A DNA stretch of 64,000 nucleotides from Umbilicaria muhlenbergii. Its lineage: Eukaryota; Ascomycota; Lecanoromycetes; Umbilicariales; Umbilicariaceae. A program made the translations under genes and the position numbers. Below the pieces are notes generated by a model. It was given only the letters and a program-made list of their open reading frames with translations, ran no database searches and was not told the origin of the DNA. The stretch is from positions 1,270,364 to 1,334,363 of the forward strand of contig KK106984.1 in NCBI GenBank assembly GCA_000611775.1, written 5' to 3'. Within the stretch, counting starts at the first letter, position 1; every line of letters starts with the position of its first letter. This document shows, piece by piece, positions 1 to 64,000 of the stretch.

Positions 1-91
1 CAACTTAATTAAGTCATCAGATGCTTGTGCTGATGACTTATCAACAGCTCCTCAACTGAACACATTTTTATCACTTGTTGCTGAGCAGTCA

Positions 92-550
92 TTGTATGTC
101 ATAGAGGACAGGCAGGATCTGTCAGAAGCTGTAAAGAATAATTATTTATCAATATTGAATGAGTCTACTGACACTTTCAGGCTTTTAGCTATTAAGCAGA
201 AAGTGCAGAAGTGTATAAAAGTTATGACAGAGTCATGCTTAAAAGCTCAGAGGAAGAACACAGTCATGATTAAGTTTAAAAAAGAGCATATACATCATCT
301 TCTGAACAACCTGATGACTGTGACTGAAGAATGTGTGAAAGTGTCTGAGCAGGACTGCACTTTCATGTTTAAACTTAATTATATTATTCAAGAGCTGCTG
401 ATTTGTTTTTTAAAAATTATAAAAGAGGACTCAAAAGACTTTAACATTAATGCAGCTTCTTTTAAGTTACAACATACAACAGAACAGAAAGGGCCTGATT
501 TATTATATATCATAAAAAAAAATCACATGAAAGTGAAACAAGTGATGTAA
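92..550 (+). pseudogene. Unidentified coding remnant, 152 codons open
   Basis: An open frame of 152 codons starts at an internal Met and ends at TAA. The composition is that of a degraded soluble protein rich in Lys, Glu and Ile, with amphipathic stretches such as residues 55-110 that could be helical. The frame may enter from beyond the left edge of the window. I recognise no family. The mutated context and His/Cys-rich substitutions suggest a fossil rather than a working gene. Confidence 0.3.
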
Positions 551-1689
551 ACTGCATCAGTCATTCATTTCACTACTTATAAAGAGCTCATGATAATTTC
601 ATTAAGTCAGGTTCCTGTTGAGTAACACACTGTGATTACTCTCTCAACTGCTGATTTTTAATCTCAGTGTGCTTTGAGTACATCTGCTGAGTCTCCCTTT
701 CACAATGTTCCTCCAGTTCAGAGGATTGAGTGATGAATTGAATTTGTTAAACACAATCATTTAAAGCTTGATCACAACAGCTCAGGGTTGTTCATGTCAT
801 TCATTTTCAACCTTGAGAATATTTATTTAATTTTAAAATGTTTTCTGTTAAATTAAGCTTCACCTGCAGATTCCTGACTCAATGATGACATTGTTATGTT
901 TATGATTTGATTGCTCTTTCTAACTTCAAGCAATGTGAATATCATTGACTCTCTAACAATTGAGGTTGCATTTACAGAGAGTAACCTCACACTGCTCAGA
1001 TATGATCTTGATGCTGAGCTTATTCTTTTGCCCTGTCATCATAAGGACCACTGATGTCTTGTTGTAATGAAGACTTTGTTATCAGCCCTCACAGTTTACA
1101 ATACATTTAAGCAGCATAATTTAAGGACACAGTTTGTGTATGATCAGTTCTCAAAGGATCTCTCTGGCCTACAGCTCAAATTTGAAGAGGTACACATATA
1201 AAATTACTGTATTTAAACATCATCAGATTAATAATGTGAAGTTAACTTTATTCTGAGCCTGCTGACATCTGAAATTATGAGGTGTTTATTATTGCCTGTG
1301 CTGAAGCACTCTTACACTTCAGGGTTTTATCACATAATGACTCATTAAAGCTCTGAGTGATATATATTAAGAAACTACTTCAGTGATTTCACAGTCAAAT
1401 TGTTAACTCACATTTTGTCAATCAACTGCATCAGCACATTTTCACTTCTTTACAAAAGCAACTGTTCCCTCTCAGCAATGATTTTATCATTTCAATTGTG
1501 AAAAGATCACAGCACTCATTGTTTCTTAAGATATCTGTTGTTATGAACAAGGACTGCTGCTGAAATCTAAAGACTCTGAGTTCAAATTGAGTTTAATTTT
1601 ACAGCATACAGGTGGATTCTACTGAGCTTTCATTAAATGAAATTTATCACATTCTTGCTCTTGCCTCAGTCATTGTCAGCTCTCAGGTG

Positions 1690-2470
1690 CTACTTGATGT
1701 TACTGATTTATATTAAAGCATGTCAGATCACTCATCAGAGATGAAGCAGAAGATGAATTAAACAGTTAAAGCATATTAACTGTATAATCATGCTGAGGCT
1801 TTTATTGTCAGTAATCATGTTCAATAATACAGGCTGATCATCTTTCTGTATCAACAATTCAGGGCTTTACATGAGTATTATTAGTACAGACTTACTGAAA
1901 ACAGGAAGAATTATTATCTGAAAGATTATAAACCTTCCTTGTCTACACTGTCAATTTGCAAGTCAAAGAACTCAACATCATATGCACTTAATGCTCTTGT
2001 TGATGATTGTCACAACATAACAGATGTGAAACTCAACGCAAAATATTATCAAGAGGAACAAAACAAGATCAAGAGACTTAAAGATTAAGAAGAAGCACTT
2101 TTCAACTTCAATAAACAGTTCAGAAAAAGATATGAAAGTATTAAAGTATGAAAACTTTTGCTCATGAGAAGAATCAGAAGCGCTTTTGATGAAAATGTGT
2201 ATATCAGTTTAAAACAGTAAGCTGTTGACCTCATTATTATTAACTTTGATAAATTAACCCTTATAGGTATCTTGAGCTGCAAGGCAAGGAATTAGAAATC
2301 TTCATGAAGGTTGTGAGATAATTACACCTCAAGCTTAAACTCTTATGTCTTCAGGCTGAGAAGCATGATTGGTTGTTCTTTGAAAGTTATGATCATCTCA
2401 ATCTTAAACTGAAATTAAAAAGCATGAATCCTGATATTATTGTTAATGAGTGACTTGACTCTCAACTTCT
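1690..2470 (+). pseudogene. Unidentified degraded reading frame
   Basis: The translation keeps a protein-like character over about 780 bp when scattered TGA codons are ignored. It contains a Lys/Glu/Gln-rich, probably helical stretch around 2,030-2,160. No domain was recognised. The TGA codons fall where Trp or Arg would be natural, as in the recognisable fossils of this window, which is the main reason to list it. It could be a continuation of the frame at 92-550, but I could not show this. Confidence 0.25.
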
Positions 2471-3407
2471 GCTTACCTGTTTTGAGACTTTATAAATTTC
2501 TTTTTAATAGCAGTACTCTTTAAACTGCAGATGAAGCTCTGATATGTTTTATAATTATATGATTGAGTTTCTCAGGTTTTGAATGACATTGTGTGCATAC
2601 AGCTTTCACTCTGCATATTATTATGTTCTCTCTTGTCATCATATGAAGCTGTTGTGATCACTGAAAGAGATATCTGTTAATTTAATAATCAGCCTCACAT
2701 TTTCTTTTAAAGTTAATCTCAGATATCTTCTTCTGTTGCAGCCTGCTTGATGCATCATCTTTCATGATTGCTCATTGATCTCACTTTCAATTCAGTCCCC
2801 CTCACCCCTTTAAGCAGCAAATTGTCAGTGACTCATTTGACATGTGTCATGTAAACAGGCGTCAACATCATCAAACATGATGTTTAAGAGTGATTTGATC
2901 ATAGAACAAGTAAGTTTTAATTTAAATACAAGAAAATCACCTCTTTTCTCTTTCAGTCCTTCAAGTGATTCACTGCACAGAGATTCTTGATCATCTCTCA
3001 GTTATAAAATACTCATTGATCACCTTCTTAACAGCAAGAACTTGAAAGACAGAGGGTCACTTGAAGAGGTCACAGTCATTTAAATTATGAATATGCTCTG
3101 AGGTCTTGCTGACACAGTTCACAGTCATGATCTCTGTGTGATGAATCACCTGCATTGAGACTGAGCAGCTGATGATGATGTGAGAGGGCTTTTAACACTC
3201 TTAAGCATGTTTTCTTCACCTTTCAGCTTGTGATCTCCCTCAGAGTGAAGATGACAGTGAATGTACTCTGTTTACTGACCTTCCTCCTCTCTTGATTAAC
3301 CCCTCATCTTTTAACAGTTGTCAACATGTGGTCAGTAAGCCTCAAGCTCAGCAGCAATGAGGATGATGATCTTCTTCAAGCAGAGAAAGTTGTGAAGAGC
3401 AGACATA

Positions 3408-3480
3408 AAGTGATGATGATGATGAAGATGATGAATGTGAGGGTGAGAGTGAGGGTGAGGGTGAGAATGAAAGCAAGAAG
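3408..3480. repeat. GAT/GAG microsatellite-like tract
   Basis: Runs of gatgatgatgat and gagggtgagagtgagggtgag form a purine-rich, strand-asymmetric low-complexity tract. Its complement gives the His/Pro/Ser-rich frame on the minus strand (3,332-3,637), which is therefore not a credible gene. Confidence 0.7.
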
Positions 3481-3569
3481 AGTGTATGAAGTTTGAAGCA
3501 CATGTTAACAAAAGTATGCTTATTTGCACATGATTTACTGATCTTATCTTCTTTGTTGAGTTTACCTTA

Positions 3570-3660
3570 ATGTGATAGTCAGTCTGATGCAGAGTTTTAT
3601 AATTAACTTTAATTAAGTTATATTTCAGTTCCTGCACTCATGATCTTTGAAGGAATTAAA
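3570..3660 (+). repeat. Short dispersed repeat, copy 1 (partner near 5,310)
   Basis: The segment starting at gtcagtctgatgcagag recurs in direct orientation at about 5,308-5,390. Both continue with a similar 'attaactttagt/aatt..' stretch and end near 'ctttgaagg(a/g)at'. The two copies flank the SET-domain fossil. They are too short and too diverged for me to decide between remnants of one mobile element and chance retention of a duplicated segment. Confidence 0.45.
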
Positions 3661-3689
3661 TTGAATTTTTAATTAAAGGTTGTCAAATC

Positions 3690-3890
3690 TGTTCATGATG
3701 AAGAGGTTAATAAAGTTGCATGCTTTGAATTGTTTTCATTGTCTACAATGACAGGGTGTGTTTCATCATGAGGTATCATGTGAATAAGTTCATGATCAGG
3801 AAATTAAGGAAATTGAATGCTTTAAGTTGCTTTCACTTTTCTAAGATGACAGGGGTGTACTTGATTAATGAGTATTATATGAATAAGATG
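3690..3890 (+). repeat. Imperfect tandem duplication of about 95 bp
   Basis: Two adjacent segments share 'atgcttt(g/a)a(a/g)ttg(t/c)tttcat' followed by 'atgacaggg(t)gt' and end with 'atgtgaataag' or 'atatgaataag'. Differences are mostly transitions, as expected from the mutational process seen throughout the flank. No coding role is apparent. Confidence 0.5.
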
Positions 3891-4060
3891 ACACTTCAAG
3901 GCCCTTCTGAGTCACATTAAGTTAAAGTCATAATCACTTCTTACACTTCTTCACTCTGCATAAATATTTTATCAGCTCTTTTCTCATCTCCTCTGCTGCT
4001 TCATCTTCTCATTCTTAATCAGCGCTTTCTCTTTGTTATCTGTATAATTGAACATCAACT

Positions 4061-5000
4061 TCATCCCCGCCGTGATATCTTCAACGTGAAGAACATCAAC
4101 TCATAAATACAGATGTCAATGTGATTGAAGAACACTGTGAACTGATGACATTTAAGCTTGCAAGAGTGATTAATGAAGTGACTTAATTCACTCATATGCT
4201 GCCTGTCAATGATGAGGATTTGCTCATCAGTGTATTTGCGCTCCTCAGTAAACTTGTTGAGTGAGTATAGGTATGAGTTCTTGTCAGGACCAGTGACAGC
4301 TTCATGAGTATTAACTTCATCATGTGTGATGACTTTATCATGTGTGATGACTTTATCATGTGTGATGACTTTATCATGTGTGATGACTTTATCATGTGTG
4401 ATGACTTCATCATGATAAGTGTCAATGAATTGACCTCTCTTGAGGTTGACAGGGCAGTGAAGACCTAGAATGTATATTAATGTCATGATTTTTAATCTGA
4501 GGAGGCTGACTACACTGACTTAAGTCACAAGAGTCAGTTTTAAAGATTTTCAACAAGATTTAACAACTATGTTAAATCAAGCAGTTCCTGCAGTTCTCAT
4601 CACAGTTGCATTGATCATTACATTTAAAAATGTGATTACAGATATTTAGAAATTGTGAGTGAAGACAGCCTTTCTGCTCATCACTGATGTAGTATGAGAA
4701 CATCTTTTTGTCATTTGAGGCGCTTATGAAATTATCAAGGCATTCACAGGACAATAGCTCACAGCTCATGTGATGTTCATCATCAGAATCACAATTGCAG
4801 CTGTGATTGAAGTTCTCAAAGATGTGAGCAGTTCTTGATGTATAATTAAGCATTTCTCACTTATTTTTAAAAGTCAATTGATCTGTTGAATTATATTCAA
4901 TAAGTTGAAGTGAAGGAGTAATCTGTCCTGATCAACTGCATTATAAATAATCAAGGTTGATTCTGACACTCCTTTGATAATCTGATGAAAGACAAAGGGT
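4061..5000 (-). pseudogene. SET-domain H3K9 methyltransferase-like fossil (KMT1/Clr4/DIM-5 type)
   Basis: Read on the minus strand, 4,853-4,575 has a pre-SET signature: clustered Cys pairs, then QKGCLHSQFLN, then FKCNDQCNCDENCRN, which matches the family's CNxxCxCxxxCxNR zinc-cluster end. After a probable intron at about 4,490-4,570, the SET part follows: CPVNLKRGQFIDTY, KNSYLYSLNKF, and FINHSCKLKCHQFTV, equivalent to the cofactor-binding FxNHSCxPNC motif. Sequence at 4,860-5,000 resembles the segment just before pre-SET. Intact relatives trimethylate H3K9 and nucleate heterochromatin. Several expected Arg are His or Cys and Trp codons are lost, the catalytic C-terminus is not seen, and a minisatellite has expanded inside the SET fold. 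It is therefore a fossil. I see no chromodomain. Confidence 0.72.
4321..4410 (-). repeat. 18-bp minisatellite, 5 units, inside the SET fossil
   Basis: Five head-to-tail copies of an 18-bp unit (plus strand catgtgtgatgactttat) lie at 4,321, 4,339, 4,357, 4,375 and 4,393. The last differs by one base near its end. Eighteen is a multiple of three, so the array keeps the reading frame and encodes repeated VITHDK. The equivalent point in DIM-5-like proteins has a single GE(V/I)IT(x)(D/E)E segment, so the extra units are an in-frame expansion of a once-unique SET sequence. Confidence 0.9.
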
Positions 5001-5307
5001 TTAAACATTAAAGTTGTCAATTATCTAATAAGGATTGACAGGACTATGAAATCTGCTTATCAAAACTTCTTTTTTTGCAGTTGAAGCACTGAGTCAACAC
5101 ATTGAACAAGAATGAGACGCGGCAGAAATAAATAAACAGAGAGTCAGATTTTCTAAAGAGAGCTCTCATCAGCTGTGTCAGAGCTCAGTGTATTTAATGT
5201 TATTAAATATGATAGAGCCCTCTTCAGCATTGTGAATTTAATTCACAAGATGTGCTTTTAATGAAAACAGTACCTGATTTCAAAAGATGTTGTTAAATAT
5301 GCCTTGA

Positions 5308-5390
5308 GGTAATTGTCAGTCTGATGCAGAGTCATAGCATTAACTTTAGTAGTGTTATGTTCTAGACTTGTTGCCTTTGAAGGGATCAAG
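5308..5390 (+). repeat. Short dispersed repeat, copy 2 (partner near 3,570)
   Basis: Begins with gtcagtctgatgcagag, as does the copy at about 3,570, in the same orientation, with similar sequence for about 80 bp. Confidence 0.45.
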
Positions 5391-5539
5391 ACGCTCAGAA
5401 AATGCAGCCTGACATGTATGAAAGAACTTTAAGACAATTTGAGGCATTCAGAGCACTGAGAGCTTACATGATTAAACAGCTCTTTGATCTTTCTCATTGT
5501 CTTGCAGTGACTTAATTGATGATCTTCATTAAGCTTTAT

Positions 5540-5625
5540 TGTTCTCCTTCTTCCTCTTCTTCTTTTTCTGATTTCACTTCATCTGCTTCTCCTCCTTCTT
5601 CTCCTTCTTCATGATGAAGATGAGC
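5540..5625. repeat. Polypyrimidine (CTT/CTC) tract
   Basis: A low-complexity run of cttcttcctcttctt and ctcctccttcttctcc type on the plus strand. No coding sense is visible in it. Confidence 0.75.
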
Positions 5626-6594
5626 TCTTAAAGTCAGATCAATGTCAGCAGAGGTTGTGCCTGTAAAGGTAGTCATCTACATGTCAAGATGAAGGACATG
5701 AACTAGTGAGTTTTGTCATAATATTAGCAGAAATGCGTTGCCTGAGATCAACTCACAACTTTGAAGAGGAAAGGGAGGGATGATAATGTTGACAGCAGCA
5801 GTGATGAGCCAGCTGTTATGTGAGGAAAGAAATGACAGTGGTGATGAGGTAAAGGGGTGAAGAGGAAGAGGATTGATCTCTATGTAGATGTTAACTACAT
5901 CTTCATTTATGAGGTATGAAGAACACGTGAAGCTACACCTTTGAAAGCATGCTTTCAGTCACATAAAAATCATCTTGTAAGATAGATACCTACTGTATTT
6001 ATGATTAACCGTCAGGTTCAAACTCAGGCAAAAAGCATTGATTTGAACATCTTCAACTCAGCACTTTTAATGAGGAATGATATGTTCTTTCTTTACAGGC
6101 TTTAAAGTCATGATTGCAAGTGCCTGTGAAATGAAACCTTGAAACTCATCATAAAGGCTTGAGACACTTCAAATCATCTTATGCTTGAGATGCATTCCAT
6201 TGCTAATAAGTTTATCATAATCAAACGCAGGCACCTCCCCCTCAAAAGCCCTGCACTGAACGCTGAAAATTTCAAGTCACCACCTAGCTTACTCAAAGGA
6301 AACATCAGATTTGATGGCTCTTGCATTGACTGAAGGGCAATTGACATGCTGCTCACTGTGACTGACTCAATCATGGTTTTTATACAGCTCAGAGCCCATT
6401 GTGGTTCTGTATATCTAAGAAGCCGGACTTTGAAGTTGGCTGTTGTGAGCTGCATTTTAATTCCGTTTTTTCTGATGCGTGTCATCTGATGTGTGCTCAG
6501 GTAAGGTATCTCCATTCTGAGGCACGCTTTACTAATTATCATATGACGCAGGCCCTCCCTCCCCTGCACTCACGCCTCACCTGCAACAATCTCA

Positions 6595-6754
6595 ACATCA
6601 TCTCTCAACCCACACCTCCAGCAAATCGCGGCTGATTGCCTGACGTGTGGTTTGATGGCCCCACATAACGCCCCACACCGCTATATGGGGCCATTGAACC
6701 ACACGTCAGGCAACCAGCCGCAATTTGCCGGATGTGTGGGTTGGGAGATGATGT
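6595..6754. repeat. 160-bp foldback element (MITE-like) at island edge
   Basis: Two arms of about 65-70 bp form an almost perfect inverted repeat around a loop of about 20 bp. The left arm runs from acatcatctctcaacccac to tttgatggcccca. The right arm, read in reverse complement, gives acatcatctcccaacccac to ttcaatggcccca. Only a handful of mismatches separate them, mostly C/T or A/G. The element keeps CpG sites, unlike the AT-rich DNA directly to its left. It has no coding capacity. I did not find a convincing target duplication. It could be a MITE, an element end folded on itself, or a structured transcript end. Confidence 0.8.
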
Positions 6755-7690
6755 CAGACTCATTGATGTCAGATGGCCGCCGCTGTGGCCGGGGTGAGGG
6801 TGAGGCTAGATATCCTCATTTGGCAGCGTGAGTTGGCCTGCTTAAGGTAAGCTCACTTGGTAACATACATCCCCGCTCTCAGTCCTCCTCCGCCTCACCT
6901 TCTTCATCCCCTTTTGCCCTTCACATCTTGAGGGGAGGCAGTGGCTTCTTGCTAGTTGGCGAGTACACCTTTGTATATACTGTACTGTACCCGAGTTGCA
7001 TTAGCAGTTTTTAGATAGTTACCTTTAGGTATTTAGGTAGCTACCATAGTTTATATCAAGATACTACAATTGCTTTAACAGTTTGAAGCTCTGTTGCTTC
7101 CATATCACATAGCCAAGTTAGGAACATAAGACTTTGATGAACCACGCACAGGCAATCAAATTTTGATTCGACATAGGCCTGGCCGGTGGCAAAGACTGCC
7201 AGAGTTTGACGAAGGTATTCAGTCACAACGGCGATAATTTGGAGGCTACCTTGATAATGATTGGGAGTGCAAGATCCTGCTTCATCACAAGTGTATCCCG
7301 ACCTCATTCATTTGGTCGGTATCGGTATTTTGCGTCCTATCTTCCTTGTTGTCGGGCTCATCTCACAACACTGCCTGCATATACGGCGTGAACTCCTCCT
7401 CTTCTGGTGGTATTGCATCAGACAGCTTCATACCCTCTGAATCTGTCACAATATTAGACTCAGTACTCAATGACTCTGCAGGAGCTGGAAGCTCTCCGCC
7501 ACTGGAGGGTAGCGTAGGTACTTCAGGTCCGCCTCCACATCCCTTCGAATCAAGACTGATTTGAATTCCGGCTCTGCAAAGAGAATTTGCAACAGCGTAT
7601 ATCGTTCTAGATATAATTCTGGCATGTGTAAAGTTTTGAGGATGGTTTTCGGGTTGCTCATATAGACTTTTAAAAGGGGGGCGATCGATG
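6755..7690. other. GC-balanced interval without a recognised gene
   Basis: Moderate GC, with CpG present, so it escaped the process that altered the flank. Short open frames exist on the minus strand (7,056-7,307; 7,363-7,734; 7,467-7,715), but none resembles a family I know. A small inverted repeat TAGTTACCT/AGGTAGCTA lies at about 7,015-7,045. The interval ends where the truncated dehydrogenase remnant begins, so a rearrangement junction is likely near 7,690-7,705. Confidence 0.5.
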
Positions 7691-7715
7691 CGTCCCAAAA
7701 CAAGTGTCCCACCAC
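7467..7715 (-). CDS. Possible exon, unidentified
   Basis: An 82-codon minus-strand frame looks protein-like (LYLERYTLLQILFAEPEFKS followed by a charged stretch) and uses ordinary codons. An overlapping frame (7,363-7,734) is equally long and acidic towards its C-terminus. I cannot choose between them, see no splice signals that would force a choice, and recognise neither. It may be part of a gene cut by the same event that truncated the dehydrogenase next door, or simply chance. Confidence 0.18.
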   Translation of the reverse strand: MVGHLFWDASIAPLLKVYMSNPKTILKTLHMPELYLERYTLLQILFAEPEFKSVLIRRDVEADLKYLRYPPVAESFQLLQSH

Positions 7716-8229
7716 CCATCAGCCAATTCACCACATCTCTCTCGACGAGTGGACCGCCTACATCGAAACGAACCTAACCAGCGCCTTCCTCATGAGCCAA
7801 GCATGCATCCCCCTCCTCAAAGCGCACGAAGCCCACACCCGGCCCGACGGCGGCTGTATCATCAACATCAGCTCCTTCCGCTCGCTTCAAAGCGAGCCGA
7901 ACTCCGAAGGCTACGGCACCTTCAAAGCCGGACTGCTCGGCTTGACGCACACGATGGCGGCCAGTGCGGCAGCGTGGCGTATTCGCGTCAATGCGGTTTT
8001 GCCGGGCTGGATCAGCGTGCAGAATGAATGCATGGAGGCGGATGAGAGGGGCACGGGGGCGCATGAAGGGATTGCGGAGGAGAGTCATCGGACGCATCCG
8101 GCGCGCAGGGTGGGGAGGGGGGAGGATGTGGCGGAGGCGGTGGAATTTCTGATGGGGGCCGGGTTCGTTAGTGGGCTTGAGTTGGTGGTCGATGGGGGGG
8201 TTTCGAGATTGAAGTATCCGGGGGTGTAG
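7700..8229 (+). pseudogene. Short-chain dehydrogenase/reductase (SDR), 5'-truncated remnant
   Basis: The frame open from about 7,690 encodes the C-terminal two-thirds of a classical SDR. It has ISLDEWTAYIETNLTSAFL (the fourth-helix NxxS/G region), IINISS with the catalytic Ser, YGTFK as the YxxxK catalytic pair, NAVLPGWI after it, and a terminal GLELVVDGGVSR. Intact SDRs (about 250 residues) use NAD(P)H to reduce or oxidise carbonyl or hydroxyl groups. The Rossmann part with TGxxxGxG is absent: upstream in frame there is a stop at 7,663-7,665 and unrelated sequence. The remaining frame has no internal stop and keeps the catalytic residues, so loss was by truncation, not point mutation. It converges on the complex I gene, which ends about 400 bp away. 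A missing upstream exon far away is a less likely alternative. Confidence 0.8.
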
Positions 8230-8634
8230 GTGGAGACGATCTGGCGCGCCGCTGTGGGAGCGAGTCGGACTTGCGGTGGTGAGGTGGGCTTTGGGATGGG
8301 CTCTCGAGCTGTGTGACGACCAGCCATATCTGGTCTGTTGGGTGAGAACACGGGTTTGCTTTTTCTGGAGTGCGTACTTAGCTTTCCGATATCAGAAAAG
8401 TCATTGGTTCAACATGGGACATCTGTCACCTGCTGCCACTGCTCAATCACCCCGACGTCGCATGCCAAATTGACGCAACTTTGCTCAACGATTCTTGTTG
8501 GAACTCTGATGGTTTGAGTCGCACAAACATCCTTCTAAACGCCCTGCCCTATATACAACAAGCGGCCCGCCGTGACGCTAGCACCGTAACCCAGCTCTCC
8601 CCTGCATTCCTCACACATCATTGTCTACCACCCC
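8230..8634. other. Convergent intergenic spacer
   Basis: Lies between the ends of the SDR remnant and the NDUFB10-type gene. It must carry the 3' end of the latter, but I see no unambiguous polyadenylation signal. Short open frames here are antisense shadows. Confidence 0.5.
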
Positions 8635-9007
8635 TCACAGCGTCGTATCCTTCGGCACATAGTTCTGTTGCTGGAACAGATACCCCTTTATCTTACTCTC
8701 CTTCAACAGCTCGAAATACCGCTCTGTCACTCACACATCAGCCATCACTCCAACCCTCCACCCCCCAAAACCCACACTCACCTCTCAACCGCCCATACTT
8801 CTCCAAATGATTCACCCCCTCGCGCCGATAACACTTCCCCAACTCCTCGCGCACCAGCCGCGCCATCATGGTCTTGACCCACTGCTCGCGGATGATGGCG
8901 TCTTGGGCTTGTTTCAGGCGGGCGGTGTCGTCGTAGTCGACACCGTCGAAGGAGGGCGGGACGGTGGGTTTGCGGGCGAGGAAGGAGGCGGATCCGGGGG
9001 TGGGCAT
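8635..9007 (-). CDS. NDUFB10: Mitochondrial complex I subunit, NDUFB10/PDSW type (12 kDa class)
   Basis: An accessory membrane-arm subunit of NADH:ubiquinone oxidoreductase. Exon 1 (9,007-8,782) starts MPTPGSASFLARKPTVPP and carries the conserved core DAIIREQWVKTMMARLVREE and LGKCYRREGVNHLEKYGRLR. Exon 2 (8,723-8,635) gives YFELLKESKIKGYLFQQQNY and ends VPKDTTL, then TGA. The intron (8,781-8,724, 58 bp) begins GTGAGT and ends CAG; splicing in phase 1 restores a 104-residue protein. No frameshift or stop is present. The 5' start is the only in-frame ATG before the conserved N-terminus. It is divergently arranged with the membrane-protein gene starting at 9,645, so the two may share a promoter region. 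An ordinary conserved housekeeping gene, and the best evidence that the island is functional chromatin. Confidence 0.93.
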
Positions 9008-9644
9008 TTTCTAGTGGTTGGGGGAGGAGGGGGTGGTTTTTACCGGGGCAGCGAGGACGGTATGTGATGGGTGGGTGGTGGACGGTGAGGTTGAGGTCGG
9101 GGGTTTGGGTTTCGGGAGCCTCCGAGGGAAGGCTCGGTGTTCTTGGCGCGCAAAACGTATATTACTGACGAATAAGGTACCACTTCATTTTCAATGGCGT
9201 GGCGAGCGTGGTCACCTGCCTTATGTCTTATCAAACCAACTCTTTGCTTTGTACTGGTTCAACTTGGGTAAATGTCAAGACTCGCTTCGCGAGCAGCTAT
9301 TTGATCCGGATAAATTACACTGATTGAGTGGAAAGAGCAAGCCGCGTCTGTTGCTAGTTCTGATTAGAAAGACCATTGCAAACAGATTCCGTCGGAAGAG
9401 AGAAAAAAGGCTGCTGACCCTGAAAGCCGTCAAAAGGTGTGGTAGTACGTGCAGTATTCAGGCAAGGATGACATGTCTAATGACAACCTTGATTCATGGC
9501 GCAGCGTTGTGGGGGCCAAATTGCTCCTCACCTCGAGGCTGCTGGTACAACTTCAATTCGTGTCTTCGTCGAGGGATCTCAACTCATACTATCAGTTCTC
9601 ACCAATAGAGCCACGTCCTGGTAGAATATTCAGCTTCGGCCACG
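9008..9644. promoter_or_regulatory. Shared divergent promoter region (inferred)
   Basis: A gap of about 637 bp separates two divergently transcribed start codons. It is GC-balanced, with a G-rich stretch at 9,010-9,120 next to the complex I start. I see no unmistakable TATA box or CCAAT pair. The promoter role is inferred only from the arrangement. Short frames in it have no protein-like features. Confidence 0.45.
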
Positions 9645-11674
9645 ATGGATACTTCACCTCAAGACCCATTCTTTTGTGCATATGCAGGCGCAATAGACGG
9701 CAACGTGGCTTGTTGCGGCCTTCACGACTCACCTTCTGACTACCCTTGCAACTTCTTTCTTGACCCTTACTGGTGTCGATCTGGGAATTGCGTTCAAGAC
9801 TGTCAGAGCCTTGACCTCCTTTACAATCTACCAGCACTCTTCGGCTCCACGCAATCCACAGCCACGGCCAACTTGTACAACACCTGCTTAAATCTTCCTT
9901 TGGTTCTAGGCTATCTCAAACAGGGTCTCCTTCCAATAGGACCTGCAGCAACAGATTATCCTCAGAGTCTTGAGCAGTACTTCCCTCTGAGCACTACCAA
10001 CGTTGAGTTGCAGAATATTACCTCCGCGGTGACACACTGCCTGATCAGTAGTTGCGATCAAGCACGAGACGCAGAGGCGTGCTTCACTGCATGCTCACCA
10101 GCAAAACTTCTGATCAACTCTACAACTCCATCATTCAACGGTGTTTCTAGTTGCCTGGGAATCCTATGTCAAAACGGCAATAACGGTTTACCATATGCTA
10201 ATTCGGACGTCCTTGGCATTGGTGTACGTCATAGGCATGAGATTGCGAGATGGTTGTTGAAACTGATCTTATTCTCTCTAGGTCTTCTCTTCATACATCA
10301 CACAGTGCGCCATCGTGTTCCTAGCATGGCTGTTGTTTGCTATATTGGATATCGTCGAACACCGCAAAATCCTAAGCAAAGGCCTAGAGCAAAGAGAAGC
10401 TCTCGTTACTGGTCTTGTGGAATTCCACAAAGTACAATGCTTCTTCAGCATGGCTTTGCAAATTGCATCTCTCTTCGCAGGGGTCTTTCACACTAATATG
10501 CTGAGCGCATACATGCTTCTTCCGCTCTCAATGAATGGCATTCTCCCGGTGCTGTTCGCCTTTCTGCTTCTTGTTCAATTTGGAAGAGCTTCAGTGTATC
10601 TGACAGTCCTGACAGGCTCTAGCTGGCTTCTGGCGACCGTTGTGTTCTGGGGCTTATACACTCATGTGCCTCTTAGTTCAAAAGCGGTAGATTCAGGCGG
10701 CGTCTACACGCAATTCGTCTCGCAGCTGTCTGCTAATCCAGCTTGTGGAGGTTATTCTGCTCAAGCTGTCTGTGCTAACCAAGCTCTCGATTTCAGTGCG
10801 TTTGAAATAGCTGGTTCGGCTGTCCGCTTTATGCCCATTGTGTGGATTTGGTGTTCGCTATGCTTTTTCAGTCTGGTTGGTCACCTCTTGTTGCGCAAGA
10901 CAGCGGGCTGGAAACGTTTCAAATCTCGAATTACCAATCATCTCAGTAATTTCTGCACGTCGTTCCTACGGTTTTGCGGTTTCACCTTCGTTGGCAACGA
11001 TTACGACACCTTCGGCGTCAGGGCAGTCATCTGGGCAACAACATTGATATTTATCGCTTGCCTTGGTTTCCAGTTTTATCTGTTCTGGACGAATCTCAGA
11101 CTCGAACTCATAAATGTTCACAGTTGGGGTTTTGGACAAATTATAGGAGTTACTGTGTGGTTTGCGCCGGTCATAGAATACTTCTACCTTCTGCTGAGTA
11201 AGTTAACCCTTGGGTGAATCCTTTGAGAATTTTTATCGCTGACAAGCGTCAGATGGCATGATTGAGGGCTCCAAATATCGTCTCGCCAAAACCTTGACCG
11301 TGACTAGAGTATCGGGGTCATCCACGGGCTCGTCTGACAGCAGCTCACCATCTCACGAGGGAGCCCCGCCAGGTGACTCTAACATTTTGGGGGCGAGCTG
11401 TGTTGCCCTTAGATTCCAAGACTCTACATCATATCACTCTACTCAACAAGAGTCTGGTTCTCCAGAGCGTTCTTCTGGAGATCGTCGCGATGACCTTAGC
11501 GAGGCGGTGTCAGCCCACGCTGTGACGGGGTTCTCCAACGAAGTGGACGAGATATTTGAGCTGAGGAGCCGACCCACCCTCCGGATGGAGGAAGGGGTCG
11601 CAGCTGTGTCAAATGGACGCGATTCTCCTTCTGCACCACCGCGAGCAGCCACTTTCGGTTCTATTAAGAGATAA
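9645..11674 (+). CDS. Seven-helix membrane protein with Cys-rich ectodomain, uncharacterised
   Basis: Three exons: 9,645-10,223, 10,282-11,197 and 11,253-11,674. Intron 1 (58 bp) starts GTACGT and ends TAG. Intron 2 (55 bp) starts GTAAGT, ends CAG and contains a CTGAC-like branch site. Splicing gives about 638 residues without stops. Residues 1-193 form a domain with about 14 Cys, likely disulfide-bonded outside the cell, without an obvious cleavable signal. Residues 194-500 hold seven hydrophobic segments, beginning with VFSSYITQCAIVFLAWLLFA and ending near FGQIIGVTVWFAPVIEYFYL. The last 140 residues are Ser/Pro-rich and polar, as in a cytosolic tail. This layout is common among uncharacterised Pezizomycotina membrane proteins and resembles a receptor, but ligand and coupling are unknown. 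The start sits in a good context (cacgATGG). Confidence 0.82.
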
Positions 11675-11859
11675 AGAGCTTCATGTTTCGTGCCGCCAAA
11701 ACAACGGAGAGGTCGTGGTGTGCCTAATCCAAGTAGCCTCCATGTTATAGATTTTACTCTATTAGCAGCATCTATTCGTGTGTTTATAGCACAACTAAAG
11801 CCGGTGAAACCCCATTTCATAAACAAAACAAAAATGCAAGAAACTCATTCTTCTTGAGT
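11675..11859. other. 3' flank of the membrane-protein gene; right island boundary
   Basis: GC-balanced sequence continues to about 11,830, then switches within a few tens of bases to the AT-rich composition, directly before a Tc1/mariner remnant. The 3' untranslated region of the upstream gene must lie here. Confidence 0.55.
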
Positions 11860-12160
11860 CAGTTTTTACACAGCAGCATCTACTAAACTGAAGCTGAGAG
11901 AGAGAGAGATTATTACTATTCTTTGACCACCATTCTCTCCTGATCTGAACCCTATAGAGACAGTGTGAAATGTGATAAAGGACTATATTCAGGAGAATTA
12001 TTCAGAGAAAATGAGCTATGACATGCTCAGAGAGGCTGTCTATGCAGTCTGAAGTTATGTAACTAAATGAGATTTGAATCAGCTTATGACTTCTATGCCT
12101 GCTCACTGTCAAGCAGTCATTGACATCAATGGAATGCACATTAAATTCTAATATATCACT
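11860..12160 (+). mobile_element. Tc1/mariner transposase C-terminal remnant
   Basis: The reading frame at about 11,890-12,151 shows PPFSPDLNPIETV, the block around the last acidic catalytic residue of DDE_3 (Tc1/mariner) transposases, followed by IKDYIQENYSEKMSYDMLRE and a terminal segment ending GMHIKF and TAA. Conserved Trp positions before PPFSP, after IETV and further on read TGA instead of TGG, a direct record of the mutational process. Only about the last 90 codons remain; the HTH domains and first two catalytic acids are missing, and I found no terminal inverted repeats. It lies exactly at the edge of the GC-balanced island. Confidence 0.85.
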
Positions 12161-13452
12161 TCTCTACTACTCTTATAATTGCCTCAATAATTCTTCAATG
12201 TGAACTGCTTCAAGCTCTCATGAGAAAATCATGATTTTTGAGTTCAGTGAAAGCAGCATGGCACTAGCACCTCTGTCTATCTTAATGTATTAACAACACT
12301 TTCATCATGTATCACAGTACCTCAGAAAGTTTAGGAAGGTGCCTGTGACAAACTTTGAGCCTGTACCTCTCAGCACTGATTATGCTGAGCTGATAGAAGC
12401 TGACCTCACTTGATGGTAAAAGAGGGTGGTTTACATGCAGGACAAAAAAAAACTTTGCAGAGTGTGATTTAATGTCATCTGATTTGCTCTGAGGAGATAT
12501 CAGTCTGTGTATGACAGGGAGAAGAGCTGTTCATTTAATGCACAAATAAATAAAATTCAATCAGCCTTGTATTGTACATTTTTCATCTCAAATGACTCTA
12601 TGTGATAAAAGCCTAATTCTTCAAGGTCTAGATAAACTCTCACTGCATATGTCAGATTCTTGATCATTTAGAGGTGCTGACAGCTTGTCATTAATCCCTT
12701 CAGCGCTCTCAAATCTTGTCATCCTTTCTGTATATTCTTTTGCTCTCCTCATGACAGCTTCTACTCATCCTTCTTTGAATTTAAAATTCTTGATGCTATT
12801 ATCAAAATCACTCTCAAAATGTCTCAGAGAGCATTCTAATCATTGTTATGCAGTGTGTGACTCATCAGACAGCCCCCCCCCCTCTCAATCACACACAATG
12901 CACGCAAACCTAATTTGGCTGCATGCACATGCACACAATATCAGGCAGCCAAAAAGTTCATTCAAGAGGTGATCACAGATTGAGGGGTGGCTCATGTTCA
13001 GCGCTGAATTGATGCATTCCCTCAGTAAGTGAGGTTGTCAAATGTTACCTTACAGATCAGGCCGCAAACCAGATTTGCAATGATTGAAATAGCAAACTAA
13101 TCTTTATTTAGTTAGCATCAACTAATGTCATCTGCGCAGTTTATGTTGTGATCCACAAACTCTCTGATTCAACATCAGAGTTGATCAAAGCAGCTTGACT
13201 TCCTCTGTCTACATTTGCTTTGAATGAGTTAGTCTCAGATGTGAGTGAATTCAGATCAAGGGTGATGCTGCAATCACTAAATGATAAAAATAGGAATTGT
13301 TGCCGCCGTCATTTTTCATCTTAAACTCTAGTGCATTTCATCACTGATCACTTCATGTTTGACATGCTCCCTCTGACTCTTCCTCCCCCCTTCATTCATC
13401 AACCTCAGCAGTAATATAAACTCACTTGTTATTCCTCCTCCTTTCAGTTGAT
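12161..13452. other. AT-rich interval without a recognised gene
   Basis: Contains a C9-like homopolymer run near 12,875 and short frames (for example 12,685-12,972) with no family resemblance. A few CpG-bearing patches occur (about 12,985 and 13,300). The end of the interval is probably the promoter side of the DUF7924 fossil. Confidence 0.5.
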
Positions 13453-15260
13453 ATGGCCCCGCGTCAAGCAAAATGAAACATTCAAAAAGTTGAGCGGCAA
13501 TGCTCAGTGCCAAAAGGCGAACGTAAGTAAGTCATTCACATCAGTCATGTACTTTGACTGATCATTGATAGAAGCGCGGTCACAAGGTATCAAGAAAGAA
13601 TGCTCACAACTTTCTCCTCATAAAAGCTCACACCTACGCCGTCAGGTTCACATTATATTCAAGGACAGTGAATCAAAGTACTTGCTTTCCTCCTCAATTA
13701 ACAAAACTTCTGATAAAAAGGCATGCCACTCTCCTCCTGCTATGCTATAAAGCTAACTAGAGTCAAGTTTTCACAGATTAAAGATTGAAAATGAAAATGA
13801 TCATAAGAAGATGAACTCACCCTCTTCTTCAGTGTCACTCCCTCTTAAAAGTGATCACAAAAGTCCCCTCCACAATCTTTTATTGAGGGCACAATCAGTG
13901 AGAATGCAGCTGTTAATGACAGCAGAGAGGAGATCAACTCACTTGAATACTGAAGAAAAGAGCTTCATTGATTTAAGAAATACTTTAAATCAGAGATCAA
14001 CATGAATTATCTGCTTGTGAGGAAGAAATCTTCTTCATCTTTTCACAGCAAACAATCAGAAGCTGACTCTGCTGCACTCAGCTTTATCACACTCAGTGAT
14101 CAAAAGCTGAGGGAAGTCAAAAGTGCTTCATATCAAAGCCTGCAATATAGAATCCTGCTTGAGACCAAGGGTAGCTTCATGCGCAAATTGAATTTGAGTA
14201 TTATGAACATAAGCAAGATCATTTGCTGATCTCTTCTTGAAGCTGAGCAAATAGTTTCAGAGGATTCATTGTTTCAGGATGATCTCTTCAACAAGATGTG
14301 TGAAATGATACAAGACAGGAACAAGATCAAGGTTATTTAAGATATCACTCAACTGATCATTCCTTTCACTCAGTCTTTAGTCATACATGGCGTCAAACGT
14401 CTAAAAACCTTGATTGAAAGTGTCAACAAAGGCTGAGACAATTTCATCACTTTAATCAAGCCTCATCTGCAACCTGACTATGCTGTTGAATTCAAGTGAA
14501 CTGCATTCACTGAAGATCAGCTTAAAAAAATCCAGCTGTTTATTGATGACTTCTCAGAAATGTCTCTCTTTATGAGTACATACTATATGTACTTCCCGTT
14601 TCTTACATGTGAGGTCAAGTGCGGCGCTGCAGCGCTTGATGTTGCAGATCAACAGAATGCTCATAGCATGATGATGATCATGAGGGATGTTGTCAAACTC
14701 TTCAGGCTTGTGAAACATGAAAAGAAGCTTCATCAAGAGATACTCATCTTCTCAGTCTCACATGATGACTAAATGATGAGAATCTATGATCATTATTTTG
14801 TGATCAACAGAAAAAAGATCACCTTCTATCATCATCTGATTCATGAGTTCAGCTTCACGGAACTGAACGGCAAAGAGAAATGAACAGCATACAAATTCAT
14901 CAAGAATGTTTATAACATATGAATGCTGACTCACTTGAAAAGAATCTGTTTAATTATTGATGACTTGCTGCCTGATTTGAATTTTGAGAGCTCAGAGTAA
15001 TCTGAGTCAGAGGAATTCAAACTCTCACAGAGATTAAAAAGTCATCATCTCTTTAATCAATCAAGTCATGATGCTGCATCTTTACTGAAGGAAGTTGACA
15101 GTCAATTAAGTCATGTTGATTCATGAGATGTTACCCCTGATACTTCACTGTCTCAGAGGATCAATGGGAAAGCATTTAAAAAGTTAAAGAAAAGAGTTCA
15201 ACCTGTAGAGCTACATCAATCTCAAGACACTGATTGAAGATGAGAACACTTTTAAGGTGA
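13453..15260 (+). pseudogene. DUF7924-family protein fossil (PD-(D/E)XK-like core)
   Basis: A start-like MAPRQAK at 13,453 opens a frame traceable, with several interruptions, to about 15,260. The recognisable core at 14,540-14,990 reads YFPFLTCEVKCGAAALDVAD, QNAHSM, VVKLFRLVKHEKKLHQEIL, FSVSHDD, then FTELNGKEK and AYKFIKNVYNIWM, the characteristic succession of the fungal DUF7924 domain. The E-V-K in the first block is the proposed nuclease-type acid-lysine pair of the PD-(D/E)XK fold, which is family knowledge, not shown here. Expected Arg and Trp codons have become His, Gln or TGA. Members of this family occur in many copies in some Pezizomycotina and their role is unknown. The N-terminal third is Ser/Lys-rich and probably disordered. 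Confidence 0.75.
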
Positions 15261-15837
15261 TTAACTGTTTGAGAAAAAAGGTAAATATATAAATGAGGAG
15301 AGAACCTGAGAGCATTTATTTACTGTGAAGTTTAAGGCAATCTGTATGATACAATGAAGCAAATTGACTGATTTGTATGATTAACCCGGCAGTTGTTTTT
15401 AATTAAAGACATTGTTGTGCTTAATAAGTAAATGAGGAATCTTTATCTCTTCTTTTCTTCACTCACTTTGTTCTCTCATCTGATGCAGCTTTCTGACCCT
15501 CTGCAAGAGATATTCAAAGAGTTAACATTTCAAAAATTGTTCAATTCCCCTCATATCATCAGTTGAAAATGCTCATTATTAGGGGGATGCAGGAAGAGGT
15601 GAGGAAGATCTACTCTTACTAAATTTAAAACTCACTGAGAATTTTATCAACAGTACATCAACATCCTTGAAGGCAGATGTTCAATTCTTTTTGTCTTGAG
15701 CATTGAAAATCTGCAGAAAGCTCTATCAATCTCAGCATTAAGACTGCAGCACAATAATATGAAATGCAGATTCACACAGAAATAAAAACCTTTTAAGAAA
15801 CTTCAGCATTGTCATTTATTCAGTGCTGTTAACCTCT
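15261..15837. other. AT-rich interval, nothing recognised
   Basis: No domain-like translation was seen on either strand. It separates the plus-strand DUF7924 fossil from the minus-strand frame that follows. Confidence 0.5.
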
Positions 15838-17430
15838 GAAAATCTTATGCTCATCCTGCAACTTCTTAATATCATTCTTCAACAATTCCCTCTGGCGCTT
15901 AGCAGACAATGACTCAGAGGCAATGACTTCAACTTTCATATCTGACATGACATATATGATGACAGGTGAGAAGATCTTCTTGAGCTCATGCATGATATGT
16001 CACTCAATTCATCCTGACAGATGTCAGTGAACAAGTGTGCATTAAAAGTCACCTGTTCATCAACATGAGGAGGCCTACTCACCTTTAACTTATATGATGT
16101 TTAAATGTGTGCATACTGCAGGCTGAGTCCTGCTTGAGAACTGATAAAAGATTCACTTTCATGACTTACCCTCCTTCTTGTACGTCAGCAAGCGCTGCTC
16201 ATTTATAAAATCTCATGAGACATTCATCCTTGAGCCTGAACAACTCAGCTCATCCTCATGTAAACATTCATCACTGTCACAGTCACTGCTGAGTTCAGGA
16301 TCACTGTCACTCAATTCACTCTTATCAACATCACTACTTGAGGGCTCACTCCCCCGTGATATAAAGGTCTCAGCATCAACAGCTTTGTCATCCTGAGGTC
16401 AAGTACATGTCACATCAATGTGATCACAGCCTGCCTTCATGATAATCAATGATGATGTATGCCAGCTGAAGTCACTCAAGAGGTATGAATGTTGCTTAAT
16501 CAGCTTGATGATGAAGTCATTAATCTTCTCTATGTGACTGATGCTCATGATGAGTTGAGTTAACTGAGTGAGAAAGACTCCTCACCTGTTATAATCATCC
16601 TGAATCATCATCATGAAGGAGTAGCAGTGTGTGAAGTGTGAATGAAACATGATCTCTGTCAGCGTCAGTGACGTAGCTCTGAATGATGAGCTAAGGTTAA
16701 AGTCATCAAGTGACATCTTTGTATTTATGCTTTGTGGTATAGAAGGCGCTGTTGAAGATAATCAGCCCTTGACACTTGAGCTCATAGTGACTCTTGAACA
16801 CTGGTTGAGGGGGGAGTGTGACTTGAGGTATTGATGATAGAGCTTGAAGAGAGATTTACACTGACAGGAAGAGTTTTCCTGAAGAGAGCACCTGTGCTTC
16901 TTGCATGTTGAGTCATCATGAGATGAGGACAGCTGTTTTCACTTAGCAGGACATGATTTCTTCTCATCATCCTCAGCTGAGTCAATGCTGTTGAGCTCAT
17001 CATCACTGTCATCATCACTTCAGCTTCCTGCCTCATTATAACTCAGCTCTGAAGATGAGTTGAGGTTGAAAAGTGATTGCCATCAGTTGATCAGTTGCTA
17101 TCACTGAAAACAGTGTCAATGCTTAGTCAGATTCTCACAAGTCAGTCACTGTCACTACAAGTCAACACATCTTCATTACATATCTTAAATTTCAGGCCTG
17201 TAGCCCCTGTCATCAGCTGCTGACCACAGAGTGCTGAGTGATGCATCACTCAACATGATGTGCTGAAGCTTGTTGAGGATGCTGACCTGTTTCAAGACAA
17301 GTCTGCAGTGAGTTGCTGTGCTCTTGAAGCGCAGAGCAGTTGACTTGTAAGTATAAGATTTAAAGGCAAGAGTGATCATTTTAAGTGCATGAAAATCACT
17401 GAGAGTATTCAAGAAGTCCTTCACTGACTG
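15838..17430 (-). pseudogene. Unidentified minus-strand coding fossil with acidic Ser-rich stretch
   Basis: One minus-strand frame stays protein-like from about 17,430 to 15,838 apart from scattered TGA codons. Notable parts are a basic Cys/Lys segment (CKKHRCSLQENSSCQCKS, about 16,900), hydrophobic-helical stretches in the middle, an acidic tail (SELSDSDPELSSDCDSDE, about 16,300), and a Lys-rich end with KRQRELLKNDIKKLQDEHK, possibly a short coiled coil. I know no family with this layout. TGA appears where Trp or Arg would fit. Adjacent frames at 17,185-17,424 on the same strand probably belong to the same fossil. Confidence 0.35.
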
Positions 17431-17909
17431 TTAACTGCACAACTGAACTGCAAAAAAAAAAAGGCAGAGATGAGGAAATCAATGAGTTCATGTAGACTTC
17501 TCACACTGCTCTCACAGAATTGAAATACATCTTATGATTCACTATGTTATATCATGTCATTCTCTTCACCTCCTGACGCCCTCTTCATGAAAATGTCTCA
17601 GCATCAATGCAGCCTCTCTTGTGCAGAGAGATTTGCAGCAGCTGCAAGATCTTGTTACTGTTGATCTTGCACTCTCATATCAGAATATACTCATTCACAG
17701 CTGTTACCTTCACTTCACTGTGCATCATGATCAGCTGATCTCAGTATCATCTCTTGATCATCAATGAGGCTGTGAAAAGCTAAGCAGGAAGGAGTGAGGA
17801 TCATCATATGAAAAGTGAGTGCATGACTTCAGATATTGCCCTCTTCACCTGTCTGAAGACTTCAGGCAGATTAGTAAACTGACACATTTCAGGTTCTTCC
17901 TGTCATTCA

Positions 17910-18930
17910 CATTCACAACTTGGCAGCCCGCTCAAAAATAAGGTTTTAGTTAATAATACTTTATGCGCTCAGAGCACTCTCTGAGCAGTAAATGAGCTCA
18001 TACAAATCTTACACTTTAAATAACTATTATACCTTCATGAATAATAAAAAACTTTTTATTGAAAAGTTTTAGATCTCTTTATTCTGTACACTTTACAAAC
18101 TAAAGATTTCTTCATAAGTTTAAATTTGCAATAGTTATGAATTAAAAAACTTTTAACTAATTATAAATATATTAGCATATTGAATAACTATTGCGCTTTT
18201 ATACTTATGATATAACTTTCAGTGATGAAAATCACAACATTAATAAACCGACTTTTAATGACTTTTTGAATAACTCAATAACAACAACACATAAAAAGAA
18301 ACTTTGTATCAGAAAACTCTTAAACAGCTTATTCTCTACAACTTATAAACTGAGAGTTATATCATAAGTATAAAAGCGCAATAGTTATTCAAAGTATGTG
18401 ACTTTTTTTGAAAGATTTTTCGCTGTTGAAAACTTGAATTAAATATAACTTAACAGCAACAGCAGTTATGAAGAAACTTTTAGTTTAACATTAATAGAGA
18501 ATACTGTTCTTTATAACTTGTGCATTGAAAGTTTCTTCATATCTGTTGAGGTGCAAAAGTTATTAAAGTGTGTAGATTTTTAAGTGATGAAAATCTTGAA
18601 GTTCTTTAAATATTCAGAACTCAACACTTATAGAGTGCTTTCAGACTCAACAAATCATGATTTTTTATTGCAGAAAAGTGAATTTTAGCAAAAGTTTACT
18701 TATTATAAGTTTTACTGTTATTATAACACTGTGTGTGTACTTGTTTAAACAATTGTTTTAATAACTGTTTTTTTATCGCAAAATTTTGATGTTCCGCTCA
18801 AGATTTAAGGTTGAGCTCAAAGCGCTCAAAGGGTGCTAAGAGCGGCTGTTAGCTGAGACATGAGATCAGAAGCTCAGAGCGCTCAAAGTGCTAAAAACTA
18901 ACTCAGAGTTAACTTGCTAAATTGCTGATG
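17910..18930 (-). repeat. 1-kb TIR element, copy A (inverted)
   Basis: First of three copies of an AT-rich element of about 0.9-1.1 kb; this one is inverted relative to the copies at 37,275 and 51,205. The ends form imperfect terminal inverted repeats: CAT(T/C)(C/A)(A/G)CAA(C/T)TT(G/A)GCA, followed after a gap by TTAGTT..TAG(T/C)ACTTT(A/T)GCGCTC. Inside, TTGAATAACTATTGCGC (about 18,179) recurs inverted at about 18,365-18,392, giving an internal stem. There is no coding sequence. Flanks 'tcattc' on both sides may be a short target duplication, but this is not certain. Probably a non-autonomous DNA transposon. Confidence 0.8.
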
Positions 18931-20625
18931 TTCATTCTCTTCTCTTTAAAGACAAGTTAAAATATTTCTACTTGCACAAAATCTTCCGTGATCTCTTCAT
19001 GTGAGAGGGTTTTGAGTATGACTACATTTTTGACTGAATAATCCTCAAGTATTTTATGACTGCATGATGATTGTGACACAATGATTCAGTACATCTCTAT
19101 CAGCTTGACATTAGAGAGTTAAATGATCACATCATGACACTGCATGTCAACAACTGAACAGGGAAAGCCAAGGATGAAGATAAGAAAACCTGAAATAAAG
19201 CAGGATGAAGCAGTCAGAAAGGATGACAAATGAAGCAAGAAATGAAGTAAAGAGAGACTTGTGAGAAAAGAAGTAAAAGAAGATAAAAGGAGTTGATGCA
19301 GATAAACTTGACATAATCACAACTGTACATTATGACATTAAATTATAAATGACTTCAGACAAGAGTCTTGTGTGCTTAAGAAGACTGAAGAGTGTGAGTC
19401 TGATAATGAGAAGATCACTCTTGAGATTGACAATTAAGCTCTGCAAGCGCTTATATCATTGAGTTTCAAGTTTAAATGAGATTTTGCCTTTCAAGGTTCT
19501 CCTGAATGAAAGAGCAGATAAAGAGAACATTAACTTGATTATTACACTCACTGAGTCACTGATCTCAAAATAATACAAATGCTGAGAAAAAGCAGGCTTA
19601 ACCTCTCTTCTGTGTAAAAAGCAGAAGAAGTTTAACTATAAGCTTTTTTTTTTTAACTCTTCTTACAGTACCGCTTTGAAATTTAACAGTGTAATAATAA
19701 GAGAATAGTTGCTTTACTTGCAGTTACAATGAATTTACACAGGTTATCCTAATCATGTTGAAGGCGCAGGAAGAGCAGAGAATGATAACTCTGTCTCAGA
19801 AATAAAAAGAGAAGCATGAGTTAAAGCATTACTTCAATGCTCTTAAATCTTTAAATCCCTCTATTATAGAGAATTACTGACAGTCAGTCAAGTAATTCCT
19901 CACTAAAAGAGGGCATTGAGATGAGGGGTCTACAAAGGAGGCTAAAAAAATTGATTGAAAAAAGCATGTTATATAGAATTTCATTAACAGACAATTTCTC
20001 TTAAGTCAGACAGCCTTTATTTTGTATTAAATCTGAATGACAAACTTACTGCCTATTGAATGAATGGCCTTTACATACAATTTTTGGTGAGGTTGTGATC
20101 AATTCAGTGCAAGTGAGATTTTGATGTGAGAATTTATTTGAGCATCATGTGAAGGGTTGAGGGCCCCTTCAACTAGAAATGCATCAATGCATTGATGAAA
20201 TGCATTAAAAAAAACACTATGATGACTTGTTCTGAGAAGTCAGAAGCTTGCTGCACCTATAAAGCAAGAAGATGATTAAGTACAGCAGGATTAAAAAGTG
20301 TCATGTCTTTATTCATGTTCACTGCCTCTCATTAAGAGCAAGTCAACAGTAAGTGTGACAGGACCTTCATGAAGAAGAGTCAGAAAAGATGCTCTGTCAC
20401 AGCATCAAGAATCAGAATCTTCTTATTCTGAATGTTCAGTCTGAGAGTTTATCTGATAAAGGATCATATGCCTCTCAGTGTTCTGACTATCTCTTTGAGG
20501 CCGCCTAAACATCAAAAGAGCATTAGATTAGAATGTTAACTTATCAGCATCAGTGAATACATCTGTAAAAAGTTTTTAATTTTTTGAAAATCAGAACATC
20601 ATAACTGTCTGCTTCTTCTTTAATG
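18931..20625. other. AT-rich interval, nothing recognised
   Basis: Contains Lys-rich codon runs around 19,140-19,300 on the plus strand and scattered short frames, but no family resemblance. TGA and TCA triplets are very frequent. Confidence 0.5.
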
Positions 20626-21145
20626 CTATTTGAGCTCTGCTGATAACGCAGTCATCACAATGCTGCAAGACTGAATTAATACAAGAGATGAAGAATGTGT
20701 TAAACTGCAGCTGCTGCAAGTCTTTAAGATTCCTTTAGCATTTAAAGAAATTACTTTGAATTTAACTGTGATGTTAACACTCTGGTGCCTTAATTCATCT
20801 GTTGATGATGAATTATCACAGTCATCACCTGCAGATTTAATAAGTCTCACACAATTCCTCTTCAAGCTTGATGTCATTAAAGAAAGTTATCTTTTCCTGC
20901 TTGAGTTGTCCCTGTCATTTTCACATGCAGTGAAGAACATAAATGAAAAGAAGTCTGTTCTAACATTGAAATTTTCTCAAAGTATGACATGTGTTGATGA
21001 TCATTCTTCATCAAGTGAGGATTTGTATGCATACTGTGTAAAGAGGCTGAATGAAAAGACTCATGATGATGCAATGCTAATCAGCAATGCAGACCTCAAC
21101 AAGTTCATTGAGGTATATTTTTTGCTGAAAAGTGTCATCTGAGAG
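20626..21145 (+). pseudogene. Unidentified coding remnant
   Basis: A plus-strand frame (open at 20,756-21,142, protein-like from about 20,640) contains LTVMLTLWCLNSSVDDELSQ and an acidic/Ser stretch, then DLYAYCVKRLNEKTHDDAML. It reads like a soluble helical protein but matches no family I know. It could belong to a larger unidentified gene whose other parts are too decayed to see. Confidence 0.3.
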
Positions 21146-21789
21146 TGAAACAGGCTCATTGAGTCTTCCTGTGATTATTGAAAAGTAATCTACCAGTGAT
21201 TCAGACAATAAAAGTGATCACAGCATGTGATAATACATTTCTTATAATTGCAACCTAAGATGAGGTGAAATAAGGTGAGAAATATGCTCAGATGAGATTA
21301 CTGATGTTGTTGAAGCAGTATAAAATAATATGAACTATCACTGTGAAACAAAATTCACTGCTTCAAGAATAGAGTCAGCCAGGAAACAATAAACAATGTT
21401 AAAGATATTTTATTAACTGCTGATATATCACTGCACGGCAGAGGTCAAGTCATTATTAATAACTGAAAGTCATTGTAAACTGTCACACATAGTCAGGCAA
21501 TTATGAGGGATACTATACATGCAGGTGTTTTCAGTACATAAATATATATAACAATGAAAACAAGCACAGAACTAGAAAGACAAGGAACAGTTAACAGTTG
21601 AGCAGTCATGTTTTGCAAAGATTCTCACACCTTGTTGAAGTTTAAGTGAATAATATCATTCAATTTGACTCCTTAAACGCTAGAAATCATGTACTGATAG
21701 AGATAAATTGATGATCAGTTGATTCATTCATGATGCAAGAATGTTCATTGACAGCAAAATGATTAACCTTCAGATGTGAGTCACATCTG
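21146..21789. other. AT-rich interval, nothing recognised
   Basis: No domain or repeat was recognised on either strand before the start of the 1.5-kb duplicated segment. Confidence 0.45.
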
Positions 21790-23280
21790 TATGTTCACTC
21801 TGAAAGCTAAACATAGTTTCACTCTGTAAAGCTTATTTCAACAGTCATCTTTAAATGCTCTCATCATTTCCTGATGATGCAATTTCTTCTTTCTTCAACA
21901 GTTCAACACCTCTGATCACATGCTGTTTTCTTACACAGCATGCTTGTTTCCTCATGATGCATAGTCATTTCTTGCACTTCAGTTTGATTTTCATCTACAT
22001 AAGTTAACTCACTTCTACTGATGCTCATTTCCATCATGCTTTCTCATCATGAATGTCACTCAATTCTATGTGATCACTGCATGCAGTGTTTTCATCATGT
22101 TGATGACTCTCAAGAATCTTCTTTTTATGAAGTGAGTCTTTCATGCTCTCATCATATTTGCAGTTAAACATCTCACTTATTCATACTTCATCTGATGTCA
22201 TCATCTGATGAGATTATGAAATCATGCTGATGTTCTTGTTCAGTTGATTTATTTTATGATCAATGTCTTCTGCATGATCTTTCATGTCACTTCTTTTCAA
22301 GAGGCTGAGTTCTGAGTGAGAACTCTTTCAATGATTAATATAATGCTGCTTTTCTTTAATCTTTATTTGAGCTTCATGACAGATGTTCTCAGAGTTTCTT
22401 TATTTATTTACTGTCACTTTCATTGCATGACAGGTTGAATGTTGTTGATTTTAAGTCTTATTCATGTGCTTGCTGCAATATGTGACAACTCATCTTACTC
22501 ACTTCACATGCCTAGGAATTTGTACACTGTCATGATAAATCACATGAATTTTACTTACATTCATTGAATCTGATAACTTATATATTCACAGAGAGAATCT
22601 TCTCTTGATCTGTTGATGCTGTTTTCACTCTCACTTTTTCACAAGCTCTCATATGAATTTTTTCTTCATGTTCACCACGTGTTGACCTTTCTGTGTGCAT
22701 ACACTCTGTGCCGGCACCTGAGTTTGCAATCATCACTGACTTGAATATGTGTTTATGTCTTTGTGAGAACTTTTAACATCATCTTCATCCTTCAGTTCTG
22801 CAGCATTCTGCATCACAACATCAGTTTTCAATGAGGCTTCCCCTGAGCCCTGGTGACTCAGGTGGGAGGTGAGATAAAAATTATCATGATTATTCATTCA
22901 AGATTAAATGTCAAAGCTGAGCAGTACATTAATTTATGAATTTTATTAATCAGTTTTTGATTCTTCCTGCAAAGTCATTCATTCATGGTTGCATCTTGTG
23001 TGAAAGGAGAGCAGATGACACTGAAGCTTCTCATCAGGCTGCAGAAAGAACTCACTTCAAAGCTTCTGTGAAATGTAAAATCTGACAGCAGACTCAGGCC
23101 GGCTGATCTTCATCTGATGTTGTTCAGTGAGCTACACGGGCTTAATGCACTTTTGATGAAGTTCAGAACAGTTCTTCTGATGACTTCAGAGTTAAGAATT
23201 ACTGCACAATTGCTGTACCTTCAGCAGCTTATTCATGATTATAATGACTTTAAAGGTGAGTTCATCCTACGCTGATCTCT
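21790..23280 (+). repeat. 1.5-kb duplicated segment, copy 1 (inverted partner at 57.4-58.9 kb)
   Basis: Sequence from about 21,790 to 23,280 matches the reverse complement of 57,390-58,915 over nearly its whole length, with frequent C/T and G/A differences. The right third carries a shared protein-like frame (QMTLKLLIRLQKELTSK, then ADLHLMLFSE, then TAQLLYLQQLIHDYNDF) of unknown family. Near 22,850 is a small hairpin formed by gagccctggtgactcaggtgg. No LTR-like ends or TIRs were found, so this may be a duplicated unknown gene with its upstream region. Confidence 0.75.
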
Positions 23281-23779
23281 GTTAAGGAAGTTTCTAGAAT
23301 CATCAAACTGATGAGTCAGTTTGAGAGTAAAGAAAAATGTTGAAAAGCATTTAATGTTAAAATGATGCCTCAGCTTCTGACTTCTCATCACAGGAAACAA
23401 CTGCTTTCACCTTTGAGTCAAGCATTCAAAACTGATGTCAAAGGCATGAGTTTCAAGAAAGCTCAAAATGACTCCTCTTAAAGCAGTAAATGAGCTGTGA
23501 ATGCATATTCTTCTGAATTGTATGATTGAGAGTAGCTTTACTTCATGTTATCATTAAAATTGCTTCTGCGTCTCCTGATTGAGAACAGGGTTAAAAGTTT
23601 AAACAAGAGTGTCTCTGCAGATCAAACAAGTCATGACTTCTGAATTAATCACATGTGACACTCAACTTCATCTCATAAAAGCTTTGAAAGCTATTTCATC
23701 ATCTGAAGGTGACGCCGTGCGTTTCAGTCACACTGAGTGATCATGTGATGATCTCACTCCCCTCAAGAGCACTCTCGCT

Positions 23780-24530
23780 AGACTTAATAAAAAATGACAT
23801 GAGATATTGAAGGATAATGAGAAAGGCAGTGCTCTCAAGACACTCACTGAGTAAGTTAAGCTGTTCATCATTCTGAGATCACAAAGATGCAAGCTGATCA
23901 CGTCAAGACTTTTCAACAACATTAAATACTCTGATATCATCATTCATCTTAATGAGACAGGCGTAGATCTGCCTGCTCATCACATGATAATAAGACTTCA
24001 GTGTTCATGCCTTGATGAGTTAATCACAAAATGTTCAGCAGGTGTTTCAATGGTGCTAATCTGATAAAGTGTCAGTGCACACTCAGTTTAAAGAGTATTT
24101 AATTACTTATACAAAGGGGATTATTTTGAGGAGACTGTCATGACACTTGAAGAGTTTAATAAGTTTTTAAATCTTCAGCAATTTGCATGTCATTGATCTG
24201 ATTGAAACAGATGATGAGCCTGATCTCTTAAAACATTTCAGAATTTTCATGCTTGTTGATCAGCTTGAAATGAATGAATTGAAAGCACTTGCTCTTCAGC
24301 AGTTTTAAATCTGACTGCAAGAGGACTGACTTGTGAAGAATCTTGTCAATTGCATTGATGAAATATACAAAAACCAAAATCAAGCCTGTTTGCTGCTGAG
24401 ATCAACTGTTGTGAAAGTGATGTTAACATACTTCTTGCAGGGATCAGTTGTGAACGTTTTCATAAAGATTTTACAGAAGATTGAAGATTTCAGAATCAAT
24501 TTGATGAATTTGTTAACAAAGGAGTGAGTG
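23780..24530 (+). pseudogene. BTB/POZ-domain protein fossil
   Basis: The translation at about 23,900-24,530 shows the succession typical of fungal BTB proteins: YSDIIIHLNETGVDLPAHHM at the N-terminal strand-helix hairpin (D..I.......v.aHk.il), a middle part resembling the VFxxVLxYLYTGDY region near 24,090-24,150, then LLKHFRIFMLVDQLEMNELK, which corresponds to the conserved L..h..vy.LAdkY.m..Lk..A helix pair, followed by an open stretch at 24,333-24,527. BTB domains mediate dimerisation and adaptor roles such as cullin-3 ubiquitin ligases. Several interruptions and possible intron remnants are present, so it is a fossil. The region upstream (about 23,700-23,890) may hold its N-terminus. Confidence 0.65.
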
Positions 24531-26030
24531 CATAATTAAGCTAAATTTAGTACTGATTATCTGAAGAAATGCTGCTGTGTTGAAGTCATCAAGTTTAATG
24601 ATACTTCTGATTGAGAAATTGCACTGAAAACAGGCTGTAATGATATAATTTAATGACACATCAGTATCTCACTGCTTCTGACATGAAATACATGAAATGA
24701 CCTCAGAGAGCTTCTTCATGATTGCTTTAAAATTAAGTGATCATGTGCAGGCTCAATCACATTTACAGATATAATTGATATAACATCAGTCAGTGAAATG
24801 TTTCATCTTCTCTCTCATTGTCTTCTTTCTGTCATCATTCTCATCACCTCTCTTGCCTTCTTTGTTGTTGATTATTTCTTTGCCTTTATCTTCAGCTTCT
24901 GAAGCTCCTGAGTATTCTGAAAGGTTAACTTTCACCTCAGCTTTTGCATGTGCCCCTGGTTTTCATGTTGATGAAGAGGAAGAGGAGGACTTTGTGAATG
25001 TGAATTTCAGTACTTATGAAGAGGATGACATTCAGAGCTGACACTGCCTGCTGCTCATCTGAAGAATTCAATGATGTGATGTTGATGAGAGTGTTTCTGA
25101 CTGAAAGTGAGGATTTATACCTATGAGTGTTATTATCTTCTTTGAAAGAGTCATGATCAGAGCTGCATTGATTTCTGCTGTTGTATCATCTTATAAAGAC
25201 GGGGAAAGCTGTATCATCATCATCATTGAGGAGACTCTCAATTGACATGTGACAAGAAGAGTTGCCCTCACTTTCTCTTTCATGTTTACTCAGTTGATGT
25301 GATACCTTCATGTTAAGTGATGAAGATTCAGTACTCAAGTCTTTCTGATAAGTGCTGAAGTTTTCATGGTGTGACTCCTTTCTAAGGGGGGTCTCAGTGA
25401 CATGAGCCGCTCATCATCATGAGCTGAATTCATGATTTAAACCTCTGAAGTCTCTCTTTCATAAGTTTATGAAGTTATTATTAATGTGTCACTGTTCTAC
25501 AGTCATTTCTCTTTCAGAACATCAGTCTGTAATGAGATTTATCACAGTGTTGATTAAGCAGTTGATTGTTTCATTGACATCATTGATCATCACTTCAATT
25601 GCTTCCCCTTGATGAGCCGTGACTATAAGAGTCTCTTCAAAGTTCAGAGTGCTAGATGGGAAGTTCTATTGAGGATGAATATGACTTCAAGCTTTGAAGA
25701 CTGTCAGCTTTCAGAAACATATGTTTCATGAGTTTTGCTGATCTGAGGAAGGGGGTGTCAACAGTCTCTTAACATGACATAATGTTTTAGCACGCCTTGA
25801 CTTGCATTAACATATTTACATGATCATGTATTAATTGTATTATATCTGATGTTATTATTCTTTCAGATTAGCCTTTCAGACTGACTGTGATGCATCACAG
25901 AAGGACTTCAGAAGCTTTCATGATTAATCATCTTCACCTCATTAAGTTCATTGTTGTTTAGCACTGCCTGAAGGCTGCTTTTCACTCATTCTCATTCCTT
26001 CATCATCACCCATCATCACAGTAAGTTAAC
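24531..26030. other. AT-rich interval, nothing firmly recognised
   Basis: Holds an open frame at 24,793-25,041 with a hydrophobic start and an acidic end, whose complement is equally plausible as Lys/Glu-rich coding. There is no family match. The last part must contain the 5' end of the pogo-like element, but I could not define its terminal repeat. Confidence 0.4.
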
Positions 26031-27830
26031 ATGAACAAATTTAATCAGATACTGACATAAGGTCTTTTGAAAGATGTGTTTAAATCATTCTGTGCTTTAG
26101 CAGATCATAGCAACATCCCTTACATTACTTTTCAACATCATGCACGCGGTTGACAGTTCAAGGAAGAGAAGACTTAAAGTCAACATTATTTTTATCTGTG
26201 AGAAGTGAAAGCCCTTGTTAAGTTCTTGATACAACAGGATGCTCTTGAACGCTCTGTCTGAATAAAGTATATATGTTCAATAGTCTTCAGTCTCACCCGT
26301 CAGCAGCCCTCAACAGACAGATCAAGTAAGTTTCTGAGCAAGAATTAATCACAGTCCTTTTACAAACATCATTCAGAACTCAGAGTGAGTAAGAGTGAAG
26401 TGCTGAACTGAAACTGTTATGACATCTATGAGAAGGTCATGCATTGATTCAAGGTGATCAAAAAGATACTGCAGGATTCAATCATGCTACAGGAAAATAT
26501 GTATAACATGAATGAGACTGACATCATGCTTTTTAAACTCAACTCTATTAAAGTCCTTGTCAGTAAGGATAATAAGTGAGGTTATAAAGATGCACATGTT
26601 AAGTGCATGATGATAACAGTCATCAAATGCATGAGTGCAGTGAGTAAGTATTTGAATCTCATGATAATCTGATCAGCAGCAACTCATTAAGTCAACTGAA
26701 TCATGTATTTTACTTTTGAATGACATTATGCATGTTCTGACACTGAATATACTGACTCATATATCAGCTTGCAGTGACTCAAGCTTGTATTTAACCCTCA
26801 AACCAAAGAGTGTGCTAATCAGAAACCTCAAGTACTGATATGCAACAACTTCAGGACACATGAAACTCTCAAGATCTTAAAGTTTTACTTTGAAAATAAT
26901 ATCACCCTGTGCTGTCTCTCTTCTCACACATCACATAAGCTTCAGCCCTGTGATATCTCAGTATTTAACTCACTGAAGGCAGCCTATCATGATCAGGTTG
27001 AATGATTAGAGTGAAGATATATAAAAACAATCAGTAAGAAGCATTTCACTTATTTATATAACTTCACAAGGACTCAAGTGCTCACTTCTAGAAACATATG
27101 AGTTGAATGAGTTAAGGTCAACCTTTTCCTCTTCAACTCAGACAAGGTACTCAATGATATATCAAAGCCTCCTGCTGAATTAACTGCTCTGAAAACCAAT
27201 GAGGTAGGTTCTCATATGCAAAATCAAGTATCATAAACACTCATAACATTCATGTCAGCAGAAGCAGTTGCCTTGCTACATAATTTAATCAAACAGGATA
27301 CTAATATGCTTGATGAAGTGAGTAAACAGCACATACAGAGGCACATACAGAAGCTCACTAATATCATTTAACTGTTTTTTGCTGAACATGTTCTCCTTCA
27401 GGAACACAATCAATTCTTGACTGAAATAAACAATGAAGTCAAAGCTCACTGATCAATCAAGTCACAGAACTTAAAGGAGGTGAGAGTAATAAATTATAAG
27501 AATCTTAAAAAGGCATGAGTGAAGTGAGCTGTGAAAGAGGCTGTGAAAGAAGCTAAGAAGGCTGAGAGAGAGGTTAAAAAAACTGAGAAAGAAGTTAAAA
27601 AGGCTGTGAAAGAAGCAAAGAAAGTCATAAGTGCTACATCAGAGGTAAAGAAAGTTACTGCAGGTAAGAAAAAACTTGATTGAAGTAAAATAACTCAGAA
27701 GCGCAAGAGTTCAGAAGAAGCAAATGCATCAGAGTTAAAAATTAAAATTGCTTAAATGAGTGATACACAGGTTGAGGAGGATGAAATTACATTAAAATCA
27801 TGAAAAGTCTCAGTGATGCAGATGTGATAA
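26031..27830 (+). mobile_element. pogo/Fot1-Tigger-like transposase (DDE_1) fossil
   Basis: An ATG at 26,031 opens a frame continuing, with many TGA interruptions, to about 27,830. Early part: a psq/CENP-B-type HTH region. DDE part: NMNETDIM (first catalytic D region), VLICNNFRTHETLKILKFYF (the CD-x-F-x-THE block with its second acid altered), and LSSHTSHKLQPCDISVFNSL, the most typical motif of fungal pogo elements. Then FNSDKVL and a Lys/Glu coiled tail (27,500-27,660). Arg and Trp positions are mostly Cys, His or TGA. Intact enzymes cut and paste at TA sites. Terminal inverted repeats were not found, so the true ends are uncertain. Confidence 0.88.
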
Positions 27831-28479
27831 TGAAGAATGCAGATGATGAGACTGCTGCATGCAGAATGAAGTTAAAATCAATCTGAGGCAGGCTCATGCA
27901 GACTTCATATTCTGTTACTGTTTGATTGATAGAAAATAAATGAGAGAGTTAATTATCATCACAGAGCGCAAGCCCTTTATCTTAATTACTGTAACTCAAC
28001 TCATTTTTGCCACTGAACGCAATCATTGATTATTAATGAATCAGGGTGCCTCATTTCTGTCAGGCAATCAATCACATCAATAATTTAATTACTTTTATTT
28101 CATTGATGATTTGATAACAAGTTAATAGATAATGAAGATGCAAGTTAATATATCTTAAATTATTAATTCCTTTGAAATCATTTCAATCTGTTGCAGAGAT
28201 TAATATCTGTTGCTAATTATGAGCCTTATTCTCTTAAATACAGTCATGATATCATCTCTGTCATGTGTTATTTCTCAGTCATCATGCTGTTGACATTCTT
28301 GCTTAATGAGTTTAAATGCAAACTCTTTATACATCATTTATTAAGCATGTCTTCTGACTTCTTCATAAATGAGTGATCTTGATCAAGGATCTGTTTTCAC
28401 TTTTTAATGCATTCTTTTATGAGCATGATAATCTTTTTATCCTCACCTTTGTCCTTCAAAATGAATGTAAAGTCATATA
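27831..28479. other. AT-rich interval between pogo element and NLR fossil
   Basis: Short frames only (28,191-28,376 and neighbours). It may hold the 3' end of the pogo element and the degraded C-terminus of the minus-strand NLR. Nothing else was recognised. Confidence 0.4.
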
Positions 28480-29740
28480 TACTGATCAGCATATCAAGAT
28501 GCTTCTTACTCAGTATTTTTTTATTATCTTCATCATTTATATCTGCAGCTCTTCAGCTTTCTTTCAGTGTCCTTGATTCCTGTATGTCAAAGCAAGGTTG
28601 CTCATGCTGATCAGTGTAAAGAGATGCTTTTCACTCAGTATTTTTTTCTTGTCTTCATCACTTGCATCTTCAGCTCTTCAGTCTTCTTTCAGCGTCCTTG
28701 ATTCTTGTATGTTGAAGCAAGGTTGCTCATGTTGATCAGCATAAAGAGATGCTTCTCATTCAGTATTCTTTTTCTTGTCTTCATCACTTGCATCTTCAGC
28801 TCTTCAGCCTCCTTTCAGCATTCTTGATCCCTGTGTGTCAAGGTCAGATTGATCATGCTGCTCAGTGTATCAGGATGCTTCTCATTTAATACTTTTTTTA
28901 TTATCTTCATCACTTGCACCTGCAGCTTTTTAATCTCCTTTCAGCGTCCTTGATTCCTGTGTGTCAAGGTCAGATTGATCATGCTGCTCAGCATATCAAG
29001 ATGCTTCTCACTCAGTACTTTTTTTATTATCTTCATCACTTGCACCTGCAACTCTTTAATCTTCTTTCAGCATCCTTGATTCCTGTGTGTCAAGGTCAGA
29101 TTGATCATGCTGATCAGTGTATCAGAATGCTTCTTACTCAGTATTTTTTTTGTTGTCTTCATCACTTGCACTTGCAGCTCTTCAGCCTTCTTTCAGCATC
29201 CTTGATCTCTGTGTATCAAGGTCAGATTGATCATGCTGATCAGTGTATCAGGATGCTCCTCACTCAGTACTTTTTTTATTGTCTTCATCACTTGCATCTT
29301 TAACTCTTCAGCCTCCTTTCAGCATCCTTGATCCTCATATGTTAAGGCATGATTGCTCATGTTGATCAACATAAAGAGATGCTCCTCACTTAATATTCTC
29401 TTCATTATCTTCATCACTTGCATCTTCAGCTCTTCAGCCTCCTTTCAGTGTTCTTGATTTTAATATGTTGAAGCAAGGTTGCTCATGCTGATCAGTGTTT
29501 TAGGATGCTTCTCACTCAGTACTTTTTTTCTTGTCTTCATCATTTATATCTTCAGTTCTTTCACCTCTTTTCAGCGTCCTTGATTCTTATATGTTAAGCT
29601 TATCATATTCATATTATTCAAAGTCTTCATATGCTCTTGATCAAGTATTCTCTTCCTTACTTTCATCATCAGTTTAAACAGGTTGACAGTCTCAGTTATG
29701 CTCTTCTTGTTACATGTGTATCATGTCACATTATATAACA
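28480..29740 (-). repeat. 126-bp tandem array encoding TPR repeats
   Basis: The same phase point (tcatcacttgca) recurs at about 28,661, 28,787, 28,913 and 29,039, exactly 126 bp apart. Equivalent but more diverged points occur at 28,535, 29,165, 29,291, 29,417, 29,543 and about 29,669. Some ten units are thus traceable. 126 bp is 42 codons, the period of NLR-associated TPRs. Neighbouring units in the middle are more alike than the outer ones, which fits recent expansion or gene conversion before decay. Confidence 0.9.
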
Positions 29741-31636
29741 GTGAAGTTCATTCTCTTAATGACTTGTTTCTTCTTGACTGTTGTGTAACTGCTGATTTCA
29801 CGTGAGGATAAAGTGTTCAGCAGTACATTCAATTCTTATACTTTTTGATCAAGAACTCAGTGGAAAGGTTCTTGATATAACACTGTTTTCACTGCTTAAG
29901 CTTTTCATTGACCTTCAATCATTTTCATATAATCAGTTGCATCAATGCATGCATTTTAAAGGTCTGATTTGTATTAATGAAGAGAAATGAGTAATTTCTT
30001 AACATCTGCATGTCATTTTTAAACTCATCATCCTCACTGCATTCTGAGGTATTATAATCATTATCATCATCATTTTTCTCTTCTTTTTTATCATCATGCT
30101 CATCACGCTCTTTCTGACTTTCATGATCATTTTCATTTTCAGTTTATTTTTAAATCAAGGCTTCTGAGATGCCCTGTCAGTCAAAGAAGCTTATCAGTGA
30201 CAGTAAATCAACTGCTGATGACTGAGTCTGATGAATGTATTCAAATGAGATTTATCATGTGATGATGATGAAGTTTTAAACTTCTTGATCTCTCTGAAGC
30301 TGACCTCTCTTATTATTTAAAAGATTTATTCTCTTGAGCTCACTCTTCTGAAAGTCTTTGAGATATTATTATACAGAATATCATGATGTCCTCTGAGAGA
30401 TGTACATCACTGCTTGCATGATGATGAGCAGTATAAACTTCAGTGCTGCTGTTAAGTTCACAGTATCATTGTCTTAACTGAGCAGCTTTAACTTCTTCTT
30501 GAATAATGTTAATGCATGTGATGAGATCATCAGTAACACTGTCACAATATTCTTCTCTTTCATCAGCTTCAATGTGACAGCTTGACTTTAACTGATGATG
30601 AGAATTAACTCATTCTGACTCTGAGGAAGATACACTGATATCAGCTCCTGATGTTTATCATTCACTCTGATCTCTTGTCCTTGATGACCAGCATCTTCAG
30701 CCTCAGAGAGGAGATCAGTATTGTTGATGTTATCAAGAATGAGTAATCACCACTCACTCTGAATCAGTCATGAATAAGTCAGAAGACATTCACTTTGAGA
30801 TTTTATCACTCAGAAATCTCAACACAATCAGTGATATCCTGAAAACTTAACTTCAACTGTGTCATGCTTTCAGCATGCACTCAGAGCACTCACATCTCAG
30901 GTGACTGTTCCCTGATTTAATAATTAAATTTAATGATGAGCTGTGACTTTCTGACTTGAAGTTAATACTTCAATTTGTTATATTTGCACCTGCTTGTCTT
31001 CACTTACCTGACTTCACTTAAGCTCATGAGCGTCATCTGAGATGTCAACACAGCACATTTTTGATGAAGCTGATCAACAATGACTCTGTGATTAATGAAG
31101 TCAGGGTTTCACTCAAACAGGATGATCAATGAAGGGCATGATAATGTTAATGATATCACACTCAGCTTCAACAGTGCTTTTAAAATGCAATCATCTGTAT
31201 CAACATCCTGTGTCATCTGATACAGTATCAAGTTATTATTGTTCTCATATATCTTCTTTAATGCTCACTGTACTTTATCTTTTTAAGTTAAACTCTTCAA
31301 TGCTTTTAATGCCTGCTTCAGCTTCAAAGCATCATCTGATGAGAGAATGTTAAACAGAGATGTCTGTATATCAGACATTTATTTGAAAGTGTCATCAATA
31401 ATTACTTTCAGAGCCTTTTTTAAATTATCTGAAAAGCAGTTATACTCTGCCTGAAACTAAATGTGTTTGAGTGTTGCCATCAATAAAGGTAAGTGAGTTA
31501 ACAGAGAGTGAAACAACTCAGGAACTTCTGAGGACTTGAAGATGAACTCATGCAATTGAGAGATGACCTTGATCATGAGCTCAACAAGAGTGATGATTGA
31601 GACAATGAGTCTGATGACAGCAGCTGCTTCAGTCAT
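28480..31636 (-). pseudogene. NLR/STAND protein fossil: SesA - NB-ARC - TPR
   Basis: On the minus strand the gene starts at Met 31,636 with MTEAAAVIRLIVSIITLVEL and continues KVISQLHEF.....VPELFHSL, the pattern of the SesA-type N-terminal domain of fungal STAND proteins. About 300 codons on, WWLLILDNINNTDLL (30,752-30,700) is the Walker B strand of an NB-ARC ATPase. The P-loop region near 31,000 is too decayed to read with confidence. The C-terminus is an array of 42-residue TPRs of the kinesin-light-chain type (28,480-29,740). Intact relatives act in fungal heterokaryon incompatibility and non-self recognition: TPRs sense, NB-ARC oligomerises, SesA signals. The gene is about 3.1 kb long, broken by many TGA codons and clearly dead. 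Confidence 0.8.
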
Positions 31637-31639
31637 GAT

Positions 31640-32629
31640 GATGATATAAATGCTTACATGAATGCTGACAAAAAAAATAAGTACAATGTATGATTTGATG
31701 TACACAACACACATAAACAGCTGAGTGAATGTGTGTTTGTGATTGAGAAAAAGCTGACATAAAAGGTTTTCTGCAGTAGTGATGAGTTGCAGTCATCATT
31801 ATGCTGAAATGTCTTAAGGCTTCACTGTGAGATTTAATCAGTATCTTTCACTTTCTCATTATCTGAGTCTGCACTGATACTTTCAGAGAGCTGCACTCAT
31901 TAAAAGAGCTCAGTCACAGGCTTTTAAGTCACAGTCTCAGCTTGATTAACTTTCATTGATTAAATCACAGTGTAATTATTATGTGAGACGTGCAGGTGAC
32001 ATTTAAAAATGATCAGAATTATATCACTTTAATAAGAAGATACTGATCAGCATGATGTTGTTACATGAATCAACCTCATGTGACATTCTCACAGCTGACA
32101 AAGGCTTCTCAGCAGAATGAAGATGCTTAAAGGGTCTGATACTGCTTATTTTTAAGTATTGAGAGTAATGAAGGCTCAGTGATGAAGCTGTGATGATGAG
32201 ACTCTGTATTACTTTAAAAAGGAGACTTCTACAAATCAGGTCATGAGGTGATGACATTAGTGTAAAATTTTAATTAAGAGATGTCTGAGGAGTTCATGAT
32301 GACTCAATCACAGGACTCACACAGAATCAAGTTAAATGTAATGTGCATGTGAAGTCAAGATTGCTTTAAAGTCAACATACTCAGATTTTAACTCATGACG
32401 CTGAGTGACTCATGATATAAGGATGTACATTATACTGAACTCCCTTACCTTAACTAAAACCTCTTTGCTTCAACAATGAAGTTCACTTCAAACTCCTCAA
32501 TACACTGCATCATGAGTTGAGTTATTTCTTAGTTGAGTTACCTACTAGGTTAACTCAGTGTGTAGATAAAGTGACTATCATAAAGACTACATGTATCATA
32601 AAGATCATCAGAAAGATTGCTGTAATAAC
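31640..32629. other. AT-rich interval, nothing recognised
   Basis: Upstream side of the NLR fossil and therefore its likely former promoter. Short frames such as 32,024-32,257 (minus) have no family resemblance. Confidence 0.45.
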
Positions 32630-32945
32630 TGACTTAAAAAGTCACCTCAAAAAGCTGTCTTCAAGAATCATGAAAAGCCACCTTGAAAAACCATCTCAGA
32701 AAATCTTAAAAAGCCGCCTCAAAAAGCTACCTTGAAAATCACAAAACATTACCTTGAAAAGCTGTCTTGAAAATCTTGAAAAGAGGCTGCCTTAAGAAGC
32801 TTTTCATGATTTTTTAAGACAACTTTTGAAGGCGGCTTTTTGAGAAGGCTTTTTGAGTGAGAAGGGAAGGCTTTTCAAGAAGACTTTTTGAGAAGGCTTT
32901 TTAAGAAGGCTTTTCAAGAAGACTTTAAAGCTGTCTCTTAAAACC
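32630..32945. repeat. Palindromic minisatellite
   Basis: The left half has repeated units like aaaaagc(c/t)(a/g)cct(t/c)gaaaa on the plus strand. The right half, from about 32,800, has the complementary form (ggctttttgagaa, ggcttttcaagaagac). The two halves can pair into a long imperfect hairpin with its turn near 32,800-32,820. Open frames on both strands here (Lys/Ser/Leu repeats) are a by-product of the repeat. Confidence 0.75.
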
Positions 32946-35639
32946 ACAAAGAAGTCACCTTCATAGATCACAGAAACTGTCTCATCTTTATGCACAACCT
33001 TAATTGACTATCATAGTTGTGCAACCCTTTGAACACTGTACTCATTTTCAGTCCCTGTTCATCTCTACCACAAATTATTGCAGAAAAGACAAATTGATGT
33101 GAGTTTTAAGGTGAAAGGTTCAGGGTGACAGAATAAACCTTCATGAAGGAAGAGTAAAAAAGATCTTTGACATGACATAATAAATCTGTTAAATATAATT
33201 TGACAGATCAAATGACCTCTAAAAACAAGTGAAAAATGCTTAATTATAAGAACATGACTGAGGGGCATAAACTCTGAAATTCACCCTTAAAGCTGAGCTG
33301 AACAGTGTCATCAACATGACATATTCATTGTGACGTGACTGCTTTTGTCATCAAAGATTCACTTCAGTGGTGAACTGAAGATCTTTTCACAATGTATCAG
33401 CAAAATTCAACAAGATCAGCTCACTGTTGATGCTGCTTAATTCAGCAGTTCATTCAATGAAGAGTCACAGGACTTTAATGCTTGTGATGATTATCAAACC
33501 CTCCTCTTTTGACTGCCCTGGCACCAAAAGAAGATGCTGAAAAACTGAAGCAGAGTCAGAGCAATTGTTTTTAACTTCAGAGTTCAAATAATCACTTTGA
33601 AGTGTATGCAGTTTGTCTAGTCTTCTGTCAGAGCCAGAGAGGTAATTTACAGAGGTGTTAAAAGTAAGGACAGTGCAGCTTCTGAAGCAGAGATGAGTTA
33701 TTTCAGACCTCTGTATTCAGATTTAATAACAGCGCATTCTACATTAACTCTTTAGTGAACATCAGTATGAGAAGAACAAGGGACTTCAAGAAGAGTAAAA
33801 TGCAGCACTTTACTTAAACCCCTTCACCTCAGATCAGATATTCAGTATAAGAACACTTTTAATCTTCAAATTCAGTGCAAGTACAAAGGTACTTCAACCT
33901 GATCTCACAAAATATCAGCAACATTAATCATGATCAATTTCTGCATTCAGTTCAGAAGTATATCACCTTGATCTTGAAAATAAAAGTGACAACACTGACT
34001 GTTGTTTTTAGAACACCTGTTACTGAAGATTAGCATAAACAAGTAATACATACACTTTCTCACCTTTATCATGCTGTTCATCTGTGTATGCTCAAAATTT
34101 TTCAGCCGGCCATTAAAAACGCAGCTTGATGAGACAGAGAATGAATCACAAGACTGTGTTTAAGCATTAAAGCAACTTCATCATGCATGAGCTTAAGCAT
34201 TAATTTATAAGCATGCATTCTTTCTTATGAAATTAACTGCCAATGATCCTGAAAGATCTCATGAGAGAAAGGAGCACATTATTTCTTTATTATATACTTC
34301 ATCATGAGCACTCAAGATACAATCTGAGTGAGGAAGTGTCAAACATGAGAAAAGCAAACAGTTGAGAAAAGTCAGTAAGTAGATCAAGATTCTCTGAATC
34401 ATTGAAATAATAATTCTTTCAGCATGTATCACTAGCATAGTTCAGGTATATAGATATATCAGTTACAGTCATACATGCAGACTCTGTTTCTTAATATCTG
34501 TGAGGTAGCTGCTGCTTTGTTGAGGCACTTTGAAGACTGCAGCTTCTTAACTTCAGCATTTCACTCACTTAATATAACACATAGCAAGGATGCTTCCTGA
34601 ACTTTAATTTAATTATTAAAATCAAAACATCACTTTTTGAAGTTCTTTAACAGTGCTTCTTGTTCAATAAGGCATTTCTCATCCTCAGATTATTAAATAC
34701 TCCTTTGACATCAATGTTCCTGTCATACATGAAACCTCATATATCTTTATGGTATTGAATTTCATCTATTCATGGCGGCAGCAGCAGAGGCGGAGGTGAT
34801 GAAGATGAAGATAAAGGCAGAGGTGACTGAAACAGTGAGGCAGCAGTCAAGAGCAGCTGTAAAGGCAGAGGGAGTGAAAAAGGCAGTGATCAAGAGCTGA
34901 ATTTATGTCATTGTTAATAAAAAGTTCACATAAGAAGCAGGCACGCTGAGGGAAAAGATGAGAACAATGAGTAAACTACATCTGAAATGTATAAATAAAG
35001 GCAGGATTATGAGGGTTATATGAGGGTCATGAGGGTCATGAGAGTCAGAGAGTCATTTTAGTAATTTTAAAGTTTTGAGAGTTATTCTAGAAATAAAATA
35101 CTTTTTAAGAGTCAATTTAGACATTTACTGTTTCAGAAATTGAAAACTTTTTGAGGGTCAATTCAGATATTTACTGATTATAATAATAAGCTGCATTTTT
35201 TCACATTTTCTTGAAATACGCCTGCATTTTGACCTCTGAATTTACATTGAGAAAAAAGTCAAGGAACATGAAGCTGATGTCATTTTAAAGCTGAAAGATG
35301 AACAGGAGATATCATCAAGAAACATAAATTAATTAAAATGCATTCACTCAAAGTAAAGCATGAGTGAAGAATAAATTAATAAGAAAGTGTTAGGAGCCTG
35401 CACAGAGTTGATATCATATGAGTGTAATTCAATTAAAACAATAAGTACAGGGAGCAGATATGATGATAACATAATCAGAGCACTAACATATGAAGTTAAA
35501 CTCAATGCATAAATCATAACATGCAATGCATGATCATAACAGAAAGCTTTAAACTCACAACAATAATAAGAGATCAGAGAAAGAAGATCTGAAGTTAAAC
35601 ATTATCAGAAATTAAACTGAAATTTCATCATCACAGTCA
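32946..35639. other. AT-rich interval, nothing recognised
   Basis: Contains one half of a short dispersed repeat (33,318-33,365). A small purine-rich patch with CpG at 34,770-34,880 (ggcggcagcagcagaggcgg) stands out from its surroundings. It also has gagggtcatgagggtcatgag repeats at about 35,010-35,060. No domain-like translation was found. Confidence 0.45.
33318..33365 (+). repeat. Short dispersed repeat (partner at 42,212-42,262)
   Basis: The segment gacatattcattgtgacgtg followed by actgcttttgtcatcaaaga recurs at 42,212-42,262 in the same orientation with few differences, mostly transitions. The flanks are not obviously alike. Family unknown. Confidence 0.5.
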
Positions 35640-36064
35640 ATGTTCTCTTCTTTTTGATTCTTATCATCTTCATCATCTGCATCATTCTCATCATCTTCAT
35701 TATTCACGTCATTCTCATTATCTGTGTCATTTAAATCATTATCATCATTATCATCATTTTCACACTCCTCACTCCTGTACTCATCCTTTCAATCATCATT
35801 CACAAAGCTGTTGTCATCAACTTGATCAAGTTTATCCTCAGCTTTATCATCACTGTTAGCATCATTAATCTCAGTATCAGTTTCCTTCATCTGCTGATTT
35901 TTCTCTGTCTCTTGAATATGTTCTTTGTCTTGTTCATGACCTTTAATATGCATGTCTGCTTTGCATTTTATCTGTTTCAGTACCTCCTCAACTTGAGCCT
36001 GCAAGATCTTTTTGAACACCTTTTGATAAATGATGAGTCTCTCTTTTCTCACTGCATTCAGCAC
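35640..36064 (-). pseudogene. Unidentified minus-strand frame with acidic tail
   Basis: On the minus strand, MLNAVRKERLIIYQKVFKKI opens at 36,064 and runs into a charged, probably coiled stretch. Past one interruption it continues with an Asp/Asn/Glu-rich tail to about 35,640. The plus strand carries an equally long hydrophobic frame, but the charged reading is more protein-like. Such tails occur in many nuclear proteins, so no function can be given. Confidence 0.35.
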
Positions 36065-37274
36065 TACCTTGAATCAATTAATTTAATTAAAAATTGATTG
36101 TGAGGCTCTCATCAACTTCACTGAAGAGATTTTGTAGCGCAGACTGATGAGGGAACAGGTTGAGCTAAGAGAGAGATAATTATTCAAATGAAGTGATAAG
36201 CTCACAGCCTCTTTTTGTTGACATATTCTGTGTTTATTTTTCTCTTCTTCTGCTGAAGCATCCTCTTGTTCACTGCACAGCTTGAGGTGTTTTCAATACA
36301 TTCTTGACATGAGACAGAGAGTGTGAGGAAGGTCTGTCTCAGTGTATTTATTTATCTGTTGAGTGAATCTGAGCTTTCAGAGTAGAAGCAAGTTGTTATA
36401 ATTTCTCTTTTTCAATTGATTCATGTTGTTTGATGCTTGAGGTGAGGGTTGAGAAGGTGTTTAAATATAATGAATTTTGATTATAGTCAGCTGCTATAAG
36501 GTATCAATATGATGCTTAGCATTGTTGCTAAACAGCTTGATCACTTTTATAAAGATTAAATAAATTATTTATGTAATTCTGATGACTCTTCTGTGAAGTT
36601 TCAGTTCTTACTTCATCTTATAAAGCTTCAGTTCTGATCTTTCTCTTATATTCAATAATGAGACCTCCTCTCACCTCAGTCATATCAAACAGATTCCTCA
36701 AAAACCTCTAAGCACTGAAGCTTGTTGAGTCAGGAAAGGTAGAAAGTAGAATAATTATAAACTCAACTTGATGACAGTCAAGAACAAGCTGTGAAGAATA
36801 ATTATGCACATCATCAGAGAATTTGAGAAGAAGTGTGAAGTCAATGATTTAACAGCTTTTCCTCATCACCTCAGACTCACTTTTGGTGGTGAAATTCTTG
36901 ACTCACTTGATGGTGAAGTTCTTGATTCAGTTGATGATGAATCAGATGTCAGCTTTAAGATACATCAGACATCTCCTCTGAACAAGAGTTATATGTTTGC
37001 TTCACAGTGAATAGGTGAAATTCAACAACAAACAGCATTCAATAATGATGTGTGATGACTCTTCATTTCAAGCAGTCACTGATTCAATTGCTGCTTCACA
37101 GGTACTAAAGCCTTCTTATATCCTCTGCAATCTGTTTTTAAGAGATTTCAAGCAGGCTGAACTGAATTTGAAGATCTTGTGTAATAACAAACAAATGTAT
37201 CTGAAAGCTCAGCAACTTTCTTTTAATTCATATTGCAGCTCTGTATTTCAGCATCAAGTTATCATCACAGTCAG
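36065..37274. other. AT-rich interval with short plus-strand frames
   Basis: Two neighbouring open frames (36,804-37,010 and 37,015-37,296) have protein-like composition but no recognisable motif. The second runs into TIR-element copy B, so its end belongs to the repeat. Confidence 0.35.
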
Positions 37275-38172
37275 CATCAGCAATTTAGCAAGTTAGCTCT
37301 GAGTTAGTTTTTAGCACTTTGAGCGCTCTGAGCTTCTGATCTCATGTCTCAGCTAACAGCCGCTCTTAGCACCCTTTGAGCGCTTTGAGCTCAACCTTAA
37401 ATCTTGAGCGGAACATCAAAATTTTGCGATAAAAAAACAGTTATTAAAACAATTGTTTAAACAAGTACACACACAGTGTTATAATAACAGTAAAACTTAT
37501 AATAAGTAAACTTTTGCTAAAATTCACTTTTCTGCAATAAAAAATCATGATTTGTTGAGTCTGAAAGCACTGTATAAGTGTTGAGTTCTGAATATTTAAA
37601 GAACTTCAAGATTTTCATCACTTAAAAATCTACACACTTTAATAACTTTTGCACCTCAACAGATATGAAGAAACTTTCAATGCACAAGTTATAAAGAACA
37701 GTATTCTCTATTAATGTTAAACTAAAAGTTTCTTCATAACTGCTGTTGCTGTTAAGTTATATTTAATTCAAGTTAAGTTATATTTAATTCAAGTTTTCAA
37801 CAGCGAAAAATCTTTCAAAAAAAGTCACATACTTTGAATAACTATTGCGCTTTTATACTTATAATATAACTTTCAGTTTATAAGGTGTAGAGAATAAGCT
37901 GTTTAAGAGTTTTCTGATACAAAGTTTCTTTTTATGTGTTGTTGTTATTGAGTTATTCAAAAAGTCATTAAAAATCTGTTTATTAATGTTGTAATTTTCA
38001 TCACTGAAAGTTTGAAATCAATATAACTTTTTAACAACAACAGTTATAAAAAAACTTCAAGTTATAAAACTGTTTAATGTATGAGCTCATTTACTGCTCA
38101 GAGAGTGCTCTGAGCGCATAAAGTACTATTAACTAAAACCTTATTTTTGAGCGGGCTGCCAAGTTGCGGATG
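37275..38172 (+). repeat. 1-kb TIR element, copy B
   Basis: Starts CATCAGCAATTTAGCA and ends TGCCAAGTTGCGGATG, which are inverted repeats of each other at 13 of 16 positions. It is nearly identical to copies A and C over most of its length and keeps several CpG sites. It has one copy of the internal TTGAATAACTATTGCGC arm (about 37,838); the inverted partner arm and about 190 bp present in C are missing. A 21-bp unit is duplicated in tandem at 37,751-37,792. No coding sequence. Confidence 0.85.
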
Positions 38173-40161
38173 AGTCTTCTTTCATTGAGTTAAATCAGGG
38201 TGTTCACAGAGGTGAATATATTTGCTGATAATGATTTATCACTTCAACATGTGTTCTGAAGTATTGATTGCTGCACTCTTTGCAAACAATAGTTTCAAAA
38301 TAGCTGTATGCACTGAGGTCATTGAAGTCAACTTCATCACTGACATTGAGATTTCTGAACTTGATGAACAGGCATCAGCTGAGGTGTATGAAGCTTTCAG
38401 TGTCACTGCTTTCATCTCATTACAGAGTTTACTTTTATCTTCTACAGCATCACCTGTCTCTCAGACAGGTTTCAGCACTGTTAACAGACTTGCTTTTACT
38501 GTTGAATGAATGAATCAGACCACTGATGCTTTTCAAGAGATCTCATTATATCATCACAACAAGCATCATGTCAATCATTCTGCTTCAGATGTTGAATGAA
38601 GTCTGAAATTAATCTTATGAGCTCACAGTAAGGCTAGCTCTTGTGAATTTAATGAGGATTTGTAAGTCATTATTTGTCAATTAATTACTCTGAGTTCTAA
38701 AACTCATCTAGGCCAGAATCATCCTCAGATGTCAGTATAAACATTGCAGGAGATGAATATCATTCTGAATTTAATAACAAAGAGCTTTCAAATTCCTCTG
38801 AGATAATCACAAGTTAATGATATAATGATGAAGTCAATCAGTACTCAGGCTATGATATCACAGACCTTGATGTTTCACAGATTAATGAATTTAATACCTG
38901 AGGTCACTTTTCACAAGTGATTTAACTTTTCACAACTCACATCAGTTGTGATATTGTGAAGAACTGTCCTCTCAGCAGCTCTGATTTGTCATAATGATTC
39001 AATGTTTGCCTTTATTCACCTTCACTGCAGGTAATTATAAGGGTTATTTTAATAAAATTCAGAAGCCTCAAGGTGACCTGTTCATTCAACTCAATGATGT
39101 TAAATAATCATTGATTGATTGTGCTGCTTGAAGCAAGCCTCAGCAGTGATGATAATACAGAAGTAGATAAATGTACTACAGACATAAATTTTAACATTCT
39201 CATTCAATGACTGTACAACTCAATTATAAGCTCATTTTAATTTGATCACTGATTTCATCTGTATCTCCTCTGTGAACTGCGGCATCTACAGCCTTTAGAT
39301 TCTCATGCACATCATACTTGTGTCTTGCATTCACTCCTTGTTGATTTGTCCTCATGAAGCTTGTTAATCCTCAGATCTGTCTCTCATCTGAAGCTTCATC
39401 ATCAACCTTAACATTCTTTCTTTGACTTAAAATTTGTTAACAATTCTTCATTTCTATTCTACTTTTTTCTGCAATCTTAAACATCTCTAAAACTTTCCTC
39501 CTTAATGTCTTCAATTCAATAAATTCTTACCTTCAAAACTAACCTCTTTAAAGTTAATCTCTGCAACATGTTATCTACTGATCAGTGCAGATCCTTATCT
39601 CTTCACATGTATTATATGTGATTGAAAATAAAGTGTGAATCTGACATTGTATAAGCCTCATCTACAATCTTCAACTGAATTCTTTCACTTCAGTTCTGAC
39701 TGTTTAACTTTCTTTAAGTTTGAATGCTCTCTGCTCTCATCTGACATATTCATTATGACTTAAGTTAACAGAAATGACATCAGTCTTTCTGTACTTAACA
39801 GTGCTGAGTCACACAGATTTTAACACCTTTAAGACAACAGTTAAATGAAATGATAACTATGTAGTTCACTGATAACAAGCTGAATTAAAAGACTAAACTG
39901 TGAGACTTGAAGCAATGAATGAAAGGGTGTCAGATCTGAAGCAGGTAATTGCTGCATCAGAAATGACTTTTTCTTAATTCCTTCATGTTTAATCTTGTTA
40001 AACTTTCAACTTGAGTTTGTTTAAAATAAACTTCATTTGATATCTGTTGTCCCTTGACTGTTAATCTTGAGTTATACTTAAAATTTAAAACCTCATATCA
40101 ATACTGTGAAGGAAAGAAGTGTGCAGCACAGTTATAAACATTTAAGATATCACTTGCAAAT
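38173..40161. other. AT-rich interval with a short unidentified frame
   Basis: A plus-strand frame at 38,222-38,509 looks protein-like (FITDIEISELDEQASAEVYE) but matches nothing known to me. The rest, 38,600-40,160, shows no recognisable domain or repeat. Confidence 0.35.
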
Positions 40162-41058
40162 ATGCTCATCATGAGCTTTACACTACTACTGTTCTCTGCT
40201 ACAGCAGTGTCATGAAATAACTTTACTGATAATGCCTGCATGTCAGAAGATATAGTAATATGTTTTACTGAACAGTTTCAAGTATGTGTCAGCAGAGTCT
40301 GATCTGTAAAGATGCTCCTTGCACAAGATATCACCTGCAACATCTTCAGTGACAGCTTCACAGGCTCAACTGACAGCTTAATTAAAATTATCATGCACAG
40401 TGCAGGTGCTGTTCCTTTCATCATTTTCTCAAAGAGCCTCATCTTCAGCAGCTCACAACTTGTTTTCTTAAGATTCTACTCTGACCTCACCTTCAATTTC
40501 ACTTCTCAGTCTCTGTGAATCTCCTTTGACTCACTGTGAAATCTCAATAAAGACGTGTGTGAGCTCAATTCAGATGATATGACACAGCTTATTCATGATG
40601 ATATCTTGCAGATTGCCTTTGAATTCAATGTTGATGAGTACATGATCTTCACTGTAGTTCTTCAGGAATCCACGTGTCTATTGTCAGCTCTCATCATAAA
40701 CAACAGTGTGAATAATACTGAACTTGTGCAATCACACAATGACGTCAGTTACACTGACAAGGCTTCAATTTTACAAATGATCAAGAATGAGACTGAAGAT
40801 ACTTACTGAAAAGGTGTTGATGATGAAAACAGCCTGCAGCAGCTTGTTGCAAGATATGATGTTTATGATGAATTAAGAGCATATAATTCAGGGGATCTTG
40901 AGGTTAATAAAGAGAATTTGAGCTCAACAAGTGTGAGGACCTCAGGCTACATTAGTAATGTGATTAATAAACTTGTTGAGGTGAAAATTGTGCATTAAAA
41001 GAGGCCAAATTATTACCTGCATTTCAATGTAATCAACGTAGAGGAAGCTCAATTATAG
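40162..41058 (+). pseudogene. Secreted-type protein remnant, unidentified
   Basis: The frame starts at 40,162 with MLIMSFTLLLFSATAVS, a convincing signal peptide, followed by a segment with several Cys (NACM, ICFTE, QVCV, ITCNIF) and then a long polar region rich in Asn, Asp and Ser up to about 41,058. Length and layout fit a secreted or surface protein of roughly 300 residues. No transmembrane anchor or known domain was seen. The frame is interrupted and the copy is a fossil. I make no claim on function. Confidence 0.45.
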
Positions 41059-43510
41059 ACTTAATAAATAATTCACATAAAATATTATCAAGTGGCTGTG
41101 ACTTCAGGATTCACAGTGTTCTCATTAATTAAAAAGTGAGCCTCAAAAGCGTATATACACACATTCATCTCAACATCATGGATAAAATCTGAGTCTGTGA
41201 AATCAAGATGTTGAGTGTCCCTCAGATAAAAGCTCATGCATGTTTATTTACTGTATTACTCATTAATATATGTATGCTTCTTGCCATGATGCAGGCTTCT
41301 GTTGAAAGTGAGTCTTTTTCAGAGTCATGATCAGGGCCAATTAGTCAATAAAATCACGTTGAAAAGCAGCATTGAGTGAGTTCAGGAAGTAGCAGTCACT
41401 TTGTATTTAACTCATCAAATCATGAAAGTTCTAGTTTATTCATGAAGGATGAGTTGATTGATGATGCAACTGTAGTCACTTCATAAAGGTTGAATATTCA
41501 GACACAATCAGATCAGAGCTTACTGTCATTAGTATTAATTTGAGGCTTATGCATTCAGAAATAATCTCACTGCCATGAGATCACTTTTCATACAATTATT
41601 CAGTGATAACATCAGTCAAGTTCTACAGTTTCTTTTATGTGATACCTGAACCTTATGATAATTTATCTCACTTTTGCAGTCAACCCAAATTGCTACTGCA
41701 GGTTTAGGCTTTTTGTGTGATGAATCTCTCAAGCTGAGAGACTGAGCCTGTTTAACTTCATGAGACTGTGATGTTGAAGACATATTCTGAGGCAAGATTA
41801 TGACTTGAGCAGGATCATAAACACTGCATTAAAGTTCTTTATTAATTAATTATGAACTTCATCTTCTTCTGACTTCTTCAAGGTCTCTGTTCACTTCTGA
41901 TTGACTGCATTCAACTTCTTCATTTAATAAATCAAACTGAGAACCTTTTAAATAGTTTTTGTACTTAAAATGCTGTGATAGTGTGATCAGGAATTTGAGG
42001 GCTTTCATTTTAATGTTAATGATTGTGAAATGTCCTTATCATATCTTATTGAGCAAGTTGTTGAAATTGTATAAGTAAATAGAGGCCAGCTCAATTTATA
42101 TTAATTTAATTAAATATCACACTAAATAATAATAAATGAATGTGTAGAAAGAAGTTGAGTCTTTTAAGCTGTAAAAACCTATGCAATTTGAGAGCATCTC
42201 ACTTAAGCTTAAATCATGACATACTCTCATGATGTGACTGCATTTTGTCATCAAAGACTCACTTTCTCATTCCTCTTGCTCACTGAAGATTGCTCTGCAC
42301 ATATGTTTCTTTGAAAGTAAATTGAACGCTATCAAGCAATGAATCAGTGAAATTTAACACAAGTGAGGGCTCAGCCTCATCAGAAGAAAATTTTCAAATA
42401 TCAAGTTAAAATGTGTGAGTGACAGGGAATTTTGAACAAAAGATCAACAGATAAACAAAAGCATGAACTGAGAACTAAAGTTATCAAAATAGTTTGTTAA
42501 CAAGAGAATCACAAAAGCAGTAAAGTGTTTCAGCAGAGCACAGATGAGGTAAGAAGATGTTGATGAAGTGATTATAAGATTAATGTTCTTCTCTTTTCAA
42601 GCAAAGTGATTAGTGCAACTGCAGAAGCTCAAGAACATTCTCTTTAAAATAAAGATTAAATGATAAAAGTGAGCAGCATTTGATGCAATGCAATAATAAC
42701 AAAGCAAAAGGTATAAATCTTGAGGTTATATTAACTTCAATTTGTTGTGAATTTACAGCTGAAGCATATCTTAAAACATTTCATAAATGACTCTCTCTCA
42801 CATTTAACCTGATTCCTGAGCCTTTGAAGTGTTGAGTTTTTTTATCAGTTTCATCATATCAGTCATCTGCTTTGTCAACATGATGTTTTACTCTCTCAGC
42901 TGTGTCATCTCATGAATCAATGAGCTTTGCGCTCCTGAATCTTGATTGATGAAAACTTTAATGATAAAGTTTAACTCTTCTGAATCAGTCTCCTTCTGTT
43001 CAACAATCTTTATGAGTCTTTTAGGTGAAATGTTTCAAGGATATTTCAACTCTCAGTCATCATAATAAGCTTTTGTATCAGCCTTCATGTTATCTTTCTC
43101 ACATATGTTTATTAAGTTAAAATAAGTTATCCATGTGTGTTCCTCATTGAGTAAAGTCATGATATTGATAAGTGAATGATGAGACTTGTAATTCTTATCT
43201 TTGAGCAATGTTCTGATATGAATTGATTTGCATGCAACATGAATAATTTCTTCATAATTAACAAAGTTCTTTCTACAGTATTTGCGGGCATTCTCTCTGA
43301 CAATCACTTTTTAATTTCACTTTAAGTAAGCTTCATCAGCTGAAAGCCTGATCTCCTTCTTAGTTCAGACTTCACAGGTCAGTACATCATTGATCATCAT
43401 TTTTATATAATATCAGTGACCTTTTAACATCTCTTGACATTTTAAGATTAATTTCAGCTTCCTGATCAGGCCTGTTTATTATTTATTAATCATAAATGTC
43501 CTTCCTCCTT
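41059..43510. other. AT-rich interval with a minus-strand frame of unknown family
   Basis: A minus-strand frame at 43,307-43,053 (RENARKYCRKNFVNYEEIIH, then TWITYFNLINICEK) reads like real protein and probably continues to about 42,890, but I recognise no family. The rest (41,060-42,880) shows nothing apart from one half of the short dispersed repeat at 42,212-42,262. Confidence 0.35.
42212..42262 (+). repeat. Short dispersed repeat (partner at 33,318-33,365)
   Basis: Contains gatgtgactgcattttgtca tcaaagactcact, matching the segment at 33,318 apart from a few transitions and one small indel. Confidence 0.5.
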
Positions 43511-43529
43511 GCGCTGACTCAGATAAAAC

Positions 43530-44278
43530 TCATGACTCAGGATAACCTTGTTTCTGATTGAAGTTTTTTAAAAAGTTATTAATTTTGTTCATCTTCTGTC
43601 TTGCAGCAGTGTCTGCAGGATTCTTTTCTAATAAGTCATGATAAGGTTTTGCTGACTGAAATTTATCAAGGAATATCAGAATATCAATGAAAGTCTTGAT
43701 TTTATCACTCTCAGAAACAGACTCTGCATCATTCATGTTATGATTCTTGATGATATCATTCAGCTCTTCTAATTTGTCCTTGACCTCAGGTTGAGTTGAA
43801 TCTTTCATAAAGTTGTTTAAATGTAGCTGAGCTTCTTCATATATCCTCTGAAGAAAGTCCTTTCAGGGAAGAGTGCTCAATGAATCAGTCATCTTAAACT
43901 TCATCTTCATAAGATCAACATCTTGTTCACTGATGTCAAGACTCTCATTGTTGAGACTGAGCTTTTTTCTCACTTCTTTGACCTCTATAATGTTACTGAT
44001 TGTAAGTGCAACTTATCAAGCAGCAACACTCACCAGATGTTTAATGATGCAGCACACTTATGATTGTACACTTCACTGAAATGTTTAATCTTGTTACTCT
44101 TGAGATCTGTTAACACAGTCAGCTTATTATAAGCCTTATGAACAGCTTCTTTTGAAGAATCTCTTTTCACTCTGAGGATTTAAGAGTATGCTGTAAGCTT
44201 ACACTTCAACACTCTTGTCACTGCAAGTGCTTTTTTGCTGTCAGGTATCACTCTATTTTTTTCAATTCTGCTTGACAT
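43530..44278 (-). pseudogene. Possible DnaJ (J-domain) protein fossil
   Basis: From Met 44,278 on the minus strand, the frame gives VTRVLKCKLTAYS, then ILRVKRDSSKEAVHKAYNKL, then a short loop and an Asn/Lys/His segment. This resembles the helix I-II part of J-domains (Y.iLgV.r.as..eIkkAYrkL). The diagnostic HPD loop is not intact: the equivalent positions read TDLKSNK. A downstream frame (43,808-43,530) is charged, with DKFQSAKPYHDLLEKNPADT, and could be the C-terminal part. J-proteins activate Hsp70 ATPase. The match rests on one helix pair, so chance resemblance or another helical domain remains possible. Confidence 0.4.
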
Positions 44279-44955
44279 TATAGTTTAACTCAGTACTGTC
44301 TTTGATGTCTTGACAGTCATCTTGTCTTTCATGAGTGCGTCACTTGACTCAGGTGAGTTCATAGTCTTTAAATTAATTAACTTTACTCATTTTAATTCAT
44401 CTGCTCAAATTCAATCCTCATCTGCTTCAGGTGTTGACTCAGGTGTTAAAATGTCAAGTACATCTTAAACAGTTTTGTTGACCTCAAGGTCTGAGTTAGC
44501 ACTGACAGTCATCATGATGAATCAGCAAGCTTGATGTGAGTCATGTCAAAAGGTTAAAAATTTTAAATCAGAAGATGTTGAGTCTGTTTAAAGATCAGAT
44601 CAATTAATCTTGTCTTTCAAATTTCTGTTTTCTCTGAATCATGTGGATACAAGCAGAGTATTTATAGTAGAATTTGAGAGAAGTCAGTCAATGAGCAGAA
44701 GTGTCAATTTTAATCAGATTGTGAAGTATTTTAATTCATAAACAACTTCTTGAGAATATATTCATAACAGGTTGTATAAGATTCAAAATAGTAACTGCAC
44801 TCAGCTTATCAATAAAGAGGATGTCTTTCCTTCACATACAAGTTCAATGCATTATGAATATGAAAACACAAAGGTTTCTGACATTATTGATATTGTGAAT
44901 TTCTAGAATGTGAGTGGTACAGGTTTGATCAAAACATAATTAATCAACTGTCAAT
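44279..44955. other. AT-rich interval, nothing recognised
   Basis: No domain-like translation or repeat was noticed. It lies upstream of the minus-strand J-domain-like fossil. Confidence 0.4.
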
Positions 44956-45480
44956 CAGTGAAGTGAAGGAAACACTAAAAATCATTAATATTAAAGTCAA
45001 TATATCATGAAATTCAACAATCATCAATTCAAGTGTGCAAGTGTCAGTCAGCATCTCAGAAGCATCTTTAAACACTGATTCAATTCTTAATTTCACAAAA
45101 GCAGCAGAAATCTTGATTGAATTCAGCAGTCACAGTACAATCACACTCACATTCACTCAATTAATAATTGCAGGATCATCTGGTGGAGCACAGATTCAAT
45201 CAGTGTTCAACACAGGTAAAGATGAGATCAAATTAACAAACTTCTTGAGGACTGACTTTCAACTGATTAATTCTGCTCTTACAGCAAGTCTATCATGGGA
45301 TTTGTGACATATAAACAGCAGCCTCAGGGTGACTGATGTTCTGACATCAACAGTGCAAGCCACTCCTTCACAGTTTTCAGGAAAGGCGCTGACAAAGAAT
45401 GTTTCAAGGGACAACATTAATTTGCTGCTCACTCTTTGCTGCATTATAGGAATCTTCCTCTACAGATAGACATAATTAGA
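44956..45480 (+). pseudogene. Unidentified coding remnant, Ser/Thr-rich with a hydrophobic segment
   Basis: The plus-strand frame (open 45,035-45,307) reads VSVSISEASLNTDSILNFTK, then FTQLIIAGSSGGAQIQSVFN. Past an interruption it gives a hydrophobic stretch near 45,420-45,470 (LLLTLCCIIGIFLY) that could be a membrane helix. This suggests an extracellular Ser/Thr-rich part plus an anchor, but no family was recognised. Confidence 0.3.
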
Positions 45481-48400
45481 TGACAATTCAAATAAAGAAC
45501 TTGAGCAATTAGACAAAGCCTTAATAAAGCTCAGTTTCTTCACAGCATTAATTAAACATCATCAGCAAGGCACAAACGCCTGTAACAGGTTCAAAGTGCA
45601 CACAGCATTACACAGTCATTTAAGGTTTCATCATTAATGCAGCTGAGTGTCAACACTGTAATTAAAGTGCGTCAGAACATACCTGCTACAGAACATTCAA
45701 TAAAACTTTTGCAGTGTCAAAGGAATTTAAACTCAATTCCTCAAATACATAGAAGCAACATGTTTTCCTTTAATTAAATTCATTATCATAAGGACAATCC
45801 TTCAAGAATGACATTTTTATTTCAAGAAGAGTTCTTCATCAGAAATTTAAATAACTGATTCCTGTGTTGAGCTCACATATTAGCCTTTCACTGTGGAAAA
45901 TCCGGAGAATTCATCTTAAAAATCTCATCAACATCACATTTGTCATCTCACTGCAGCTTGTCTCTGGACAGATTACATCATCATGAAAATTAATAATCAT
46001 ATGATTAGTCAGCATCACATTGTCAGAGTGTTACAGCTGACTTACTGATTTACTACAGTATCTTAATAAGAAGCTGAACTTCACTAGAACAACTCACCTC
46101 ACCTCACAGTCATTTGAAACATCTGATTAACATGCATACAGAAATGTTCACTTCACTGCTGCTGCCTTTAACTCCCCTTCTCACCCCCCTCATATAATCC
46201 CTCTCACATAACAGTTAGCTTGTCATCATCATTGTCATTCACTCATTTTTTTTAAGATGTCATTATTGTTGTTGAGTCATCTTCATCTGCTTTTTTATCT
46301 TCTTCATCTTCTTCTTGATCTGCTTCTTTGCTCTTCACTCCTCTTCACAGTTTTATTTCTCTGTCTCTTTTTCTGTCTTGTTGACTTGCTTAACTTTCTT
46401 TCAGTCTTCCTTCTCAGCTCTCACTCTGATTTGTTTAAGTTTATGAGCAGCTTGAGATGCAAGCTTTCTGCTCATTTTCTTGACTCTGAAGGATTGTCTT
46501 ATGAAGGGGGGTGACTCCTCAGCTTCATTGTCACTCTCAAAGGAGGAGAATGAGGCAGCAGCAGTAAGATGAAAATCTTTATATGCATATTAATTAGAAG
46601 TTCCACATGGCTGAAAAGCAAGCCTGAAAAGCAAGCTGATTAATTAAGTTGATGAGGTGAGATGAGCTGCCTAGCAAAGTTCAGCTTCTCATTAATAAAT
46701 TGATATGTAAGCCGGCTGAAACACCCTGACAATGTGACGCTGACTAATTATATGATTATTAGTTTTCATGATGATGTAATCTGTCTGAAGACAAGTTGAT
46801 TTCACTGTCTCAGATTCAAGCTGAGAGATCTATGAGTATGAAGTGTTCAGACAGGACAATATCAGTTAAAGCAGTCATGCAGTATTCAATAATGTCATCT
46901 GAAAGACTAAATTCATATTCATCAAACATCAAATGTCATTTATAGTGAAGTTTTCATGACTGATGATCTTCATAACATGAAAGGTTTTAAGATGAAAAAA
47001 ATTCTTCTACTCTGACTTAATATGATCTTCTCATTTTTTTGCTTGCAACTCTGTTCAGATTTAATATCTGATCACTTTTCAGTCTGTTTTCTCTCTTGTT
47101 CTTCTTCATCTTAATCTTCACTCACTTTATTGAAGTCTTTAGGACCTCAGTGCAATGTAGATGAATAATGATTCATTTAACAGCAATCAGTTAATCATAT
47201 AAATTTATGATGATGCAGTACAGCTCACAATATCATCCTCTGATGCAAGTCATTTAAATCAATCAGTTGACTTGTAGGTATAGTATCTCTTATTTTAATA
47301 AATCATGATGTAGATGTCTGCTTGTGTCATCTTTAACAATTCATCAGCTTTCCTAAAAAAGCTGTTACTTCACTTTCAGAACTTCTCTCATATCACTCAT
47401 TCCTCACTTTGATGACTCATCATGAATTAAATGTGACTTCATCAACTTCTGCACTGAACTTGAATTTATTAAACCTGACAGAGTGTAAGAGTTTCTGTCA
47501 TCATGCTTCATACAAGAGCACATAATGAAGGTTGCATTTAAAATTAAATGCCTTGTTCAGTGATGCTGCTCTGATTAATCTTTCAAATTTAAAAGTGAGC
47601 TATGATTAGGTCTGCTGATCAACAAGCTTAATCATCAAGATTTCAGAACTGAATGTCTTCAGATTTAAATTTAAATTCTTGTCTGTAAAAAGCACAAATC
47701 ACTGCCTGTTGCTTCCTTGATTTTTAATGATCACTTTTGTCATCACCTCAATGTTTTTAAACATGAATTTCACTCAACTTTATGCAACTGTCATAGGTGT
47801 CATCTTCAGTTTTTGTATAATCATGCGCATTGCACTCTTTAGTTCATTGTTTTTCACACACATGAGTTTAACTACAGCTTGACACTCTGACTCTGCAGCA
47901 TCATCATTTCTTTGAACTCTGAACTTGCACTTAAAGTATTCTCTCATCTTTTGTATTTGATTGTTAATTTATTCTGAAGCATGTTCTGAGTATCTATTGT
48001 TGAAGAGATGAGCAATTGTGTGAGATCTTATCACTCATTTAAAAGATGTCTTGCTACTTTAATTATCATCTGAGCTTCATCAGTGACATCTTAAGTCTCT
48101 TCTTATTCACCTATCACTGTATCCTTGATTTGACTGAAATCATGTCTGTTTTTCTAAGCTTACTTCAAGTCATTATTAACATAACTATGTAATTGATTTA
48201 AAGCTGATCAGCACTTTCAGTCATCTGTTTAAGTGCTTGATAAGTCTGCAGTTTTTTTATCTTCATTAACATTACTGTTCTTCAGTTGTTACATCTGTTT
48301 TAATTATCTGAGTAAGAACTCTTCTGTTGCAGTCATCAAGCTGCAGCCTTGACTGCTGATTATGTTATGCAGAAGCATACTGCCTCAGGTCTGAAGATGC

Positions 48401-49646
48401 TCAGCTTTTATGTGTATGTCTCAACCCTGCATGTTCTCTGTCTCAAACAAGATGATATTACCTACTACAAGCAGTTGCAGAGAAGATTGATACATGAATA
48501 CATTAATGATGAGAGTGTGTCAAATTAATTTATGCATACAGTTATAAATTCTTCATGAGCTGTCAGACTTTTCCTGACTGATGACATTTCAAATGTGAAG
48601 CTTTAAGAGGTCATTTGAGGAGCTGAACAACTTAATGTTTCTCACACAAGTTCAGTACTACCTTGCAAGAGCATACAAAGTGAACTTTAAAATCTTCATT
48701 CCTTGAATATTTTCATTTATGAATACTTAGAAAACATCCTTCACATTGTCATCTCTAAAGTCAATAACTCAATAGCTGCATAAGTCAGATTCAGCTTGTG
48801 TTCACTCTCTCAATCTTTCATACATGCCACAGTCAAAGCAGTCAAAGTGAATACATGATAATTCATGAGTCTACTTTACTAAAGAAAGCTGATCAGCTCA
48901 GAAAGTCATGCAACACTGATCTTGCATTAATCATTCACAAGAACAGCAGACATTACATAGATAAAAAATCCTGATCATCACTTATAAAAGAAATGATATG
49001 TTGTAGTAATGAACAATGAAGAAGATGTGCAAGAGCATCATATCATCAAAATCATGAAGAAGATATTAAGTCTGCAGTTAAATTATCATTGCTACTCAAA
49101 GCAGCTTCAAGAAAGCAGTAGAGAACATGTTTCACAGATGTGCATGTAATTATTGAAGTCATATTTTTAAAGATGATCCTGATCAAGGCTTGAGTGTGAC
49201 TTCATTTTTAACACGCACTAAGCATCTTCACAAATCAATGACTTCATCAGCTTAAATCTTCAGCCTCATTTCTCAAGTGCATCACAAGGACAGTGAAAAA
49301 TGAATGCTCTTTTCTAGCATAAAAAACAAAAGACAGCCAGAATTGAGGAGGAGATGAGAATCATTATTAATGAAACAGCAGAGATGTGATCTGCATTGAG
49401 GCAGAGATCAAAATTGAAGTTTTAAAGATATAAAAAAGGAATTCTGATGTGTCTCTTGATTGAAGTATTTTAACTTAATCATTGTCTATTTATAAACAGC
49501 TTTAAAACACCAAGCATGACTTCTACTGAGTTAAAACTTAAAACTCATTCAACACGGCTCACTCCCGCTTTTTAAAGATTGAAGTCAGTCTCAGCATAAA
49601 ATCAATCAGGTGCATAACAACTTGTGATGTTAATGACAGTTCTTGA
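45481..49646. other. Long AT-rich interval, nothing recognised
   Basis: The longest stretch in which I could assign nothing. It has several weakly protein-like patches on both strands (for example 47,500-48,100 minus and 48,340-48,900 plus) and a small CpG-bearing spot near 46,690, but no motif that names a family. Confidence 0.4.
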
Positions 49647-49934
49647 ATGATATTTCAGAGCAATCAAGACAAAGAACTCACATGTGTAAGAGTGATGTAT
49701 CATCAAGGGCAGGTTAAACAGCGTGAAAATTACAAAAAACATTCAATCTTCAATTCAAATTATATGACAGGTTTAAATATTAAAGAGTATGTTCTGAAAG
49801 TACAAGCATTATATTTAAAGCAGCTTGCTGTTGAAGAGAATCATGTGAAAAGAGTTGTGAAAATTTCTGACTCAGAGATCATAAAATTGAATGAGAACAA
49901 AGAAGAAGTTAAAAAGATGATAAAAACATTATAA
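49647..49934 (+). pseudogene. Unidentified Lys/Glu-rich coding remnant
   Basis: An open frame of 95 codons ends in a basic, probably coiled stretch (VKRVVKISDSEIIKLNENKE) and TAA. The layout resembles the charged C-terminal tails of fungal transposases such as the one at 27,500, but no catalytic motif lies upstream, so the assignment stays open. Confidence 0.25.
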
Positions 49935-51204
49935 TATTAAAAGTGAGCCTGAAAGAGAGGTTGTACTTATATTTATCAGAGTGATAATTTCTTCATTTAG
50001 CATTGTGAAAATCAATGTTTGCAAAGCAATTACTCAGCTCAGTTGTGCACTGAATTTCAAGAAGTGTAGAACAAGTGATGTTGTCTTAAGTATTCAAGTG
50101 TAAAAACTTGTGATGCAGGCAGATAATTATGATTAATAGAAATGATCTTTAAACATGATTCTCATTTGAGACAGCACCTGTCATGTGATCAGAAGATTAA
50201 GTGATGATTAAATTTATTCACATAAAAAGCATCTCATGAAAAGATTTTATGAATAATACTGTTTTAGTATTCATGATAAGTGTCTTTATGCATGATCTTC
50301 TGAAATAATTACTGAACAGATTTCTTCTATTTAACTTCATCATGACAAGATGAGTCATATCAGCCCTCTCATAAATAATACAATGTGACAATAGAAACCT
50401 GACAGTCAAATAAGTAATAAAACAGGCACTGTCAAGTAGATGTGTCAATCATCAGAGATCAAGAAGAGGGTCAGCTGAGGGAAAAAAAAGAGTGTGAGAG
50501 AAGCTTCTCAAATCTGAGAATTAACAAGATTATGTTAACAGAAAGTTCATTCATGAATGTCATCAAGAAGAACATAAAGTTGCAGAAGATTATGAATTTC
50601 ATCATTAATTACTTATAAAGGCTGTCACAACTCTGTTGATATTAAATGATTAAAGTTTTCTATCAAGAGCACTGACAACTTGCACAGTCATCAAGAATTA
50701 AGACATGCTCAAACACAACATAAAATGAAAGCACAAGCCTAACATGATCTGAAACTCAATCATAGCATAAGATTATATGTACTTGATTCACTGTAATCAG
50801 ATTTAAATTGTGATATCATGTTTCCTTACTCATCACTCTTCAACAAACATCATGATAATCATTAAAACAAATCATCACTCATCTCTGTAGAACCTGCATG
50901 AGGAAAGTTAAGTGAATGATATTAACAAGAGGAGGTCTTCTTTTCATCACTCATTCTTAAGAAACACATGCTTTGAAGGTTAAAGATGTCATCATTAAAA
51001 GAGACTTTTAACTCATCAGTGTCAACTTCTGAGCAGAAGCAGATGTAGTATCTGAAAGAAAATTAACAACAGTAAAAGATCAGCAGGGCAGATCATTTAT
51101 GCTGATAAGTTCATTACTTTTGCTGTGTTTTTTTATTAATTGCATCATGATGTTCTTTAAGACCTGTATGTCTGAATGATTTTATTTATCTTTCAGTGAT
51201 GTGA
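49935..51204. other. AT-rich interval, nothing recognised
   Basis: No domain, repeat or RNA gene was seen. It ends at the left terminus of TIR-element copy C. Confidence 0.45.
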
Positions 51205-52318
51205 CATCAGCAATTTAGCAAGTTAGCTCTGAGTTAGTTTTTAGCACTTTGAGCGCTCTGAGCTTCTGATCTCATGTCTCAGCTAACAGCCGCTCTTAGC
51301 ACCCTTTGAGTGCTTTGAGCTCAACCTTAAATCTTGAGCGGAACATCAAAATTTTGTGATAAAAAAACAGTTATTAAAACAATTGTTTAAACAAGTACAC
51401 ACACAGTGTTATAATAACAGTAAAACTTATAATAAGTAAACTTTTGCTAAAATTCACTTTTCTGCAATAAAAAATCATGATTTGTTGAGTCTGAAAGCAC
51501 TGTATAAGTGTTGAGTTCTGAATATTTAAAGAACTTCAAGATTTTCATCACTTAAAAATTTACACACTTTAATAACTTTTGCAACTCAACAGATATGAAG
51601 AAACTTTCAATGCATAAATTATAAAAAACAGTATTATCTATTAATGTTAAATTAAAAGTTTCTTCATAACTGCAGTTGTTGTTAAGTTATATTTAATTCA
51701 AGTCTTCAATAGTGAAAAATCTTTCAAAAAAAGTCACATACTTTGAATAACTATTGCGCTTTTATACTTATAATATAACTTTCAGGTTATAAGTTGTAGA
51801 GAATAAGCTGTTTAAGAGTTTTCTGATACAAAGTTTCTTTTTATGTGTTGTTGTTGTTGAGTTATTCAAAAAGGCATTAAAAGTCTGTTTATTAATGTTG
51901 TGATTTTCACCACTGAAAGTTTAAAATCAATGTAACTTTTTAACAACAACAGTTATAAAAAAACTTTAAGTTATAAAACTGTTAAATAGCTTCTTCTCTA
52001 CAACTTATAAACTAAAAGCTATATCATAAGTATAAAAGCGCAATAGTTATTCAATATGCTAATATACTTATAATTAGTTAAAAGTTTTTTAATTCATAAC
52101 CATTGCAAATTAAAACTTATGAAGAAATCATTAGTTTGTAAAGTGTACAGAATAAAAAGATTTAAAACTTTTCAATAAAAAGTTTCTTATTATTCATGAA
52201 GGTATAATAGCCTGTTATTTAAAGTGTAAGATTTGTATAAGCTCATTTACTGCTCAGAGAGTGCTCTGAGCGCATAAAGTACTATTAACTAAAACCTTAT
52301 TTTTAAGCAGGTTGTGAT
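51205..52318 (+). repeat. 1-kb TIR element, copy C (longest)
   Basis: Starts CATCAGCAATTTAGCA like copy B. The right end is shorter: the segment corresponding to GGGCTGCCAA is missing and it ends near GCAGGTTGTGAT. It keeps both internal arms, TTGAATAACTATTGCGC (51,743) and its inverted partner (about 52,027-52,054), so it can fold into a long stem. Several CpG sites present in B are TpG here (for example gcgataaaa versus gtgataaaa, gagcgcttt versus gagtgcttt). Its right end abuts an unidentified minus-strand coding remnant. Confidence 0.85.
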
Positions 52319-53020
52319 TTAATTCTCATTCAGATACTGAGGTGCTGTCATAATCTGAAGAAGAGACATCATCATGTACTCTGAAATTACATGCAAGGCA
52401 TTTCTGAAGTTAAATATCTCAACACAGTTTACAAAACAACTGCCTTGTATCTGATGAAGCACAGAAAGTGTGACATCAGCACTTAAACTCAGAAGCTTCT
52501 TAATCATCATCAGTTTAAAGACTGAACATCTTCTTTCAGTCACAGTGACAAGCTCACTCAGCTCAAGTTGATAATTTTTGTTATAAGTCTCTCATGGGGA
52601 TCTGTCTTTTACTCTCAGAGGTGACACATCTGACTGAACTTCAAGCCTTAATAAAGCAGATGCATCATGAGAGTCATTGAGAGAAAATATGTTAAGCAAT
52701 TCATTTGCAGGAACTGTATTAATCTGAAGATTTAATTAAGCATGCTTTAAAGCAGAGGTTGTAAGCTTCTGAAACTTAAATTCAACAGCTTGATGTGTGT
52801 TGTTCATGATAAAATGTTTTCATTTCCTCTGCAATTTGTCAGCAACATTCTTCTTGAAGATTAAAGCATGACAAGAATCATCTGCAGGTGAGGTCTCAGT
52901 ATCATCAGATGATGATAAGTCATTTATAAAAAATGAATGAGGTCCTTTCTTGTTCAGGCAGCTTAATTGAGTGACATTAAAATTTCAGTTCATTTGTGCT
53001 TTCACCTGAGGTGATTACTC
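52319..53020 (-). pseudogene. Unidentified coding remnant next to TIR element
   Basis: From about 53,020 to 52,319 the minus strand reads as protein-like sequence with a few TGA codons, including VTERRCSVFKLMMIKKLLSL and IQGSCFVNCVEIFNFRNALH. The readable part stops precisely where TIR-element copy C begins, which suggests that the element inserted into this gene. No family was recognised. Confidence 0.35.
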
Positions 53021-53375
53021 TGACTCTAAGGAATAAAATATGAAAGGCTGATAATAAAAACAATTGTGAGAATTAAAGGCTACATGACATGTTGAGAGCA
53101 CTTTTTTAAGTCATACGCACAGAAGTTACAGGAAAGTGAAAGAACATTGTTCTCATCTTTTTATTTAAAGAATGAAGAGGGGCTCTTGAAGTGACATTCA
53201 TAATTAATGCACATTGAGTGTCATTCATACCTGATGCACATTTAATTAATCACAGGACAGTCTTGTTCTGAATTAATAATGACTGTTTCTCAGCCTCCTC
53301 ACTCAAGCAGCAATTCACATTTCATCACAAGATGAATGATACAAGTGATGCTGCTCATTCACTGAAATTCTTAAT

Positions 53376-55860
53376 ATGCAACAGATTCAGGTAAAGCATC
53401 AAGAGGTGACATTTAAAGTGAAGAGATGCATCAAGTTCAAAGAGACTGCACACATCAAGCTTGAGTATTTGAATTTTCACAGCAATGAACCTCAGGAGAA
53501 CATGAAGAGGTTAAAATTATATTTTCAACATGAAGAGTGTTATCAGCTTAAGCATCAGTATCATGTGCCTGCTGTCATTGACTCACAACTCTTGAATCTT
53601 GCTGTTCAATCTTTCAACACCTCTCATGAAGTGTTGCTGAGCAACATGCAAGATTAATGATTTAAATTATATTTTTCATCTGATGTCTGACTTCATTGTC
53701 TACAGGGTTGTGATTAACTTTAAGCAAGTTGAGAGTTTCTTTCACCTGAGGACAGATGATGAATGATGAATCTTTACTTAAACAGTACAGTGATCTGATC
53801 TCTTCACTGTCATCACTTTCACTGACATCAGTGTCAGATTTAAATGAAAAATTAAAGAGATCTCTTCTTGAAGCTTTCTTCAATGAGGAGCAACTTTCTG
53901 TTGAGTGAGTTTATTACAAAATTCATCAGTATGATCTGCAAGAGGATTCAGTCACTGAGGGCTGTTGATGAGCATGTTTGATTAAAAATAAACAAGATGA
54001 GCTGAGGAAACTCCTTCATCATGACAGATATCAAGCAGTCTTTAATGCACTTCAAGACATCACAGGCTTGTGAGATGAGATGAGAAGCAGAATGCTTAAA
54101 AAGATGATGAACTCATAATGTGAGAAGATAAGTTGATCATTCTTGCACAATGAATGTGTCAACATAATTATTCATAAGGAAATCCTTCATTACCTTGAAC
54201 ATATCTGAGTGTTCTGATTCAGTTTGCTCAGTAATGACTGACAGGTGATGTGAAAGGTAGATTATATCACTGTGAAAGCACTGAAGAGCAAAGTACTTGA
54301 GGCATCAGTGTTAAACTTCACATCACTGTATCATCAAATGCAGAAGGATGAACTGTTCAGTGTTTTTAATGAGTGAAAATGCAACACAGTTTAAAACATC
54401 TTGCAATTTGTTGATGACCTTATCTCGTCTCTCCTCATGTTTTTTAATGATTTCAAATCTCTTTAAGTGTGAAGCAGGTGTGTCAAGATGCTGAAAATAA
54501 TTTCTCTTCAGAAGACAGTGTTCACAGTGCTTAAGCAAAGCTTCAATGAAATCAATCAGCAGATGAACAGCTGTGTCATTCAGAAAACTGAATTCATCTT
54601 CACTGTTAAGCTGAGGAACATGATTGATCCTGTAAATTTAAATTATCAGCAATTGTTCCTTTATATCATGCATCATCATCATGAGATGATCCCTGAATCC
54701 ACAAAGATAAAGCTTAAAGGGAAAAAGAAGATGACTGAGGACATTAAGATGTTAAAGAAGATAAACAAGCTTACATGATATTAATTTATCACCTTGACTG
54801 ACTGACTAAAGTTCATGTCTGAGGGGATCAGAGAATTGAGAGTTATGAACTTTAACATTGTTGAGGTTAAGTCTGAATGATCAAAACTCTCTTTTGTCAT
54901 CATCAGGCCTGATGAGTCTCTTAAGTGAAGAAGTGAATGTTCATATGATCTGACTTATAAGCAAAGTCAGGGGTATCTCTTTCTGAATGATGTGCATAAT
55001 ATAAATAAGAGCTGAGGTCATGACATCACATCTTTCTTTATGAGGAGGTCAGTTTACCTGACTTTTTTTAATCACTTATCATTTCATGAACAGTCAATCA
55101 TGTCAAACCTCTCAACTGAAGCAGCAGACTGACCTCAACAAGAGACAGGTCATCAATAAATAAGTGCATAAAACATCAATTAAGAAGAGGCAGGCTCAGA
55201 ATGCACAGATCATCAGAAGTCAGGTTAAGAAAACAGCATTCAAGAGACACACTTATTGCCTGAGGATACAATCCTGATGCAGGATCATTCACTCAATCAG
55301 AAGCTTCATTATAAAGAGAATGTTGAAAAACTGTGAACAAATGACAACCTCAGTGAGTGAGGTTTTAAGGTGCTGTTGATCATTTCATCAAGTCATTACT
55401 CAATTAAGAATGAAGACTTGCAGATGAGTCCTTTAAATCAACTGTGAATATTTCATAAGATGACATTTTCACAGGAAGAAGTTCCCCTTGAGAAATCCTC
55501 TGACAATATCAAAATTCTGATCAAGTTCATCCTCTGTGATGAGGATAATTAAATGAAGATGAAATTAATTAATTCTTCTGACCCCTCTCTGATCAAGTGC
55601 GTGGTTGAAAAGCACACAAGTGAAAGGTGATTTCTGTTTAATATAAATTTACAGTTTATAACACCTTTTGAATGCTTTGAAGCTGTTGTCACTGATGACA
55701 CAAATGTGATACTCTTGATTCTGAAAGGAAATATTAATATTAACTGTGAGCTCTTGATATCTGCTTTGAAACTGAGTAGTAATGCTGAGAACATGAGGAA
55801 AAACACACTGAAGAGAGTCATCATTGATGATATTTCTGAGCAAGATCATGTATGAAAGAA
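53376..55860 (+). pseudogene. DUF3723-family protein fossil
   Basis: The succession is characteristic of fungal DUF3723 proteins. FKETAHIKLEYLNFHSNEPQ, then MKRLKLYF, then CYQLKHQYHVPAVIDSQLL (53,450-53,600) form the N-terminal block. The 'LHCLQG' segment that follows corresponds to the L.CLHGRHR motif, and FLSPEDRWW-like remains follow. The middle keeps VKAL and QMQKDELF-type helices, and a block at 54,600-54,780 ends in a Lys-rich stretch. The C-terminal part, near 55,630-55,860, matches the conserved ILL(I/V)P.....I..ELL ending. Total length of about 830 codons fits the family. Function is unknown; the family recurs as cargo of Starship giant elements. Many TGA codons and Arg-to-His or Cys changes show it is dead. 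Confidence 0.78.
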
Positions 55861-56189
55861 GTATCTCATTTCAAGTTGAAGAATTGATGTTAAAGTGATC
55901 TACATTGTTTGATACAGTCTCATTGTTTTTGCTGGCAGATGATGCAGCTTTACATTTAATCATATTACTTTTTCTGTTTGTATAAGCACTGTCCTTTGCT
56001 CAATTCAGCCCCTTAACTACTGAGGTTGTGCATAGTTGTTAGATTGTTTAATATCATTTTTTCAACACATCTTCACACAAGATGCTGAATGTTGAATGAA
56101 TTCATTACTAGAATTGATTTTAAGTCTGAAAATGAATTACAATGAGGGAGGACTTCCTCTTGAAGTCATTTATATTAAGCACTGTTCCC
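55861..56189. other. AT-rich interval after the DUF3723 fossil
   Basis: May hold the last codons or the 3' region of the DUF3723 fossil. Nothing else was recognised. Confidence 0.4.
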
Positions 56190-56610
56190 CTCATTTAAAG
56201 GTTTGTATTCAAGTCTGTTCATTTGAGAGTTTATCTTTAATGATCAGGTTCTGTCCTCTCTCTTTATTTGAAGACTTTTCTCTTTGTATTCAGGTCTGTT
56301 CCTTCATTTTAAAGCTTATCTCTTTGTATTCAGGTCTGTTCCTTCATTTGAGAGCTTATCTTTAATGATCAGGTTCTGTTTTCTTCCTTTAATCTGTTCC
56401 TCTGTTCTGAAGCTTATTTAACAGTCTGATTCTGTTTCCTCATTTGAAGGCTTATTCTTTTGTATTCAAGTTTGTCTTTAATGATCAGGTTCTGTTCCTC
56501 TCTCATAATCTTCATTTGACACCTTATTTCTTCATATTCATTTATTTAAAGTTTATCTTTAATGATCAGGTTTTGTCTCCTTTTAAAAAGCTTTTCCTTT
56601 AACAGTCAGA
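56190..56610 (+). repeat. Imperfect tandem repeats
   Basis: The phrases tttaatgatcaggttctgt and ctttgtattcaggtctgttc recur at irregular spacing, each four or more times, mixed with c(a/t)tttgagagctta. The pattern is that of an old minisatellite with unit variants of about 45-60 bp. The open plus-strand frame at 56,096-56,365 is a by-product. Confidence 0.7.
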
Positions 56611-57389
56611 GTTCTGTTCACTCATTCACTTGATAATCATTGTTTACATGAGCGTGTGATTATTGCAGCAATGGCAGGGATAGCAGTTGAAAGCAAGAGA
56701 AGATTATATGAGCTCATTGAAATTTAAACATAAATTATTATTTCATGACTGATATTTCAGTTTCAACAAGCTTACTCTCTCATTTAAATAGCCTCACACA
56801 AGCCTTCACAGATCATCTTAAATTTCTTTAAAAGTGAATACTGCAACATTAATCAATGATTTATGAAAGCGTGAGTGAGTCTTACCTGTGATGAGCATCT
56901 TTTCACCCTTTTTCCCTGCTTTTGACTCATCAGATTTAAGCTTCACTGAGGTGTCTTGTTCAGTCTGTATCAGTTCTCCTTTCATTAAAGTTTTAATATT
57001 TCAGTCAGCTTCTTCTCTTAATTCTGATTTTAATCTTGATTTATTCTCTTTTTCTATTGATGTGCTTGAAGAATGCTTTTCAGTTACTTCTACCTGTAAT
57101 AGATCTGCTAAATTAATTAAGTTGAGGTGAATGAAGACCTGCTGATGTTGACCTGTGTTCAGTGAATCATGATTGACACATTCAGAGGTATAGTAGATAG
57201 AAATGCATAGTATCTGAAAAAAAGTCAGTGAAACCAACTGAAAACTTTGAGCAGGACAGATTAATGTAGTCATCATTTAAAATGTCTTTCTTTAAAGCTT
57301 GATTCAGTAAATTCTGCACTGAAGCTTCATCCTCTCCCTGTGTTAACTGTTAATTGACATGCAGACTGTTTTTCACTTACCTAGGTTTT
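56611..57389. other. AT-rich interval with a short unidentified frame
   Basis: Open frames on both strands at about 56,888-57,276 are Ser-rich (plus) or Lys/Glu-rich (minus), without a family match. Confidence 0.35.
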
Positions 57390-58915
57390 GAAGCTGTCAG
57401 ATCAAGTGAATACAACATGTATAAACTTCAAAGTTGTTGTAGTCATGAATGAGCTCTTGAAGATACAGCAATTGTGTGATGATTCTCAGTCTTAAAGCTA
57501 TCAGAAGAATCATTCTGAACTTTATTAAAAATGTGTTAAACTCATGTGACTCACTGAACAACATCAGATGAAGATCAGCTAATGCAGGTTCATTATCAGA
57601 TTTCATGTTCTGCAGAAACTTTGAAGTGAGTTCTTTCTGTAATCTGATGAGAAGCTTTAATGTCATCTGCTCTCCTTCTACACAAGACACAACCGTGAAT
57701 GAATGACTTTGCAGGAAGAATCAAAAACTGATTAATGAAATTCATGAATTAATGTACTGCTCAGCTTTGACATTTAATCTTGAATAAACAGTCATGATGA
57801 TTTTTATTTCACCTCTCACCTGAGTCATCAGGGCTCAGGGGACGCCTCATTGAAAACTGATGTTGTGATGCAGAACACTGCAGAACTGAAGGACAGAGAT
57901 GATGTTAAAAGTTTTCATGAAGACATAAACACATATTCAAGTCAACAATGATTGTGAACTCAGGTGTCAGCACAGAGCATATGCACATAAAAAGATCAAC
58001 ATGTGATGAACATGAAGAAAGAATTCATATGAGAGCTTGCAGAAAAGTGAGAGGAAAAGTAACATTAACAAGTTAAGAGAAGATCCTCCCTGTGAACATA
58101 TAAGTTATCAGATTTAATGAATGTAAGTAAGGTTCATGTGACTTATCATGACAGCATACAAATTCCTACGCATGTGAAGTGAGTAAGATGATTTGTCATG
58201 TATTGCAACAAGTGCTTGAATAAAACTTAAAATTAATGACATTCAACCTGTCATGTGATGAAAGTGACAGTAAATAAACAAGGAAACTCTGAGAACATCT
58301 GTCACAAAGCTTAAATGAAGATTAAAAAAAAGTGACATCATATTAATCATTAAAAGTGTTCCTGCTCAGACCTCAACCTCTTTGAAAGAAGTGACGTGAA
58401 AGATCATGTAGAAGACAGTGATCATAAAATAAATCAACTGAACAAGAACATCAGCATGACTTCATGATCTTATCAGATGATGATGTCAGATGAAGTATGA
58501 ATAAGTGAGATGTTTAACAGCAAGAATGATGAGAGCATGAAAGACACATTTTATGAAAGAAAGACTCTTGAGAATCATTAACATGATGAGAATGTCACAT
58601 GTGACAATCACATAAAGTATAATGACATTCATGATGAGGAGGCATAATGAAAATGAGCATCAAAAGAAGTGAGTTAACTTATGTAAATGAAAATCAAATC
58701 AAAGCGCAAGAAACAATTATGCATCATGTGAAAACAAGCATGCTGCATGCTGTTCAGAGATGATGCAAGTAGATGACATGTGATCAAGGGTGTTAAATTG
58801 AAGGAGAAAAAAGAATTTGCAACATCAGAAAATGATTCAAGCATTTAAAGATGACTGTTGAAATAAACTTTACAGGACAAAACTATATATAGTTTTCAGA
58901 GTGAATGAAGATCAA
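57390..58915 (-). repeat. 1.5-kb duplicated segment, copy 2 (inverted partner at 21.8-23.3 kb)
   Basis: The reverse complement matches 21,790-23,280 throughout. The shared protein-like frame is better preserved here: 97 codons open at 57,690-57,397 on the minus strand, containing MTLKLLIRLQKELTSKFLQN and ITQLLYLQELIHDYNNFEVY. The family is unknown. Beyond both ends similarity to copy 1 stops. Differences between the copies are largely transitions. Confidence 0.75.
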
Positions 58916-60712
58916 CTGATTATTGATTTGTCTCTCTCATTACATGATTTTCATTAACATGCATTCTGTAGCCTCATGACACCTGCTTTAGCTGTTGATC
59001 ATAGAATGCTGAACATTTGTAGAATTGTCTCTCAAATGTGTCTACAACCTCACCTACAGCTATCAAGCATATCAGGAGTAAATGAGCATAGAAGACAGCA
59101 GAGAAAAGATGTTGCAGTAAAAGTTACAGTGAGACATGAACACAGTAATAGATATGACAAGTTGATATCATTAAAGCCCTTTAAATGTAGTGCCTCAGGG
59201 CAGAATAAATTATTACTTCACTAAATGAGTCCTGTGAGCTGTAAGAAGACTGACAAGTTCACTTGTCTCTTGAGATGTGATCTTGATCCTTGTCAGATTG
59301 AACTCAGGCTGTGAATTAAAATTACTCTTGATAGCTGTGTTCTTCAGGTGTAGCACTTTTTCTTCAGTGATTAACATGATGTGTCATTTCTTAAATCATT
59401 AAAAGATGCTGCTTTTTGTACAGCCTTCATCAGCATCACTTCTGAGACAGATGATATTGTGACTGCATATTCACTCCTCATTGTCTGTCAAGGATTCAAG
59501 GCTCTGAAGTGAATACATCTTAAATTTCTAGATTCTCAGTCAGTCTTTAACCCTTCATCTGCTCCTTTAATTCTTGAGCATCTCATTCATGTTCACAAGA
59601 CTGTTTTTACTCTGTCATGTGTTCTCTTCATGTGAGTGATCTTGTCATTTGATGAGGTACTGATTAAGCTGAGAGGCATCTAAGATCTGAAGGACTTCAG
59701 GACTATATTACATAAATATCAGTTTCTTTGACATCATCATGAACTTTTAATAGCCCCTTGCAATTTTATCTGTTAATGTAGAACTGCTTAACTTTCTCTG
59801 ATATTCATTTGCTCTTATGTGAAGTTGTAACAGCAGATGACATTTATTCTAAGCTCATAGATGATGTGAATGTTAATGCATTCAGCCTCTTTTTCTGCTG
59901 ACTTTGAGACTGGACAACATTGGTAAGTGATGATAATGAATTTGTATCATCAGCACACTGTTTTGTTGATGATCATGTGAGGCAAGATGTTTTCTTTCTA
60001 GCAGCTTTGAAAATCCTTGATGAGTGAATGAGATGAAGAAAGGTGCTTGCTGAGTCAGGTGACAGTGTCTTTCTCTTGAGTTTAAATTTTCATTCACTTC
60101 TGCGCAGGGCAACATTCAGAGTTGAGGGTAACATTTTTATATTAAGCTCTGAATTCAGACTACCTGTCTGCTCTCTGAGTGATGATAATGCAAAGTGAGA
60201 AAAGCTCTCCTCTTGATAAGGGTGAAGCCTTTTCTTCTGAGTAACTTTAAAAACCTTTGATGAATGAACTGAATCAAGAACTGACTCTGCTGTCATTTGT
60301 TTGCATTTGTTACAGATCATTGACTGCCTCCTGAAAACTCTTTGAACATAAAGAACTCAGCAATTTGATCTGATCATGATATTAATTTCAACATCTCAGC
60401 TTGATCTTGATGATGATGATTGCTGCTCTTGCTCTTCTGATTGACATCTGCGCACTCAGAAGTGATCATCAAGAGTTGCTGATTGATTCACTTCAGGATG
60501 ATTTTATGCCGCCTTAAATTTATTATAACACATCATAATTTACTTTGAGCGCTTAGAACTTCTCCTCTGAGTTGAATTGTTTTCTTTTAAATTCTTACAT
60601 CATTCAAGTGCTTCTCTGCTGGTTTAACTTCTTTCTGAGTCAGCTCAATTAAGGCAGACCTTTCAGTTGTGTCTCTGAAGTCATTCAACTCTGCTGTCTT
60701 CAGTTGTTGTTT
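58916..60712. other. AT-rich interval, nothing firmly recognised
   Basis: A frame at 58,976-59,224 (plus) is less mutated than its surroundings and Arg/His/Lys-rich, but matches no family. Two minus-strand frames (60,320-60,090 and 60,115-59,882) are Ser/His-rich and unidentified. The interval ends at the target site of the hAT element. Confidence 0.35.
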
Positions 60713-63254
60713 CAGTGTTCTGAAACCCCCCCCCTCAGGGGGCTCCCCGGGGAGCCCCTCAGGCACTAGTACTGATGAGGTAAAGTGTGTGTGATGACTG
60801 AGGGGGGGGGGTGTGAATTTCTAGATAGTAGCAATATTAGAACCAATATTGTAGCAATGAAGAAGCAGTTATAGAACTCACATTTGTTTTAATAAAGTCA
60901 TGATTTGAGCACTTCACTGACCTCAACAATGTTCTCCTTCAGTTGATTTCATCAATCTGTTATTAGTAGCTTTGTACTACTGAATACCCTTTCACACTCA
61001 GCGGACATGACTGGAATAGAGCAGGTATCATAAGTCATTTGATTAAGATCAGGATAAAGACTCTCCTGTGACTGCTAATACTTCAGAAGGTTTTTGATAT
61101 CTGAAATGAAGTTATCTTGAAGGTAGATTTTCAGAGAATCAGGCTTCTCTATGATTTGATTGTCAGGCATGATAATAAACTGATTAAATTCATCTGAATC
61201 TGACTCATTAAAAGTCATATTGATGTCATCTGAAGAGGAAAGGTTTCATCCTTTGTACTCTGACAGTCATAGTGAGTTTAGAATCTCTTTTTCATGTTGA
61301 ATTCACTTCAGTTTCTCCTTTCAGCTGCTTTCAAACCATGCTCACTTTAGTCTAGGGTTTGTGACACAGGCAGTGTAGTAGATAAGTGACTTATCAAGCT
61401 GAGAGTAATATTCATTGATCTTCATTCATGCATTGATAATGCATACCTTTAGATGTTGATTTTCAGGCGTACATAAATCAACATTGTTGATTAAGATGTT
61501 GTATGACAGCTTCTTCTCCTTCAGCTTTGTCATTAGAAACTTCAGAGAGGTTAAATACTCTCATACACAGCCTTTTTCTCCCTTTGAACCATACCCTTTC
61601 ATGTGAATTATCAAAGTCTCAAACGGCTTCAAAATCTTCAGTGTTTCAACCAATAGAAGTCAGTCTTCTGAAGTAAGAACATCATGCTTTAAAGCTCTTT
61701 CTTGCTCTCTGTTCAGTCTGGTACCATGACTGCTAGTGGAGTTTTGAATAAGGAAATAATCAACAACATTTTTAAGCTGTATGATTCACTGAATCATTCA
61801 ATAGAGAGAATTCCACCTGGTTGCATTATCAGTCACTAGTTGAAGGTTTTGAAAGTTGTTCAGGGTGAGTGTATTCAGCTTAAGAAGGTCCTCAAATGCC
61901 TCTCTTCTTTGAGGCGTACAACATATAAAAGTGACAATGTTGTGAAGCTTTTCAACTGCTCCCCTTTTTTATCATAATTGCAATTCTTTAACGTCATCCT
62001 CAAGAGTTTGATGAAGAGTAATTTTAACCTCAAAAGCCTCTGTCTCCTGATTAAATAAGAAGGCTTTAACTCCCAGATTAAGCACATGTTCAAGACAGCA
62101 TAAATGACAGTGAATAAAGCTAAGATCTGAATGAAGCCTGTGCAAGACAATCTTCACACATGTGTCATTGAAAGAGGTGTTATTCAGAACAAAATAATCA
62201 ATCTTATTCACAATATCATACTTCATAATGATTTTTATAATCAGTTGAGTCATGTTTTCACCTGAGTGTGGCTCATAAAGCTGTTGAAGATCAATTAAAA
62301 CTGTGTGATTCTTGCTTAAATTATTCATGTAGTGAGTCACAATTTCAAGCATGATCAAAGCATTAGGAGAAGTTCATAAATCAAATGAAAAATGTATAAA
62401 ACTCTTGTTGATGTGTAATGACCTCTTGATCTCTGCCTTCTTGATCTGAAATTCTCTCATAATTCACCCCCTTATTGTATCTTCATTCAGAGGCAACATA
62501 CTGGCATTTAAGGTAAATATTGTGAATATGAAGTTTCAAAAGAAGGTGTTTTAAACAATTGAGAAAAGTATATGCATACAGACAATTCAGTGAATTAAGG
62601 TTGTATGAAAGGCATCATAATTGACATGAGAAATCAGATTACTAAAAGCACTTCCTTGCTGTTGCTGCTTCAGGACTGAGGTTGTATTTGATTAATCACT
62701 TTTTATAACATGATGTTTGTTTTTAAGATGTTCTTCAATGTGATTTGTTCCTTTCTTGATGAATGTGATCTTACAGAGACTGCAAAGTCAGAATTTCTGC
62801 TTATCTTCAGCTGCAATCAGCTCTGTATCATGCTTTCATATTCATGATGTATTTGAACTTCTGATTGAGCTGATGAGAGCAGTTGCTTTGATGTATGAAA
62901 CTCCCTGTACAGTAATTCAGTCACTAGGAGTCAGAGAGTCTAAAAGAGAAGAATTAAGATCAGCAGTGTTAATATTAATTAAGAGCAGTGAGCTGAGTTC
63001 ACTGATGATGTCACTGAAACTCATGTTGAAGGTTGAGGCTTGATTTTTTATAAATTCATTCAATTTTTGTTGATTTTTGTCTATCTACAATTATGTCTGC
63101 CTTATTCACTTTTTCAACCTCCCTCAGCAATCTTCATTAAAGTCTTAACATTAAGAGCCCCTTCAGGGGCCCCTCAAAACAAGTCAGAGACAGAAAGAGG
63201 TTGGCAAATCTTCTCTCCCCTCAAGGGTTTTAAAAGGAGGGTTTCAGAACACTG
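60713..63254 (-). mobile_element. hAT transposon, complete ends, degraded transposase
   Basis: Both ends carry the 16-bp inverted repeat CAGTGTTCTGAAACCC. The flanking 8 bp are tgttgttt (left) and tgttattc (right), an 8-bp target duplication differing by two transitions. The minus-strand transposase fossil shows, in order: a BED-type zinc finger with CSLC and HIEEHLKNKH (about 62,830-62,735); YFVLNNTSFNDTC (62,196-62,160), the first catalytic-acid region; LEHVLNLGVKAFLF; NATRWNSL (about 61,830-61,805); and the C-terminal dimerisation motif MSAECERVFSSTKLL (61,008-60,964). All hallmarks of a hAT element of about 2.5 kb are there. Numerous TGA codons at former Arg and Trp positions make it inactive. 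CpG/CpC-dense palindromes persist just inside the ends. Confidence 0.93.
60739..60758. repeat. Perfect 20-bp GC palindrome inside hAT left end
   Basis: GGGGCTCCCCGGGGAGCCCC is its own reverse complement and lies 26 bp inside the element's left terminus, between a C-run and a G-run. A related palindrome (aggggcccct) sits near 63,165 inside the other end. Subterminal motifs of this kind can serve as transposase-binding sites in hAT elements; that role is inferred here. Confidence 0.85.
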
Positions 63255-64000
63255 TGTTATTCTGTCAGCTTCATCTCTTATTTCATTAATTTCATCTCAT
63301 CATCTGCCTCTTTCTTCTGCTGATCATTTTGAAGAGCTCAGCTGATATCATTAAATTTATATTCTTCTTTAAATTCAGCTGCTTCTGCCTCACTCAATTT
63401 TGTCTGTGCTGATTTCAGCTCTTTTTAAGCTTGCTTAAACTTCTTCTCTAACAGCTCTAGTTTTTAATAATGATAAAATTAATATTCTCTTCAGTTATTC
63501 AGCCTGCTCTGCTGATTTCACTCTTAATGCAGTTTGACATCTCCTTGACAGATCAACCTCAGCAGGATGTCTTAATTATGATTGATTAACTTTGATCAGA
63601 TCATTAAAGCACAATTGAAATCTTAAGCAACACATGATGTTATGTGTTTTGAAGATATGATTCTCCCTGAATCACAAAGATATGTAAGATTACTTTATCT
63701 TCAATGCACATTATGCTGCAAGTATACAACAGCAGAATCTGAGACATCATATGACTTAAAACACACTTCTTGCACAGCTGCACAACATGGAAAACAATGA
63801 AGAAAAGAACAAGATGTGAAGAAGTATAATGCTGAAGACTTAATTTGAAGATCCTCACAGTTATTTTAAAAAGATGAGGCAGGACCTTGAACTGCAGCTA
63901 ATATTAAAATCACTTTGATCAGAGGCTGAGAGGACAAGCACAGAATTTCAGCTCAATCTGATCATGAGTGAATCTTGAAGACCAGGAAAAGAAAGAGGTT
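63255..64000. other. AT-rich interval to the right edge
   Basis: Short frames only (for example 63,640-63,858 minus). No domain or repeat was recognised. Confidence 0.45.

Follow-up and report, generated by a model that had tools for sequence, protein, structure and literature searches.

A gene island between two blocks of decayed DNA

The window, by which we mean the whole stretch of 64,000 nucleotides of Umbilicaria muhlenbergii DNA analysed here, contains a gene island set between two blocks of decayed DNA, none of the three being assigned to a strand. The island (6600..11800), which is undecayed and served as internal control, includes a short-chain dehydrogenase frame at 7666-8229 (Pfam adh_short_C2, E 7.8e-32). 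The large block to its right (11860..64000, the flank) is a transposon graveyard depleted of C-S-A and rich in TSA, and the left block (1..6400) is of the same kind; here S is C or G and W is A or T at +1, and the A at +2 is counted from the mutated C. The CSA/TSA index, defined as (CCA+TGG+CGA+TCG)/(TCA+TGA), is 127/4724 = 0.027 in the flank and 14/581 = 0.024 in the left block, against 337/215 = 1.567 in the island.

Several fossils can be recognised in the flank. A decayed hAT transposon copy (60713..63139, minus strand; L054/L064) shares 84.7% identity with L062:996-3419, a near-intact copy, and the hAT fossil proposed in a sequence-only reading of this DNA is firm. A decayed DDE_1 (pogo-like) transposase fossil at 26616..27047 (plus strand), with six TGA and one TAA, has a second decayed copy (L077) that is 89.8% identical across 2.2 kb. 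The Tc1 remnant of the earlier reading stands only in part: a Tc1/mariner-like DDE_3 fragment with two TGA does match at 11864..11998 (plus strand), on the margin of the decayed block, but the match is weak (E 7.2e-4, below the family cut-off). Its NLR fossil was not recovered, all 20 NACHT matches, with 0 stops, lying outside the window. A two-copy decayed repeat with relatives on C1, C3 and C4 occupies 21936..23085 (plus strand), and its partner, 86% identical, 57596..58745 (minus strand).

Copies of a 1.03-kb dispersed repeat lie at 17905..18931 (plus strand), 37275..38172 and 51204..52314 (both minus strand). At least 183 matched pieces were found (40 of 311 candidate places being scored), mostly at 96-99% identity among the long matches listed; L044, an outlier copy, proved uninformative. 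If this repeat is the 1-kb element described earlier as having terminal inverted repeats, that description fails, such repeats being absent at the ends taken (6/40 bases match). The copy at 17905..18931 is nearly devoid of C-S-A targets, with 4 observed and 29.7 expected from base composition, and we set the family aside as a record of fresh mutations: few targets are present, and little weight attaches to its CCA changes (8/16), which represent one site, or to its CGA changes (12/75), which represent three.

The flank has a GC content of 0.348 and observed/expected dinucleotide ratios of 0.10 for CpG, 0.48 for CC, 0.51 for GG, 1.50 for CA, 1.45 for TG and 0.57 for TA; the island has a GC content of 0.511, with ratios of 0.81, 0.84 and 1.12 for CpG, CC and GG. 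CCA occurs 1.1 times per kb in the 52-kb flank vs 19 in the island. Both strands of the flank together hold 119 CCA and 8 CGA, and only one of its 104 half-kb bins has six or more CSA sites. Dinucleotide-corrected ratios in the window are 0.06 for CGA, 0.16 for CCA, 0.37 for CTA and 0.74 for CAA, and at least 1.06 for every other CNN. The abundance of CpA and TpG and the scarcity of CpG and CCA/TGG, both noticed earlier, agree with these figures, and in the scarcity of CCA/TGG lies the key, A at +2. By the classical indices (TpA/ApT 0.61; (CpA+TpG)/(ApC+GpT) 1.71) the flank is RIP-negative under the thresholds quoted from PMC7882544.

Direction and context of the changes in hAT copies

The near-intact copy L062:996-3419 was used as polarising reference for the other hAT copies; the sampling of the genome as a whole was biased toward relatives of repeats. 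Copy differences are far in excess toward C-to-T/G-to-A: L063 shows, over 2,336 sites, 231 such changes, 10 reverse transitions and 3 transversions, and the L066 piece 42 C>T, 2 T>C and 3 transversions; in the window's own copy, L064, the excess is weaker (253 C>T, 60 T>C, 56 transversions). Ten places were projected and five pieces pooled, representing three decayed copies, since L066, L068 and L070 follow one another on C5 and together make up a single copy that an LTR element and other DNA have broken up. Excluded were L065 (11 C>T) and L067 (6 C>T), which belong together to one almost unmutated copy, as well as L071 and L072 (<190 bp; 4 and 3 C>T) and L069 (a 70% relative). Because two near-intact copies, 97-98% alike, are still present, the process is either non-exhaustive or without recent activity. 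The reference may itself be slightly decayed, since it keeps CSA at 127/254 sites, below the 0.67-0.68 of its own flanks.

By dinucleotide, the L063 changes fall on CA at 37/336 (11%), CT at 40/326 (12%), CC at 101/229 and CG at 53/121, so that CpC and CpG, at 44% each, are mutated about four times as often as CpT and CpA, the lowest; L064 gives CA 51/340, CC 92/252, CG 59/121 and CT 51/326. Neither copy is thus mutated mostly at CpA or equally in all contexts, and the directional decay unlike CpA-type RIP that had been read from the sequence is confirmed. The main targets named in that reading, CpG and CpC, are incomplete: a G or C at +1 does raise the rate, yet more is explained by the base at +2. 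In the hAT pool, CCA is mutated at 182/245 and CGA at 79/119 sites, but CpC without A at +2 is a poor target (CCC 11/168, CCT 41/240, CCG 14/76). The same holds in L063, with CCA at 70/80 and CGA at 28/39 vs CCC at 4/43 and CCT at 21/81; CTA (19/41) and CAA (26/96) also lie above CTT and CAG. By class, L063 is mutated at 98/119 CSA, 56/231 C-S-notA, 45/137 C-W-A and 32/525 C-W-notA sites, a CSA-vs-rest odds ratio of 26.7 (p 2e-50); the ratio is 13.7 in L064, where 91/122 CSA sites are mutated, and 21.0, 35.3 and 29.0 in L066, L068 and L070, the pieces of the split C5 copy. In less decayed pieces (5% diverged) CSA takes 26 of the 42 changes in L066 and 22 of 34 in L070, hitting 26/51 and 22/43 of their CSA sites and 1-10% of the other classes.

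Mutual information in L063 reaches 0.168 bit at +2 and 0.123 bit at +1, and at no other position from -8 to +8 does it exceed shuffles; -2 and +3 do so narrowly in the hAT pool only (0.0077 and 0.0059 bit). L063 has 143 changes with A at +2, where dependence on +1 alone predicts about 68 and never gave more than 93 in 5000 simulations. For the -1 base no signal beyond shuffles emerges, whether in the pool or in L063 and L064 taken singly, and adding it to +1 and +2 raises the AUC only from 0.836 to 0.841 (L063); rates do vary with it within CpC (TCC 91/171, CCC 28/115) and within CpG (TCG 30/97, ACG 46/90, CCG 29/51, GCG 28/51). Other contexts are also mutated, CCG and CGG reaching 0.39-0.44 in more decayed families. 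The changes, almost wholly C-to-T/G-to-A and on both strands, depend on the two bases that follow, S at +1 with A at +2, and hardly on anything further. This gives C-[C/G]-A as motif, or, in a looser form, C-N-A favouring C or G at N.

The fate of single sites points the same way. The 80 CCA sites of L063 are now TCA (63), CCA (8), TTA (7) or others (2), never CTA, which stands at only 4 of 84 such sites in L064. We therefore reject canonical CpA-type RIP, given also the low rate at CpA, the TpA ratio of the flank and its negative indices. Runs of changes on one strand in L063 do not depart from chance (98 runs; permutation mean 103.1, sd 7.3). Single Neurospora RIP cycles leave one-strand patches; their absence here counts against RIP, but several cycles would erase them too.

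Could ordinary CpG methylation by a DNMT5-like enzyme, followed by slow spontaneous deamination, have produced this pattern, with the CpC changes as by-products? CpG is nearly lost from the flank, a DNMT5-like gene exists, and CpG without A at +2 is mutated more often (CGT 45%, CGC/CGG 21-22%) than CpC without it (7-18%). Yet CCA is as strong a target as CGA, which contradicts deamination of 5mC at CpG only, and L063 has taken about 1.73 hits per CSA site vs 3 transversions in 2336 sites, a ratio near 1,300. The elevation brought by 5mC deamination is far below this, and the LTR pair described below has 26 C-to-T changes and no transversion. We thus consider this explanation highly improbable for the whole, and able to cover only the minor CGC/CGG/CGT component. 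Because of the higher CpG rates given above, such a smaller extra component fits CpG methylation and deamination, with the DNMT5-like enzyme as a candidate.

The consequences are visible in the fossil reading frames, and the Trp, Arg and Pro codon changes reported earlier are real in that of hAT. In the hAT frame of the three decayed copies (five pieces), TGG became TGA at 29/44 codons, CGA became TGA at 14/24, CCA became TCA at 18/24 and CGT became CAT at 11/18. Stops within 72 transposase matches, 14 of them stop-free, are 169 TGA, 54 TAA and 6 TAG. TGA can arise from both best targets, so that coding transposons can be closed in one step. Base-calling errors in long reads at a methylated CCA/CGA motif in repeats might be suspected, and modified motifs can indeed yield C-to-T miscalls in some long-read assemblies. 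But CSA change is graded among single pieces (0.51 to 0.83), CTA and CAA are mutated too, the depletion spans a 52-kb block and reading frames are affected, which leaves this artefact a practically negligible probability.

Other repeat families, an element edge and spared genes

Other families follow the same preference. For the terminal part of an LTR element, compared at 7 places with the reference L070:1-1500, the rates are CCA 119/141, CGA 35/50, CTA 50/105 and CAG 25/164, and in a third family, hAT2 (6 copies), they are CCA 136/221, CGA 86/133, CTA 147/383 and CAG 38/609. The LTR insertion at C5:1200547-1209008, with TG...CA ends and a 5-bp target duplication, provides a pair of LTRs that were identical at insertion and now differ at 27/284 sites: from the L070 to the L068 copy, 26 differences are C-to-T/G-to-A and one is A-to-G, with 0 transversions. 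The repeat at 21936..23085 shows the hAT trend in unpolarised C/T differences, with very few targets remaining, both against its C1 relative (CCA 5/6, CTA 5/7, CAG 1/48) and against its partner 57596..58745 (CCA 4/4, CTA 4/7, CAG 1/43).

Pure C-to-T change on both strands in a trinucleotide context is also the signature expected of a cytosine deaminase unrelated to RIP, APOBEC-like or other, acting at C-S-A. This origin seems hardly credible to us: DNA transposons (hAT) are mutated as well as LTR elements, the diverged genes tested are spared, RIP-type enzymes are present in the genome and no such deaminase is known from fungi.

Decay is concentrated in repeats and, in the one case that offered a clean edge, stops at the end of the element. 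There, the L070 hAT piece retains CSA at 18/79 CSA+TSA sites and its right flank at 73/105; L066 has decayed DNA (5/147) on one side and partly decayed DNA (52/127) on the other. Repeats are mutated and single-copy or diverged genes are spared: the index, about 0.03 in decayed DNA, stands at 1.6-2.3 for the gene island and for three loci of methyltransferases, the NACHT matches are stop-free, and the control paralogues L011/L012 (79% identical) show no CSA excess (CSA 16/53, other CpS 25/81).

This edge bears on the role of a DIM-2-like heterochromatic methyltransferase, which could act as mutator, also mitotically, on AT-rich heterochromatin, its methylated C-S-A being efficiently converted to T. 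The genome has a DIM-2-like gene with a long open frame, whose homology to the solved structure 9bap is distant, and where a one-kb bin holds fewer than 15 CSA sites its GC content is below 40% in 231 of 235 cases. In Zymoseptoria tritici, Dim2 promotes mitotic C-to-T change, and a supplement legend gives CGA/CGC as preferred among methylated CG sites (PMC8016269). The resemblance lies in a DIM-2-type enzyme and in C-to-T change; the mitotic context reported there, however, is CA (CA-to-TA) and not CSA (PMC8016269), and the L070 hAT piece is mutated at half its CSA sites despite an undecayed right flank. We regard this mutator as an unlikely one, if a serious candidate.

A putative RIP-type enzyme and known hypermutation systems

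Repeat-directed hypermutation at C-S-A is, in our view, very well supported, and the block is probably a transposon graveyard mutated by a RIP-type process at 5'-C-[C/G]-A-3' rather than CpA. That this is RIP in the strict sense, premeiotic and RID-dependent, we favour with more reserve. Copies would be recognised premeiotically through their homology. The C that has an A two positions downstream (C-N-A in general, N being C or G > T > A) would then be engaged by an enzyme of the DNMT1 family, most likely the RID-like protein encoded at C4:3522938, and the engaged C would be deaminated directly or methylated first and then deaminated. In the copies CCA has turned into TCA (TGG into TGA) and CGA into TGA or CAA, and an altered target-recognition region of the RID-like protein may account for the shifted target.

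Three kinds of methyltransferase gene (RID-like, DIM-2-like and DNMT5-like) are present in the genome, and a MAT alpha-box frame is open. The DNA_methylase match of the RID-like gene (L010) is spread over two frames, presumably separated by an intron. The predicted protein has a PCQ motif and EQT in the usual ENV position; EQT there marks the RID group of methyltransferases, and we count the gene as RID/Masc1-type.

Neurospora crassa RIP likewise mutates repeats by near-exclusive C-to-T/G-to-A changes and leaves AT-rich graveyards, and a RID-like gene is shared. Here, however, A lies at +2 of a C-S-A target, the least mutated dinucleotide is CpA, TpA is not enriched and stops are mainly TGA; the Neurospora preference is CpA>CpT>CpG>CpC (quoted in PMC5496416). 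Ascomycete variants, namely CpG in Tuber, CpG with CpA in Aspergillus and CpT in Botrytis and Magnaporthe, resemble our case in their shifted dinucleotide preference and RID/Masc1-type enzyme, but are defined by the +1 base, with neither +2 dependence nor CpC signature described in the accessible text of PMC4352252. The TpCpG hypermutation of Microbotryum (Basidiomycota) also has a trinucleotide target in repeats, but its extra base lies 5', T at -1 (PMC5381629, as excerpted); TCG is the least mutated NCG here, and we rejected this context. The CpG-biased hypermutation of Rhizoctonia solani AG8 is likewise C-to-T, with CpC changes (one per 214 bp) denser than CpG changes (one per 370 bp; Table 2, uncorrected for opportunity), but it is seen between nuclei of a basidiomycete, in genes as much as in repeats, with no +2 rule in the parts of PMC4014442 available. 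MIP of Ascobolus, methylation without mutation, is ruled out by the change in the sequence itself. Our literature search, in which Clutterbuck 2011 figured through citing papers only, found no C-N-A target for RIP, and a kingdom-wide k-mer screen of 2025 arrived at a CpA preference common to RIP-like defences (PMC12543289).

We give an even chance to the idea that these changes mark out a class of their own within fungal RIP, with an enzyme that reads the base at +2 (C-N-A, best C-S-A). Such a class would escape RIP indices based on +1 and turn codons for Trp and Arg into TGA. If so, some 'CpG-type' or 'RIP-free' ascomycetes may belong to it. RIP surveys rely largely on CpA/TpA ratios, and the usual indices would find no RIP in a C-S-A genome; members could have been overlooked, as RIPCAL and similar alignment tools consider dinucleotides alone. 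The C-S-A case separates repeat recognition from base context and offers a natural contrast for finding what determines the sequence preference of RID or DIM-2. The CSA/TSA index provides a simple readout, separating decayed DNA from the gene island and the methyltransferase loci.

A downstream A in the target of C-to-T decay

The hAT fossil at window positions 60713-63139 has a near-intact relative on contig C2 (L049/L062) and further copies in the genome. Ten places were projected on L049, and we pooled the five that show decay and exceed 300 bp: L063 on C1, L064 (the window fossil itself), and three pieces of a single hAT copy, L066, L068 and L070, that follow one another in order on C5. 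Counted against a longer reference (L062:966-3419), L063 carries 231 C-to-T or G-to-A changes, 10 reverse transitions and 3 transversions. The sequence-only reading, that C decays more readily before G or C than before A, is borne out in these alignments: the changed fractions in L063 are CC 101/229, CG 53/121, CT 40/326 and CA 37/336, and L064 behaves alike (CC 92/252, CG 59/121, CT 51/326, CA 51/340). L064, with 253 C-to-T changes, 60 T-to-C changes and 56 transversions, is older or belongs to a different subfamily. Two hAT copies that are 97-98% identical (G000:C2:6135353-6138592 and C1:4564921-4568269) have escaped the process, one of them split by about 1.5 kb of inserted DNA.

The main determinant of change is an A two bases after the target C (+2). 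In the pool, the contexts with this A changed at CCA 182/245, CGA 79/119, CTA 41/131 and CAA 55/288. Without it, the counts are CCC 11/168, CCT 41/240, CCG 14/76, CGC 13/61, CGG 17/77 and CGT 50/111 for CpC and CpG, CTC 20/256, CTG 27/259 and CTT 18/337 for CpT, and CAC 8/177, CAG 12/259 and CAT 25/295 for CpA. L063 alone gives 98/119 for S (C or G) then A, 56/231 for S then another base, 45/137 for W (A or T) then A, and 32/525 for the remainder. Here +2 holds 0.168 bit of mutual information and +1 0.123 bit, and 143 changes have A at +2 where a +1-only model predicts 68 (maximum 93 in 5000 simulations). Elsewhere between -8 and +8, no position in L063 or L064 carries more than its shuffles do; pooling the five pieces lifts -2 and +3 narrowly above theirs, at less than 0.01 bit each. 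The -1 base varies somewhat within CpC and CpG (TCC 91/171 vs CCC 28/115; TCG 30/97 vs CCG 29/51), and it adds almost no predictive gain (AUC 0.836 to 0.841, L063). The 80 CCA sites of L063 ended as TCA in 63 cases, TTA in 7 and other triplets in 2, with 8 unchanged; unlike in classical RIP, CTA arose from none of them, and in L064 from 4 of 84.

Both best targets, CCA and CGA, can yield TGA. Trp codons were lost to this stop, as the sequence-only reading noted, with TGG to TGA in 29 of 44 cases across the hAT frame of the five pieces; CGA became TGA in 14/24 and CAG became TAG in 0/21, and the new stops are 44 TGA, 13 TAA and 2 TAG. Genome-wide, 72 transposase matches (14 stop-free; pieces of one element may count separately) hold 169 TGA, 54 TAA and 6 TAG, and 20 NACHT matches hold no stops.

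Composition of the decayed blocks

The genome comprises 34.79 Mb in 7 contigs, and the window covers G000:C4:1270364-1334363. Within the window, a gene island of about 5 kb (6600-11800, GC 0.511) lies between AT-rich blocks with GC about 0.35. Observed/expected CpG is 0.81 in the island and 0.10 in the flank (11860-64000), and the corresponding values for CC are 0.84 and 0.48; in the flank CA and TG are both raised, at about 1.5, and TA remains low (0.57). By classical indices (TpA/ApT 0.61; (CpA+TpG)/(ApC+GpT) 1.71) the decayed block would score RIP-free under the thresholds in the accessible part of PMC7882544. CCA density is 1.14 per kb per strand in the flank vs 19.1 in the island, CGA is down to 8 flank sites on both strands together, and the flank is richer in TCA/TGA (45.3 per kb per strand vs 20.7 in the island). 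Relative to a dinucleotide model, CGA (0.06), CCA (0.16), CTA (0.37) and CAA (0.74) are depleted in the flank and all other CNN stand at 1.06 or more. The index (CCA+TGG+CGA+TCG)/(TCA+TGA) is 0.027 in the flank, 0.024 in the left flank, 1.57 in the island and 1.9-2.3 at three DNA methyltransferase loci. Among 311 one-kb bins from the window and sampled loci (overlapping loci counted repeatedly, sampling biased to repeats), the 231 below 40% GC average 1.6-3.5 C-S-A sites by GC class, none holding 15 or more, and the 80 of higher GC average 34-70.

Other repeat families

All-vs-all comparison of sampled loci yielded a second family (reference L070:1-1500, seven places), with CCA 119/141, CGA 35/50, CTA 50/105, CAA 44/158 and CAG 25/164; CCG (26/59) and CGG (23/58) are also raised, against a reference that is itself partly decayed. 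This family proved to be the terminal part of an LTR element that interrupts the hAT copy on C5 (G000:C5:1200547-1209008, 8.46 kb, 284-bp repeats, TG...CA ends, 5-bp target duplication). On insertion its two LTRs had the same sequence; they now differ at 27 sites, of which, going from L070 to L068, 26 are C-to-T or G-to-A and one is A-to-G, with no transversion, and CCA changed in 7/8 and CGA in 6/8. The hAT pieces flanking the element are unequally decayed (C-S-A 24/29 on one side vs 22/43 on the other). Six copies of a further family, hAT2, with C taken as ancestral wherever any copy retains it, gave CCA 136/221, CGA 86/133, CTA 147/383, CAG 38/609, CCG 91/233 and CGG 101/230. The repeat at 21936/57596 follows the same trend on few sites.

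As a control, the DNMT5-like gene compared with its degenerate partial copy (79% identical) showed no C-S-A excess (C-S-A 16/53, other CpS 25/81). This copy (G000:C1:6527376-6527678), matching over 947 bp, is still GC-rich and free of C-S-A decay, which would be compatible with the process requiring homology of about 80%.

The 1.03-kb non-coding dispersed repeat (window 17905-18931, 37275-38172 and 51204-52314) has 183 matched pieces in 40 scored of 311 candidate places, the long ones mostly 96-99% identical, and 4 C-S-A sites vs 29.7 expected. It may have spread because it is almost target-free to the defence, or once already mutated.

A probable RIP variant and its candidate enzymes

RIP, rather than slow deamination, leaves a record of this kind: near-pure C-to-T change in repeats, on both strands, with about 1.7 hits per C-S-A site in L063 beside 3 transversions in 2,336 sites. 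In the less decayed L066 and L070, half of the C-S-A sites changed, and 26/42 and 22/34 of changes fall there. At the one clean edge found here, in L070, decay ends with the hAT element (C-S-A kept at 18/79 inside vs 73/105 in the right flank).

The genome has an open MAT alpha-box frame and encodes RID-like (L010), DIM-2-like (L009; closest relative of known structure 9bap, E 4e-173) and DNMT5-like (L011; 7r76, the Cryptococcus DNMT5, E 8e-64) proteins. The RID-like enzyme, with a shifted target preference, is the probable mutator. The main alternative is that DIM-2 is the mutator instead, given that a DIM-2-like protein is present; mitotic Dim2 mutation is placed in a CA context in the accessible text of PMC8016269. 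Published targets, in the parts of the sources available, are CpA, CpT and CpG (PMC4352252), TpCpG in Microbotryum (PMC5381629) and CpG-biased hypermutation in Rhizoctonia (PMC4014442). Only dinucleotides are scored by RIPCAL (PMC2621366), and a 2025 screen of di-, tri- and tetramers concludes that CpA is common to RIP-like defences (PMC12543289). Our searches of the accessible literature, Clutterbuck 2011 not included, turned up no target that depends on +2, and we rate C-S-A decay as a variant of RIP that we have not found described before.

Three smaller features lie in the window. A tandem array at 28516-29696, about nine 126-bp units (42 codons) that are 69-86% alike, carries a 137-codon open frame within a decayed block. 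In the left decayed block, a minus-strand frame of 152 codons contains an 18-bp tandem repeat (4284-4427). Directly at the gene island's left edge lies an inverted repeat (6595-6754) whose 76-bp arms enclose an 8-bp loop.
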